NCBI RefSeq assembly: GCF_035083965.1
Contig: NC_089731.1
Location: 1,974,001 to 2,038,000, forward strand
DNA: 64,000 bases
Direction of reading: 5' to 3'
DNA from: Branchiostoma lanceolatum
Taxonomy: Eukaryota > Chordata > Leptocardii > Amphioxiformes > Branchiostomatidae
The translations under genes were made by a program, and so were the position numbers. Every line of letters begins with the position of its first letter. Positions within the stretch are counted from its first letter, which is position 1. Positions 1 through 64,000 of this stretch are shown in pieces. The notes under the pieces are model-generated. The model was not told the DNA's origin, made no database searches, and worked only from the letters and a program-made list of their open reading frames with translations.

Positions 1-728
1 TACTGTTAGGTCATCACATTGTTGTCCTTCCGTCTTTTCTTGGAGTTGACTTCGCTGTCTCTGCTCTGAAAAGTAACACTTCTGGACTCTATCTTAAGGG
101 TGGCATACTACATCTGATACTAGTAATTCTTTCAGTTCTGGCAAAGAAAGTACATATGCCAGTAAAAGAAGGCTGGTAGCTGTTGTCTTTAGGAGAAAAC
201 TGGACAGCACTAAAATCCATGCAGCAAGTCATTTAAGCTGCAGTTTTGAAAATGATCAACAGGGGGCTCTGTTGAACATAGAGCTCAACCTATCTTTAAC
301 AATCCACACAAAAATTCCAAAATGTGGGCCCGGATGAACATTGATTATTATGTCCTTTGATAAAGGCCTATCGAATGCTCAAAACATTCATAATATCTCA
401 TGTATACAACCTTTCTTTATAATTCTTGTCACCAAAAACAAAACAAAACAGGTGAAAACACAAGTTTCTATGTAGAATTTTTGGTCAACACTGTCAGCCC
501 TTGGTGTAGAGTCCAGAAGCGATCTCTCTGCTGTTACTGTCTTTAACGATGTAACTTTTGTCTCAGCGCCTTTTCTGACTCATCTCTCTGTTTCTTCCAC
601 TCCATTCCATCCTGTATCACAGCATGCAGTGGGAAAGACCTACACAAACTCTTCCAGTCAAAAATTAAAAAAAAAACTCTTCCTCTTCTACATTTTTCTA
701 AAAAATATTTTTCTTGCCTCCTTTCCAG

Positions 729-3700
729 GAGCCCAGCCTGCGCGCTACGATGATGATGACTTTCCCCCGCCACCTCCTCCACAAGAGATGACGTCATACT
801 CCAGTGAGCCGTTGCCCCCGCCTCCGAACGTCGGGGAAGACTCCTTCCCTCCACCGCCTCCAGAAACCTCGTACGCCAAGCGCTCCAACGGCTACGCCGT
901 GACCAGACCCCAGGACCAGTACACCCCCTCCCCTACGAACCTCCCCTCATCCACCTACTCCCCTTCCCCAGCACAATCGTACTCTCCCCAACCCGCCCGT
1001 ACCTACACCCCTCCTTCCAGCACTCGCTCCTACTCCCCCACCACCCCCTCCCAGTCCACCTACAACCCCCCTCCTCGCACCTACACCCCTCCTCAGAGCA
1101 ACTACACCCCCCCTCAGAACAACTACACCCCCCCTCAGAACACCTACAACTCCTACAGCCCCACCAGTACCTACTCCTCATCCTCTTCATCCTACTCCAC
1201 CCCTGGGTCGTACAACCGTACAGCCGAAAAATCCATGTCCCAGCCGTACACCCCCCCTCAGAGCAACTACACCCCTCCTCAAAACAACTACACCCCCTCC
1301 ACGGCCGAGAAGTCCATGTCCCAACCGTACACCCCGCCGCAGCAGTCCCGGGGCAACGTGGGGCCCTCGCCGTCGTATTCCTCGCCGAACTCCAACATCC
1401 CATCCTTCAACGTGTCGGTCAACTCACCGGTGGCCAACCCGGCATCACCCCAGCCGCAGAGGTCAGCCGGGGTCACGCTGACGAAGAGCCCAGAAGAGGA
1501 ACTGGACGTTCTGACGAAATGTCTGGTGGACAAGATGGAGAACCCGGAGACAGACTTCTTTGGTAGGTGACCGTTTTTTTTCTAAAAAAAAAAAGATTTT
1601 TAATAAAGATTTTCTAAAAAGATAATGGAGAGCAACAGACAATCAAATGAACGCTAGTGGGTGTGAGTGAGAGTTATCCTTGATTGTCAATGTTACAGTA
1701 GTGATTCTTGTGAGATTGAAAAGGCCAATTTAGATTTTATTCAACGTGATACAATGTATTCTCGAAATGCAGCCATGGTATTTTGCTTCAAATCTTTGCT
1801 TTGATGATGTGAATTGCTGCACAATCAGATGGTCTTTTGTGTAAACTTTGTTTTAAATGCTTTATAATGTTTTGCTTCTATGCTTTTTAATTCACAACTG
1901 GACCACTATTCAAATAAACTAAGCTTAAGAATTTAACTCCTTACTTAACTGTAAACAAGAAGCTAAATATTGATTTGTATGTGAAGTTGAAAATGTAAAA
2001 TGCGGAAGATTCTGGATGGTTGTAATTTGTTTTACAGGAGGTGAGATTGTAGCAGACACTGTGACATGGCACGCCAACTTGCACGGAAATTAACCGCTGC
2101 TTGAATCTGCACAGGCTGGGGTTCAGATTTTTGTCCTGTACAACATCTAGGGTTCATCAATTACACATTCAAGTTTGAATTTGAATTTTGGAATATTAAA
2201 AATATTTACAAAATGGTCTCTACCTTAGTACCTGCATGCTCATATGATGTTACCAATTCTTGATCACAGATTGAAATGCCCAGAAGTTGTTTAATGTCTA
2301 AATTGGGGAAAACAAGAAGAGAGCAAGAATCTCCATTCTTACTTTATCAAAAATTAAGTGCATTGGCAGTATCCTGATCACAAGGATGGTACAATGTAGT
2401 TTGATTCCTTAATCCTGGACACTCTTGCCCTTACGCAACATCCTAGCAGTTTTGCATTTAAGACGCAAGAGCTAAGAATTCTTAGGTACTGTAGAGAAGC
2501 CGCTACACTTTTCAAAAAGAGTTGAGGTGTACATTGTTCTGATCCAATTTGAATATTTTCTCAGTTTGTATCTTCCAACTAGAATTACGGAAATGCTGCT
2601 TATGCAAAATGGTTGATACTAATAGCTTTATCAGTAATGAAATAAAGAAAGATTACAATTTTTTTTTTAAATGACAAAAGATGGGAAGACAAGAGAATAT
2701 CTGATGTTGTACAAAACCAAATCTTGAATCTGAGCCTGTGTGGTTTTAAACTGCAGCAACCGTTAAAACATTCATAACGCTCGATATAGAATTATGAGTT
2801 GCCGAGGGAGCAATCTTTCATGCACGTGTATCACTACGGAATAAGTATGTTCTTTTATTTTGTTTTCAATTTGTAATTTCAACAAACTTTCTTACTTCAC
2901 CAAACATACCTCTTAATTATAATCTCTCTTTTGATATTTTAACACACTTTTATCAACAACTTCACTGAAATACTTTGTACCTTAAACAAAAACTTATAAC
3001 TCTTAATTTTCTAAGTGTGCATGTTTTGGAAATAACCAGCTGAAGAAGAGACATTTTACATTGTCAATGTACTTAATAAGATAACATTGCTAAGAAACTG
3101 GTTTTAGACAAGATACTCTTTTACAATGTTTGTACAATTTTTTTTTCAATTTGTGTTATGTACATGTAAAACAAGCAGAACAAAATCAAACATGAGAAAA
3201 AAAGTTGTATTCAATTTGTCCTTTTTGTAAAGAAGCCAGTTTCTTGCATTATTACTCCTAATGATAGGAAAATGTCCATGAGTCTCTACTATGAGTATAA
3301 ATGTTATAACAATGGCTCTAACGCCTGTGTATTTCCCTACTGTGTGTGTGTTGTGTAGGTATCTGTGGGAACTGTGGGCAGAAGGTGGTGGTGGACGAGG
3401 AGGGCTGCTCCGCCATGGACAAGGTGTTCCACGTCAAGTGCTTCACCTGCACCACCTGTGGTAGGTCGCGACCTCGGGTCAAAGGTTGACCTCCAGGTCA
3501 CCACTGGCACCATAGGTCGATAGTTTTACCAAACTACCAGCATGGGTCAACTGTTGAGCGCGTTGGTGCAATAATAATAGAATGTGTAGTTATGTTTCTT
3601 GTACTTACTTACCAAGGCTTTCTAGACATTACAAATGCTGACAGAAACAAATGTTCCAGCTGAATGACCTTGAAATCTGCAATGTCTATTGTCAGTACTA

Positions 3701-6700
3701 GACAATTCTTAACGTGTTCTTTAACCTGAGTCTTGCCGTATGTTTCTTCTTCATATATTATGTCTTCTGAAACTCCAACTGGTAGAAGTAGTGACCACCG
3801 TGTGGTACTGTAACCATGGTAATGACCTGTGTCAAATGGTTGCCTTGGTAGCGACCCGTGCCATACGGTCTCCGTGGTAACGACCTCTCTCCTCCTCTGC
3901 TTCCCCAGGGGGTCGTCTGAGCGGCAAGCCCTTCTATGCTATGGAGAACCACCCGTATTGTGAGGAGTGCTACATCGTAAGTAGTGCGCTTTGTTTGTGA
4001 TCAGCTGTTCACTGTTTGTGTTCCGCCCTCTTTAGGTGCCAAGCTTCACGGAAAATCGTTTTACGCGGTCGAGGCTCAACCAACGTGCGAGGATTGCTAC
4101 ATCGTGAGTAAGAAGGGGCCGCCCAACGGAATGTACCCTTTTATTTTCCCCCGAACCCGTTTTTCCTTTTGTGGTCTGCAGTTTTTCCCCCCTTCTGCGT
4201 GGATTAATGGTACATTCCTTGGGTGTATGGCATGCATGTGGCTCGGTACACTTCAGTTGCATGGGGGAGCCTAGCATCAAAGTGTAGATTATCTGTATAA
4301 AAACATGGAAACTTGCTTCTATTCTGCCTTGTTTATCTTACTCTTTGGCAAACTAGTGGTAGAAATTGGTGAGCAATGGGAATGGAAAAATGTGTAGCTG
4401 CAAAATGCAAAATACGGCAACAAGAATTTTGGGTGACTTTGGTGAGTCTTTTCTCCATTGCAAATTTGCTTGCTATTAGTACTTCAAAATTAGTAAAACT
4501 TACAAAATAATGAACACTGTTTACATGCAGTAGACTGAAATTGCATAACCATGTCTTAAGTTAAAAACTACTTGAAAAAATATATACTGTACAGTGTCTT
4601 GTATATTTCCAAAAGAAAATAACTATACTATTTCAAACTAACCAAAATCTGACATAACACAGTTTACTAGAAAGACGCATGAATATCATGTTCTAAATCT
4701 GTCCTTTTATTGAGCCATAAGAACAATAGTTGACAAAAGTCAGGCTTTTGTTCTTATTACCCCAATAACGGACAGTTTTAGAATGTGCTATTTGTGTGAA
4801 CTGACGAAACCTAAAACCTTGACTCTAATGAAAATCCGCAGGTTCCCTCCTCTTCTGAGACCTGGTCTGTGGGCATGCCACCCCTTCTGCTTACTGTAGA
4901 TGGTTCAATCCTGTGACCTCTGACATGGCATGCTGTTCTGTAGTGTAACCCGATACTATCAGAAATTTTGAAAAGTCAAGTGGCTCTTCCATGAAAGATT
5001 TTCTTCAGAAAGACTTCATAAAGTTCTTTGAAATTTCCTTGACACATAGTCAAATTTGCAAAATTGGCATCACCAAATCCTGTGCACTGGAATCCATGAT
5101 GTCACTCAGATTTCTCAGAAATTGCTGTCACAAATTGCCGTGCACATGATGCAGTGATGACACCAAGGCAGCAAACGTATCTTTCACCTGAAGGCCACTT
5201 GACAGTTTTTAACCTCAGAGTCTTTAACAGTTACTGTACTGGTTATCAAGGCAGGGCTCAATATGAACTGTTCCACAATGTCAATGAGAAAATAACAGTC
5301 AAAGACCCGATACGCACTGGAAAAATGTTCTGGACGTACCTCAGGCATTTTTATGTCTGACTTTGTCGTGAATGTACAACGTACGGGCCATAAAACTGCT
5401 TGACGTGCGGGTCCGGTTCACACCCAGGAAAAATGGTGACGAACGTCATTGTTGTACGTCCAGAAAATGTTCCCAGTGTGTATCGGGTAAAAGCTGCAAT
5501 ATTTTCAAATACATTTCTACACTGCCAAGAACCGATTCTGGAGTGCCCCTCAAATCGGCATGAAAATGCCGTCACTATAAAAGTTAATGTTTTTTTTTAA
5601 ACTTTTGGACATTATATTTGAGCCCTGCAAAGTGACTTTACATTGTGTAATATACCTGTTATATAGTTTTCCCAGTATAGTTGATGAAAACCCTTGTTCC
5701 TGCCCCCTCCCTACCTTTTACAGAACTCCCTTGAGAAGTGCTCTGTGTGTTCCAAGCCCATCATGGAAAGGGTAAGTGTCAAGTTATCATTCACGACAGG
5801 AGCTTCTTCATCAGACTACTCAGAACAATCCTGAGACTTAGTGCCAAGTTGTTAGATATGACAAGTTGTTAGAGATGAAAAAATGAGCTGTTGCAATGTT
5901 CCGGTAAAAACTAACAATGCTTACATCAAAGGGCACCTTTTCCATTTGATTGATGCAGAATGAAGATCTAGAAGACGCATCCTAAAGGCACATTCAATAT
6001 TATATACAACCGACCCTTGCTGTGCCCTTTAACATAGACATAGTCTGTTTAACGAAAATTCCCGCTATCCCCGGGACCTTTTCGGCTCCTAGGGGCTGAC
6101 CAGTTACGGGCGGCTGCTAAAAGAGCTATTCAAACTGGCTATACTACCTTTAACACTGATACTAAAGGTTAGATATACCAACTGTACAATAGAGGTACAG
6201 AAGCTGGTATATGTTACGGCAAAGGGCTGCTATACAGGCTCTACAGATACTAATGACCATTTTATTCTAATGAGATAACATGTTGCCTTGTAGATTCTGC
6301 GTGCCACGGGAAAGCCGTACCACCCCGCCTGCTTCACGTGTGTCGTGTGCGGAAAGAGCCTGGACGGAATCCCCTTCACCGTGGACGCCACCAACCAGAT
6401 CCACTGTATCGAGGACTTCCACAAGTAAGACCTAACTTGCTTTGAAAAGGTGAAAAGTTGCTGTAAAATAGGCCACAGCAAGTAAATTTTATGGATGACG
6501 TTCTCTACTGACTCCAAATTTAATGCGGGAGGGCGAAAAAAAAAGATTGGTAAAAAAAAACAAGATGGCAAAACAGACACCATAAGTGTTATACCCGTTA
6601 ATAAAGAATTGAAGCGACAAAACATGGTATCACAGCCAAGGAGTCTTCTATTCCAAACCTGAATCCAAGAAGTGTACAAAAGTGCCTAAGGGCACAGATC

Positions 6701-7563
6701 AGCTCCTGTTAGGACTTGAACCTGTGATCTCTATAGTTACTGATTGCTACCACCTATAACGGTCAGCAGTTTTTGAAAAATAACCAATGTTGTGTTTCAG
6801 CTTCAAAGTTCATCTGTGTTGGCAGAAATCATTCTGAAAAGTTTTTAACTGTAATTTCCAACACAAAAATTGGACTTACCCAAATTTTCAACTGTACAAC
6901 ACCACTTTTTGTCAAGGAGTGAGCAATCCACCGCTGGGATGACGTCACATTATGCAGATAGCACAATTGACTCGGTGAGCAGTGGATCATAAGTAGCAGA
7001 AAGTCTGTGGCGCCCGCCGTCTCTGTTGAGGGATGGTTGTAGGGCCCTGATGAAAATGGCTTCCTTGATTCCTCTATCAAAGAAGTCCGGCTCAGAGTCC
7101 AAGATTTTGACTTTATATAATGTCGTGTTTTGTTGCCGCCCCTGTAGGAAGTTCGCCCCGCGGTGCTCGGTGTGCCACGAGCCAATCATGCCGGAGCCCG
7201 GCCAGGAGGAAACCATCCGCATCGTCGCCATGGACCGCAGCTTCCACGTCGGATGCTACAAGTGCGAGGTACGCAAATTCTTTTAGTTTTGCGGTGAAAA
7301 GGTTTGGTAGTCTTAAGTCGGAGTCCAAATAGGGGTTTTTGCAAGGAAGCTGGTCCAAGAAACATGTACACAACTGGTTTGACCTTACTTAAAGGAAAAT
7401 TAATCATCACTGTGATCTTTTTTTCCCTCAGGACTGCGGCATGGTGCTGTCCTCCGAGGCTGATGGGCGGGGCTGCTATCCCCTTGACGACCACATTCTG
7501 TGCCGCGACTGCAACGCCAAGCGGATACAAGCCCTGTCGGCACGGATATCCACCGAACTATAG
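729..7563 (+). CDS. Zyxin/LPP/TRIP6-family LIM protein (5' end outside window)
   Basis: Focal-adhesion/actin adaptor family. Exons by frame and GT-AG sites: 729-1562, 3359-3460, one of 3909-3976 or 4036-4103, 5724-5771, 6294-6424, 7148-7268, 7432-7563 (stop TAG). The first visible exon starts in phase 1 after a good acceptor, so earlier coding exons lie upstream. It encodes a Pro/Tyr/Ser-rich region with two acidic-FPPPPP motifs ([10 protein letters not shown] and [10 protein letters not shown]), which are Ena/VASP EVH1 ligands in zyxin and LPP, then YTPPQ repeats. Three LIM domains follow: LIM1 from exons 2-3, LIM2 from 5724-6424, LIM3 from 7148-7563. The protein ends in STEL, a class I PDZ ligand resembling the C-terminus of LPP. 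Family assignment is strong; choosing between zyxin, LPP and TRIP6 needs phylogeny. Invertebrates may have one pro-orthologue. Confidence 0.9.
1563..3358 (+). other. Intron of LIM gene, nothing recognised
   Basis: A 1.8-kb AT-rich intron with a GTAGGT donor and a TGTGTAG acceptor behind a short TG-rich run. I see no coding exon or RNA gene in it. The 4104-5723, 5772-6293 and 6425-7147 introns are likewise without recognised content. Confidence 0.6.
3909..3976 (+). other. Alternative exon 3a of LIM1 (second zinc knuckle)
   Basis: This is a 68-nt exon between a CCCCAG acceptor and a GTAAGT donor. It begins one base into a codon and ends in phase 0. It encodes the second half of LIM1 ([18 protein letters not shown]), which supplies the last Cys-x2-Cys zinc pair. 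Both flanking splice phases fit exons 3359-3460 and 5724-5771. Confidence 0.85.
4036..4103 (+). other. Alternative exon 3b of LIM1, duplicate of exon 3a
   Basis: A second exon of exactly 68 nt in the same phases, with a TTTAG acceptor and GTGAGT donor. It encodes a diverged copy of the same half-LIM ([18 protein letters not shown]) and keeps the zinc-binding Cys pair. Only 59 nt separate it from exon 3a. Including both would add 136 nt and break the frame, so the pair is probably mutually exclusive. Confidence 0.8.
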
Positions 7564-8890
7564 ACAGAACAGCAGTGAACTCTACTTCTGTTGGCATTCT
7601 ACAGAACATTGCATCTACATGCTCTTTGATGTGTACTACAGAATAGTAGAACAAGGTTATGTACTGTATTATAGAACAGCAAACAGAATGGTGAATGCTA
7701 CTATTCTGTCTGCATTCTACAGAACATTTCATCTACATGCTCTTTAATGTGTACTACAGAATAATAGAAGAACGATATGTACTGTATTATAGAACAGCAG
7801 ACAGAATGGGGAGCTTTAAAAAAACATTGCATTTACATACTCATTTGATATGTTCAGCACAATAGAAAAACGTGTAGCTGATTATAGAACAGCAGACAAA
7901 ATTATCTGTGCTACAGAACTCTACATTCTACAGAATAGTAGAGCTCTAGAACCACTGTGTATAGAACCGTTTCAGTCTACTGAATCATAGAACATTGTAA
8001 TGAATGAACACATTAAGGATGGCAAAAGAAAAAGTCAAAAGGGCTACAGATTTGCAGAATACTAAACAGGACAAAATTACTGCTATGCATATTGTAGAAC
8101 AGTACATCTATATTGCACTGGAAAGCAATTCGCTAATCACCAAAGTACATAACAGTTGTGGCTGCTGGCATATTATAACAAAGACACATTCTGCCACACA
8201 AATTATAGAGCTTATTGTGTCGGAAGTGATACTAGTAGGTTGACAACATGGAAGCCATAGAGACAGTAGAATGATATAGAACAGAACTGTTACTTACAAA
8301 ACCCATATAGGAACACATGGAGCTATAGGTTATAGAACTGCAGGAGAGTAAATGCTTCATTGTACAGAATTGCAGCTATGCACAGATCAGAACTTCATAT
8401 GTTCACTCTGTCAAAGAACAGTGAATTCCAGTTATAGGGCTTTTAATCTAAATGATACATAGATGAATATGTAGTAAAGCTATGCATTTTACAGGGCAAC
8501 ACATATGTATATTTTACCCTATCCACTGTTTAAGTCAGGAACAGTGACTGAACAATAGTCACAGAATATAAGACTGCACAGTTGAGAAATAGAATTACAA
8601 AGTAATGGTAGGAGCAGCAATAAGTGATAGAATTTTACGAAGAATTTGGCAGAATTATGAGGTGTTTGTTCGCAAATTGCAAGAACTATATTTGTACCTT
8701 TGCAAAGAGGTAATAGTTTGACAGACTTAAGAATGAGTACAGAGAGAAAGACTGTGCCTTACGTAGAAGAAAGAATTTGAGAAGTGGAGAATTTTTTTTA
8801 CATCTTCGATGTAATTTTGAAATGTTGCACTGTTTACAGAATGGAGGATTTTTTACGAGTTCACAGGAAAATTGGGAACCAAATATTAAA
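7564..8890 (+). other. Probable 3' UTR of LIM gene
   Basis: Non-coding sequence directly after the LIM stop codon, with many scattered copies of a 'tatagaacag / tacagaat' type phrase. The only poly(A)-like hexamer I noted is ATTAAA near 8885-8890. I found no AATAAA, so the true 3' end is not fixed. Confidence 0.35.
7594..7830 (+). repeat. 118-bp tandem repeat, two clear copies plus degraded copies
   Basis: The phrase beginning gcattctacagaacatt occurs at 7594 and again at 7712, a period of 118 bp, with most of the following bases shared. Weaker, shorter copies continue to about 7990. It begins right after the LIM stop codon, so it probably lies in the 3' UTR. Confidence 0.75.
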
Positions 8891-11100
8891 ATGCTTACTA
8901 CTTATTAACTTGATAACTAGAGCTAGTAGTGTTAACTACTTGCTAATCAGGTTTTGAAGAGTCTGTATATGATGAGAAGCAGATAGTAATAACTTGTATC
9001 AGAATTAGTGATGGACTGTGAAGTTGTCCAAGATGGCTGCCAAAAAGTTCTGTGAGAAAAGTTCCAAGGTGGTTTTTGCATAACAGTTATGGGTATTGCA
9101 GGAGCACAATCAGAGAACCACTTGCCTCTACTACATTGTATGTAACTACTTACCACTGTTTATAGCTATTTTGAGAGAGAATTAGTCGGTGAACATTTAT
9201 GAAAATAAGTATAGATTTCATCCACGTAAGGTTAGGTGGACTATTGGTCGAAAATGAGGGAGTTTTCGCCATGTCACTTGTAGCATTTTTAACTTCCAGC
9301 GTAACCAAAGCACCCCTGTATTTAATTTAGAGTGGATTTTCATGATCAAATGTTTCCTGACTTGGACTATTGCACTTGCCATATACAAATGAGGGTGTTT
9401 TTAAACCTTTCAGCAGCAATTACACTATGCGTATAACAATCACTAACATTTGGATAAAATTACATATCTTGCTCATTGGTATATAATAGTACATTTTATA
9501 TATAACGTTACACAGTTCAAAGAGACAACACTTGAAATGAACTTAGAGCTCTATCTAGTGATATATACGTGTACAGTCATATGTACTTGTAACTTTCTCA
9601 ATATACCCCAAAGCTTAATATAAGCTGTAACTGTTTAAGCAGACCACAATACCCAAAATCTGCCAATTTTGTCAGTGACGCACCTAATTTGTAACTCAGT
9701 GGGAAAAAAATCTTTATAGAAACTGTGCGGAATTATTTTTTGAATGAGGTGATGACACATAATCAGCATTATCCTGACCAATCAGGATGTTTTTGAATAT
9801 ATTATAGAGGACGTTGTGATTGGTGCATTTCCAACCAATCAGGCGTAAGGGGCATTGTGGTCAGCTGCTATAGTATTGCTTTGTCATAGGGTACATTTTA
9901 TGTACCTGGTAAAGTTAAACATCTTTTAATGTATACTAGATGAATGGTAAGTGAGTTGTACTTTCCATATTTGCATCATACTGATTGCATATTGTATGGG
10001 AAAGTAGGAAATGTTCCTTATGTGGCATATCCACAGCTTTGTGTACTCCTGATTTTGAGACTTGTTTGTCAATGCCTTGTAATCGATGAGGGAAATATTT
10101 TACGTAAACTCGTTTCCTCAAAGTTGAGCATAGAATGACAATTTTGATTAGTAAACTTTTGTTTCAAGAACTTCATACTTGCCAATGAGCTAGGATATGT
10201 ATTGTATTCTTAGTAGTCTCAGCTTGTGCTTGTACTAAAAGTATTTTTTATTGATTGTGCCAGCTTCATATGTTAGTTGTATCTGGTGATGTGTATGTAA
10301 TGTTATTTTATGTTAGACGTGCTTTCAGTAAAACGGCAAAGTGTTAAACACTTGCTTGGAACACTTCCGTGTTAATCAATTGTAAACAGCTTCAAATATG
10401 TATAAAATGTTACGCATTTCCTGAATAGATGTCTTGCTATCGAAGTGACTTTTGTGTGGGGTTTTTGTTTTCTTTACTGTAACGTAGTTGGCACATGCGT
10501 TGGCACACAGAATAATAATGCGATGAGCTTATATTGCTTTTAATCGACATGCGACCATAGATGCGTTATGTGGGTAATCAGGAGTAGCCGCGGGGTCAAG
10601 TAGGGTCATCGTTTGAAAAATGGCGGCTAGTTGGGTTTGTCCTTTGCAGTGACGCTTTCTACATCTTGAGGTCAGATTTAAGACGTTGGTATAAAGTGTA
10701 TACTACACAGTCATGGATTTAAAGAATATCTAGTAGATTCTGTTGTATCTTAGGTAGGCGATAATTGTAAGCACACGGCGTATCGTGTAACTACAGCAGT
10801 AACGTTATGTCCGCGTCTTGATTCAGAGACACCTTTTTACGTTTTACTAATTTAAGTGGGATAATATCTACCGTTTCCCATATTCAGGAACCTTCAAACC
10901 ACCGTTTACTATAAAATCTTTTAGGAGCCTTTAGTGTTGTTTTTTTGTATTGTTTACTAAACAATGGAGAGGGCAATGGAGGGCAGACGTTTCTCGGCTG
11001 ACTGGTTCGAGTGGCGGTGGAGGACTGACACTCGACATAAGTCAAGTCACCACTAACAATCATGTTGAACTAATATTGAGAAAGTAATGGGACACGGAGG
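8891..11100. other. Intergenic stretch between LIM gene and ROCO gene A
   Basis: AT-rich sequence with no coding exon I can support. A YY1-like AAAATGGCGGC sits near 10616-10627, possibly marking a promoter. CCAAT/ATTGG words cluster at 9770-9845, but I see no associated gene. Confidence 0.4.
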
Positions 11101-11400
11101 TATTCAGTTCAAACTGTTTAATCACAGTAATGCAAAATGTATATTTAACGATACATGTATAACATGTATAATTTATAACATTATATAACATGTAAGAACA
11201 CAGCAGAAGAGGAACAAAAACTGCAGGCTCTAAACGCCACGTTACGAGATTGTTGTGTTTGATCACAGCAATGCAAAATGTATATTGAACGTTAACGTTA
11301 CATGTATAACATGTGTAAAGCGCAACAAAAACTGCAGGTTTACAACGCCACATTACGGGAATGCTAGAACTGTACACCGTTGTGTAGAATTTCCTTACCG
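11101..11400 (-). repeat. 3' flank of ROCO gene A, shared with gene C and internally duplicated
   Basis: The block around 11123-11250 (aatcacagtaatgcaaaatg, then ACATGTATAACATGTATAA words, then aactgcaggct) is repeated at about 11262-11360. It is also found downstream of gene C at 33228-33350. It sits in the likely 3' UTR of both genes, so the last exons of A and C were duplicated together with downstream sequence. Confidence 0.75.
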
Positions 11401-11592
11401 TTCCACCTCATTTTATGTCTGTAAAGTTATGCACTTTAAGATTCTTCTGACTTGTCCATGTATGTTGCTAAGAGATGTGATGCAATGTAAAATGTCCTGT
11501 AAAATTTGGCGTTTTTCAGGAAAATTCCATTCTTTGAGAGAAATGTTCGATCTGACATTAGAAGCAAAAGTAGTTCAGTGTCAATGACATTG

Positions 11593-12764
11593 TCACTGCG
11601 GAATGCCACACTCTTCCATGAACTTCCTGTGCGACTCTTCCCAGTATTTTGATGCCAGCAGTCTGTCTTTCAGCCGTTTTGCGGCCTCGAACTCCGCAGG
11701 GCCGCCCTTCAGGACCTTGATGATGCGCTTCGCCAGTCTTTCTGCCACCACGTCGTCGCTTCCGTCCATGTCTACGATTGGGCGGTCGAAATCCGGGCCT
11801 TTGCTTTCCAGGAACTCTGCTAGTCCTGAGTTGCTGGACACGAGGACCGGAACGCCTGCAGCGATGGCCTCGAGACCGACCAGTCCGAACGGCTCTGCGC
11901 GTGACGGCATCAGGACCAGGTGAGCTTCTTGGAAATCTCTGCTCAGCTGGTGCCGTGTGCCGTACTTCAGAGGTGTGAAGTGGCATGTGCCCTTCGCAAT
12001 GATGGTTTGGATGATTTCCTTACTTTCAGCGCTGACGCCGCGGATTCGCAACCTTGCCTTTGGGAATCTGTCCAGAACCTTGCCCATGGCCTTTACCAAT
12101 AGATCGTAGCCTTTCAACTTCTCGACGCCCCTGACCCTGCCGACTGTCAGCACCGTTTTGGTCTCTGCTTCGACATAAGTCACATTCATTTGACTGAAGA
12201 TGTCAGAAGGCTTCGGCAGAAACATATGGTGCGGCTTGGAGAGTCTGATCTGGGTTTTGTAGTAATCATGCATTGTTGGCCCAACGGAGAACACCACATC
12301 GGCCTCTTCCATGTCTTCGCGGATAGCTTCCATCTTGTCTCCAATGCTCATCACCTTGTCATCGCTCTTGTGGTGCTCAGTGTCTTCCGGCATGACGTGA
12401 TTGTAGAGGATGAACTTGGCGGACGGAAGACGTTCTTTCTTGATATTTCTAGCAGCTGTGCTAGTGACATCAGCATGGCCAACGATGACGCCTACATTCA
12501 ATGGAAGGTGTGGATAGCGGCTTTTGTGATCGTTGGTGAGCCAGTCTAGCTTTGGTGAACTTTCTTCACAGCCTGAAGTTTTAGGTTCAAGCAAGCGAAT
12601 GCCATTTCTCTGTGCTTCTAGCTTTTCCTCCTCCGAAGCGTTTAACACAGTGCAGAGAACATTTGCTCCTTCAGTAAGAAGATCCATCAGCTGACCGTTG
12701 ATGGTGGAAATGCCGCCCTTGGAAGTCCCGAATTCGTCATTGACCAGCAGCACAACAGGTTTGT
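11593..12764 (-). other. GT-B (GT4-like) glycosyltransferase module of gene A
   Basis: A single terminal exon starting in phase 1. The N-terminal part has VVLLVNDEFGTSKGG, matching the glycine-rich loop of GT-B enzymes. The C-terminal part has EPFGLVGLEAIAAGVPV, the E-x7-E nucleotide-sugar signature of glycosyltransferase group 1. No signal or membrane segment is present, so in gene A the enzyme would be cytosolic. Sugar donor and acceptor cannot be told from sequence. Confidence 0.85.
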
Positions 12765-15700
12765 CTTGTAATAGGTCGACTGGATAACAACAACAACAAA
12801 ACCGTAAGTTAAGACAACAACGCTAATCACAGCCTTTTCTCATGAAACGCATGATTTTATGCGATAATATCCGGCTGTTATGGTGACATGGTATCAGAAT
12901 GTGCGGCTCTCAATAAGTGCAATTAACTTTTATAGTTGTTCACTTTGATATTCTTCTGATCATCGAACTAACTGTGTCCTTCACCTAAAGCGATATTGAG
13001 AGTAGTCTGATTTTTTTTCCACAAGGCGGGTAAAAACTGTTGGCAGCCCGAAGGGCTAAATTGTACCGCTTTGTGAGAGTTTAGCAGTATTTAGCGTTTC
13101 ATCCATATCATGGTCATTCCCTTACCATCAAGACTTTCGTAGTGGTTCTCAGCATAGTGGCCCAGCAACAAAGGACGTGCAGCCCTCGGCGGAGCCCGTG
13201 ATTGGGGATGTAGGACTGTTACGTAATTGTCCGCTTCTACACTGGACACGATGGTGACGTCACGACCCAACATGTCCGCCATGGCCTGTAGGACGACATG
13301 GTCTCCCCACGTCTCGTCACGTGACATGGTGTCCAGGTACTCCTCCCAGCTTTGGTTTGGAATGAAGGCACCAAGATGGTCGCCACGAGCCTGAAACAAT
13401 ATGGACGGAGAAATTGTTCATATATGTACATCACGGGAATATCGCCCTCATCAGTGTAACAGAAACTTAACAGAAGTACAATTTAGACTTGTAACGTTAT
13501 TACGTCAAAGAGAACCACGAACAAAGTAAAAAGAAATATACTGCCCCCCAGTAAACCAGGCAGGCCAAAGTTGGTTGAAGTGTCATTGTCTAAGCCCAAA
13601 GACCATCAGAGAATTGCAAATTATTATATTTGTACAACATGTAGTTAATATCTAGAACCATATTTTTTACTTACGTTCAATGGGTTTCTTCTCAAATGGC
13701 CGACTGCCTGCTGACGCAGCTGTAGATGACTGACGTGTCTCCCCTCGGTGCGGAGAACTTGGTCGGACACGGCGTGAAACATGCAGTTTCCGTCTCCTGG
13801 TACCTCAGCCCGGAACGTCAGACCCAACTCAGACACGTGAGACGCTAGTCTGCTGTAGTTGTCCTCGTACGCGTTGTCTTTTACTGTCAGTTCTGTTAGT
13901 AGCCACATTAACATGTCAAACTCATCTAAAAATGGAAGGAGAGTATTGGGTTATATTGTCTGACAATGCCGGTGTAGAATCTGCCACATTGTCTACACTT
14001 ATTTCTGTATATGAGGAAAATGAACAAAATTATGTTCTCACCCTTGGACTGAGGCCTGTCATTTGGCTTTGCATGCTGGTGTGTCTGTTCTGTAAGCAAA
14101 ATATTATCGAAAGTTAGCCAACGAATCACTTTATTCCGTTTAACATAAGTGGACTGAAAAGGGAAGAAATAAATAGGATGTACACGTATATCGTCTGTAA
14201 AAAAAGATTTTTTATAAAGATTTCGTTATGTTATCCAAAGTAAAATACTGCCTTCTGCTTTGATTGCAATGGGCACGATTTGTCCACGTACCTCCTGTCA
14301 CCCCTGAAACTCCAGCACCAAGATTTAAGGAAGCATGGGTTCCCCTTAAACGCTGGCTCCTTCCTGTAAAAGAAAAAGATAGAGTTTAGTAGCAAGAAAG
14401 AAACAGGCCCTCTGAAGCGATATAAAGTTTAAGAGGATCTTTATGATATTCACGCTAGTCTATGAGATGGATTAAACAGGTTATGTGTCGGGATAAAGAC
14501 GAGCAACAGGTCTGGGACATAAGTCTGAAATGAATACTTTATATTTCCATACTAATTAGACTGCATGGATGGCATCCTCTGCAAAATTGATGCGAGCTCG
14601 ACAAAAAAAGTTAAGAAAAAAAGTTGCTTTCATTATAAAATCCAGGTAGTTACTAATAGGAAGCTTTCAAATCACTGAACTCACGGAACATGGTATACCA
14701 GAAAAGATATCATTTGCCTTTGCTCTTTCACATTTTCTTAGAAAACTTCTATACGCTTTACTTACTTGATGATTTTTATAGAATAGGAAAAGATACATTG
14801 TATGGCATCATTGTGTCTTTTTTCCTATGTATGCTTTGGATGCAAATTACGACATATATCTTATCGCTTTACAGCTTCTTAGTGCAATTTACAATATTGT
14901 CGCATGTTTTCTCTTGAAATGGTCAAAACTTCATGTGGGCACGCATGTCATCCACATCATCGAGTCGGCGTGGCCTAAGTTTGGGTTATTGTAACAAAAA
15001 CCTTATCGACCAAACAACGGATGAATTCTTTGATATTCGGGGCTGTTTATGACTGCTTTAGTAGTGCTGACGTACAGTTGACTGTAGTTCATAAAGTATC
15101 CATGTGAAGATGAATATGCAACATACCAGACATCCTGCTCGGTCTGTAGACAAGGTCTGCTGAAGTTGATGCTGTGTGCATGACCCTGGGACACCTGACG
15201 TCACGGCCGTCATCTGCAGTCCGGTCCCTCAGGTCGAACTGGTGCGGGTTGTCCAGTCCTGCCTTGATGCAGTGCGCACAGGTGACGTGGAGGGAGTACA
15301 GCACACCTGGCCACTCTTGCAGCAGCTGGACCAGCACCTCCAGCAGTGGGCGGACCACGCCCCACATCTCATCTGCCTGTGCAAGCCTGCCTCTGGTGGC
15401 CATGGTGATGAAAGTGTCGTCTGCAGCAGGCTTAGAACTCACCAGTACGGGATAGTCTTGTCTGTAGGCCATGGCTCCGTCTTTCCAGTCTACCCTGTCC
15501 TTGACAAGTGAATGGATCCCAACGCTGAACCTCTGAAACAGTCCCCGGGGACAGAATCCTCTGACGTTACACATCAGCTGTAGCTGTTCCTTATCTTTTG
15601 GTACCTCTGCAGACCACGCACGATTCAACTTCGGGGGCATTTGTTCACACAAGAACCAGGGGATTCTGTACCAACAAGTTTGTTTCGAAGGGTCTGTTTT

Positions 15701-18700
15701 CCCTTCCACTTGTATCTCGAAACAGAGCCCGAAATGCTGCATTAGAGCAGTAACAGTGTCAGGGGTGATGTCGGATGGCAACAAACATGTCATGACGTCC
15801 TTCCGGATCAGTCCGCGTTCGCCAAGGTCCCGTTCAAAATTATCCAGCTGTTGGCCAGTATAATTAGCTTTCTGAAGTCTGGGTGTCGAGAAAAGCGTTT
15901 TGGTGTCGTGATGAAACAGGTCTTTAAAGATTTTTACTAGGACGGAGGGATCATGGAAGACGAAATCCTTTAGTTCCGGTATGTCCGGGTACCTGAGGAT
16001 GGTGCCCACCTGCTGCAGGTAAGACAAGACTGGCTCCAGTCTTTCTAGTGGGATTTCTGCATGCTGTCCGATGCGTTCACATTCAGCTGATGTAAGCCAA
16101 TATCGTACCGGCTGTTTTATTCCCCAACCTGAAGACGATTCTCTGTCCTCGGTTAAAATAGTTTCGTCAGAGCTGTCTTTTTCATCAGACGTTTCAGTCG
16201 AAATTTGAAGCAACTTGTCAAACAATACCCAGGTCCTAGGCAAGACTCTTCTTAATGTTGGAAACAGATTTGTGTATTTTACTGTTTCCAACAGACGATT
16301 CTTCAGGTGGACCCAAGATGGAGGTCTAGATTGCAGAATCTTACGAACTGTAAACTTGGGTTTCACAGACACACAAAGCACGTCGCCAACAATACGCAAC
16401 CTTTGCTTCAACAGGCGATTTGTATGTATAATATGTTGGGCTATGCTTTCCATTGACTTGGAGTGACCTCTCTCGTGGGTAGCCTGTATACCCGTCAGTC
16501 TTGTGATGTGTTGCTTTTGTTGTTTTTCCCACATTTCCATGTGCCGTTTGCTCCTCCTTTGAATGTCCATTTTCTTGAGTATTGCGTCATTACGTCCACA
16601 ACGATCCTTCTTATTACCAACCAAAGAAACCACCGCTCCCGGCACGCGGGCATTCAGTGTGTCCAGCCAGAACCCCACGGCTTCTGTGTAACTCTGCTCA
16701 TTGCAGCTGTATGTCTGAAGATTCACCACTAACAGATAAAAGGCATTCGGAGTCAGAAAGAACTGATGAGTGAGATGGTACACGTCATGGCCGCCAAAGT
16801 CGTACACTTCAAACGTGATGTTGTCATCAGGTGCCCACTGAGTTATCTCTACACAATGTGTGCGGTCCGTTTTTTTTGTCAGAGTCGATTTACGACAGCG
16901 AAGCGTCCGTACCAGGCTTGTTTTCCCCGCAAATTTCTCTCCTAATACTACAACTTTCAAATGGGCGCTTATGTTTTCCTCTGAGCGTTCAAGTTCCTCA
17001 AAGTATTGTCTTATGGCAGCAATTCCCTGTCTAGAAACCTCGGCTGGTGGTTTTATTAGTGGATTTCCTATGACGCCTAATCGAGATAGACTATTGAGCA
17101 GTCCCAATTCTGCGGGTAAAATCTGCAGTAGGTTAAAGTTCAGGTTCAACAATTCTAATTGTGTAAGTCTCCCCACTGCAGGTGGGAGTGTGAGTAACTG
17201 GCAACGCGAAAGATCCAAGTGTTTGATACCAGTGAGCTGTCCAACTTCCGAGGGTAACGTCTGTAGTGAGTTAGAGCTCAGGTCCAGCCATTCTAACTGT
17301 TTCAAGCTGAGCACTTCAGGTGGGAGTGTATTCAGCCGTCTATTGGACAGATCCAAGTGTTTGATGTCAGTGAGCTTACCAGGTCCTGCTGATAATATCT
17401 TTTGTGGGTTAGATCGCAAGTCAATGTATTCCAACTGGGTCAGCTTTAGCACTTCAAGTGGCAAAGTGCGCAGCCAGCAGTGGGACAGATCCAAGCGTTT
17501 GATATTACTGAGTTGTCCAAACGCCCTGGGTAACGTCTGTAGTACGTTGAAGCACAGGTCCAGCCATTTTAACTTTGTTAGTTTTCCTATTTCAGGTGGG
17601 AGTGTGTGCAGCTGGCAGTGGGACAGATCCAAGTGTTTGGCGTTGATGAGCTGTCCAACTTCCGCGGGTAACGTCTGTAGTGGGTTATAGCTCAGGCCCA
17701 ACCATTCTAACTGTGTCAGTCTCCCCACTTCAGGTGGGAGTGTGTGCAGCTGGCAGTCGGACAGATCCAAGTGTTTGACGCTAATGAGCTGTCCAACTTC
17801 CTCGGGTAACGTTTGTAGTGGGTTATAGCTCAGGTCCAGCCATTCTAACTGTGTCAGTCTCCCCACTTCAGGTGGGAGTGTGCGTAGCTTACAATGTGAC
17901 AGATCCAAGTTTTTGACGTTAATGAGCTGTCCAATTTCCGCGGGTAACGTTTGTAGTGGGTTATAGCTCAAATCCAGCCATTCTAACTGTGTCAATCTCC
18001 ATACTTCAGGTGGGAGTGTGCGTAGTTTACAATGTGACAGATCCAAGTTTTTGACGTTAATGAGCTGTCCAATTTCCGCGGGTAACGTTTGTAGCGGGTT
18101 AGACCTTAGGTTCAGCCATTCTAATTGTGTCAGTCTCCCCACTTCAGGTGGGAGTGTGTGCAGCCGGCAATGGGACAGATCCAAGTGTTTAATGTCAATG
18201 AGCTGTCCAACTTCCTCGGGTAACGTTTGTAGTGGGTTAGAGCTCAGGTCCAGCCATTTTATATGTGTCAGTTTCAAAACTACCGGAGGAACTGTAGCCA
18301 TGGTTGTGTCCTTCAGGTTCATTACCCGGATGTTGGTGAGTGCGGACAGATGGATTCCGCTGTTGCCGCTGAGGTCCAATTCCTCCAGCTGGGGAAGTTT
18401 TAGTACTGCCGGGGGAACGGTGGTCAGGTGACAGTTACACAGTTTCAATACTTTAATGTTCTCCAGTCTGCACAACTCATCTGGTATGGAGATTTGATTA
18501 TTGAAACGCAGACTTAAATCATGGATATGTGACAGTTTCAGCACTACAGGTGGCAGCGTGTCCAGGTTGCAGCCATCCAAGTGCAGGACCGTGAGGTTCA
18601 CAAGACTGGACATCTCATCCGGCAGGTTCATGTTCCTGTTTTTACTGAGAATCAGCGTTTCTAACTGTGGAAGGTTTATCACGACAGCGGGAACTGTGTC

Positions 18701-18940
18701 AAGATTGCAGTTATTTAAACACAATAACTTCAGGTTGGTCAGTTTGGTCAGCTCATTGGAGAAATTGACGTTCTGGTTGTTTGCCAAATCCAAGGCCTCC
18801 AGTTCATTTAATTCAAAAAGTTCATTGGGCAGCTTTGTCACATCTCTGAAAGATAAGTCTAGTGTCGAGAGAGTTTTTCCCCCCATTATATCCCATTCTC
18901 TTGGCTTCACCTTGTCTTTAAAGCGCGACGGCATAGCCAT
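11593..18940 (-). CDS. ROCO gene A: LRR-ROC-COR-OTU-glycosyltransferase
   Basis: Putative intracellular receptor of about 1873 residues. Exons: 18940-15127, 14363-14292, 14089-14042, 13925-13675, 13390-13126, 12764-11593; lengths and phases give one open frame. Residues ~30-640 are about 23-residue LRRs. ROC follows with P-loop GEKFAGKTS near 665, switch DFGGHD and G4 motif NKKD near 778. A COR domain ends near 1240. Two short linker exons lead to an OTU domain (~1312-1483) and a GT4-type glycosyltransferase (~1484-1873). The start ATG is chosen because a splice acceptor lies 19 nt upstream (18960-18962), the paralogues start at the same place, and the spliced leader has an in-frame TAA. Nearest known relatives by architecture are MFHAS1/LRRK-type ROCO proteins; the tail is unlike them. 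Substrate and ligand are unknown. Confidence 0.85.
13126..13925 (-). other. OTU cysteine protease (deubiquitinase-like) module of gene A
   Basis: Two exons (251 + 265 nt) form a phase 1-1 cassette. The first has the OTU Asp/Cys motif GDGNCMFHAV (Asp ~1356, Cys ~1359). The second has WGDHVVLQAMADML and ends with the catalytic-His motif HYAENHYESL. All catalytic residues of the OTU family are visible, so activity on ubiquitin or a ubiquitin-like modifier is plausible. Confidence 0.85.
15127..18940 (-). other. Gene A LRR-ROC-COR exon
   Basis: A single 3.8-kb exon carries all LRRs, the ROC GTPase and the COR dimerisation region, ending at a GTATGT donor in phase 1. Its LRRs include a nearly identical 138-bp (two-repeat) duplication with a shared phrase at 17881 and 18019, a sign of recent unequal exchange. 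The G1 and G4 motifs look competent for nucleotide binding. Confidence 0.88.
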
Positions 18941-18958
18941 GATGTTATTTCCAGGATT

Positions 18959-20160
18959 TCTGTAAGAAAAAAGATGGCGTTTTGATGATTGCGTTTCCCA
19001 AACCTGTCCCATAGTCACCTACATAGCTCCTAAAGTAGATAGTCATAACTTACCTTTCTATTATCATATTATTTTGTATTTTGATTATCAACTAGATTGT
19101 GTCGAACCATTGGCAATTACAGTATTTTCTCATGGATAAAGCAGACGAGTTCCATTATCTTCGTAAATGATGAATGTCAAATTTAGGCCGCTCTTATCAT
19201 CAAACAGAAAGCAAGATCTGGTGCTAATTTGTGCAATCTGCATCTATCACGTATGTGAATCTCTATCTACCGGTAATATCTTTAAAGGTCCATTTACTAG
19301 TAACTATTTGTAAACTTCACTGTTTCAAAGTCTCCCACAAAACAAACCCAGAGTTCTAAAGGTGTCAGTATTAAAGGCCATTTTGTAAAAGACAGAAATC
19401 ATATCGAAAAGAAAACATGCAAAACTGGTCCTGCTGAGGAAAAAAGCCACAAGGAAACCCATAATTGAAATTGGCCTTTTATTTGGCACCACATTCTAAT
19501 AATCAACAATGATCTGTTCACTGCATTTAGGATAACGCTGTTCACTCGTTTAATTATCACTCACTGAGGGCAGACCACAAAGGTGGGCAGGGGGCGAGGC
19601 TGGATCACTAATACAGAAAAGAAACTCCTGGAGTCAGGGGACAAGAGACCATCAGTCGGTAAGTGGAGAAGGTTTTAAGCAGAACTGATGACAAACACTC
19701 AACAACAATTACAGTAAAGAAAGAACACTCTCGAAAAAGAAGCATTATCCAGGACTTCAATCGCGCTACTAGGCGTAACGGTGCACACCCGTGTATCATT
19801 TTACATTGGAGTAAATGTTTTAGTGTGAATTCTGTGCCCAGTTATGTAGTGTAAAACAGCGGTGCATGCAGCTCAATGTTTGTATATAGTTCGACCTCTA
19901 GACGCTAATTATTTAGTTTTAGTCACCGATTCATGGCTTCCGGGTTTCGCTCCGTAAACGCTGAAGCGCTCCGGTCGGCTTGGCAGATCACGTCATCGCT
20001 ATTAGCTTTCGATATGATATACATCATTGTAAGGTTTACTGTCCTACATATCATGATCAGTTATGCTAGAACCTATGGTACATGTTGCACAAGATAGACC
20101 CAGATGGAAGAAAAAGGCATGGCCATATGTCTCTCCAGGGACGAAGAGGATAGGTAAGTA
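18959..20160 (-). other. 5' UTR intron of gene A
   Basis: Sequence between the coding-exon acceptor (18960-18962) and the candidate leader exons further up. No coding exon is recognised here. Confidence 0.4.
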
Positions 20161-21110
20161 AGTTAGTAACTATAGTTTCAATGGGGACAAGACACTGGAG
20201 TGTGCCCCGTAAGGGTTTGATTCGGACTCGTTACGCTTGGTGTACTACATTATCAACTAGTATGGGAACCATTGTTGGTTGTTTGGGATGACATATTGTT
20301 GCTCCATTCTTCTCCTGTCATATCATTTGTGTTTGAATCCATCGAAACAGGGCGTGCCCCAAAATACACCGCTATTAGTTGCAAGGACCGCACGAACACA
20401 ATACCAATATTTTGATATTACGTTAGTATATGAATGATACTAATGAAAAAATGTTCGAACTCACCTTTATATTAGCAGGCAGCAAAATATGAAACGTCGA
20501 TGATGTACGAGTCTTGACGTTTCTTTTTCTTAGCAATTGATCTTGCTGGTTAGTTGTTTTTCCCTCCACAATTAGACGTCACACTCTCCAAAAGCATGAA
20601 ATTTATAAGAAGGGCACTTGTCCTTTTATCGTCTCAACAGTCAAATACTTTAAAAGGAAGGCCATGCGAAGAACCACATTTCAACTACATATATGCCCCT
20701 ATAGTTGCTCCGCCTTCCACAAATGCAGCAGGTGTAGCTGTACACGGTCTTGGTTCGGTTGGCCGGGAGATCCTACCTGTTGTGCGCGACATGACACAGA
20801 GTTCAATTTGTAGAAAACTCAGAAAATTGGCCCACTCAGACGGCCCTATTCCCTGAGCAACGCAAAGCTACACTGCCCGACTGCGGGCCCCGGCCCTTAC
20901 TGCGCCTGTCACACAATATCGGGTGTAACAATCGATGGGTGTGTCCGAGTTGTCATGGAGCGTGTACCTGTTGAGTGTAAACATGTCAATCAATATACCA
21001 ATGGCTTTAAATATCAATAGCATTGTCAGTTCTGTATCTCAATAATATTTTCCGCAATGCCGCTGAATCACTTTAAAACTATTGATACAAAATGCTGCAG
21101 GCAAGACATT
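20160..21110 (-). promoter_or_regulatory. Proximal promoter/leader block of gene A (copy 1)
   Basis: One of three paralogous blocks (also 21160-22200 and 31590-32900). It contains a leader-exon end reading ATAAAG then GTGAGT, with the exon ending at 20465. Joined to the coding-exon acceptor, the leader has an in-frame TAA upstream of the ATG. Shared downstream-of-promoter words include cgactgcgggcccc, ctgaatcacttt and caatggctt. Transcription starts are not visible by eye. Confidence 0.55.
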
Positions 21111-21159
21111 TTTAGCACCGAAAACGTTACAACGTGATCGTAATCTCGTATGATAACTA

Positions 21160-22200
21160 TGGGGTCATTGTTGGTTGTGTGGATGCAGACAGGGGCGTGC
21201 CCCAAAATACACCGCTATTAGTTTCAATGGTTGCACACAATGATGGGGTGCAATACAAACACAAAGCCGATATTTTGATGTTACGTTAGTCTATAAAATT
21301 ATACTACTGAGAAAATGTGTGAACTCACCTTTATGTCAGCAGGTAGCAAAACAAACCGTCGCTGATGCACGAGTCTTGCCGGTTAGTTGTTTTTCATTCC
21401 ACAATTAACGTCACACTCTCTAAAAGCTTGGCATTTGCCGGAAAAGTCATTGTCCTTCTACTGTCTCAACAGTGCTCAAAATTAAAGAAGGAGGGTCTTG
21501 CAAAGACCCACCTTTCAACTGCAGGTTCCAAGAGTTACTCCGCCATTTTAGAAATACAGGTGTAGCTGTACCCGGTCTTGGTTCGGCTGGCAGGGAGATT
21601 CTACCTGTTGTGCGCAGACTGGTCAATCAACGTGCCACTGAATTCGATTTGTAGAAAACTCACGAGGATTGGCCCTCTCAGACGGCCCTATTTCCTGAGC
21701 AGCGCAAAGCTACATTGCCCGACTGCGGGCCCCAGTCCTTCCAGCGCCCATCACACGCTATTGGGTGTAACAATGGACGGGTGCGTCCGAGTGCAATGGA
21801 GCGTTTACCTGTTGCGTGTAGACATATCAATCAACATGCCAATGGCTTCAGATAACAACTACCGCAATAGCAGTGCTATTAGGTCTTCGTCTCAGCAATA
21901 TTTTCCGTAATGCTGCTGAATCACTTTGAGAACTATTTATACAAAACAGTGCCTAGCTACTGAAGCCGTCAAGCAAAGTATTTTTTTATGCACAGAAAAC
22001 CTCACAACGTAAATGTCATTGTTTGAATACCCTTAGGATAGGCCCCAGAAACACTACGTCATAGGGGAGACAAAGGAATGGAGTCAAAATTTACACCCAC
22101 CAAGTCCCTTTTGCTTTCTCACTGAGCGCTACCAGTAAACGTCAAGGTGTTTGAGATAGAAGTGTATGTGTTGCTTAGGCTTGCTAAAGAGTGGGGCATT
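21160..22200 (-). promoter_or_regulatory. Distal promoter/leader block of gene A (copy 2)
   Basis: Tandem duplicate of the previous block. Its leader exon ends ACATAAAG at 21329, followed by GTGAGT. Near the far end is aaacactacgtcat (about 22048-22062), a CRE/ATF-like site that is also present in the gene B block. The pair may give gene A two alternative promoters. Confidence 0.55.
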
Positions 22201-22847
22201 TTGGAAATGGCAGTATCTTGGTAAAACCTAACTCTTCTTTTGGCGACATCTGGAAGGTCTGACCCTCCAATAGAATATGGCAGTGTGGGCCCAACTACGG
22301 GCCCCTCACGCTACGTGGCCGTCTTAAAAGATGTGTAACATAGCCTTTAACTGGCCTGGTTGTGGTGAAAGGCAGGTCTGTAAGATCTTTCACACTTCCG
22401 AGTAGGCAGGCGCGGCGACAGGAATTGAGGGCAATATGTAAAAGATAAAAGCCTCGACTTGTAAATAGCTCTCGTTTCGGCCATTGTCTCGATTTGCATA
22501 ACAATGTGCAGACATGTCTTTTAATGTCTCAGGGGCTTTTACCTTTACCTACAATTCTATTAGCTGCGCATGCGTAATGAGATTATTATCTAATGGCCTG
22601 TTTGTCGGTACGCCACTGAGTACAAAGGCAAGTACATTATAGTTCCTAGGTCTATCTGCTCTTCAAATTACCGTCGGGCGTCAGTATTGACATTTGTTGC
22701 TCACGACAGAGTGCTGTCTATTTATTGGAAAGGCTGCTAGTTAACGGTATGGCCTATTAACAAATCGACCTGCGTAATTATGTTTGCTGCAAACAAGTAA
22801 ACCACGAATACTCTAAATTTTAAAAGCAGCCTGTTGTCATATGCACA

Positions 22848-23148
22848 ACCTGTCCTTGGTGCTGACTCACATTCACACATAGGCGGACAGACCTGTCCTT
22901 GGTGCTGACTTACATTCACACATAGGCGGACATACCTGTCCTTGGTGCTGACTCACATTCACACATAGGCGGGCAGACCTGTCCTTGGTGCTGACTCACA
23001 TTCACACATAGGCGGACAAACATGTCCTTGGTGCTGACTCACATTCACACATAGGCAGACAGACATGTCCTTGGTGCTGACTCACATTCACACATAAGCA
23101 GACAGAGCTGTCCTTGGTGCTGACTCACATTAATACAAAGGCAGACAT
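22848..23148. repeat. 43-bp minisatellite, seven copies
   Basis: The unit starts acctgtccttggtgctgac and contains cattcacacataggcggac. Copies begin at 22848, 22891, 22934, 22977, 23020, 23063 and 23106, exactly 43 bp apart, with a few substitutions, more in the last two. Copies are contiguous, with no spacers. Confidence 0.92.
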
Positions 23149-23996
23149 ACTTGTAAAAGATTTATTGGTTTAGTCACAGAGACAAACCTTCTGTAATTCA
23201 GCATCTTAAAAATGCTTGGACGTTTCAATAATTGTTTTTCGATCGAGTTGGAATACCAAGTCTTTTACATCTACCAATGCCTTTATTGGAACGAAATGGT
23301 CAGATAAAATGCAAAAACATGCTGCTAGTATACAAACAAATCACTCCCATAGGAAGCTTCTATGAGCTAGGGTATGGTAATCCAGATGGGTTGCTACCAA
23401 ACAAAAAAAGGCAACGAAAAAACAGCAACATGCTGTAAAGTATACGCCACTCCCATAGGAAGCTTCTATTTGATTACTTTGGTAATCCAGATGGCTTCTT
23501 AAAATTAGCAAACAAAATCCGTGGTTTATGTGTTGTCTTATTGTATCATTATTTTGTTTATTTGTTATTTTGCAAAATGAATAAAAAACAATTTAAAAAA
23601 ATCCGCTACTAGTTGTAAGGGTTCAACAACGGCATGCAGTCTCGAGGAATGAACGACATGTCCTTCCGGTCGCTGCTTGTATTCTTGGATGAAAGTCACT
23701 TGAACTCTTTCACTTCAGTGTTAACCTGGGGAGACAATGGAGAGACATTGTGAATAGTCACGGCTGTGCTGAAAGAGCGTTCTAGAAACTACTGGTATTA
23801 AATCAAGGCTGTGGCAGTTAAATAACTTCTAATGGCTGTAACAGAATGTCGGCCTGAGACATTTTGAAGATGTCATTAATGTGAGTCAATTATGAATATT
23901 GGTTGAATATCCAGCAGTAGGAACGGCTGCAGTTATCTCGGTTTTCTTCGATATATTACTCATCTTCGGTCACAATTTTGTGATTAATGATGCCTT

Positions 23997-24002
23997 TTTA
24001 TT
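23997..24002 (-). terminator. Candidate poly(A) signal of gene B
   Basis: TTTATT on the plus strand (AATAAA on the minus strand) lies about 100 nt past the gene B stop codon. The spacing is plausible, but no cleavage-site evidence is available. Confidence 0.4.
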
Positions 24003-24614
24003 CACAAAAAGTAATAGATTCAGAAAAGAGCTTTTCAGAACTGTTTCATACTCACGTCAAGAGTCGTGGCATGGTTTGAGGGTCCCCATGAGCTGTGTTA
24101 CTGTGCACCGGTAGGCCCTGCTGTTGCCCCGGTCAGTTCTGTAGAAAAAACAAACAGTAAAAAGGAACTCTACTCAAGTTAAGCTCTGCATTATTTTTAA
24201 ACTATTCAATGCTACGATATAATCCCATTGTGTTGTACATTTGCTTGATCTTCCTGTGTGTGACAAATAGGACCATTTGACAAAATAGCTAATTGCTTTA
24301 TATTTGATGTACTATTCTTATGGCACATGAACATTCTGAATAATATTAGGGTCAGGCTTAGCAGTGGTTCTTTGCTCCACAGACACAGGACGACAGATTA
24401 ACAATTTTGGTGAGATGACACAGTCAATTTTTTTGTTTTACCACGATATATTTTCTTCAGTTACTTACTGAATGCTGACCGCGCTCATATACCTGCTCCA
24501 GTTCCCCCATATGTACATATGCAGCTTCTATGTCAGATCTTCATTGTTTATTCCAGAAGGTCTCTAATCTAACTTACACAATGAAATATATTAACTGTGG
24601 ACAAAACACATTAC

Positions 24615-24872
24615 CTGGAAACCTGCTCTTCAGCCCATCCACAACTCTCATTAGCTCCAGTTCCCTCAGAGCTTCCATCAGAACATCTATGGTGGCGGCA
24701 TCTCCTTCACGTTTCTGCCACTCCTCCAACACGTCCCGGCAACGAGACTTGTTGTCCCCGTTCCTGTCTTCAATGTTGGTGACGTCTGGCCGGCTGAATC
24801 CCAGCTGGTAAGCGACGTCCTTCCACTCTGCCGTTACATTTTCCTTGATGTAATGGACGTACCTACTGACAT
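24615..24872 (-). other. Death domain exon of gene B
   Basis: A 258-nt phase 1-1 exon encoding the six-helix death-fold pattern: WKDVAYQLGFSRPDVTNIE, later VLEEWQKREGDAATIDVL and MEALREL. These match the conserved W..LA..LG and L..W....G positions of death domains in UNC5, PIDD and FADD. It would mediate homotypic assembly. Confidence 0.88.
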
Positions 24873-26144
24873 CTGCAATCAATTAAGAATAGAGTTTTAG
24901 CTGATCAACGATCTGTATATCTAACATAACGTGCATGAAATGTATCTAGGTAAAGAAGTTTGGATGATGAATGCATATTTGCATTTGATACTATTTTAGA
25001 TACTCGCGATATAAAGTCACTAATACAGGAAAATATCTAGCTTTCAATCAGATCACAATCTCCTTGCTGTCAGAAATCTATAAAGATACAGAAATACAAC
25101 AGGTCAGTCGTGTTCTGCCCACCTGAACCGCCACTTTTCTTCTTTGCCAGATGTTTTGTCTGCGACGGTTCTGTTGGCATAGAAGAACAAGATGGTGTTA
25201 ACACTTCTTCATTTCTGGGTAATTGATGAAGAGTAGAGAAGTCAATAGAGCGGGATAAGGTACTTCTGTCTCATCTTTGCAACCCTATGTTGGTTCAAAT
25301 GGGGTTGACAGGGGTCAGTACCCAATTGGCGTTTATCAAGTGTGTCATTTGTTTCACTACTGTTAAACTCATTCGCAGATCGTTGGCGTAAATGTGGAAT
25401 AAAATGTAGCGTATGATATCATATATGTGGCAGACAAGCTAACATTCATGTGCGCTATAGTTTGGCGATTTTTCTTAAAAGTCCACTTACCTCCTGACGG
25501 CCCGGCAACGGCAGAACCCATTGAACTTGTGCTTTCTTCATCAGATTTAAACTTCTTTGCTGGCCGCTTTTCAGCAACATCTATTTTCTGGGATCTTTTG
25601 AGAGGCTGGTCACCTAGTGTAAATGTGTATATTTAGTTAGTTAGTTGGGGCCTCAGCTGTGGAATTCAAATCAGAGATCTTCAGCAGACCACTATATACT
25701 AATGGAAATTTCTCTGTAAGATAGATTACAATGATATTTAAAGTGATACACTTGCTTACTATGAGGCTTTAAAATTATTGCTACTGATATCTTTTGCCAT
25801 AAAGTTCAATGTGCTGTTCATTTACATGTATGTTCCGGTAATATGATACTAGTAGTTCTTTTGGCGCATTTGAGGTCGTCTTGACAAAAAATTCTATGCA
25901 TTGTTACAACCCACCTGATTTTCCCTTCTTTCCCTGTGGTGCCATTGCCTGCATTGGCCTAGATGAACTGCTAGACATCCCTGTAATTCAATAAGGGCAT
26001 TTTTAGCATATGCTACCTCAAAGGTCTATCATAATTGTTATCCACATGGAGCAAAGGTGATTCGGATATCTAAACAAGAATGTGTTTGTTTATCTATATG
26101 ACACTTGAAGATAGGTCGTCTTATTCATGATACTAGTATTTTAC

Positions 26145-26653
26145 CTTGTGAATTGGCATAGGCTAACACAGTCACGTCGTTGATCTTCGATCCCGTCTCC
26201 GGTCTGTGTCCCTACATCCCCAGTCTCTCGTAACTGACCCGTCCTCGGTAGGCAGGCTTGTCAGGTACGCCATCTTTTTTCTTCACGAGCAAACTGTACC
26301 TGTTTCTGTCAGCAGGTGGATAATCAAAGATTATTCCATCCTCTAGGCAAGCCAGGTCTTCCGGATCTACCCGTAGGTCGGATTCCTCCCTGAAAGTAGC
26401 TTTGATTCTCTCCCTGCTAGACATTTCAATCCGTTGCTTGACTTGATAATCAGCACGGACGAAGCCGCTGTCGAAAAAGTCCTTGGCGTCGTCTAATTTG
26501 TGGACGCAGAGCAGATTAACGTCCCATTCCGGAAAATGTACCTTGTTGGGGGAGACAATGAGGTATACCTTGTCCTCGCAGTAACCATTCCAGAGTTATT
26601 CCCACAGCTTGACAACGTTCCTGCAGGCAGCATGAAGTTTCGCCACAACAAAT
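26145..26653 (-). other. UPA-like exon of gene B carrying stops
   Basis: Homologous to the gene C exon 36266-35779. The segment GYCEDKVYLIVSP aligns with RDYIKDKAYVIVTP in gene C, and both continue with an H-K-x-D/Y core. The gene B copy has a one-residue length change next to its TAA and a TAG near its 3' end. Confidence 0.7.
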
Positions 26654-27683
26654 CTGAAAGTAGAAAAAGAAACAAAATGAATCCTTGAATATGCTATGAA
26701 ATGCAATTTTAGGCGCAAGTTGTATTGGACACGTCCGCAAGTTGAAAGACATTACCCCTGAAAGTTGTTCGTCTGGAAGACCACATGGCCATCCTCGTCT
26801 TTGGTGCCTGTCTGGAATACAGTCCACCTATCCGGCCTGCTGTAGTGAAGAACCACCGTCGATTCTGCTGTTGTTTTTTCCTCCTGGTCGCGTTCTGACT
26901 GTGTCCAGACCCAGGGCAGCCTGACGGTGACCGGCCGGAGGAACCGCTGTGGGAAGTCCTGCTCCACAGTCAGCACGGCGGACATGGTCGTTAAGTTGGT
27001 CCGGACGTCATCGGTAACTGGTACAGCTTCAACCTGTGTGTATTTGAAACAAGCCATGCGAATGACATCGAGAAGGCAAACAGAAACGAACGACACAGCG
27101 TATACCAGCAAGAATACAATGTTACCTCAACAGAGATGAAACGTGACTCATCAACACAGCCTTCAGGAAACCCCAGCGTCGCACCGCTGCGTTGAACGGT
27201 GAAGCCCTCTGGTCCTACTTCAAACGTGGGGATGATAGCCGACCCTCTCAAAGACTGTTGTTCTCCTGGAAAGTCAGATTTGACTTCATTGAAAACGAAG
27301 TAATTTTTTTTTTTTTTTGTAGACATGTGTGTCTTGTCTAAAATATATTGAATAACCCTTGAAACCTGCCACAACAATATAGTATGATAATTAAGATGGA
27401 TGTTTAAGAACAAATCACCTTGATACTGACTTTATTTTACTTCCTTTCTTCAACCAAAACTAGAATCACCGAAATTTGGTCACAAGCTGACGTGCACTGA
27501 CGTTAGGGATGTGTGACGTCAGGAGTGGGTCAAAGGTGGCCGGAAGTCAATATCAACCGACGCTAAACCGAGACGACGGCAGATATGGTCTTCTGTCCAC
27601 TTTTGTCAAATACCTGAGGACATTTCGGTGAGTCAAATTTCATTAGATTTCGTGTTGAAAAAAAAAATACAATTTTATCTCAC

Positions 27684-30669
27684 CTTGATGCTGACTCTGC
27701 GGAATGGATTCTGGCAACACCAGGCGATACAGCAAGCCAGGCCACTCCAGAAGGAGCTTAAGAAGTTTATCCTTTAGAGGACCGATGACATTCCAGCAAA
27801 GATGTGTTGCCAGTGCCATTTGGACTGGGATGGTGAGCTTGATCACAATCTTAACATACTCGTCTTTGGTCTCACGGTAAACGGTAATGGGAAGTTTCTC
27901 CCTAACGGCCACGACGATGTCTTTCCAGTCCTGTCTCGACTTGATGAGTTTGTTTACAACAACACTCAATCGCTCAAACAGTCCCCGTGGGCAGAAATGT
28001 GTGATCTCACACGTCACTGTGAACTCCGTCTCTTCCTGCTGTTTGATATCCTGATTAATGACCTCTGTTCTTTCTTCCTGTATATACCATGGGATGCAGT
28101 ATCCAATTGGTGTTGAAGTCTCTCCGTCCAGTTCATCAGACCGTTCCGTGTAGCACAAGCCGAAATGTTCCATCAGGTTAGTGATTACATCCATGTTTCC
28201 GACCGGTGTGGCGTGTGGTCCCAACAGGGCGATAACGACTTCTCTAGGCAGAAAGCCTCGGCTGGACAGGGTTTCCCGGATGTTTGTTAGTTCGGTCTTT
28301 GAGAAGCCTTTGTCTTTGAAACGAGGGTTCCCGATAGTAAAAACCTCTTCTAGATTGTGATGAAATATTTCCTTAATAACATCTATCAAGCCTGATGGAT
28401 CATAAAATACCAGATCCTTGAGTTCCGGTATGTCCGTGTACCTGAGGACGGTTCCCACCTGCTGCAGGTAAGACAGGACTGGCTCCAGTCTGTCCGCCAT
28501 GAGACCTGCCAGCTGTCCTTGCTGCAGACACTCTTCCCGCGTCAGCCATTTAGTCTTGTGACTTTGCAATCGGGCTCGTAGTGGGTTATTATGATAAGTC
28601 GATCTTGCAGACTGATATCGTCCAGTCCCATTGCCTCGCAAGTCACGCAGCTGCTGTTCCAAGTCCACCCATGTCCGCGGTAGGACCCTCCGAAGTACTG
28701 GGAAAAGTGCTGTGTTATTTGCTGTTTCTAATATGTGACTTCTAAGTGTGTCCAACCCAGATGTTGGTTCTGCCGAACTGATGCTGCACACACCTGTAAG
28801 TCTCAGCGGGCGCGTCAGGAGCTGCCGGGTACGTTCTAACTGCTGTTTTACTTCTCCCTGATCGGTCGATCCTGTAGCCACCTTAGCATTTTCCAACTTC
28901 TTTAATTGCTGTTGTATGTTACGTTTCCACATGCTATGTTGTTGTGTGAATCTTTTTTGGATGTCCTTGGTTTTCTCCTGTATTTCTATGTCACTGCACA
29001 TGTCCGTCTTGCTACACACTAATGTAACCACCGCCCCCGGCACGCGGGCATTCAGAGTGTCCAGCCAAAACCCCACGGCTTCAGTGTAACTCTGTTCCGT
29101 GCAGTTGTAAGTTTGGAGATTCACTGTCAATAAATTCAAAGCATCTTGTGTCAAGAAGAACTGATGAGTGAGATGGTACACATCATGGCCGCCAAAGTCG
29201 TACACTTCGAACGTGATGTTGTCATCAGGTGCCCACTGAGTTATCTCTACACAGTGTGTGCGGTCCTCGTATCGTGTCAGGGTGGACTCGCCACTCTGAA
29301 GTGTTTGTATCAGGCTTGTTTTCCCCGCCATTTTCTCACCCAAGACGACAACTTTCAGACGGGCGCTTACCTTTTCTTCTGAGCGTTCAAGTTCTTCAAA
29401 GTATTGCCTGATGGCTTTGATTCCCTGATAACAAACTTCAATTGGTGGTTTTATAAGTGGATTTCCACTGACGCTAATGTCATTGATATTGATGCTACTG
29501 AGATGTCCAACTTCGGCAGGTAACGTCTGTAGCATATTAGAGCGCAGGTTCAGCCATTCTAAATGTGCCAGTCTCCCCAATTCAGGAGAAAGTGTTTGTA
29601 GATTGCAGTTGGACAGATCCAAGTGTTTGATATTAGTGAGATGTCCAACTTCGGCAGGTAACGTCTGTAGCATATTAGAGCGCAGGTTCAGCCATTCTAA
29701 ATGTGCCAGTCTCCCCAATTCAGGAGAAAGTGTTTGTAGATTGCAGTTGGACAGATCCAAGTGTTTGATATTAGTGAGATGTCCAACTTCGGCAGATAAC
29801 GTCTGTAGCGGGTTAGAACGCAGGTCCAGCCATTCTAACTGTGCCAGTCTCCCCAATTCAGGAGAAAGTGTTTGTAGCTTGCAGTTGGACAGATCCAAGT
29901 GTTTGATATTGGTGAGATGTCCAACTTCGGCGGGTAACATCTGTAGCGGGTTAGAACGCAGGTCCAGCCATTCTAACTGTGCCAGTCTCCACACTTTTGG
30001 GGGGATCCTGTGCATCCCACACCAGGATAGATCTAAGAATTTGACGTTAGTAAGGTGCCCAATTTCCGCGGGTAGCGTCTGTAGTGGGTTACAGCGCAGG
30101 ATCAATTGTTCTATCTGTGTCAGTCTCCCTACTTCAGGTGGGAGTGTATGTAGCCTACACCAGGTCAGATCCAAGTGTTTGACGTTAATGAGCTGTCCAA
30201 CTTCCGCGGGTAACGTCTGTAGTGGGTTAGAGCGCAGGTCCAGCCATTTCAACTGTGTCAGTTTCCACACTATTGGAGGAACCGTGACCATGCCTGCCCC
30301 CCGTAGTTTCAGTGCCCAGATGTTGGTGAGTCCCGACATCTCATCTGGCAGCTCGATTATTTTATTCCAGCTGAGGTCAAGTTCCTCTAGCTGGGAAAGT
30401 TTTAGAACTGCATGTGGAACCGAGTCGAGGTCACAATCACATAGTCTCAATATTTTCAGATTTGTAAGTTTTGTCAGCTTCACAGAAAGATCGATGCCCA
30501 TATTTTTGGTTAAATCCAACGCCTCCAATTCTTCTAATTCAAATACTTCATTTGGCAGCTGCCTCAGATATTTGTTAGAAAGGTCCAGTGTCAAGAGGGA
30601 TACTTTTCTCTCTAACATATCCCACTCTTGAAGTTTCAACTTGTCTCTAAAGCTTGATCCAGCAGCCAT
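27684..30669 (-). other. Gene B LRR-ROC-COR exon
   Basis: About 995 residues, shorter than in A and C because it has fewer LRRs. The region near the ROC end has two adjacent copies of a 138-bp unit, 29501-29638 and 29639-29776, which read identically here. A third, slightly different copy starts at 29777. The exon ends in phase 1 at a GTGAGA donor, as in A and C. Confidence 0.88.
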
Positions 30670-30681
30670 GATGATGTTCCT

Positions 30682-31590
30682 GCTGTTTTTGAAATGTAGA
30701 AAAGGATGATTTTGAGTCAGTACTATGAAAATCAATTAGTAATTATACTTTGATTGACTGTTTGTGAGTATTCCCTGCTGCAAATATCCTATGTCTGATG
30801 GCATCGATGTAGATATCACAATGTCACAATGTCCTCCGCCCCCAAGAAAAGATATGAATTATGCAAATATTTTCTTATTCATATAACTGAAGAATAGCTG
30901 GAATCAGCGAGTCTAGTGCAGTCTGATGCCAACTTGCACAATATGCATCTACCTATGTGAATCATTCTAAGGTACAAATCTCCGTCTAATATCAAAAATC
31001 ATGAAAACCCATCCATCCCTTGTCGAGTCCATTTCTATACTCTGCAATACAACCAGAATCCAAACAAGAGTGCAAAGGTGGCCAAACCTACACTTTTCCC
31101 CGAGGTAACAGGCATATGCTACCAGAAGCCATGAACATAGGACGTCCAAAACAACATGCAGAAACATTTAATCCCGCCGAAGTAAAACAAAAAGAGCCGA
31201 TAGGGTACCCAGAATAGAATCTGACTTTTGCTTCGGAGGCACCTACCCACAGACTAAATGCCACAACAACTCTAGTTGATATGCTATCGATTCCACTCAC
31301 TTACTCACTCACTCACCCACTCACTCACACACTCACTCACTCACACTCACTCACACACTCACTCACACACTCACTCACCTACTCATTCACTCACTCGCTC
31401 TTTTTCTCTCATACTGCTAAGCCCAATAGGAATCTGATTATCAGCAGTCACAGTGTCACACACATTCTTTCTCTATGAACCGCAAAGAGCATGATTTCAA
31501 ACCGAAGGCACTATGCTATATATGCATTGTGTACAGTGGGGTCCATTGTGGGTAGTTTTCTATAACCCCACCTACCCTATTCTTCTCGTG
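30682..31590. other. Upstream of gene B, leader intron
   Basis: Between the gene B acceptor (30683-30685) and its candidate leader exon. Contains the TCAC microsatellite; no coding exon is recognised. Confidence 0.4.
31293..31398. repeat. (TCAC)n microsatellite
   Basis: About 100 bp of ctcactcac/cacactcac repeats with small interruptions. Confidence 0.9.
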
Positions 31591-32900
31591 CCAAGCTATT
31601 TCTGCTTGAATGCAGCAAAGCAAAATATATCCATCAATACGCTACTAATCCTTTTAAAGATTTGTATTATACTAAGTGAAAATGTTGGAACTGACCTTTA
31701 TGCTAGCACCAGGTAGAAAACAAACAAAAGTTGGTGACGACCTTGCACAAGTTTCCCCTTCTTAGTACTTAACTTTGCCAGTTCCTTCTTCCCTTCACAA
31801 GAGGACTACATGACGTCAAGTTAACCTCCTTGATGACGTCCTTCCAAGAATCTGCATTTCTCCTTTCATAGTCTCCTGTCTGTACCGTGGATGTTCCGGA
31901 AAGACTTGATGGAAATTTGAAGGCAAACTAGCCGAGTCGCGATCGGGCCCGGACCAAGGGCACCGCCACTCTACAACCCAACTGCGGGCCCCTCGCGTCA
32001 GCCCGCCTTTTACACAATACGGCAGGTGTAACCGTACCTGGTGTTTCTTGATTGCCATGGAGAGTTTACCTGTCGTGTGCAGACCTGTCAATCACCGCGA
32101 CACTGATCATGACTTCAAAGGGAATAGCAACAATTCAGCGTCAGGTTTGTTTTCTGTATAAACCACAGTGACGCGGCGTCAGGTTTCGGCGTCTTTCTGC
32201 CACTGTACCTTCGCATACGGCCACCTACTAGTACAACACTGACAGTGACATGAAGTTTGTTTACACCAAACAATATAATGCATTACATTACATTGACTAT
32301 TGGCACAGCGTCCTTTTTTCGGCGGGGAGCGGAGCTTGGGTAGCGGACTAAAGCTAAGAAGGCTGGACTCAAGGCTAAACAGCAACAACAGCGCCAGCTT
32401 TTCTTAACCTATAATGACGCGGCGTCTGGTTTCGAGGTTTTTGTAACACGACGTTTAGCGTTACCTGTTGCCGGCAAACCTGTCAATCAACGTAGTAATG
32501 GTTTCAAACCTGGTCTCAATAGCAGTGTCAAGTCTATTTGTTTTCACAGCGGGTAAATCTGTGTGGCCGAGACTTTCCGCAATGCTGCTGAATCACTTTG
32601 AAATCTACTGATACCAAACACTGCATATTGACTGAACTCTGATACCAAACACTGCATATTGACTGAACTCTTAGTTACTCTTACACTACCTAGTTATAAA
32701 CACATAAGTCTTTACAACGTGAAATGTAATCTTATAAACCCCCTGGGGGTAGGCCTTCGAAACACTACGTCATTGGGTGAAAAGGTAAAAGATTGAATAT
32801 TTACGCTACAAGTCACTTCACTTTTCTTATGGAGCGCTACCAGTAAACGTCGTGTATGTGAGATAGCATGATAGACATAATTGTTCATAATGTGTATGTT
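31590..32900 (-). promoter_or_regulatory. Promoter/leader block of gene B (copy 3)
   Basis: Paralogous to the two blocks upstream of gene A. The leader exon ends GCATAAAG at 31696, followed by GTCAGT. Conserved words include aactgcgggcccc, gctgctgaatcacttt, gaaacactacgtcat (CRE/ATF-like, about 32759-32773) and gagcgctaccagtaaacgtc. Retention of these words between diverged copies suggests functional elements. Locally, gacgcggcgtc is also repeated at 32171 and 32416. Confidence 0.55.
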
Positions 32901-33199
32901 AGCGGTGCTAGCTGAAGATTGGTCAAATTGTCTCTCAAACCCATTTCATCCGTGTAAATCTTACTTAGAGTTGAGTTGTATGGGCCAATCAACTACGCCC
33001 CCCCCCCCTGCTTTTCAGTACGCCACTGAATTGATCGTTGAGTATCGTGAGTATGCCTACTTCTTACGTCCGCTATTGACTATTTGATTTACTTCGACAC
33101 ACGAACTTCAGCTTCACAACACCTATCGTTTTCCTGACTGTAGTTGGTATTGTTTACTTTTGGCAAATCAACTAAGTTAAACTAGATATTGAATAAGTA

Positions 33200-33480
33200 A
33201 TGAGACTGAGGTTTTCAGTGCAAAATGTTTAATCACAGTAATGCAAAATGTATGTTTAACGTAACATGTATAACATGTATAATGCATAACATGTATAACA
33301 TGTAAAAACTCAGCAGAAAGGCAAACAGAAACTGCAGGCTCCCAACGCAGCATTGCAAGATTGTTCTGTACACCGCTGTGTACAATCTCCTGAGCGTTTC
33401 GTCTTGATTCAAATCCCAGTATGCAATTTACAGTCCCTTCGACCTGTCCAAAAAAGGCCAAGTATGTTGCCAGGTGATGT
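33200..33480 (-). repeat. 3' flank of gene C, paralogous to gene A 3' flank
   Basis: Shares with 11101-11400 the same order of words: aatcacagtaatgcaaaatg, runs of ACATGTATAACATG, aactgcaggctc and a chopped tgtacaccg. It lies just beyond the gene C stop codon and is probably 3' UTR. Confidence 0.7.
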
Positions 33481-33600
33481 GGTATAGTCTAGAATGTGCT
33501 GCGAAATTGGACCATTTTAGGAAGATTTCATACTTGGAATGATCGATCTGACATCACGAAATTTTGATACTCATGGAGTTCTACAGTATCAAGAACATTG

Positions 33601-34808
33601 TCACTGCAGCATGTCGCATTCTTCCAGGAACTTCCTGTGCGACTCTTCCCAGTATTTTGACTCCATCAGTTTCTGTTTGAGTTGTTTGGCAGCCTTAAAC
33701 TCCTTGCTTCCATTCTCCAGTATATCAATGATGCGGTCGGCCAGTCTTGCCCCGTCTTCATTGTCGTTGCCTTTGATTTTCACAATCGGACGGTCAAAGT
33801 CGACGTCATCTTGAGCCTTCAGGAACTTCGCAAGGCCGGAGTTCTGTGAAACGACAGTCGGCACACCTGCAGCAATAGCCTCCAGACCGACCAGTCCGAA
33901 CGGTTCTGCGCGTGACGGCATCAGGACGACATGAGCCTCTTTCATGTCTCTGCTCAGTTGTTGGTGTGTGCCGTGTTTCAGGGGAGTGAAGTGGAATTTA
34001 CCCTTCTCTACGTTGGCTTGGATGATTTCCTTACTTTCCGGGAAGTCTTCGGCACTCACACCGCGGACTCGCCACCTTGCCTTTGGGAATCTGTCTATGA
34101 CCATACTCATGGCCTTCGCGGCAAGATCGTAGCCCTTCAGCCTCTCAGCACCCTTAACTCTACCTATGGACAGCACTATTTTGGTTTCTGTCTCGACATA
34201 GGTCAGATTCATCTGGCTGAAGATGTCGGAAGGCTTAGGAAGGAACTCGTAATGCGGTTTTGAACCTTTGATCTGGTTCTTGTAGTAGTCATACAGGTTA
34301 GGCCCTACCGAAAATATGACATCCGCGCATTCCATGTCTGTCCGTATGGCGTCGCTTTTCTCTCCGATGCCCAATTCTCTACTCTCGCTCTTGTAGTGCT
34401 CGGTGTCTTCTGGGATGACGTGGTTGAAGAGTATCAACTTTGCACCAGGATATCGTTGCTCCTTGATGTTTCTTGCTGCACTGCTGGTGATACTAGCATG
34501 GCCAATGATGTAAGCTATATCTGATGAAAGGTTCGGATATCGAGCTAGGTGGTCGAAAGTGAGCCAGTCAAGAGTCGGCTGCCTTTTGTCAGCCATTAAG
34601 CTTGTTGGAAATACCAATTCCACTCCGTCTGCCCTTGCTTCATTGACTTCGGAGGCATTTAAAACAGTACAGAGAACCTTAGCTCCCGTTGAACTTAGTA
34701 GTTTGGCCAGCTGGCGATTTATAGTGGAGATTCCACCCTTGGAAGTACCATATTCGTCATTAACCAGTAGCACAACAGGCGTGCCAGAATATGACGTGTG
34801 TTGAAAGC
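33601..34808 (-). other. GT-B (GT4-like) glycosyltransferase module of gene C
   Basis: Terminal phase-1 exon homologous to the gene A module. It has VVLLVNDEYGTSKGG near its start and EPFGLVGLEAIAAGVPT with the E-x7-E signature near its end. The many conserved blocks between A and C imply both remain under selection. Confidence 0.85.
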
Positions 34809-37800
34809 CTAAGAAGAAAAAAGATGGAAAGTGTTTAATTGGTCACTCTTCTTTGCTATCAAGAGTTGTAGCATGGTTGCCTAATCTTTCTAATTTTGTG
34901 ACATAATGTCAATCTGCTTATTTCTTCTTCTTATGTATCACCATATACTTAGAATGACAGGTGCTAATGATAAAACCATATATAGAGTCATAAGATACCC
35001 AAGGAAGTCTTATTGGAGGACAATTACAGAAAAATCTCCTTAAAGGAATTGTCCAGTAACTTTACTAAGCAGTTATCATAGTGAGCCCCCTTACGATTAT
35101 TCTGCTATAGAGTCACCTATGCTACATGCTACATGATTTTCCCAGTAGTTTGGACAGATTACGTTTGTAAAATGCTAATGCGTGGATGGTAGGGTGGACT
35201 TATGTACGGTATGAGATACGCACCGTCTTCTTTTCTGATTTGTGGTCCGAAGAAGTCGGATATGGGGCCTGCAAAGTAGAGCTGGGACACAACTGCAACT
35301 ATCGCGGCAATCATCGCCATGGCAAGGAACGTTGGGAAAACGGGCACGTGTCGTCGTGTCCTGGGTGGAGGTGGGTCGTTTGATTCTGGTCTGGCTTCAT
35401 GGTGTTGATGTGATGGAGTGTGCTCACTCAAACCTGGAAATATAGAAACAGTAAACCAATGACTGAACGTGAAAGTTGGGACCTAGTTTGGCAACTTTTG
35501 CACATTTCTACCAAATACGGAAATGACAGAACAGTTTTAATCAAGATCACGTTTGCAATATATTTTCAATACCTGTGCTCTCGTGTCTTTCGACTAAGTC
35601 TGGAGGATCATTTTCTTGCACGCGGGTGTCTGTTGTCGCCGCTAAAAACAAAAGACAAGACGGCAGGAGTGTCAACTTATTGTGAAGTCTAAGGAATGTA
35701 TATTCATAAAAATCGGCGGATGTGAAGAATGAGCTCATTTCAACGTATGAGTGTCTTTCTAAGTACGCAGCATCTTACCGTGTTGCCGCTGTCGCAGTTG
35801 CACAAAGGCTTCAAACTGTTGGCCCCCTCCAGTCCCGGTCGGATTCGATGTTCCTTTTATTTCAAACTCGACTTTTCCGTCATAAACATCCTTCATCAGC
35901 ACAGATTCCTTCACCTTTAGCCTAACCGTGCGGGTTGTCGGTGGAGAGAGAACAATAGCTTCGCCTTCTGGAAGGTCCCGAGGGTGAGCAGCAACGTCTT
36001 CGTGCTGAGAGAAAGTAGCTTCGACCCTCTGATCCCGTTTTAGGGCTACGCGCCGCTTGGTCTGAGAGTCGAATCTTACGTCAGGCGACACGAACAAGTC
36101 AGGCAGGTTGTCGTATTTGTGCATACAGATGAGGTGCAAGAGTCTTTCGGTCACCACAGGCGTGACGATGACGTAGGCTTTGTCCTTGATATAATCTCTC
36201 CAGGTCCGCTGTGCCCAGCTAACTATGTCTTTGCTGCGGTTCCGCAAAACTTCCAGCACCCAATAGCTGCAGTAGAATCATTCAAGTGTAGTTAGCATAA
36301 TTAAACATTCGTATTGTTGTATTAATAGATCACATTACTACAAGCAAACGACAGGACTACAATGGGGGTAAATATCAGTGAAAACGTTTTCAACAATGCG
36401 TGAACATAATCCCAGCGTATGAGGTACAAGCCTGTTAACATACCCTTGAAAGTGATCAATTTGAAACATGACGCCGCCATCTTCCTCGTGAGTGTGTGTC
36501 TTGAAGAAGGTCCATCCGTCATCAAGACCGTAGTGTAGAACCACCGTTGTTGTTTCCTTTCCCACCGCGGGCTGAGTCCAGACCCAGGGCAGCCTGACGG
36601 TGACCGGCCGGAGGAACCGCTGTGGGAAGTCCTGCTCCACAGTCAGAACGGCGGACATGGCCGTGAAGTTGGTCCGGACGTCGTCGGTAACAGGCACGGC
36701 TTCAACCTGAGCAGGTATTTGAAACAATCATATAAAAGCGGTGCTACAATGACACTCTCAGCAGAGGATGAAAATACAGAAGACAACGCTACAGGGGATA
36801 TGAAGTCAATCTACAACTTACCTCGACAGAGATGAAACGCGTTTCTCTAACAGAGCCTTCCGGAAACTCGAGTGTAACGCCGCTGTGTTGAACAGTGCAG
36901 CCTTCTAGCCCTACCTCAAACGTGGGGATGGTGGCGGAAATTGTCAAGCCCTGCTGTGTTTCTGAAGTGATATCTAGCCAAATAAATAACAGTTTAGTTT
37001 TGAATTTGCATCAATAAATACAAAGTAAGTATTATAGGATTTTATTGGTGCAAAAGTTTCACGAGGACATCTTTCACTTCACATGAATCGGAATGCTGAA
37101 TAATAAAAAGAGCTACCTTTCTTTTCACCATGCTGAGTGAACGTAGAGTGCACTAGGTGGTAGAGCAGACCAGGCCACTCCTTCAGAAGAGTGACGAGCT
37201 TGTCTTTCAAGGAATTAATTGCCTCCTGAACTACCCATGCTCCCTTGATGAACCCGGCTGGAACAGTGAGCTTCACCACGATATTAACACGCTCGTGTTT
37301 CGTCTCGCGGTAGACGATAACGGGGAGACTCTCTAGATCGCTAACGGCCACAATGACGTCTTTCCAGTCCTGTCGGGACTTGATGAGTTTGTTGACCACA
37401 ACACTCAATCGCTCAAACAGTCCCCGTGGGCAGAACCCCGCTATCTCACACGTCACAGTGAATCCTTTCTTTTGCCTTTTTCGGAAATCCCGTTTCACAG
37501 TCTTTGGTCTTTCTTCCCGTATATACCATGGAATGCAGTATCCAGTTGGTGTTGAAGTCTCTCCGTCCTGTTCGTCAGACCGTTCCGTGTAGCACAAGCC
37601 GAAATGTTCCATGAGGTTCGTGATCACATCCACGTTTCCCACCGGTGTGGCGTGTGGTCCCAACAGGGCGACAACGACTTTTCTCGGTAGAAGTCCTCGG
37701 CTGGACAGGTTTTTCCGAATCTTTCTCAGTTTTGTATTCGAGAAGCCTTTGAGTCGTGGATTTCTGTTGGTAAAAACCTTCACCAGGTCGTGATGATACA

Positions 37801-40800
37801 GTCCTTTGATGACGTCTATCAAGCCTGATGGATCATGGAAGACAAAATCCTCAAGTTCCGGTATGTCAGTGTACCTGAGAATGGTTCCCACCTGCTGCAG
37901 GTAAGACAAAACTGGCTCCAGTCTGTCCGCTGTGAGACCTGCCAGCTGTCCTTGCTGAAGACATTCATCCCATGTGAGCCAGACAGGTTTGACCAACTCG
38001 AGATCGCTGTCCGAACTATCTGAATCGTCACTATAGTACCAACTATGAGTTGAAACATCGTTATCATAAACAGTTTGAAGTTTTGGTTCAACTTCTGTTG
38101 GTTCGTCTAGATCATGGCTGTCATTAAAAGTGCTCTGTGATCGCGGCTCGCGGTCGGACTCACTTCCCTCACAAGATGCAGATGATCCGCGTTCGCTTCT
38201 GTCTGTGGCATGCTCCTGTGATTGGTCATCTTTTGGTACATCTTGATCATCACCTGGTGATTGATGATCTTTTGTCCGCAATGTTGACTCCTTTTCGTCA
38301 CGTCTCCCATTTTCCCTGTCACGCAAGTAGCGCAGCCGCTGTTCAAACTTCACCCATGCTTGTGGAAGAATTCTTCGAAGGGTTGGGAACGATTCTGTGT
38401 TATTTGCTAACTCTACTATATGGCTCCTTAGTGTGTCCAACCCAGATGTTGGTTCTGCCGAACTGACGCAGCACACACCTGTTAGCCGCAGCGGGCGCGT
38501 CAGGAGCTGCCGGGTACGTTCTAACTGCTGTCTCACTTCCAACTGATCGGTCCCTACTTTGGATGCAATAACATTTCCCAACTTCTTTATTCGCTGTTGT
38601 ATGTTGTGTTGCCATGTGCCATGTTGCTGTGTGGACCTTTTTTGTATGTCGCTAATCTTATTTTCTATCTCTGCATTGCTGCACATGTCCGTCTTGCTAC
38701 TCACTATTGTAACCACCGCCCCCGGAACCCGGGCATTCAGTGTGTCCAGCCAAAACCCTACGGCTTCTGTGTAACTCTGTTCTGTGCAGTTGTAAGTTTG
38801 GAGATTCACTGTCAATAAATTCAGAGCGTCGGGTGTTAAGAAGAATTGATGAGTGAGATGGTACACGTCATGACCGCCAAAGTCGTACACCTCAAACGTG
38901 ATGCTGTCATCAGGTGCCCAATGAGATATCTCTACACAATGTGTGCGGTCCTCTTCTTCTGTCAGGGTGGACACGCCACTACCTAGAGTCCGCACTAAGC
39001 TTGTTTTTCCCGCCATTTTCTCTCCTAACACTATAACTTTTAAACGAGTGGATACGTTTTGATCTGAGCGTTCAAGCTCATCAAAGTACTGCCTAATAGC
39101 AGTAATACCCCGCCTGCAAACTTCTGTAGGTGGTTTTATAAGTGGGTTTCCACTGACGTTTAGATGATACAGATTTGTGAGCTGATTAAACTTTGCCGGA
39201 AGAGCTACGATCTTATTATCTCTTGCATCTAATTTGCCAAGGCTCCACAGTGAACTAATGGTGTCAGGTAGGTGAGTCAACTTGTTTCCGGCCACGTTAA
39301 GTTTTTTAAGTCTAACCATGCCAGACATGTCCCGGGGAAGACTTGTCAGCTGGCAGTCACTCAGGTCTACGTGTTTAATTTTAGTGAGCTGTCCTACTTT
39401 GTCGGGTAACGTCTGTAGTGGGTTAGAGCTCAGGTACAGCCATGCTAATTGTGTCAGTCTACCCAACTCAGGTGGGAGTGTGTGCAGCTTGCAATGAGAC
39501 AGATCCAAGTGTTTGACGTTAGTGAGCTGTCCAACTTCCGCGGGTATCGTCTGTAGTGGGTTAGACCGTAGATTCAGCCACTTTACCTGTGTCAGTCGCC
39601 ACACTTCAGGTGGAAGTGTGCGCAGCTTGCAGTTGGACAGATCCAAGTGTTTGACGTTAGCCAGCTCCCCAACTTCCGCAGGTAACGCCTGTAGTGGGTT
39701 ATCGCTCAGGTCCAGCCATTCTAACTGTGTCAGTCGCCCCACTTCAGGTGGGAGTGTGTGCAGCTTGCAGTTGGACAGATCCAAGTGTTTAACATTAGTG
39801 AGCTGGCCAACTTCCGCGGGTAACGTCTGTAGTGGGTTAGAGCTCAGGTCCAGCCATTCTAACTGTGTCAGTCTCCCCACTTCAGGTGGGAGTGTGTGCA
39901 GCTTGCAGTTGGACAGATCCAAGTGTTTAACATTAGTGAGCTGTCCAACTTCCGCGGGTAACGTCTGTAGCGGGTTATTGCGCAGGTACAGCCGTTCTAA
40001 CTGTGTCAGTCTCCCCACTTCAGGTGGTAGTGTGCGCAGCTGGCAGTGGGACAGATCCAAGTGTTTGACGTTAGTGAGCTGTCCAACCTCTATTGGTAAC
40101 GTCTTTAGTTGATTTAAGTGTAGGTTCAGCCATTGTAACTGTGTCAATCTCCACACTACCGGAGGAACTGTGTGCATGCCTGTTGCCCCCAGTTTCAGTA
40201 CCCGGATGTTGGTGAGTCCGGCCAGCTCATCCGGCAGGTGGATCAGGTGGTTCTCTGTAAGGTGGATCCCGCTGTTCCCCCTGAGGTCCAGTTCCTCCAG
40301 CTGCGGGAGTTTCAGTACTGCTGGTGGAACGGTGGTCAGGTTACATTCACGTAGTGTCAACACTTTAATGTTCTTCAGCCTGCAGAACTCATCTGGCAGG
40401 GAGATCTGCGAATTGTTACTCAGATCCAGCTCCTGTAGGTTTAGTAATTTCAGCACTACAGGCGGAAGTGTGTTCAGGCCACAGCTGTCCAGATCTAGGT
40501 AGGCGAGGTTCACGAGACTGGACATCTCATCCGGCAGTTTGATGTTCTTGTTGTTGAAGAGGCGCAACCATTTCAACTGAGAAAGTTTCATCACGACCGC
40601 GGGAACTGACGGGAGTTCGCAGCTCTCCAAGTCCATGTAGGTGAGGTTCATTAGACTGGACATCCCATCTGGCAGAATGATGTTCCTGTTGTTACTGAGG
40701 ATCAGTGTCTCTAACTGTAGAAGTTTCATTACCACAGCGGGGACTGTGTCAAGATTACATTCAAGTAAACTCAACGCCTTCAGATTGGTCAGTCTGATAA

Positions 40801-40993
40801 GCTTCTCGGATAGTCCGATGTTCTTGTTCCTGTCTAACCTCAAAGCCTCCAACTCATTCAACTCAAAAAGTTCATCGGGTAATTGACTCAGGTGTTGGTC
40901 AGACAAGTCAAGTGTCAAGAAGGTGTTTATTTTCTCCATTATATTCCACTCTTCAAGTTTCATGTTTTTTCTAAGTCTTGGTGATGCAGCCAT
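33601..40993 (-). CDS. ROCO gene C: LRR-ROC-COR-ZU5-UPA-like-TM-glycosyltransferase
   Basis: About 2088 residues. Exons: 40993-37117, 36973-36822, 36706-36444, 36266-35779, 35641-35573, 35433-35224, 34808-33601; total 6267 nt in one frame, no internal stop. LRRs cover ~30-640. ROC has P-loop GEKMAGKTS near 659, DFGGHD and SKTD at G4. A long Ser/Asp/Glu-rich insert sits between ROC and COR (38000-38330). ZU5 is at ~1293-1430 and the UPA-like region at ~1431-1593. One hydrophobic segment (~1649-1672) follows RTRRH. A GT4-like glycosyltransferase ends the protein. The start is chosen as for the paralogues: acceptor 19 nt upstream and an in-frame TGA in the predicted leader. Basic residues before the TM suggest N-terminus in the cytosol and the enzyme on the other side; this is inference. 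Confidence 0.85.
35224..35433 (-). other. Transmembrane exon of gene C
   Basis: A 210-nt phase 1-1 exon. It encodes a His/Pro-rich stretch (NDPPPPRTRRHVP) and then about 23 hydrophobic residues including FLAMAMIAAIVAVVSQLYF. It joins the UPA-like module to the glycosyltransferase and has no counterpart in A or B. Confidence 0.8.
37117..40993 (-). other. Gene C LRR-ROC-COR exon
   Basis: A single exon with two LRR styles. N-terminal repeats are diverged, and a central array (about 39360-40100) contains near-identical two-repeat units of 138 bp, as in A and B. The exon ends in phase 1 before GTAGCT. The conserved COR end FCPRGLFERLSVVVNKL is shared with gene B and, in looser form, gene A. Confidence 0.88.
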
Positions 40994-41011
40994 GATGCTG
41001 TTCTCGATATT

Positions 41012-42549
41012 TCTGCAAGGAAATCCCATCAAAGTGTTACGTGACGTCCGTCAAAAATAATCTCGTCTAATGTATGCAATACATTCTGTTTGTTATATTG
41101 GTGCAATGACTAGTGCTTTGCATCTAATAGTTTTCTTATTGGCCCCCCAAAAAATTAAATCCCATCGCTTTAGCAAATTTGTAACTTGCTTCCTTGTACG
41201 TCCCGAGAGAATGTTATGACACTCCTCCACTCACTAGACCATTACCTGAATTTATGATTGACACGATTTTATGTGCAATATTGCACTATCATTGCCCGGT
41301 GACAAAAACTATTGCAGACGTCGCCGGGAATTCAGTGGCCAGTGATATCCTCACGTGTCACAAGTGTGTGTTACACAGCAATATAACCTGCCCGTAAAAC
41401 GAGATTATCACTATGGTAAGAAAAGATTAGCTGCTTGCACACCTGTCACTCAAGTAACTGATAAGACCTGCCGACTTGTTTGCACCGATTGGGATAAACG
41501 CATTTTGGACTTCAGACCTCAAACATCACAAGACTGTTGGCAGTCTGTACAGATTTCAAACACTCAACCCCTGTACATGTAATTCGTCATTATGTGCGGG
41601 AATAATGTTTCGTATGTTTTCCTTGACGGGTGAGATTTAAGATTTCTTTTTTTCCAACACAATCACACCCAAAAAAAATTCAGAGTGCTTTCCCCTTAAA
41701 ATCCTTCTGCTCCGTAACTCATTATGTACCATATTGGCGAGGAGCCAACGTTTGGTCCCCAGCAACATAAACACGAGTCGACCTTGTGTATTGTATTATT
41801 CCGCACTAGAAGCATTCCATTTAACTGTAATCGACTATAAGGGCAGCGAGATCAATTGTTCGTTCGTCTGTCTTTTGAGAAAACTATCTGCCTGATTTTT
41901 AAAACCCTGTGGAACTGATATTTAAAAACAGGAGAACTTAACAAATAAATGTAGGAATGTTACAGAACATGATCCTGACTATCCAACAACTCAATAATGC
42001 ACACATGGTCTGGCCAATCAGTATAGAGAAATGGCCAATGACCTCATATGCACTCTTTACAGAAAGTGCTATTGACTTTCCAGCAACTCAACATTTTCTG
42101 ACCAATCAGTGTAGAGAAATGGCCAATTACATAGGCAACGATAAGAGCCCATAGCAACTATCTGATGCACTGACGTAATGAGAATGACGTTAAGATAAAT
42201 AAGGCTGGGCCATGTTAGAAAGGCGACTCAACGGACTCAAGTGTGCTGAACATAAAAGAGTCACTGGGAACTGAGCCCGACTCATAAAAGATAGAACGAG
42301 TAACACAATCGACACAAAGACCATATATACAGCATACATTTTAAATGCCGATTTGACCAAAAACGACGTTTCGTTGACAACATAATTGTTGCATTGGCTA
42401 ATGAACGTTGTGACTTGTCTGTCTGTACGTCCTAAAACAATTTTATGACATATTGCTACTGAGGGGGGCCATTTCCAAAATGTTCGCTTGACACGTACGG
42501 TACACACGGTTGTATTGATGTGCAAGATATAAAAGATATCACGGCTCAC
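41012..42549. other. Leader intron and upstream region of gene C
   Basis: No coding exon is seen. The part 41408-41570 is a diverged copy of 42930-43085. The phrase 'tggccaatca/accaatcag' with 'gagaaatggccaat' is repeated at 42013 and 42104. Confidence 0.4.
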
Positions 42550-43085
42550 CTTCAGGGTGATGCAGACAGAAGGATGTGAGAACTTGGATCTCTTAGTCTC
42601 TCGTTACAATGTCTCTTCAGGTAAATGTCGGTAAACTTCCACTCAACGGAGAAATACACGGTTTATAGCTAGTTAGTCTTGTCGGTAAGGTCCCGTTATT
42701 CTCTTGCCGTATCCACACAAGAAATAATCCTGGTTACTTGGTCCAACAAATGAATTCCATTAGTGCGCAAATCCGCTTGAAATTCACCTCAGATAACACC
42801 TGAATAATTCCTTGAGAAAGTTTATTACAACACGCCCCTGTAAAGTCAGCCGGCCCGGGGCCGGAGCCCCACCGAACTGCCCACAGCGGCAGGACTCAGC
42901 TGTATAACCGGCCTGTCACGTGAGGCTGTTGCCATGGTGAGGAAACCTGCTGTTATAATACCTGTCACTCAAAACGCTGATAAAACGTTCAGGTGGGCCG
43001 ACTTGTTTGCAGCAAACTGTAAAAATAACTTGTGGACTTCCAAACTCAAACATCGCAAGACTGTCCGTAGTCTGTATAGAGTTCA
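41408..43085. repeat. Pair of diverged direct repeats upstream of gene C
   Basis: Segments 41408-41570 and 42930-43085 share acctgtcactcaa, ctgataa, gccgacttgtttgca, ttggacttc/gtggacttcc and catc(a/g)caagactgt in the same order. This recalls the duplicated promoter blocks of genes A and B, although the sequence is different. Confidence 0.65.
42550..42610 (-). promoter_or_regulatory. Candidate leader exon of gene C
   Basis: On the minus strand, CATCACCCTGAAG is followed by GTGAGC. Splicing it to the acceptor at 41013-41015 gives a leader with an in-frame TGA before the ATG, mirroring the TAA in the A and B leaders. The upstream limit of the exon is not visible. Confidence 0.4.
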
Positions 43086-43089
43086 AGGC

Positions 43090-45540
43090 AAATGCTCTAT
43101 GATTTCACCTTGTAAGAATTTTCTCGCTGAAATATTCTCTTCTCGTGGCATTTCTCCTATTTCTAAACATTATAAGCGTTGATGTATTTAAGAGGAATGA
43201 TTTATACTCTGTTCATCACCAAGGCCAGTGTGTGTATAGTGTGTCAATGATAGCTCTCGCAATGCCCATTCAATTTACAGGGTTGTTCATTTCAACGTTT
43301 TTGATTCAGCCTTTACAGCTTTTGTCAGGTACAGATTTTAATCAACACCTCCGACGTGGCAGGTTAAGTGCGCCGCATGACCAAATAAGTCTGGAGGTTC
43401 GTTAGGAGTCACGTGTCCTGTCAACGTCCGACAGGGCATGTCTGACGTCATACAGAAGTCAACATCAGTACGTGCATCTGATAAGTTATGGCTGGTGGGG
43501 AGAGTTCTATAAATCGATGTGATCTAAAACTTAACAATGAAGCATGGGGAGAGACTTGATATTATCTAATCGTTTTCAGGTTCCATGTTCTAAATTGTTT
43601 TAGTCAAATTTGTTGTGTATGATATAATTTCCAACCACCTTGCAAATGATTTTATGCATTAAGGTGCAAATACTGCAGTAATCGTTAGATGTCCTCACTG
43701 AACTTTAAGTATACTTAGTAACTTAGTTTGCAGGCCCCTAAGTTGCATCATCAAGGTTATCTTTGAACTATTGGGCTATTCCATGTGAAACCGTATAGGA
43801 GGGGTGGTTGGTTGTTTATTAAACTAAATGAGAACGATGAGAATACTAAAAGTTTATAATATAGAATGTTTCTGCGTTGACCTGTTTTACATGCAACATT
43901 GCTAGATAAGAGGACATGGTGAGAGAATAATGCCTGTGTTAACAGTGGCTTAAAAAGTTATGTGAATATCACAATTGTCTTGATTGATGTCGAAGAATTG
44001 GCTCCAATCGGTCCCAAACTACCAGAGATTTAATCAAGTCGTCTACGGCCTCATACACAGCCTCTGATCTGGGGAACCCTCTACAATGTCCAGTCATAGA
44101 TAATCAGCTAGAACTGATGTTATCTAACTGGCAGTAAAGAAGGTCATCGCACTTAAGAATATCTAAATTGCTCGATAATTTGCTCAGGTCTACTAAACGT
44201 GTTCAGAGACTCGTTGATTATCGTGTCCTGAAGAGACCAGGCAGTGTGCCAAAATACTGTCACCATTCCACCCACACGAGCACATTCCCTCTAGGACAAC
44301 TTGTCAGAAAAAACTCTACTTCAGGCAAATTTGCTTTGCCAACACAAATGACAGTGCATTTTCTGTGCTCTGTCGTATGGTTATGTCATTTCTGTGATGA
44401 CTCATATCCTCTCAGACAAATGCCTGCAAATTCGTTTTGCCAACACAGTGTATATGTAATCGTTCTTGTGTCACTTCCGTTGAGAAAAGATTGGGCCCAA
44501 GGTTGTCAGCAAGGCCGACCCGAAAGGAGATTACAAAAACTACGACTTTGCGTTTTGTATGAGAAAAGTAACAGAGTCTGATTTTGGGATGACAGGAAAT
44601 GTGTTTTTCCAGGGCCACACCAATGTGATTACTGGTTCTCGGATTAAACAGAAAACAAAGCTAAAGGGAAGATCAACCTGAAATCAGCGTCTGACGGTCA
44701 AGTAAAGTCAATGCCCGTATTTAGCTTCGAGATGCTTGATCTTTCGAAGTGGCGGGGGAGGGGTCAAAGATAAGATTCCAAAAAGTACCATGGTACCTAC
44801 AGTCTTAACAATTGAATAAAATCATATGCACGCTTTCCTCAACCCTCCGTTTCAAAATAACCTGACTATTCCCTTGCTCAATCTTTAGCTTAAGATATTT
44901 CAAAACCAAGGGAATAGATTGGTGTCGTCTAAAACGACCTTCACCCAGCCAGTCTACCCTCCCTATCTTGAATTAACGTGACCGAGTCAAAATAACAAAA
45001 ACATCACTTAATGAAACCACTGCGGATGTAAATATGCCAGTCAGCAAATGAACATGTTGATCCTAGACTTTCAGGAACAACTGAAACGTCAGCTTGGTGT
45101 TAGTTTTGGGCGAAGAGAAGCTGAGTCAGCAACCTGCAAATAACATTGTCAAGCAGAAGTCTGACCGTTTGGGCATTCTGTCAGCTTTCGGTAAAAACAT
45201 ACGAAAATACCCGTTTTAAAATAAAATGTAATGTAATGTGTGTGTGTGTATTTGTGTGTTTGTGTATGTGTGTGTGTGTGTGTGTGCTTGTGTTTGTTTG
45301 TCCGTGAGTTTGTACATCAATTCGTGTATGTGCATGTGGCAGCAGCTATATGTATGTGTAAATACCTGACATTCTAGCTGCCGATGCAGCCAATTTTTTA
45401 TCTTGAACCTGCCAACATTTGCTTACTTAATCAGTTAATGCTTACATGTGATGAGTCACTGATGACTATAACACACATAACATTTGCTGGCGTCAGTAAC
45501 AAGCTAAGAATATCTTCAGGTTTGACTTTGGTGTACAACT
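43090..45540. other. Intergenic stretch between gene C and the GON gene
   Basis: No supported gene. Contains a GT-rich microsatellite at 45235-45301. The phrase gacaaatgcctgcaaattcg / ggcaaatttgctttgccaac near 44325-44450 looks locally duplicated. Confidence 0.4.
45235..45301. repeat. (TG)n microsatellite
   Basis: About 65 bp of tgtgtg with single-base interruptions. Confidence 0.85.
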
Positions 45541-45547
45541 GTACTGA

Positions 45548-45610
45548 CCAATCGGAGAAGGCCTGGCAATGATATAAAGGCTGATATCTCCTTCAGCTTA
45601 TCAAGCAGTC
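45548..45610 (+). promoter_or_regulatory. Promoter of GON/lectin gene
   Basis: CCAAT at 45548-45552 and TATAAA at 45573-45578 precede the signal-peptide ATG at 45653 by 75-105 nt. Transcription would start near 45605. Confidence 0.55.
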
Positions 45611-45652
45611 TTGGGTATCTAGTGACGAACTAACACTGCAAAAGAACCAGCC

Positions 45653-48600
45653 ATGGGTGTAACTGTGGTGTTTGTGGCCATCGTTATGCTGTCGTTGCAG
45701 CAAGCCTCAGGGCAGACAACAGACCAAGGTGAAGAGGAGCCCGTGATGCATGCCGTAGGGGTGCCACTGGAGAGGCAACTCCCGGAGCTGGATGCCGTAG
45801 GGGAGCCCCTGGAGAGAGAACTTCCGGAGCAAGCTTCAGGAGAGACGACTCCTGGATCCTGCCGATCGAGTACGCGCGAAAGGCTCGTGTGCTTCCAGGA
45901 GGCAGGAGCGAGTCAGGTCAGTCTGCTTTGCGTTTGTTCATTATTTACTTATCAGTTTACTTGTGGCTGAGGGATGAGCAACGGAGTTGCCGTTTTTGTC
46001 GCTCACCCGACGTGCGCGCTGTCACACAGTCGTCGAACTTCGGTCTTATATTTGTGTTTGCCAGAAGGTCCACGAATTTAGAAATCGGCATAGACTTAAC
46101 TTGGGCGTATCTTTCACTTGAAAATCTACCCTATCACAACGGGGCTCGGTGACCTGTAAACCCTCCACGGAGGGCAGCGATAATAATTGCGGCCATTGCT
46201 AGCCCCCCGACCGAACCTTCTGCTTGGTGAATATGTTTAAGCACCATATGTGATCTTTCCTCCACTCAAGGGACTGAGAAAAAATGGTTGCTGAGGACAT
46301 GTGGTTGCAACCGACAGGTTGGCTCGTTGACCAAAAAAAATCATACATTGGAAAAAATTCACCTTAAGTTAGTTCCCAGGAAACATATCTACAAGAGATG
46401 CACAATGGTGTTTAATCCCCATGTTGTTATGTAAACAAATTTTTATATTGGTTCTCCTTCATCTGCCAGGGGATGTACGCTCAAATTTCAACCACTTAAT
46501 GCCCGGACAGACTCTTAACATTCATTCTTCCCCCGCACCATCCCCGAGTGGAACGCCCTGCCTGGCGCGGTTGTTACGGCTCCCACCGTTGAGTCATACC
46601 GCGCCAGGCTGGAGGCCTGCCCGCCTTAGCCTGGGACCCCTCCCCCCTACTTTGCCCCTCGCGGGGTTATCTGGGGGTTAAACAAGTTGAAGTTGAATAT
46701 GCGAGCCATTGGATCGCACGCTGCATAGATTTACGCTCTGGAGAAGGCGAACGGTTAGAAAATACCGTGAATGCTACAATAAAAGTTTTTTGAAAAAGCG
46801 AAAATGAGCTGGATCCATACATCTGCTTGGAGATTAAATCTGCCTATGCTGCTCGCCGTGCCTGCTCATCGTCATCGTTGTTACCAGTAGAAGAATGGTT
46901 TGTTATTGATAACCTAAAATTGGATCAATATACATTCTTCTTCTTCTCACTTCCAAGTAAAAGCTAAGGCTGCCGTTAGATTATTTACAGAAGCAACGTG
47001 GAATGTAGGCCTGTTACACAGTATGCCATTGCGACACCTTGACTTTGACGTGTGCAAATAAGTGGCAGTCATTTATAGTTTAAGACATTTAACAGCTGGC
47101 TCTGCTTAGTCTGCATCGTCAACTGTCATCTGTGGTGACGAGGCCTTGACAAGTTGGATATCTGAAGTGTGCATAGCCTGGGGATTGAAAAGAAATGACA
47201 GCTTACAGATATGACTTTTAATAGTGTGACAGAGGCTGTCTTTCTCGTATAGGATGCTGAAGGGCTGATGTGAATTGAGGTTTTATCATGATCAATATCG
47301 ACCGACGTAGGCCATATGTGGTACTGGGGGATTATCAGATGTTTGCGTTGTGTTGTGTCTTGTAGTAATTGTCGAGTATGAATGGCAAGGAATTGAACAT
47401 AGTAGAATACCTTAATTGTCACTGTATGTAGTTTACTATTGTGACAACACAGTTTTGCTAAGTTATCTGTTAGGTTCTGAAATGCCCCTTGTTCTACAGT
47501 GTCCAATATCTTTCCACTGCCGCTGTTTAGTAAGATACATGATTTCCTTGGAGCTACAGTGCTCCATGAATATAATCTCAATCTATGACCTGTGTTCACC
47601 CCACAGCTGGATCAGCTCCAGGCAGACCTGACGAAGCTACAGGAAACAGTGGCTCAACAGGTGAGGTCATGTTCTGACCCAAACATTATCTAACATTGAG
47701 ATTTCATTTATCTATTGATTCAGCTATATATAGACACATAGTCAGAGCTGTTCAAATAACTGGTGGCTGCTGCAAAGAAGTACCCTCGCTGAAAAAGAAA
47801 ATGTGATAAATCTTATGACAACATTCTTTATCATGAACCAGTGAAAGTTGATGAGGAAATTTGCGTATACAGAGAAAGGCCTAGGTCAGTATGTAAGAAG
47901 TTATTTCTAGTAAAGGGAGAGTGTCCACAGGAATGGTTTTGTATTGATATGATATGTATCTTAACACATTTGCCTCAAAGTAAAAAAAATTATATCAGAA
48001 TGTCTTCAAATTGTTTTTACGGCAGAGAGTATCTGACGTTGCTGCTACCAAATACTCCAAAATGACGATGCAGTTATAAGTGATACTGTCTAACTGTCAT
48101 ATTGACATAAATCTACGAGATGTTAAACATAAATAATCTTGTTGCATCTGTTCCAGGATACCAAGATTGCTGACTTGACCGCAAGACTGAATCTTCTTGA
48201 ACGGGGTGAGTCTTATATTATTATCATTTCTATTTATAAATCTAATATTTCAGATCTGTTTATCAATTTTTGAATTTTTTCACCAGGTCTGCCAAACTAA
48301 CCATCAGCTGTTACAAAAATCTAGACCTGGGGTTGGGACACATACACAAGATATGAGGAAACATATACTAGTATAACACTTTAAAGAAATAAGGTCAAAG
48401 CTATCATCTCACTAAGAGAGGTCAGTGTCAATAGAAGTGATGATACATGTTTGGTTTTGAAGATGCTAACAGTACCAAATCTCTTGCCAGTTTGACCTCC
48501 ATTAGGGTTCTGGTATGTTTGGTAGGCTTCACCTTTAAACCTGGCGTTTATCAATCCAGCATTGGTCTCCGTGGGTTTGTTTGGATGCCCTAGGAGTGAT

Positions 48601-51600
48601 GGTGATTTATAGCCTCCGTTACAGACTCCTTCCGGCTGTCTTCTTTCTCAAGTTATAGTTTTACTATTATATTTTTTTCTTGTTCCCGGCCAGCAACAAG
48701 AAAGAAAAAATTCAATAGTAAAACTATAACTTGAGAAAGAAAACAACCCGAAGGAGTCTGCAACGGAGGCTAGGTGATCTATAGCTGGTTGAGCTTGCCT
48801 TTCTGTCTAGCACCCCAGTTCTATGTAGAGATAGTACTGAAGAACAAATATTTCAAAATACCACATGTAACTGGTCTTGGCTGAGGCAAACATGTCACTT
48901 GTACTTTGCCACAACATTTGATATAAACATAAACTGACTATTCCAGGTGACAAGCCTGCATCGTGCTCTGAAGCGAAGTCTCTACACCCCCATGCCGGCG
49001 ATGGAGAGTACACACTCTACCCTTTTACAACGAACACGGATGTATCCCTCCGCGTCTACTGCCACGATATGGCATCAGGGAGCCCGAAAGAGTTCCTGTC
49101 CCTACCATCCGGTCCTGATGAGAACTACGCCATTGTCTTTTCAGATCGACTGGTCGACGCAAGTCAATGGCAATGCACCGGCGGATTACAGGTAAGTGAC
49201 ACCGTTGATAGAAATGTAGAGCCGCTCACCACGGTGACCGTAAAGTTAGAAGAGTTACTAGACCACCCCGACCAAGCGACATCTTTGAAACTCCGATTCG
49301 AATCAGCCATGACCCGACAAATCGTTTTCTAATCGTTGCCTTAACGACTAAATCCGGCAAAAAAACCTCGCCAGTGCTCTGTGGGAAGGTGTTCGGCTTG
49401 AAAAGGATGTATTCAGATTGACAATGATGGCAGTTTGGAAATGATACAAGCCGACCGCCATTACACCTTTCAAAAAAAGTAGATTCTACTACTTTTATTC
49501 ATGACTTATTCGAATCGGGCTAGTCTTTCAAAGTGGTCGATTGGTCGGGGTGTAGACTGTGCCTCAGCAAACTTTCAGTAAACCTCATGGCTGCATTTTG
49601 TCTTCAAGTACAAGGTAAGGCCAATGTCGTTGTTGGTGATTATTGTCTCCAGGACCCATATGCCGGACGCGCCGGTACCACGAAGTTCAGCAAGCTCAGA
49701 ATCCAGTTTGATACGTCCAGGATCGACGTTATTCGAGATGACTACACCTTTGCCCAAACCACCGGTAGGCCAACACTTTATAATAAGGTCAACAGTGCAT
49801 CTGAGTCGCAATGTAGCCAGTTATTATTGCTGAATGTTTAAGATCCATCAATGGCGGTCTTGCAAAAAATAGCTCAGCTCAGATAGAGGACAATTCTTTT
49901 GCTTTTTTATGGTGACGGTATGGATTGTTAAACAATTTTTCTACAGTTGTAGCTTGTACTATCATCAGTTGTAGCTCACGTTTTGCTATGGAAGAACGTT
50001 TATACGAAAATTCTGGTGAGCTATGCCTTCTGTTTCTGCATGGCCTTCGGCGTAACGCTCCGGAGCTACAGCAGCTGGTCATACTGTAAATGCAGAAATG
50101 TTCGAGGTGGTTTTATATTAGCGATTTTGCCACGTACCTAAAACCACCGCGAATTGTTTTGCCCTCCTACCCCTTGTCTATTCATTGTTTAAAACGCAAA
50201 CACTCCATTTTCTCACTACCGCGAAATGAAAGTATGCAAACTTTAATGCATTTACGCTAATCGACCTGTCACACCTATCTATTAATGACTTACCGTTTGT
50301 ATTGACAACAGGGCCCAACAATGTAGACTACGGCCACGCTGGCGACTGTTATTCGGCGAACCAGGAATGCGCTAAGGGCACGTTCAAGGTGAATCTGACT
50401 GGAACGGAACTCGCGCTGGCCCCTGAGGTCCACTGGGTCATGGAGGAGCGCTATCCGGAATCTCTGACCATCAATGACATGTCCATCTCCGTGGATAGAA
50501 AGGTTTGTCACCTGTCTATAATCTGAATACCATAAAAGTGACCAATTATTCGAATATCCTTCAATTAGGGAATTTAGAAAAGGTAACAAAACACGTGCCT
50601 CCAAATTTTCGACATCTACTGTACATCTTGATCACGGAGTGACCAAGTCTCGCGAGAGCACGAGACTTGTGTAGATCTTCTGGCCTCCCCGCCTCCTTGC
50701 GGAGCAGGGGTAAGTGGCACTTTGCCAACTGATTGAAGAATATTCTAGTAATTGGTAATCACACGTGACTGATGAATCTCTTCAACCATTAAAGATGACG
50801 TCGTTGTGTTTGCGTTTGAGTCGACATTGGTAAGTTTAGTCTTACTTAATATGTAATCTCTTAAAATGCCCAGTGTCAAATATCATTGGAATTGGAATTT
50901 GGACGTGTCCTTTCTATTAATGACAAGGCGCTGTCCTGTGCTCCTTGTCAAAGCGTGGACTGCATTTAGCATTGTAGAAAGTCCTTAGAAGCAACATAGT
51001 CAACATATACCATCTCTTCTACGCAGACGACTTATGTTTAATTTGCCCTTCTGCGAAAGCTGTACAGAAATTGATTAATGTTTGTGAGGCCTATGGTACT
51101 GACAATGACATTATCTTCTGCCCCCAAAAAACGAACTGTATGTACTTTCCATGTGACCGAAGTATCCTGAATGTAACGCCACCCTCAGTGAAGTTGTACG
51201 GCAAGCCCTTGCCGTACGTTCCGTCGGCCACTTACCTGGGTGTCCAAATCACTTCCGATCTTTCGGACGACGACTCTATTCGCAAACACACCCGGCATTT
51301 GTATACAAAAGCCAACTCGCTTATTCGCAAATTCGGCCATTGCACACCTGAGGTGAAGCGGATTCTTTTTATGTCACACTGCAGTGCAATGTATTGTGCT
51401 CAGCTATGGTCAAGCTATAGAGCTGGGACCATTCATAGACTACGGGTAGCCTACCATGACGGCTTTAAAATTTTGTTGTCCCAACCGAGAAGCACCAGCA
51501 ACAGTGAGCTGTTTGTAAACATGCGTGTTGATACATTTGACGCCAAATGTCGGAAGCTGTTGCATTCGTTCGCATCTCGGCTGTTCGTGTCAGAGAATCA

Positions 51601-51946
51601 CATCATTAAGGCACTGCTCCGTTCGGAGGCCTTTCCGTCGAGCCCATTCTGGCGACATTACTGTAAGCTTGTTCGCCCACTGTAAATACCTATTTTAGAT
51701 GTATTGTTGATGTGTATGTGTCTGTCTGTCAATATGGGCCGTCGAGCCCGAAATAAACAATAAATAAATAAATAAATATAATTATTTTGCACGGTGATAA
51801 AAAAAACTTACTCATTTTAAGGTCTGCTCTGTGGAAGCTTCATGGTGATTGATATGTTGTTATTTAGGTAGCCTCTGCCCGATGTGGCGGATGGTGTGGG
51901 CACTGCTGGCCGGCAGGAAAGAACATGTTTTTGGTGCACCCGCAAA
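45653..51946 (+). CDS. Secreted GON-domain protein (5' part of a mosaic gene)
   Basis: Exons 45653-45916, 47607-47660, 48157-48205, 48947-49191, 49653-49764, 50312-50502 and 51868-51946, all GT-AG and phase-consistent. Starts with a signal peptide (MGVTVVFVAIVMLSLQQASG). Then comes an acidic stretch with a repeated PLERxLPE phrase, then a short amphipathic helix (LDQLQADLTKLQETVAQ and DTKIADLTARLNLLER). A GON domain follows: DGEYTLYP, VYCHDM, PKEFLSLPSG, AGTTKFSKLRI, HAGDCYS, GTFKVNLTGT and C-terminal CGGWCGHCWP. GON domains are otherwise typical of ADAMTS9/20 metalloproteases; no protease is present here. If the last donor is not used, the frame stops at 52029. Whether it continues into the lectin exons downstream is unsettled. 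Confidence 0.8.
46420..46710 (+). mobile_element. 3' tail of a non-LTR retrotransposon
   Basis: A fragment whose frame reads SFFPRTIPEWNALPGAV then ESYRARLEA and a stop at about 46620. This is the characteristic C-terminus of reverse-transcriptase proteins of CR1/jockey-like LINEs. It is followed by a short 3' UTR ending in aagttgaagttgaa. It lies in intron 1 of the GON gene, in sense orientation. Confidence 0.7.
48610..48772. mobile_element. Fold-back element (MITE-like), 163 bp
   Basis: Two arms of about 70 bp are inverted copies (left starts tagcctccgttacagactcc). They are separated by a very short loop near 48690-48700. Flanks ggtgattta (48601-48609) and ggtgatcta (48773-48781) look like a target duplication with one mismatch. 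Confidence 0.75.
50985..51780 (+). mobile_element. 5'-truncated LINE with reverse transcriptase C-terminus
   Basis: An uninterrupted frame from about 50988 to the stop at 51683-51685. It includes the RT active-site motif FYADDLCLICPSA and downstream YLGVQI, typical of LINE reverse transcriptases. A short 3' UTR ends in an (AATA)n tail at 51754-51780. Both endonuclease and the N-terminal RT are missing. It sits in the intron before the last GON exon, in sense orientation. Confidence 0.8.
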
Positions 51947-52324
51947 GTAAGTACAGCGTGCAGGCGGAACAAGCTCGAACCTGCCCGTTACGTCATTTCC
52001 GGTTTCTTTGCGTGTCGGGAACCTTTTAACGCGGCCAGAAGATTTTCCAGCGGCGGGGAGTTGTGTATTTAGTGGGAAAACCGCGTCTGTTTTCCGTAAA
52101 TGCACATGGGTTTTAAATAATAATACTATTGCTACATATAATAAGACTAAGTTATCTTGGGATGACTGGTGCCCTTTAATGTAAGTTTTAACGTGGTGAT
52201 TCAGAAGGGGTTGAACGCTGACAGATATCTTATCCATATATATTGACGGAAATGTCTACCAATTAGCCGTGAACACTCTATGGACCCATTTTTGCAATAA
52301 ACTTATTTGACTGGTCATCTACCA

Positions 52325-52605
52325 CCGGTGCAATGGCCTAGTTGGTAGAGTGCTCGCCTTGCACACGGTAGGTCGTGAGTTCGATCCCCAGCCGGGTCAT
52401 ACCAAAGACTTTAAAAATGGTACATACTGCTTTCTCTTCTTAGCACTCAGCATTTACGGTAGTTTAACACACACATCACTACCAGCGGATCAGCCCCCTG
52501 CTGTAGTGACTTGTACAAATGTGTGTGGCCCAAGGGCTATAGAAATGGAGATGGGCGCCACCCCTATGCGTCTTTTCAAGACGCCCGGGTCACTTTAACT
52601 CCCAC
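52325..52605 (+). mobile_element. tRNA-derived SINE (Ala-like head)
   Basis: A pol III A-box-like tggcctagttgg (52334-52345) and B-box gagttcgatcc (52377-52387) are spaced as in a tRNA. The loop centre ttgcaca suggests an origin from a tRNA-Ala(TGC). The acceptor arm does not pair, and a non-tRNA body follows (ggctatagaaatggagatgg), so this is a SINE and not a tRNA gene. The right limit is approximate. Confidence 0.6.
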
Positions 52606-52901
52606 GCAATTCGCCGAAACCCAAGTAATGCCATATCAACAGCTGGAGGGCCCAAAACCAACCATTGCCTTCGTTTCCCTCAAACCTGCCAGTATATTAG
52701 ATATTATCACACCCCATCAAAATCAAGTTATTGCAGACAATGTAATGGTATGTGGAAACATAACAGCCAGACAAACAGACCTACAAAACCAGATTTCAAA
52801 CTATCATAAAATGGTATCTTTAATACGCTTGCCGGTTCGTCTTACCATATTAGTTCCGAAATATTTTTCCTATTATTATCTTTCAAGCATCCTGTCCGCA
52901 G

Positions 52902-55900
52902 AACAACAGTCTCGTACTACCCAGTGGTAAGACGTACTTCGCCGCTGAGGGCACCAGGACGTATAGTGACGCGCAGGAAGAATGCAGACGACGAGGCGGC
53001 ATCGTGGCGATACCGAGGAACGAGGAGGAACAACGGAACCTGGTGTTCCTCAAGAACTGCGTCAGCAGGTGAGGTGGCAACTATATAGGTTTTAGAGATT
53101 ACTGTTACTCTATTAGCAGTTGAACGGATATTGTTAACAAGGTATGCAGATCATTATACTGCATTGTTTTATATCGTATCATGCTATGAATTGCCTTAGT
53201 GTTTTATTGTTGTATTATTTTAATGTTGAGTGGTCTACTCTCCAAGCAGAGTTTGGTGGGTAAGATCGTCACCGTTTTATCATATGCCCCGTTTTTGTCC
53301 GCTACCCCAACCAGGTATAATAATTCCCAAGGTGGCGTAGCGGACAAAAAACGGGGCATATGATAAAACGGTGACGATCTTACCCACCAACCTCTGCTTG
53401 GAGAGTAGAGTGGTCCGCAACATCAGCTTGTCTGCCTGACGTTCCACTGTTTATTGGTTTGTTGCAATTTTTAATAAAGATACATGTTGTAAGAACTATC
53501 AATTATAGAGGCAATAACAAACTGCTATCATGTACTTCTGCTTTTAACTATATAGTGGCGATCAGTTCTGGCTTGGAGTAAAGAAGACAGCCGGAGAATG
53601 GGTAGACGGCAAGGGCGCCGCACTAAGCAACTTCACCAGCTGGGCACGCGGGGAGCCAGACGATTTCGACAACGGTTACAGCTGTGCGCACATCGTCTTC
53701 GGGGATAGAGAGGGGGAACGACACGACAACTGGGCAGACGCATTCTGCAACAGTCAGTGGCGCTACGTCTGCGAGATAGACGGTGGTAAGTCACATTATA
53801 TCAAACATTACCCAAAGGTTTTCTCTCAGCTTTTACAGAAATGCCCTAAACAAAGGATACATGGAAAACACGGGTACGGTAGAAATTCTAAATTACTTGT
53901 GCAAATTAGTTTCATTTTGAATAATTCCATTTTTTGGCGCAGTGGCAGGGTGTTTGGCCCAGAATCCAGAGGTCTTGGGTTCGAATCCGCGGTCCCGTTG
54001 ACAATGTGCCTTTGGAAGGGTATTTTACATGACTTTCCCCACTTCACTCAGGTGAAATAAGTACCTAGCTTCGGTTAGGGACGTCCCTTGGTAGGACGTT
54101 AAATGGAGGTCCCGTGTTCGCGCGAGGAGACCCACACCGAGCACGCAAAATAACCCACCACGCTTATCGAAAAGAGTAGGGCTAGGGATCCTTCCCAGTG
54201 TGAGTGAATCATATAAATCTGTCCGGACATGCAGCTTGTACTGTTGAATGGCAATCCCTTGCTTGAATGGCAATCCCAGCGAAAATTGAAATCTGTATTG
54301 TATGAGACATGGCTTTTATTATTGATTGTTTATTATTGTTACTCAGTGTACTATGTCGTAGTTGTGTTTTTTATATGTAAAATCAGGGATACCTGAAAAA
54401 CAGGCTTCACAGCCTGAGTTGTATTTCCCCTGTATAAATAAAATGAAAATAAAAAATGAAATGTTCAGTACAGACCTAGTGTGTCACGCCAGGAGGCGGT
54501 TTATCGTGTCTGCAATACAAACAAACGAGTAAATATGACAGAACGAAGCCTTTGCTGACTTACGTATATTTTCACTATCAGCTCCTAAGAAGTGGCGTGA
54601 AGACGGCCAGTGCGGACGGGGCTTCCCCGCTGAGGACGGTAACCCTGCTGAATGCGACCCTAGCGGGATCTACCCGTGCTGCTCCCCTGCAAACTGGTGC
54701 GGCATCACTGCAGACCACTGTGACTGTCCGGACTGTGTCGACTACAGGAAACCACTCCCAGGTATATATAGACTAGAACACGTACACAAGATAACAGAGG
54801 AGCATGTAACACCCTTTTTACGTAACGTTTAGTGACTGTTAGATCTATCATAAAATGCTAGTACACAACCAGCAGTATACGCTTTCTAGTCACTCGCTTG
54901 TTCTGATCAAGGAGGTTATATAGACTACATAACTTCCTTGTTCTGATACGGCCAATCATAATCGTTGCAACACTTTCGGACCAAGAAAGCGTTTCGATAC
55001 TTAATTTAACATGGACAAATGGTGCCATATACAGAATAAGATGCAATTAGTGCCTATGATAAAGCGATTGTGTTGATTACAGGAACACAGGTACTGTACA
55101 TATAAATTAGAACACATGGTAGAAGGGTACGTAGCATCCTATTTACGTGGCATTTAGCGACTGTCAAGTTGTGACATTCCTTGGGCGGCCATTTCCTGTA
55201 TAGAGTTCAAGCCAGTGTGACCGCAATATAGAATTGGCGAAAATTCGCAATCATTTGGCGCAGTCCAGCGAGATACCCGCCTTACAACAACGTGCACTAT
55301 AAAATGCCATATGAGTGACATGGATGTGTTGGTAGTCCTGCACTTGTTTCACAGATTTTAGAATAAGATAGTATGTTCACGTATGTTTTACAGTCGTGCA
55401 GCCACAAAAGTTGGTTTTCTATGTTATGATGTGATGCATGTTTCATTGCTGTATACTTTTTTTTTTTTAAATTTATTTATTTTTTTTATTCTGTCATATT
55501 TATCCAGGGTGGCCCTGCTCAGTGGTTACCACTGCTTTTCAGAGGGGCCCTGCCATACATAAGATAACTGATAATACAAACAGAAATATTAACATATATA
55601 AATAATAATAATAAAGATCATAATGAAAACAATGAAGGTAATGATAACAATACTAAATAAATGATAACAATCATAGTACAAATCATAACACAAATCATAA
55701 AACAAGTCAAATCATAATTAAATCCTTGATTTATTGCATACCATTGCTGCATCCTTAATTCAATGCATACTCAATTCCATTTGCCAGAATTATGCCAAGT
55801 GGGAAATGGGACATCCTACCGCGGAGCAGTCTTTGTGACCGAAACAGGCAAGACGTGTCAGCGCTGGGACAGTCAGACGCCCCATGAACACGAGTACATA

Positions 55901-56027
55901 CCTGCTGATCACCCGTCATCCGGTCTGGAGGGGAACTACTGCCGGAACCCTAGTAACTGGGGCGAGGTTTGGTGCTACACCACGGACCCCGGCACGAGAT
56001 GGGAGCGGTGTGACGTACCGACATGCG
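52902..56027 (+). CDS. C-type lectin - hevein-like - kringle exons
   Basis: Exons 52902-53068, 53556-53785, 54582-54761 and 55788-56027 splice in frame. The first two form a C-type lectin domain: YSDAQEECRRRGG, FWLGVKK, GEPDDFDNG, NWADAFCNSQWRYVCE. The Ca-site motif is EPD, intermediate between the mannose type (EPN) and galactose type (QPD). The third has ten Cys with CCSPANWCGITADHC, like hevein/chitin-binding type 1. The fourth is a kringle (GAVFVTETGKTCQRW, NYCRNPSN, VWCYTTDP). There is no start codon or signal peptide in these exons, so they probably continue the GON gene. Exon 50312-50502 (phase 0) would join 52902 in frame, while exon 51868-51946 would not. Past 56027 the frame runs on to a stop at 56155 if unspliced. 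Confidence 0.8.
53236..53407. mobile_element. hAT-like MITE, 172 bp, with 8-bp target duplication
   Basis: Nearly perfect inverted arms of about 75 bp (left starts tactctccaagcagag; the right end is its inverse). It is flanked by gagtggtc at 53228-53235 and again at 53408-53415. An 8-bp duplication is the signature of hAT transposases. There is no coding capacity. It lies in an intron of the lectin gene. Confidence 0.85.
53935..54457 (+). mobile_element. tRNA-derived SINE with LINE-like tail
   Basis: A-box-like tggcgcagtggcagg (53935-53949) and B-box gggttcgaatcc (about 53977-53988) open the element. A long non-tRNA body contains ggacgttaaatggaggtccc. It appears to end in cctgagttgtatttcccctg and an aataaaatgaaaat tail near 54435-54457, as in SINEs that borrow a LINE 3' end. 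Confidence 0.65.
54762..55787 (+). other. Intron with a probable retroposon tail
   Basis: The part 55448-55560 reads, on the minus strand, as a retroposon 3' end. It has cagggccaccctggataa followed by A/T-rich aataaataaa. Beyond it is simple AT-rich sequence with 'ataacaat' words. No other feature is seen. Confidence 0.4.
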
Positions 56028-56128
56028 GTAAGTTTGCGAAGGTTAGACATCCAGGTAAACAATATATAAAGAGAATTCAAACTCTACAATTCGGAGATTT
56101 ATTTCCGGACGTTTCGAGTGACATCCAT

Positions 56129-56272
56129 CACTCTTCTTCAGCGTCACTAAAGTGAACTAGCAGAACTAACCATTACTTTGTGATTTGCCATGTAAAAACC
56201 GGTTTTCATAGTCATTGTATATAAGTACTGTTTAGTTCTGCTAGTTCACTTTAGTGACGCTGAAGAAGAGTG
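56129..56272. repeat. Inverted repeat with 41-bp arms
   Basis: Arms 56129-56169 and 56232-56272 read as perfect inverted copies (left arm starts cactcttcttcagcgtcac) around a 62-bp loop. It lies just beyond the kringle exon and before the Polinton genes. A second, weaker inverted pair (about 28 bp) is at 56326-56357 / 56381-56409. Confidence 0.75.
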
Positions 56273-57557
56273 GACTCATTCGACATCTGTCGCACCGCAG
56301 TCACCCCTAAGTGAAGACTCTGGAGCCGCATAGTTCCCGTTTAGCCAGCCTTTTATTCAGCCTATCACCAGCCTGTGGTAACAGGCTAAATAAAAGTTTT
56401 AAACAGGAACAGCAGCGTAGGGAGACATTAGTGTCCACAGCCAATCAGAGCCCAGTATTTTGGTGTGTAGTCATGGGAACGTAATTAGGGGTGAACCGGT
56501 TAAACGACCCGTACCAGGTCTTGGGTTATGAGGTCAAATGTCATGGGTAACAGACAAGTAGTAGCATTTTGGTTGTCATGACAGCAAGCATGGCAGGAAC
56601 AGACAATCGTGGTCACCCAGACGGTCATGTGAGAGAGGGTTAGACAACTCTGTGGTTTGGCTAGGGTCTTTGCACGTATACGTAAAGAAAGAACTACCAC
56701 ACAGCAAAGAAATTTCTTTACCAATCAATAGTATCTTTAATACTGTTTATACGATGATGCTCTTAAAGACATACGTGAATACTTCCGAAAGTCGTCCGTT
56801 GTTTTCAGCAAGTGGTCGTCAAATCGTCACGTCAGCTGGCAGGCGAGATGGATGTCAGAGAAGTTTGTCGTGTTTGCACGTCGACAACCAAAGTAATGAA
56901 CAGGCTATCAATAGTGGACAAGTGCTAGAGAAAAACCGGTTTTGCAACTTTGTGGTCAGTGTCAGAGGTCATCTTGTAGACAATTAGTCTAAAACTAGTA
57001 AAACGCCTCTCGTGCCACAGGCCTCACGTAAGCAAGTCTCGAAAACAAATTAATAAAGAGAAGCAATAGTGGAGTCGTCTGATCTGTGTACAATTCAGCG
57101 ATCTGATGTGTGGATTAAAAGAACTATATCACTCTGTACACTTTGTGTATTGTATGTGCGTGTGTGTGTGTGTAATGCATAACGGAAATACATCGTTAAT
57201 GGGTTTGTCTGGAAATGTAATTGACTGTAGATTTATGTCGGGAAGTCATTTACAAAACACTTGTCTTATCTACAACCCAACCCTTCTTACCGGAAATCGT
57301 AACATTAATTACGAAATTAGCTGTATTTATTCTGAAAAGGATTTCTTCCGATCCAAAATTGTAGTTGTCGGTGAATTTGGGCGTTACCGACTGATGAATG
57401 TATCCGACAACTAACTGTAATTGACATACTTTGTTTGTACATCCGATGGGTGTGTCGATGGGGGAGGTGTGGCTTATCTGGTGGAAGTTGTCTGGTTGCT
57501 AGGCGGGACTGTTGTTGAGAGGCGTGGCCTGATATGAGTTGTCTGTAGGCTATGTTC
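56273..57557. other. Left flank of Polinton genes; terminus not located
   Basis: No recognised gene. A reading frame at 56652-56987 is followed by AATAAA at 57052-57057, and another at 57106-57414 has no recognisable domain. Either might be a small element gene, but nothing supports a function. The Polinton terminal inverted repeat should lie in this region or just left of it. It cannot be recognised without the right end. Confidence 0.35.
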
Positions 57558-57672
57558 TATATAAATGCACCCTGAAGACACCAGTGGTCCTATACATCTG
57601 CTGTGAGAGAGAGAGAGAGAGACGACCGACTGACCGACCGATCACAACATGAGACACTGTCCGCGACACTGA
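57558..57672 (+). promoter_or_regulatory. TATA box and upstream ORF of the Polinton polymerase gene
   Basis: TATATAAA at 57558-57565 stands about 130 nt before the polymerase ATG. An (AG)n run follows. A seven-codon upstream ORF (57649-57672) ends 16 nt before the main ATG and could lower translation. Confidence 0.5.
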
Positions 57673-57688
57673 CCGTCAAGCTTGCAAG

Positions 57689-60600
57689 ATGAGTTCGCCT
57701 GAAGAGCAGGAGTCTGATGAGCAACCTCGATCACCAGCGTCTACAGGAGCTGCGCCGGGACCACGGTCTACGGATCACCGTAGCTCAGGCGCTACGCCAA
57801 CGGCACCAACTACGCGAATACCTCGGCAGTTAACAGATCCGCAATCTGGGCGTCAGTACACCCCTTTATCTAAAAAATATTGGGCTTTGCTGAAAGCGGG
57901 TAGAAAGAGGCCAACTGAGGAAAATGCACCACAGTCTTCCAACAAAAAGTGAGTAGAACTTTATTTCTATTGTAGTAATATTGCGCGAAAAAATGCATTT
58001 CAAACGAATCAGAAACTCGTTCCGTTAACTGAACAACTTCCGTTAACATTTTTTCCATGACATTTTTCCGTTTAAAACGTCCAAAATGCTTTAAAGTTGT
58101 CTGTTCCGTGAACTAAAAACAAGATTTCTGTGCAAAATTTTACTGTGTTCAGATGTTGCCAAAATGAGTTGTCTGTGACGTTAATTACAAACAAACCAGA
58201 GATTTTCCGTACAAAAAGCTGTTTCGTTAAGTAGTAGATTGCCATTTTTGCGCGTCATTTGTTGTTTAGACAATTTTATTTTGCCATAAAAGCTTTTGAC
58301 AAAACATGCGTTATCTGTGACGTGAAAATGTAGTCGTTGCTTTTGCACGAGGTTTTCCATGCAAACTAATGAAAGCTGTCTGTTTTCTTTAACGGGTATG
58401 GTTTACTTATTTGTGTTATATTTGTGTGTTTTTAGGATCCGTCATGACTCCCAACACTCCCCAAATACTAATGAAAACACACATTTTGTCTCGTTGAATG
58501 GGATTGACTCTGAAAATCTGGATCACAGTTCAGATAATGAATATATAACCGCTAGTCAATTGGCTTCGTTGTTGGAAGGGGTAGATTTTGATGATCATGA
58601 TTTTGAAAATGGTATCGAAAGTTTGGATGAATATTTGGCACTGTTGGATGGAATTGATTTTGATGATGAAAACTTCCGTTCCGATGATGAAGCCGCTAAT
58701 CAGGACATAGATGAAAATAATCATCAGCGCCCAGAAGAAGAAGAAGATTTGTTTGTTGTTGAATCTGTGAAAGAAGAATTTAATAACAAGTATCAAGTAT
58801 ATGAAAGAACAATGAAAGCCTCTCTTAAACATGAAAAAATCAGTAGCAGAGAGAATATGATTGATGCTCTTCATGGTGTTTTCGAGGCCATGATATCTCG
58901 GGCCAGAGAAGGAATGAATGTCAACGGCATTATGAGAATGATTATCCATTCTGGTCATCTTGACAGATGTATTTCAACAAAATTTGTTCTAAGAGATGAG
59001 TTAACAGCTGAACTCATATTGTCTCACATTGAGCGGATTCTCCAAAGTCATGAGACTTTCGTCATCGATGAAACATTCCTCGTCCAAATTGTGTCTGTTA
59101 ACTTACCAGTGCCTGGATCTGGAAGAAACCCCTTTTTCAATTCGGCAACTGAATTCAGCAAAAAGAAGCAATCTGTCATATCCATTCGAAATGATGACGA
59201 TTTGTGTTGTGGGCGAGCTTTAGCTGTGGCGAAAGCCAGGATAGACAAACACCGTGACTGGCAAAATATCAGGAAGGGTAGGAAAATTCAAGAAACTCTC
59301 GCTCGCTCACTGTATAATAATGCAGGGGTTCCTCTGGGTCCTTGTGCATTGGACGAAATTCAGATGTTTCAGGATTACCTGACCGGTTACCAAATTGTTG
59401 TTGTTTCGCGTAACCAGCTAAATCAGATAATCTTTCAGGGACCAGCCGTGGAAGATGAAAACAAGAAATTGATACTATATCATATCAAAGAATCTGACAA
59501 ACCTCAAGCTCATTACGATGTGATCACAAGCATGAAAGCATTTCTAGGGACAGCTTACTATTGTCCTAAATGTCACAAAGGATACAATAGAAGGAATGCG
59601 CACAAATGTGAAAACATGTGTAAAATTTGTGAAAAGAAGAATTGTAATCGAGCCTTTGGTGATAAATGGATGTACTGTAAAGACTGTAATCGCTATTTCC
59701 AGTCGGATCAGTGTTTTCAAAATCACAAAATCCCTAACAAGAATGGCGTGAGCGTGTGCGGTCAAAGGTTGAAATGTGAAACGTGTAATAAATTACACTA
59801 CAGGTTTGAAGATCACAAATGTTGGGCACGGGAGTGTAGATTCTGCTTTAAAGATGTAGACATGGATCATCTTTGTTTCATTCAGCCTCTACGAAAGAAA
59901 AATAAGGGAAAGAAAAAGAAAGGCCAGAACAGAAAGCAGTCTCACAAAATAACAGATGACAGCAGTGATTCATCAGAATGTGAGACTGAGTGTAGCATAG
60001 GGTCTACTGTGATTGAAGAAAATGAAGCTGACTTTAAAGTGACTGAACTCACTTTAGATGATATAGATGGTTCTGCGAAACAACAACGATCTGCTAATCG
60101 GTCAAGTAAGGATGAGACAGACGAAGAAGAAGAAGAAGACCTAGAAGATTCCGAAGACAGACCACCGTCTTCACTGTATTTCTTTGACTTTGAATGTACG
60201 CAGGTATCCGGTGAGCATGTACCGATACTTTGTGTTGTTCAAAGAGCTAACACAAATTCTGCCATATATTTCAAAGGAGCAGACACGACAAAAGCCTTTT
60301 GCAGATGGGTGCTGAGAAAAGAAATGAAACATTCAGTTTTCTGTGCCCATAATCTAAAGGGATATGATGCTCACTTCATTTTGAAATATTTGATAGATAA
60401 TGCCATCACGCCACGCGTTATCTACTGTGGTGGAAAGCTTATGTCTATGGAGATCACTCGTTTGAAAATCAAATTTGTCGACAGTTTCAACTTCTTACCA
60501 ATGCCGTTGGCTAAATTCCCCAAAACTTTTGGTTTTGAAGACCTGACAAAGGGTTGGTTCCCTCACTATTTTTCATCTTTGGAAAACATGTCATATGAAG

Positions 60601-62887
60601 GACCCTTGCCTGACATCAAATTCTATGCCGTGGACACCATGAGTCCGGAAAACAGAGAGAACTGTGTTTCGTGGGTGACCACCAAAAAGCAGGAGGGGTA
60701 TGTGTTCAACTTCGAAAAGGATCTGATCGACTATTGTGTCATCGATGTTCGCATTTTGGAACAGGGGTTCACCACGTTCCAGAAAACATTTGAACAAGTG
60801 AGCAATGGGATCAATCCTATTGAGAAGTGTATAACAATTGCTTCTGCTTGTAATTATGTGTACAGAGATCTATTCTTAAAGGATAATATGATTGGCATCG
60901 TCCCCATTCATGGCTATCGCTTCAGAGAAAAACAAAGTCGCGATGCTGTAGAATGGTTAAAATACGTCTCATACCGTGAGGATAAGACCATTCATCATGC
61001 AAAGAACAGTCCAAGGGAAGTTGTAGTGTGTGGTTTTAAGGTAGATGGGTTTGAGAAGGGGGCCCCTGGAACCGTTTACGAGTACCACGGGTGCTTCTGG
61101 CATGGTTGCCCTAAATGTTTCAATCCAGATGATGTCAATCCTGTCAATGAGACAAAAATGTGGGAATTGTATGCCAAGACAAACCGTAAGGCAGATATTC
61201 TAAAACGAAACTTCAACTATGTGGAGATGTGGGAGCATGACTTCGTCAAAGTGAAGACGACCGACGAGTACTGCACATATCTGCAACAACTGCCCAGCGG
61301 TCAGTCGACCATCACAGCAAGCGAGAGGGCGGGAATTGATTTTCTAAACCCGCGTGACGGTTTCTTCGGAGGAAGAACGAACGCGATTTCCTTTTATGCA
61401 AAGGCAGACTTGGAGGCCGGAGAGACGATTCAATATGTGGACTTTACAAGGTGAATATCTTTCCTTGTTACATATGAATTCAGAATTGTAAATGTTCTGT
61501 GTGAGATTTTTTTTTTCTTTTTAAATAATTTTTAATAATTTTTTAATAATTTTTAAATATTTTTTAAATTTTTAAAAATAATTTTTAATAATTTTTAACA
61601 ATTTTTAATAATTTTTAATAATTTTTAATAATTTTTATCAACAGTTTGTATCCATGGACAAACAAGTACTGCGAATACCCCCTGGGCCACCCGGAAGTAC
61701 ATGTGGACAACTTTGCAGACATCAGTGACTACTACGGCATGGCAAAGTGCAAAGTTCTACCGCCACGAGGTCTATTCCACCCAGTGTTGCCTTACAGGGT
61801 AGGAGACAAGTTAATGTTTCCACTATGTCACACGTGTTCGTTAAATGAGCAAAAGAAATGTAACCATACCGACGAGGAACGATCCCTCGTCGGGACATGG
61901 GTAACTATAGAGTTAAACAAAGCTGTTGAAATGGGATACAAGGTCGTTGAAATATACGAAGTCCATCACTTTCCAAAGAAGACAAACACGTTATTCACGG
62001 AATACATCGATACTTTTTTAAAGCTAAAACAGGAAAGCAGTGGGTGGCCCGAATGGGTTACCAGTGCCCCTCCAGAAGAGAGGGAAGCGAAAGAGAATGA
62101 ATATTTACGAAAGTATGAGGAAAATGAAGGTATCAGGTTAGACAGAGATAACATCAAGAAGAACCCAGGTATGCGAACCTTGTCCAAACTCTGTCTGAAC
62201 TCCTTTTGGGGCAAGTTTGGCCAGAGAAACAACTTCCCTAAAACAGAGTATGTCACATCACCAGCTAGACTGTACGAGCTCGTAGGGTCGAAGACTACTG
62301 ACATTAAGTCGTTGCATATTGTAAATGATGAGATAGTGGAGGTACATTATGCCTATCAGAAGGATTTCATTCCAGAGTCTGCTAACACAAATGTTTACAT
62401 TGCCGCCTTCACCACGGCCCATGCCCGCCTCAAACTGTACGACTCGTTAAACAGGTTGGGAGAAGCTGTTTTGTACTTCGATACCGATAGTATCATATAC
62501 CGCTGTAATGGTAAGAACAACCTGGAGCTGGGAGACTATCTCGGTGAATTTACCAATGAGGTAGCAGACAACGGTGGTTACATTGTACAGTACTGTTCTG
62601 GAGGGCCTAAGAACTATAGCTACCTTTGTGCTGATGGTAGTTCCGTGTGTAAGGTCAGAGGGTTCAGCCTGAATTATCAGAACCAGCAGTTAATCAATTT
62701 TGATGTAATGAAAGATATGATCATGGGGGTCGGCCCTGAAAACATCGATATTGTAACGGAGCGCAAGATATCGAGGGACAAGAAAGCAAAGAAAGTTGTA
62801 AACAAAAGGGAGGTGAAAAGGTATAGATTGGTGTACAATAAACGCGTTATCCAAGATAACTTCACCACACTTCCCTATGGCTACTAG
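57689..62887 (+). CDS. Polinton/Maverick protein-primed family B DNA polymerase
   Basis: Replication polymerase of a large virus-like DNA transposon, predicted at about 1505 residues. Exons 57689-57948, 58436-61450 and 61645-62887 keep one frame. The N-terminus is acidic, with a repeated VDFDD/IDFDD phrase. A Cys/His-rich region (~459-570) begins YCPKCHKGYNRR. The 3'-5' exonuclease has all three motifs (FFDFEC ~669, HNLKGYDAHF ~724, YCVIDV ~853). A GCFWHGCPKCF segment (~972), common in Polinton polymerases, precedes the polymerase core: motif A split by intron 2, motif B LNSFWGKFG (~1277), motif C FDTDS (~1370). Its length exceeds the usual 1100-1300 because of the N-terminal extension. All catalytic motifs are intact and there is no internal stop, so the copy could be recent. 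Confidence 0.85.
61451..61644 (+). other. Low-complexity AT intron inside polymerase motif A
   Basis: A 194-nt intron, GTGAAT to ATCAACAG, largely built of repeated aatttttaata words (about 61515-61637). The catalytic Asp of motif A is on the upstream exon; the rest of the motif is downstream. Confidence 0.8.
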
Positions 62888-63236
62888 AGAGAGAGAGAAT
62901 GAAGTCTGAGAGAATGTATGTTTTTCCTCCTGTAAACATTATGCGCTTTGGTCATATGTCTGTATATATGTAAGATACGTTTGTATAGTATACAATGCCG
63001 TTGTGACAATGCTATTGTGATTTGTAATTGTTTAAAGTGTATTGAAAGACGATCATGTAAACATACTGTAAATACCACTGTGATGGTAGTTGATTGTTAC
63101 ATAGTGCACAGCACTATTGATTGAACGAATAAACTGTGATGGTGGCGAGACGTAAGTATGGTCTGGTATCATGAATGTGTGATTGGTCTGAGTGTGTGAT
63201 ATCAGATGACTGGAAACGAAAGGGTCGTGAGCACAG
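62888..63236 (+). terminator. 3' UTR and poly(A) signal of the polymerase gene
   Basis: After the stop there is a GA run, then AATAAA at 63128-63133. No gene is seen in this gap. Confidence 0.55.
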
Positions 63237-63244
63237 TATAAAAG
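63237..63244 (+). promoter_or_regulatory. TATA box of the Polinton ATPase gene
   Basis: TATAAAAG, 39-46 nt before the ATPase ATG at 63283. The element's genes seem to be separately transcribed by host-type promoters. Confidence 0.55.
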
Positions 63245-63282
63245 AAGGTTAAACTAACTTAGTCCATCATTTGAGGCCAACC

Positions 63283-63939
63283 ATGGATATAAGACTACGC
63301 CACCCTCTGAGGATGATAATAGCAGGCCCGGCGGGGTGTGGAAAAACAACGTTTACCCAGAAACTATTAACGAGTGATGATGATTGGATAAATCCAAAAC
63401 AGTTTGACAACATCATATGGTGTTACGCAGAATATCAGCACAATCTTCATCGTGATTTGACCAGTAAATTAGGTGATAGAATACAATTCATTGAAGGTAT
63501 ACCTCGTACCTGGGACAATCTAGTTAAACCCAACAGTCAAAATGTTTTAGTTTTGGACGACTTAATGTGGGAGGGTACGAGTTCAAAAGACACAGGTCAG
63601 AAGGTAGCCAAACTATTTACAAGAGCTAGCAGACACCGTGGGTTATCCGTAATTTTCCTTGCCCAGAACTTATATCACCCCGGTATGAGAACGCTAACCC
63701 TAAATGCAACTTACTTGGTACTCTTTAAGTCTCCTCGTGATCGCGGAACAATTGCAAACCTAGCACGGCAGATGTACCCTGGTAACGCTAAGTTTCTACA
63801 GGAAAGTTATGACGATGCAGTGACAAACGAAAGTTACGGACATCTATTCTTAGATCTACACCCTGAAACACCAGAATCATTGAGAGTGCGATCAAACATG
63901 TTTACACGTCGCCCCTACGCGTACGTGAAAAAGCTATAA
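63283..63939 (+). CDS. Polinton genome-packaging ATPase (A32/FtsK-HerA type)
   Basis: A 218-residue P-loop ATPase in a single exon. Walker A is GPAGCGKTTF (about residues 16-25) and Walker B is VLVLDDLMWE (about 91-100). A conserved polar position follows in VIFLAQN. Size and motif spacing match the packaging ATPases of Polintons, adintoviruses and virophages, related to poxvirus A32. The ATG at 63283 was chosen for its ccaaccATGg context and closeness to the TATA box. It lies 395 nt after the polymerase on the same strand. Confidence 0.85.
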   Translation: MDIRLRHPLRMIIAGPAGCGKTTFTQKLLTSDDDWINPKQFDNIIWCYAEYQHNLHRDLTSKLGDRIQFIEGIPRTWDNLVKPNSQNVLVLDDLMWEGTSSKDTGQKVAKLFTRASRHRGLSVIFLAQNLYHPGMRTLTLNATYLVLFKSPRDRGTIANLARQMYPGNAKFLQESYDDAVTNESYGHLFLDLHPETPESLRVRSNMFTRRPYAYVKKL

Positions 63940-63979
63940 AAGCAGACGTTGACATGTGAAATCTTCATTAGCGTTCGAC

Positions 63980-64000
63980 ATGACGAAGCGAGTGCATCGT
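63980..64000 (+). CDS. Possible start of next Polinton gene (cut by window end)
   Basis: An ATG 40 nt after the ATPase stop opens seven codons (MTKRVHR) that reach the window edge. Tight spacing and same strand suggest another element gene; no product can be named. Confidence 0.3.

What the first reader, a model, noticed from the sequence alone, without database searches (positions are those of the whole stretch)
11593..40993. Modular ROCO cluster with interchangeable phase-1 effector cassettes
Three tandem paralogues share one front-end exon ending in phase 1. Every following module is a 1-1 cassette: OTU 516 nt, ZU5+UPA about 903-927 nt, TM 210 nt, death domain 258 nt, linkers of 48-123 nt, and a phase-1 terminal GT. 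This allows tail swapping without frame loss, like a toolkit for building receptor-effector combinations. It is the strongest candidate for an undescribed innate-immune-like system in this window.
Basis: partly seen in the sequence, partly recalled or inferred. Interest (0 to 1): 0.92.

Follow-up and report, generated by a model that had tools for sequence, protein, structure and literature searches.

The report
Lancelet LRR-GTPase receptors with swapped tails
Three neighbouring lancelet genes share one sensor-and-switch front part but carry different enzyme or death-domain tails, and comparison with their relatives shows that at least the last tail part has been re-dealt among genes again and again, probably to vary an immune-type response whose function nobody has yet tested.

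Summary
The observation largely holds. On the minus strand lie three tandem genes (A, B, C), each with one LRR-ROC-COR exon ending in phase 1, then modules whose outer boundaries are all phase 1 (14 of 14). Corrections: ZU5-UPA and OTU are multi-exon with inner phase-0/2 introns; B has no glycosyltransferase (it ends after the death domain) and its UPA exon carries two in-frame stops; the 'GT' is GT4-conflict (PF20706), a known conflict-system effector.

GT4 lineage lies on the front-end tree as if at random (12 changes, shuffled mean 12.4). Front ends 92% identical carry GT4s 41-47% identical; front ends 44% identical carry GT4s 89% identical. The first module (ZU5-UPA, OTU, caspase) mostly follows the front end, so interchange is partial. 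GT4 also sits on NLR, TPR and other front ends, where it mostly follows the front-end class.

Phase-1 exon shuffling is a published lancelet feature, and bacterial LRR-ROC-COR proteins with swapped effectors, GT4 included, are published. This looks like a new animal variant of a known kind. Immune function is inferred only.

The parts
37117..40993 (-). Gene A front exon from ATG: LRR array, ROC GTPase, COR; ends phase 1 (donor at 37117 as P0044 implies, or 37129)
   Evidence: identical to P0044 (B. lanceolatum)
36822..36973 (-). Gene A ZU5 exon 1 (phase 1-0)
   Evidence: fold ZU5
36444..36706 (-). Gene A ZU5 exon 2 (phase 0-2)
35779..36266 (-). Gene A UPA exon, subfamily a (phase 2-1)
35573..35641 (-). 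Gene A linker exon, 69 nt (1-1)
35224..35433 (-). Gene A transmembrane exon, 210 nt (1-1); hydropathy peak 2.36
   Evidence: 10 of 14 type II relatives tested have a stretch above 2 behind ZU5-UPA
33601..34808 (-). Gene A terminal GT4-conflict exon (enters phase 1), lineage alpha, E-x7-E present
   Evidence: (PF20706 E=1.8e-78)
27684..30669 (-). Gene B front exon from ATG: LRR-ROC-COR, ends phase 1
27126..27283 (-). Gene B ZU5 exon 1 (1-0; acceptor tentative)
26756..27033 (-). Gene B ZU5 exon 2 (0-2)
26145..26653 (-). Gene B UPA exon, subfamily b (2-1), with in-frame TAA at 26596-26598 and TAG at 26212-26214
25915..25980 (-). Gene B linker 1, 66 nt (1-1)
25491..25613 (-). Gene B linker 2, 123 nt (1-1)
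25123..25170 (-). Gene B linker 3, 48 nt (1-1)
24615..24872 (-). Gene B death-domain exon, 258 nt (1-1)
   Evidence: (PF00531 E=8.7e-15); 78% identical to P0004
24098..24138 (-). Gene B terminal exon after the death domain (13 residues and stop)
15127..18940 (-). Gene C front exon from ATG: LRR-ROC-COR, ends phase 1
14292..14363 (-). Gene C linker 1, 72 nt (1-1)
14042..14089 (-). Gene C linker 2, 48 nt (1-1)
13675..13925 (-). Gene C OTU exon 1 (1-0), holds DGNC
   Evidence: (PF02338 E=1.5e-15)
13126..13390 (-). Gene C OTU exon 2 (0-1), holds NHY
11593..12779 (-). Gene C terminal GT4-conflict exon (enters phase 1), lineage alpha, E-x7-E present
   Evidence: (PF20706 E=5e-76)

Best explanation
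A, B and C belong to a lancelet family of LRR-ROC-COR proteins (relatives of vertebrate MFHAS1) that seems to lie in one chromosomal cluster per species. The front end is one exon; behind it stand effector or adaptor modules. Recombination in the introns at module borders has repeatedly re-paired front ends with tails. Within the family the terminal GT4 glycosyltransferase is dealt almost freely; the first module (ZU5-UPA, OTU or caspase) moves less often and stays tied to front-end type. Phase-1 outer borders let unrelated modules join in frame. Shown: anatomy, phases in this window, tree discordance of predicted proteins, catalytic motifs. Inferred: the recombination route, and function: the LRRs sense a cytosolic cue, ROC-COR switches or dimerises on GTP, and the tail acts: GT4 glycosylates a target, OTU removes ubiquitin or a like modifier, caspase or death domain triggers cell death, ZU5-UPA gates or scaffolds and, with a TM segment, anchors some members in a membrane. 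Swapping tails would then vary the response while the sensor-switch part is kept, as proposed for bacterial LRR-ROC-COR conflict proteins.
For: Gene models and phases. 53 family rows with tails GT4, OTU+GT4, caspase, death, ZU5-UPA+GT4 and mixtures. ROC-COR 92% vs GT4 41-47% identical in three pairs; ROC-COR 44% vs GT4 89% in P0002/P0041; AU p=3.5e-31. GT4 lineage on the front-end tree: 12 changes, shuffled mean 12.4, 251 of 500 as low; 24 rows (22 with NCBI model-style names, chosen by me, plus A and C): 8 against 7.96, 346 of 500 as low. COR-GT4 rho 0.05 over 666 pairs; halves of GT4 0.80. P0014/P0035 (B. lanceolatum, two assemblies): ROC-COR 82%, OTU 94%, GT4 43%. Common breakpoint; junction residue G/A/V/D/E in 28 of 34, against 4-10 of 34 at the six following and 0-17 of 34 at the six preceding positions. 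Contig lengths put 28 of 28 family rows of the five sets with contigs of about 20 Mb on one contig each. Motifs: GT4 E-x7-E in 37 of 37 family rows and 139 of 142 overall; OTU DGNC 13 of 14, NHY 14 of 14; caspase QAC[RQG]G 13 of 13.
Against: All relatives are predicted proteins; chimeric gene models in a tandem array could mimic swapping, and two (P0016, P0022) look fused. Types I and II are still somewhat clustered on the GT4 tree (7 changes, shuffled mean 11.4, 1-4 of 500 as low). Over all front-end classes GT4 mostly follows its class (37 changes against 86.9 shuffled), so free dealing holds only inside the LRR-ROC-COR family. The ROC-COR internal control is only moderate (rho 0.37; 0.19 within type II), so the front-end tree carries noise or its own recombination; within type II COR-GT4 rho is 0.24. 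B. belcheri rows lie on several smaller scaffolds and four B. floridae rows have no contig data, so the single cluster is not shown for them. Intron phases of relatives were not read. No expression, infection or activity data. B's tail is interrupted. Linker likeness to other family members did not beat shuffles.
Confidence: 0.7

Rival explanations
1. Plain whole-gene duplication and divergence: front ends and tails descend together, and the different tails reflect old losses and gains only.
For: The first module follows the front-end type (5 changes against 18.8 shuffled); A and P0039 are related along their whole length.
Against: GT4 discordance: AU p=3.5e-31, and three pairs at p=1.5e-06 or less (pairs picked after seeing the trees); random placing of GT4 lineages.
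Confidence: 0.06
2. Annotation artefact: gene finders chained front ends to GT4 exons of neighbouring genes in the cluster, so the discordance lies in the models, not in the genes.
For: All relatives are predicted; some look fused or partial (P0016, P0022, P0017, P0051).
Against: In this window A and C each have exactly one GT4 right behind their own modules, and no further GT4 of either lineage is found (tblastn). Rows with NCBI model-style names alone give the same randomness. OTU and GT4 stand 4-7 residues apart in 9 of 10 rows that have both.
Confidence: 0.14
3. Each locus carries several alternative last exons (both GT4 lineages), and splicing, not recombination, picks one.
For: Phase-1 borders would permit it; B could in principle skip its whole ZU5-UPA module in frame (inference).
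Against: Only two GT4 exons lie in the window, one each in A and C, both of lineage alpha.
Confidence: 0.07
4. The family works outside immunity (for example a GTPase-controlled glycosylation or ubiquitin pathway), and tail exchange is near-neutral turnover of a tandem array. This can be true together with the re-pairing itself, so its odds are not exclusive of the best explanation's evolutionary part.
For: No functional data; exon shuffling is high genome-wide in lancelets (PMC4284660).
Against: GT4-conflict, death, caspase and OTU tails and LRR sensors are usual in conflict proteins; catalytic motifs are kept; GT4 also sits on NLR, TIR, CARD and PYD proteins in lancelets.
Confidence: 0.2

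Closest known systems
Bacterial AP-GTPase conflict proteins: LRR-ROC-COR with variable C-terminal effectors (PMC8195603, section 15 read in full)
   Same: Same order: LRR, AP-GTPase (ROC), COR, then a variable effector, GT4 and caspase among them; several paralogues with different effectors in one genome.
   Different: Animal genes with introns; effectors sit on exon modules with phase-1 borders; stacked modules (ZU5-UPA+TM+GT4, OTU+GT4). The passages I read name GT4 in cephalochordates beside TRADD-N and LRR; its Figure 6A and source data, which may show more, are not held. I did not verify the bacterial proteins myself (the one scan gave one weak locus).
Lancelet 1-1 phase exon shuffling (PMC4284660, passages)
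   Same: Excess of 1-1 exons and of shuffled domain exons in the same genus.
   Different: The passages seen are genome-wide; this case is one family with a fixed GTPase front end, measured discordance and named effector types.
Amphioxus LRRs-caspase hybrid genes (PMC2575513, section 8 and passages)
   Same: LRR sensor joined directly to a caspase with a QACXG motif; possibly members of this family (inference).
   Different: Words beginning with roc, glyco or otu do not occur in its main text.
MFHAS1 (MASL1), vertebrate ROCO
   Same: LRR-ROC-COR homology: vertebrate MFHAS1 rows hit with E about 1e-60 over 94-100% of the query.
   Different: 28-29% identity; the Pfam column of those rows lists no effector tail.
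Coral GT4 expansion (PMC8195603, section 15)
   Same: GT4 as a promiscuous conflict domain in an animal, over 500 paralogues in Acropora digitifera.
   Different: Different phylum; ROC-COR partners in animals are not mentioned in the passages read.
Brown-algal ROCO exon shuffling (PMC11378527, abstract and outline)
   Same: ROCO genes diversified by exon shuffling, candidate immune receptors.
   Different: There the LRR (sensor) exons shuffle; here the tail does.

Membership tests
ROCO (LRR-ROC-COR) proteins | ROC GTPase domain | tested here: met
   PF08477 above cut-off (27) in A, B, C: 46.5, 52.6, 57.4 bits
ROCO (LRR-ROC-COR) proteins | COR domain directly after ROC | tested here: inconclusive
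   COR-B above cut-off only in C (43.7 bits); COR-A below cut-off in all three. Homology of C to vertebrate MFHAS1 over 94-100% of the ROC-COR query argues for it
GT4-conflict (PF20706) | Pfam profile match | tested here: met
   264.7 bits (A) and 256.6 bits (C), cut-off 26
GT4-conflict (PF20706) | E-x7-E catalytic motif (motif recalled) | tested here: met
   37 of 37 family rows, A and C among them
GT4-conflict (PF20706) | sugar transfer activity | not testable with these tools
   needs assay
OTU cysteine protease | profile and Cys/His active site (motifs recalled) | tested here: met
   PF02338 58.2 bits, cut-off 23.3; DGNC and NHY in C
ZU5-UPA (ankyrin, UNC5, PIDD, NLRP1 type) | ZU5-UPA fold | tested here: met
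Self-cleaving ZU5/FIIND proteins (PIDD, NLRP1) | HF|S cleavage site (recalled) | tested here: not met
   HFQG, HFQS, RFQS or QFQS in the seven type II rows of alignment A1, NFQG in B: no Ser straight after Phe
NLR (STAND) receptors | NACHT or NB-ARC domain in the front end | tested here: not met
   none among the Pfam matches of A, B, C at E up to 0.1
1-1 shuffled module | phase 1 at both outer borders | tested here: met
   14 of 14 boundaries in this window; relatives only indirectly, 28 of 34 junction residues
Bacterial-type AP-GTPase conflict system | constant LRR-ROC-COR with variable effectors in paralogues | tested here: met
Bacterial-type AP-GTPase conflict system | counter-invader function | not testable with these tools
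   a prediction in the source paper too

The most novel reading that the evidence does not exclude
Lancelets run an effector lottery: one cytosolic LRR-GTPase chassis in a single tandem cluster is re-paired, fast enough to differ between near-identical genes and perhaps between haplotypes of one locus, with glycosyltransferase, deubiquitinase, caspase or death-domain tails through phase-1 introns. The sensor-switch is kept and the weapon is changed: the reverse of the usual immune diversification, in which the sensor varies.
Probability: 0.35. Interest if true: 0.8.

Novelty: new variant of a known kind. Interest (0 to 1): 0.64.

Why it matters
It gives a concrete, countable case of effector-side diversification in an animal receptor family and a direct parallel to bacterial LRR-ROC-COR conflict proteins. 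It makes testable whether lancelets vary the output of an immune-type sensor by exon exchange, and it points to GT4-conflict glycosyltransferases as a widespread, untested effector in lancelet NLR, TPR, ankyrin and ROCO proteins. In the listings of my searches (an open-access library, and several lists were longer than what was shown) I saw no account of animal LRR-ROC-COR proteins with GT4 or OTU tails.

Tried and rejected
PDB sequence search with the single ZU5-UPA sequence found nothing; a profile of ten rows reached ankyrin-3 at 3.5e-4. My first E-x7-E pattern was wrong and gave 0 of 142; corrected. Kinship of B's linker 2 with linkers of other family members looked good by eye but did not beat shuffles in any of five tests, so it is not claimed. 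A bacterial GT4 scan gave 35 pattern stretches and one weak locus. The self-cleavage idea (NLRP1/PIDD) is dropped for lack of Ser after Phe. A lumenal GT4 in TM members was considered; the charges flanking the TM differ between relatives (by eye), so topology is left open. The third homology search added three lancelet rows (P0190-P0192) and two others, not put into the trees.

Rows left out: of the lancelet rows, P0044 (same as winA), P0052, P0074, P0075 and P0076; of the others all but three outgroups (P0054, P0056, P0057). P0016 and P0022 are out of the first-module count, with 11 rows whose first module is GT4, death or none (40 of 53 used). Two of 37 type I rows (P0019, P0033) did not match the junction pattern and are not in the 34 plus winC. 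Of 271 GT4 hits only the best 120 were listed. The front-end classes are rough labels of mine from the Pfam columns; for example four of nine 'ANK-ROCO' rows list no ankyrin domain.
Full report

Phases. All 14 boundaries between front end, modules, linkers and last exon are phase 1. Inside modules they are not: ZU5-UPA has phase-0 and phase-2 introns and OTU a phase-0 intron, so 8 of 16 internal tail exons are 1-1. The published lancelet background is about 28% for non-shuffled exons, 40% for shuffled exons and 51% for shuffled domain exons (PMC4284660, passages), so the case fits a known general bias; 8 of 16 against 0.28 gives P=0.051.

Gene B. Its front end is open over 2986 nt, but the UPA exon has two in-frame stops, 26598-26596 and 26214-26212. 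Its phases are otherwise kept. Either the tail is decaying, or the ZU5-UPA module is skipped as a whole, which phase 1 would allow (inference). P0004 in B. belcheri has that shorter order, LRR-ROC-COR-linker-death, and ends just after the death domain.

Relatives. A search with C's ROC-COR gave 90 proteins, one with C's GT4 271 (120 listed), one with A's ROC-COR 54. I used 53 rows: 50 lancelet database proteins and the three window genes. Their tails: ZU5-UPA+GT4 15, OTU+GT4 10, caspase 10, GT4 alone 9, and nine classes with one row each. In the sets whose contigs are about 20 Mb long, all family rows share one contig length: B. floridae 5 of 5, B. lanceolatum 7 of 7 and 3 of 3 (two assemblies), the two hybrid assemblies 7 of 7 and 6 of 6 (that equal length means the same contig is inference). 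B. belcheri rows lie on several smaller scaffolds, and four B. floridae rows have no contig data.

Discordance. On the ROC-COR tree a type II clade of 16 rows (support 100) always carries ZU5-UPA, while type I mixes OTU, caspase, GT4 and death tails; two type I rows with ZU5-UPA (P0016, P0022) look fused. The 13 tail classes need 22 changes (least possible 12, shuffled mean 33.1, 0 of 200 as low). The first module alone follows the front end: 5 changes over 40 rows, shuffled mean 18.8; OTU against caspase alone 4 changes, shuffled mean 8.1, lowest shuffle 3. GT4 does not follow. It falls into two deep lineages, about 45% identical to each other, and each holds type I and type II genes. AU rejects type II GT4s as one clade (p=3.5e-31; the group was set by front end and first module, though I had seen the GT4 tree) and rejects three pairs picked after seeing the trees (p=1.5e-06, 3.4e-09 and 2e-71). 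These pairs have ROC-COR 92% identical and GT4s 45, 47 and 41% identical; P0002 and P0041 have ROC-COR 44% and GT4 89%. Lineage alpha/beta needs 12 changes on the front-end tree, shuffled mean 12.4, 251 of 500 as low; in 24 rows (22 with NCBI model-style names, plus A and C) 8 changes, shuffled mean 7.96. Against this, types still cluster somewhat on the GT4 tree: 7 changes, shuffled mean 11.4. Distance correlation: COR-GT4 0.05 over 666 pairs (within type I 0.07, within type II 0.24); controls GT4 N-half to C-half 0.80 and ROC to COR 0.37. The weak second control says that the front end is itself noisy or recombining.

Breakpoint. In type I relatives homology of the front end ends at one place, after ...LVYRPxxxS or its like, whatever tail follows. 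The next residue is G, A, V, D or E, as a split G|NN codon would give, in 28 of 34 relatives (winC left out; 2 of 37 type I rows did not match the pattern); the six following positions give 4-10 of 34, the six preceding 0-17 of 34; background 0.30. This supports a shared phase-1 donor but does not replace reading the DNA. UPA comes in two subfamilies that need 4 changes over 15 type II rows behind a conserved ZU5, about as many as shuffled labels (mean 4.4), so exchange may also use the phase-2 intron. Phase 1 is thus not the key to every exchange; it matters where unrelated modules are joined.

Wider use of GT4. Among 142 GT4 domains of the listed lancelet proteins, 16 front-end classes need 37 changes on a FastTree tree (least possible 15, shuffled mean 86.9, 0 of 200 as low): LRR-ROCO, ankyrin-ROCO, ROC-COR-death, NLR, TPR, IRG, NHL, TIR-Ig-LRR and others, with GT4 at the N- or C-terminus (rough classes assigned by me from the Pfam columns). 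So GT4 has changed front-end class many times, but at this wide scale it mostly follows its class. An NLR with CARD, death and GT4 (P0100) and a pyrin-domain protein with GT4 (P0125) were checked by Pfam. The E-x7-E motif is kept in 139 of 142.

How it may work. Shown: domain order, motifs, exchange signal. Inferred: the LRRs sense, ROC-COR switches, the tail acts. GT4 would glycosylate an invader or host molecule (as proposed in PMC8195603), OTU would trim ubiquitin or a like modifier, caspase or death domain would start cell death, and ZU5-UPA would gate or scaffold; self-cleavage as in PIDD or NLRP1 is unlikely because Q, not S, follows the Phe (cleavage rule recalled). Besides A, 10 of 14 type II relatives tested have a hydrophobic stretch (19-residue mean above 2) behind ZU5-UPA, so some receptors may sit in a membrane.

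Known and new. Bacterial LRR-ROC-COR proteins with at least 24 effector types including GT4, and GT4 expansion in corals, are in print (PMC8195603, section 15 read in full; figures not held); so are lancelet 1-1 exon shuffling (PMC4284660, passages) and amphioxus LRRs-caspase genes (PMC2575513, section 8 and passages). Brown-algal ROCO exon shuffling concerns the LRR side (PMC11378527, abstract). A lancelet pangenome paper reports the death domain as the most over-represented domain among dispensable genes (PMC12373286, passages), which would suit haplotype differences in such tails. I saw no account of animal LRR-ROC-COR with exchangeable GT4, OTU or ZU5-UPA tails in the listings. I therefore file it as a new variant of a known kind.

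Noticed in passing
58326-63939 (+): Polinton/Maverick-like pieces: two neighbouring ORFs match type B DNA polymerase (PF03175) and a third a Pox_A32-like packaging ATPase (the name Polinton is my reading). Not joined or followed further.
   Followed up: partly
26145-26653 (-): Gene B UPA exon has two in-frame stops although its splice phases are kept; the whole ZU5-UPA module could be skipped in frame.
   Followed up: partly
LRR arrays in 39347-40176, 29489-30271, 17092-18275 (-): LRR arrays of all three genes hold 138-nt units (two 23-residue repeats) about 80-85% alike, so the sensor side also changes by unit duplication.
   Followed up: no
11064-11258 and 33176-33369: About 195 nt behind the GT4 exons of A and C are 84% identical, more than the GT4 region itself (about 70%): a 3' UTR element, a repeat or a conversion tract.
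   Followed up: no
database rows P0092-P0189: GT4-conflict sits in lancelet proteins with many other front ends (NLR, TPR, ROC-COR-death, IRG, TIR-Ig-LRR, PYD, NHL), in NLR and TPR rows mostly at the N-terminus; some proteins carry two copies.
   Followed up: partly
P0106, P0109, P0117, P0118, P0170, P0183: ROC-COR proteins outside the LRR family (P0170 and P0183 list ankyrin repeats) share the ZU5-UPA+GT4 or OTU+GT4 tail order with the LRR family.
   Followed up: partly
53548-54057, 55730-56152, 48922-49329, 50978-51682 (+): C-type lectin, kringle, GON domain and reverse-transcriptase fragments on the plus strand.
   Followed up: no
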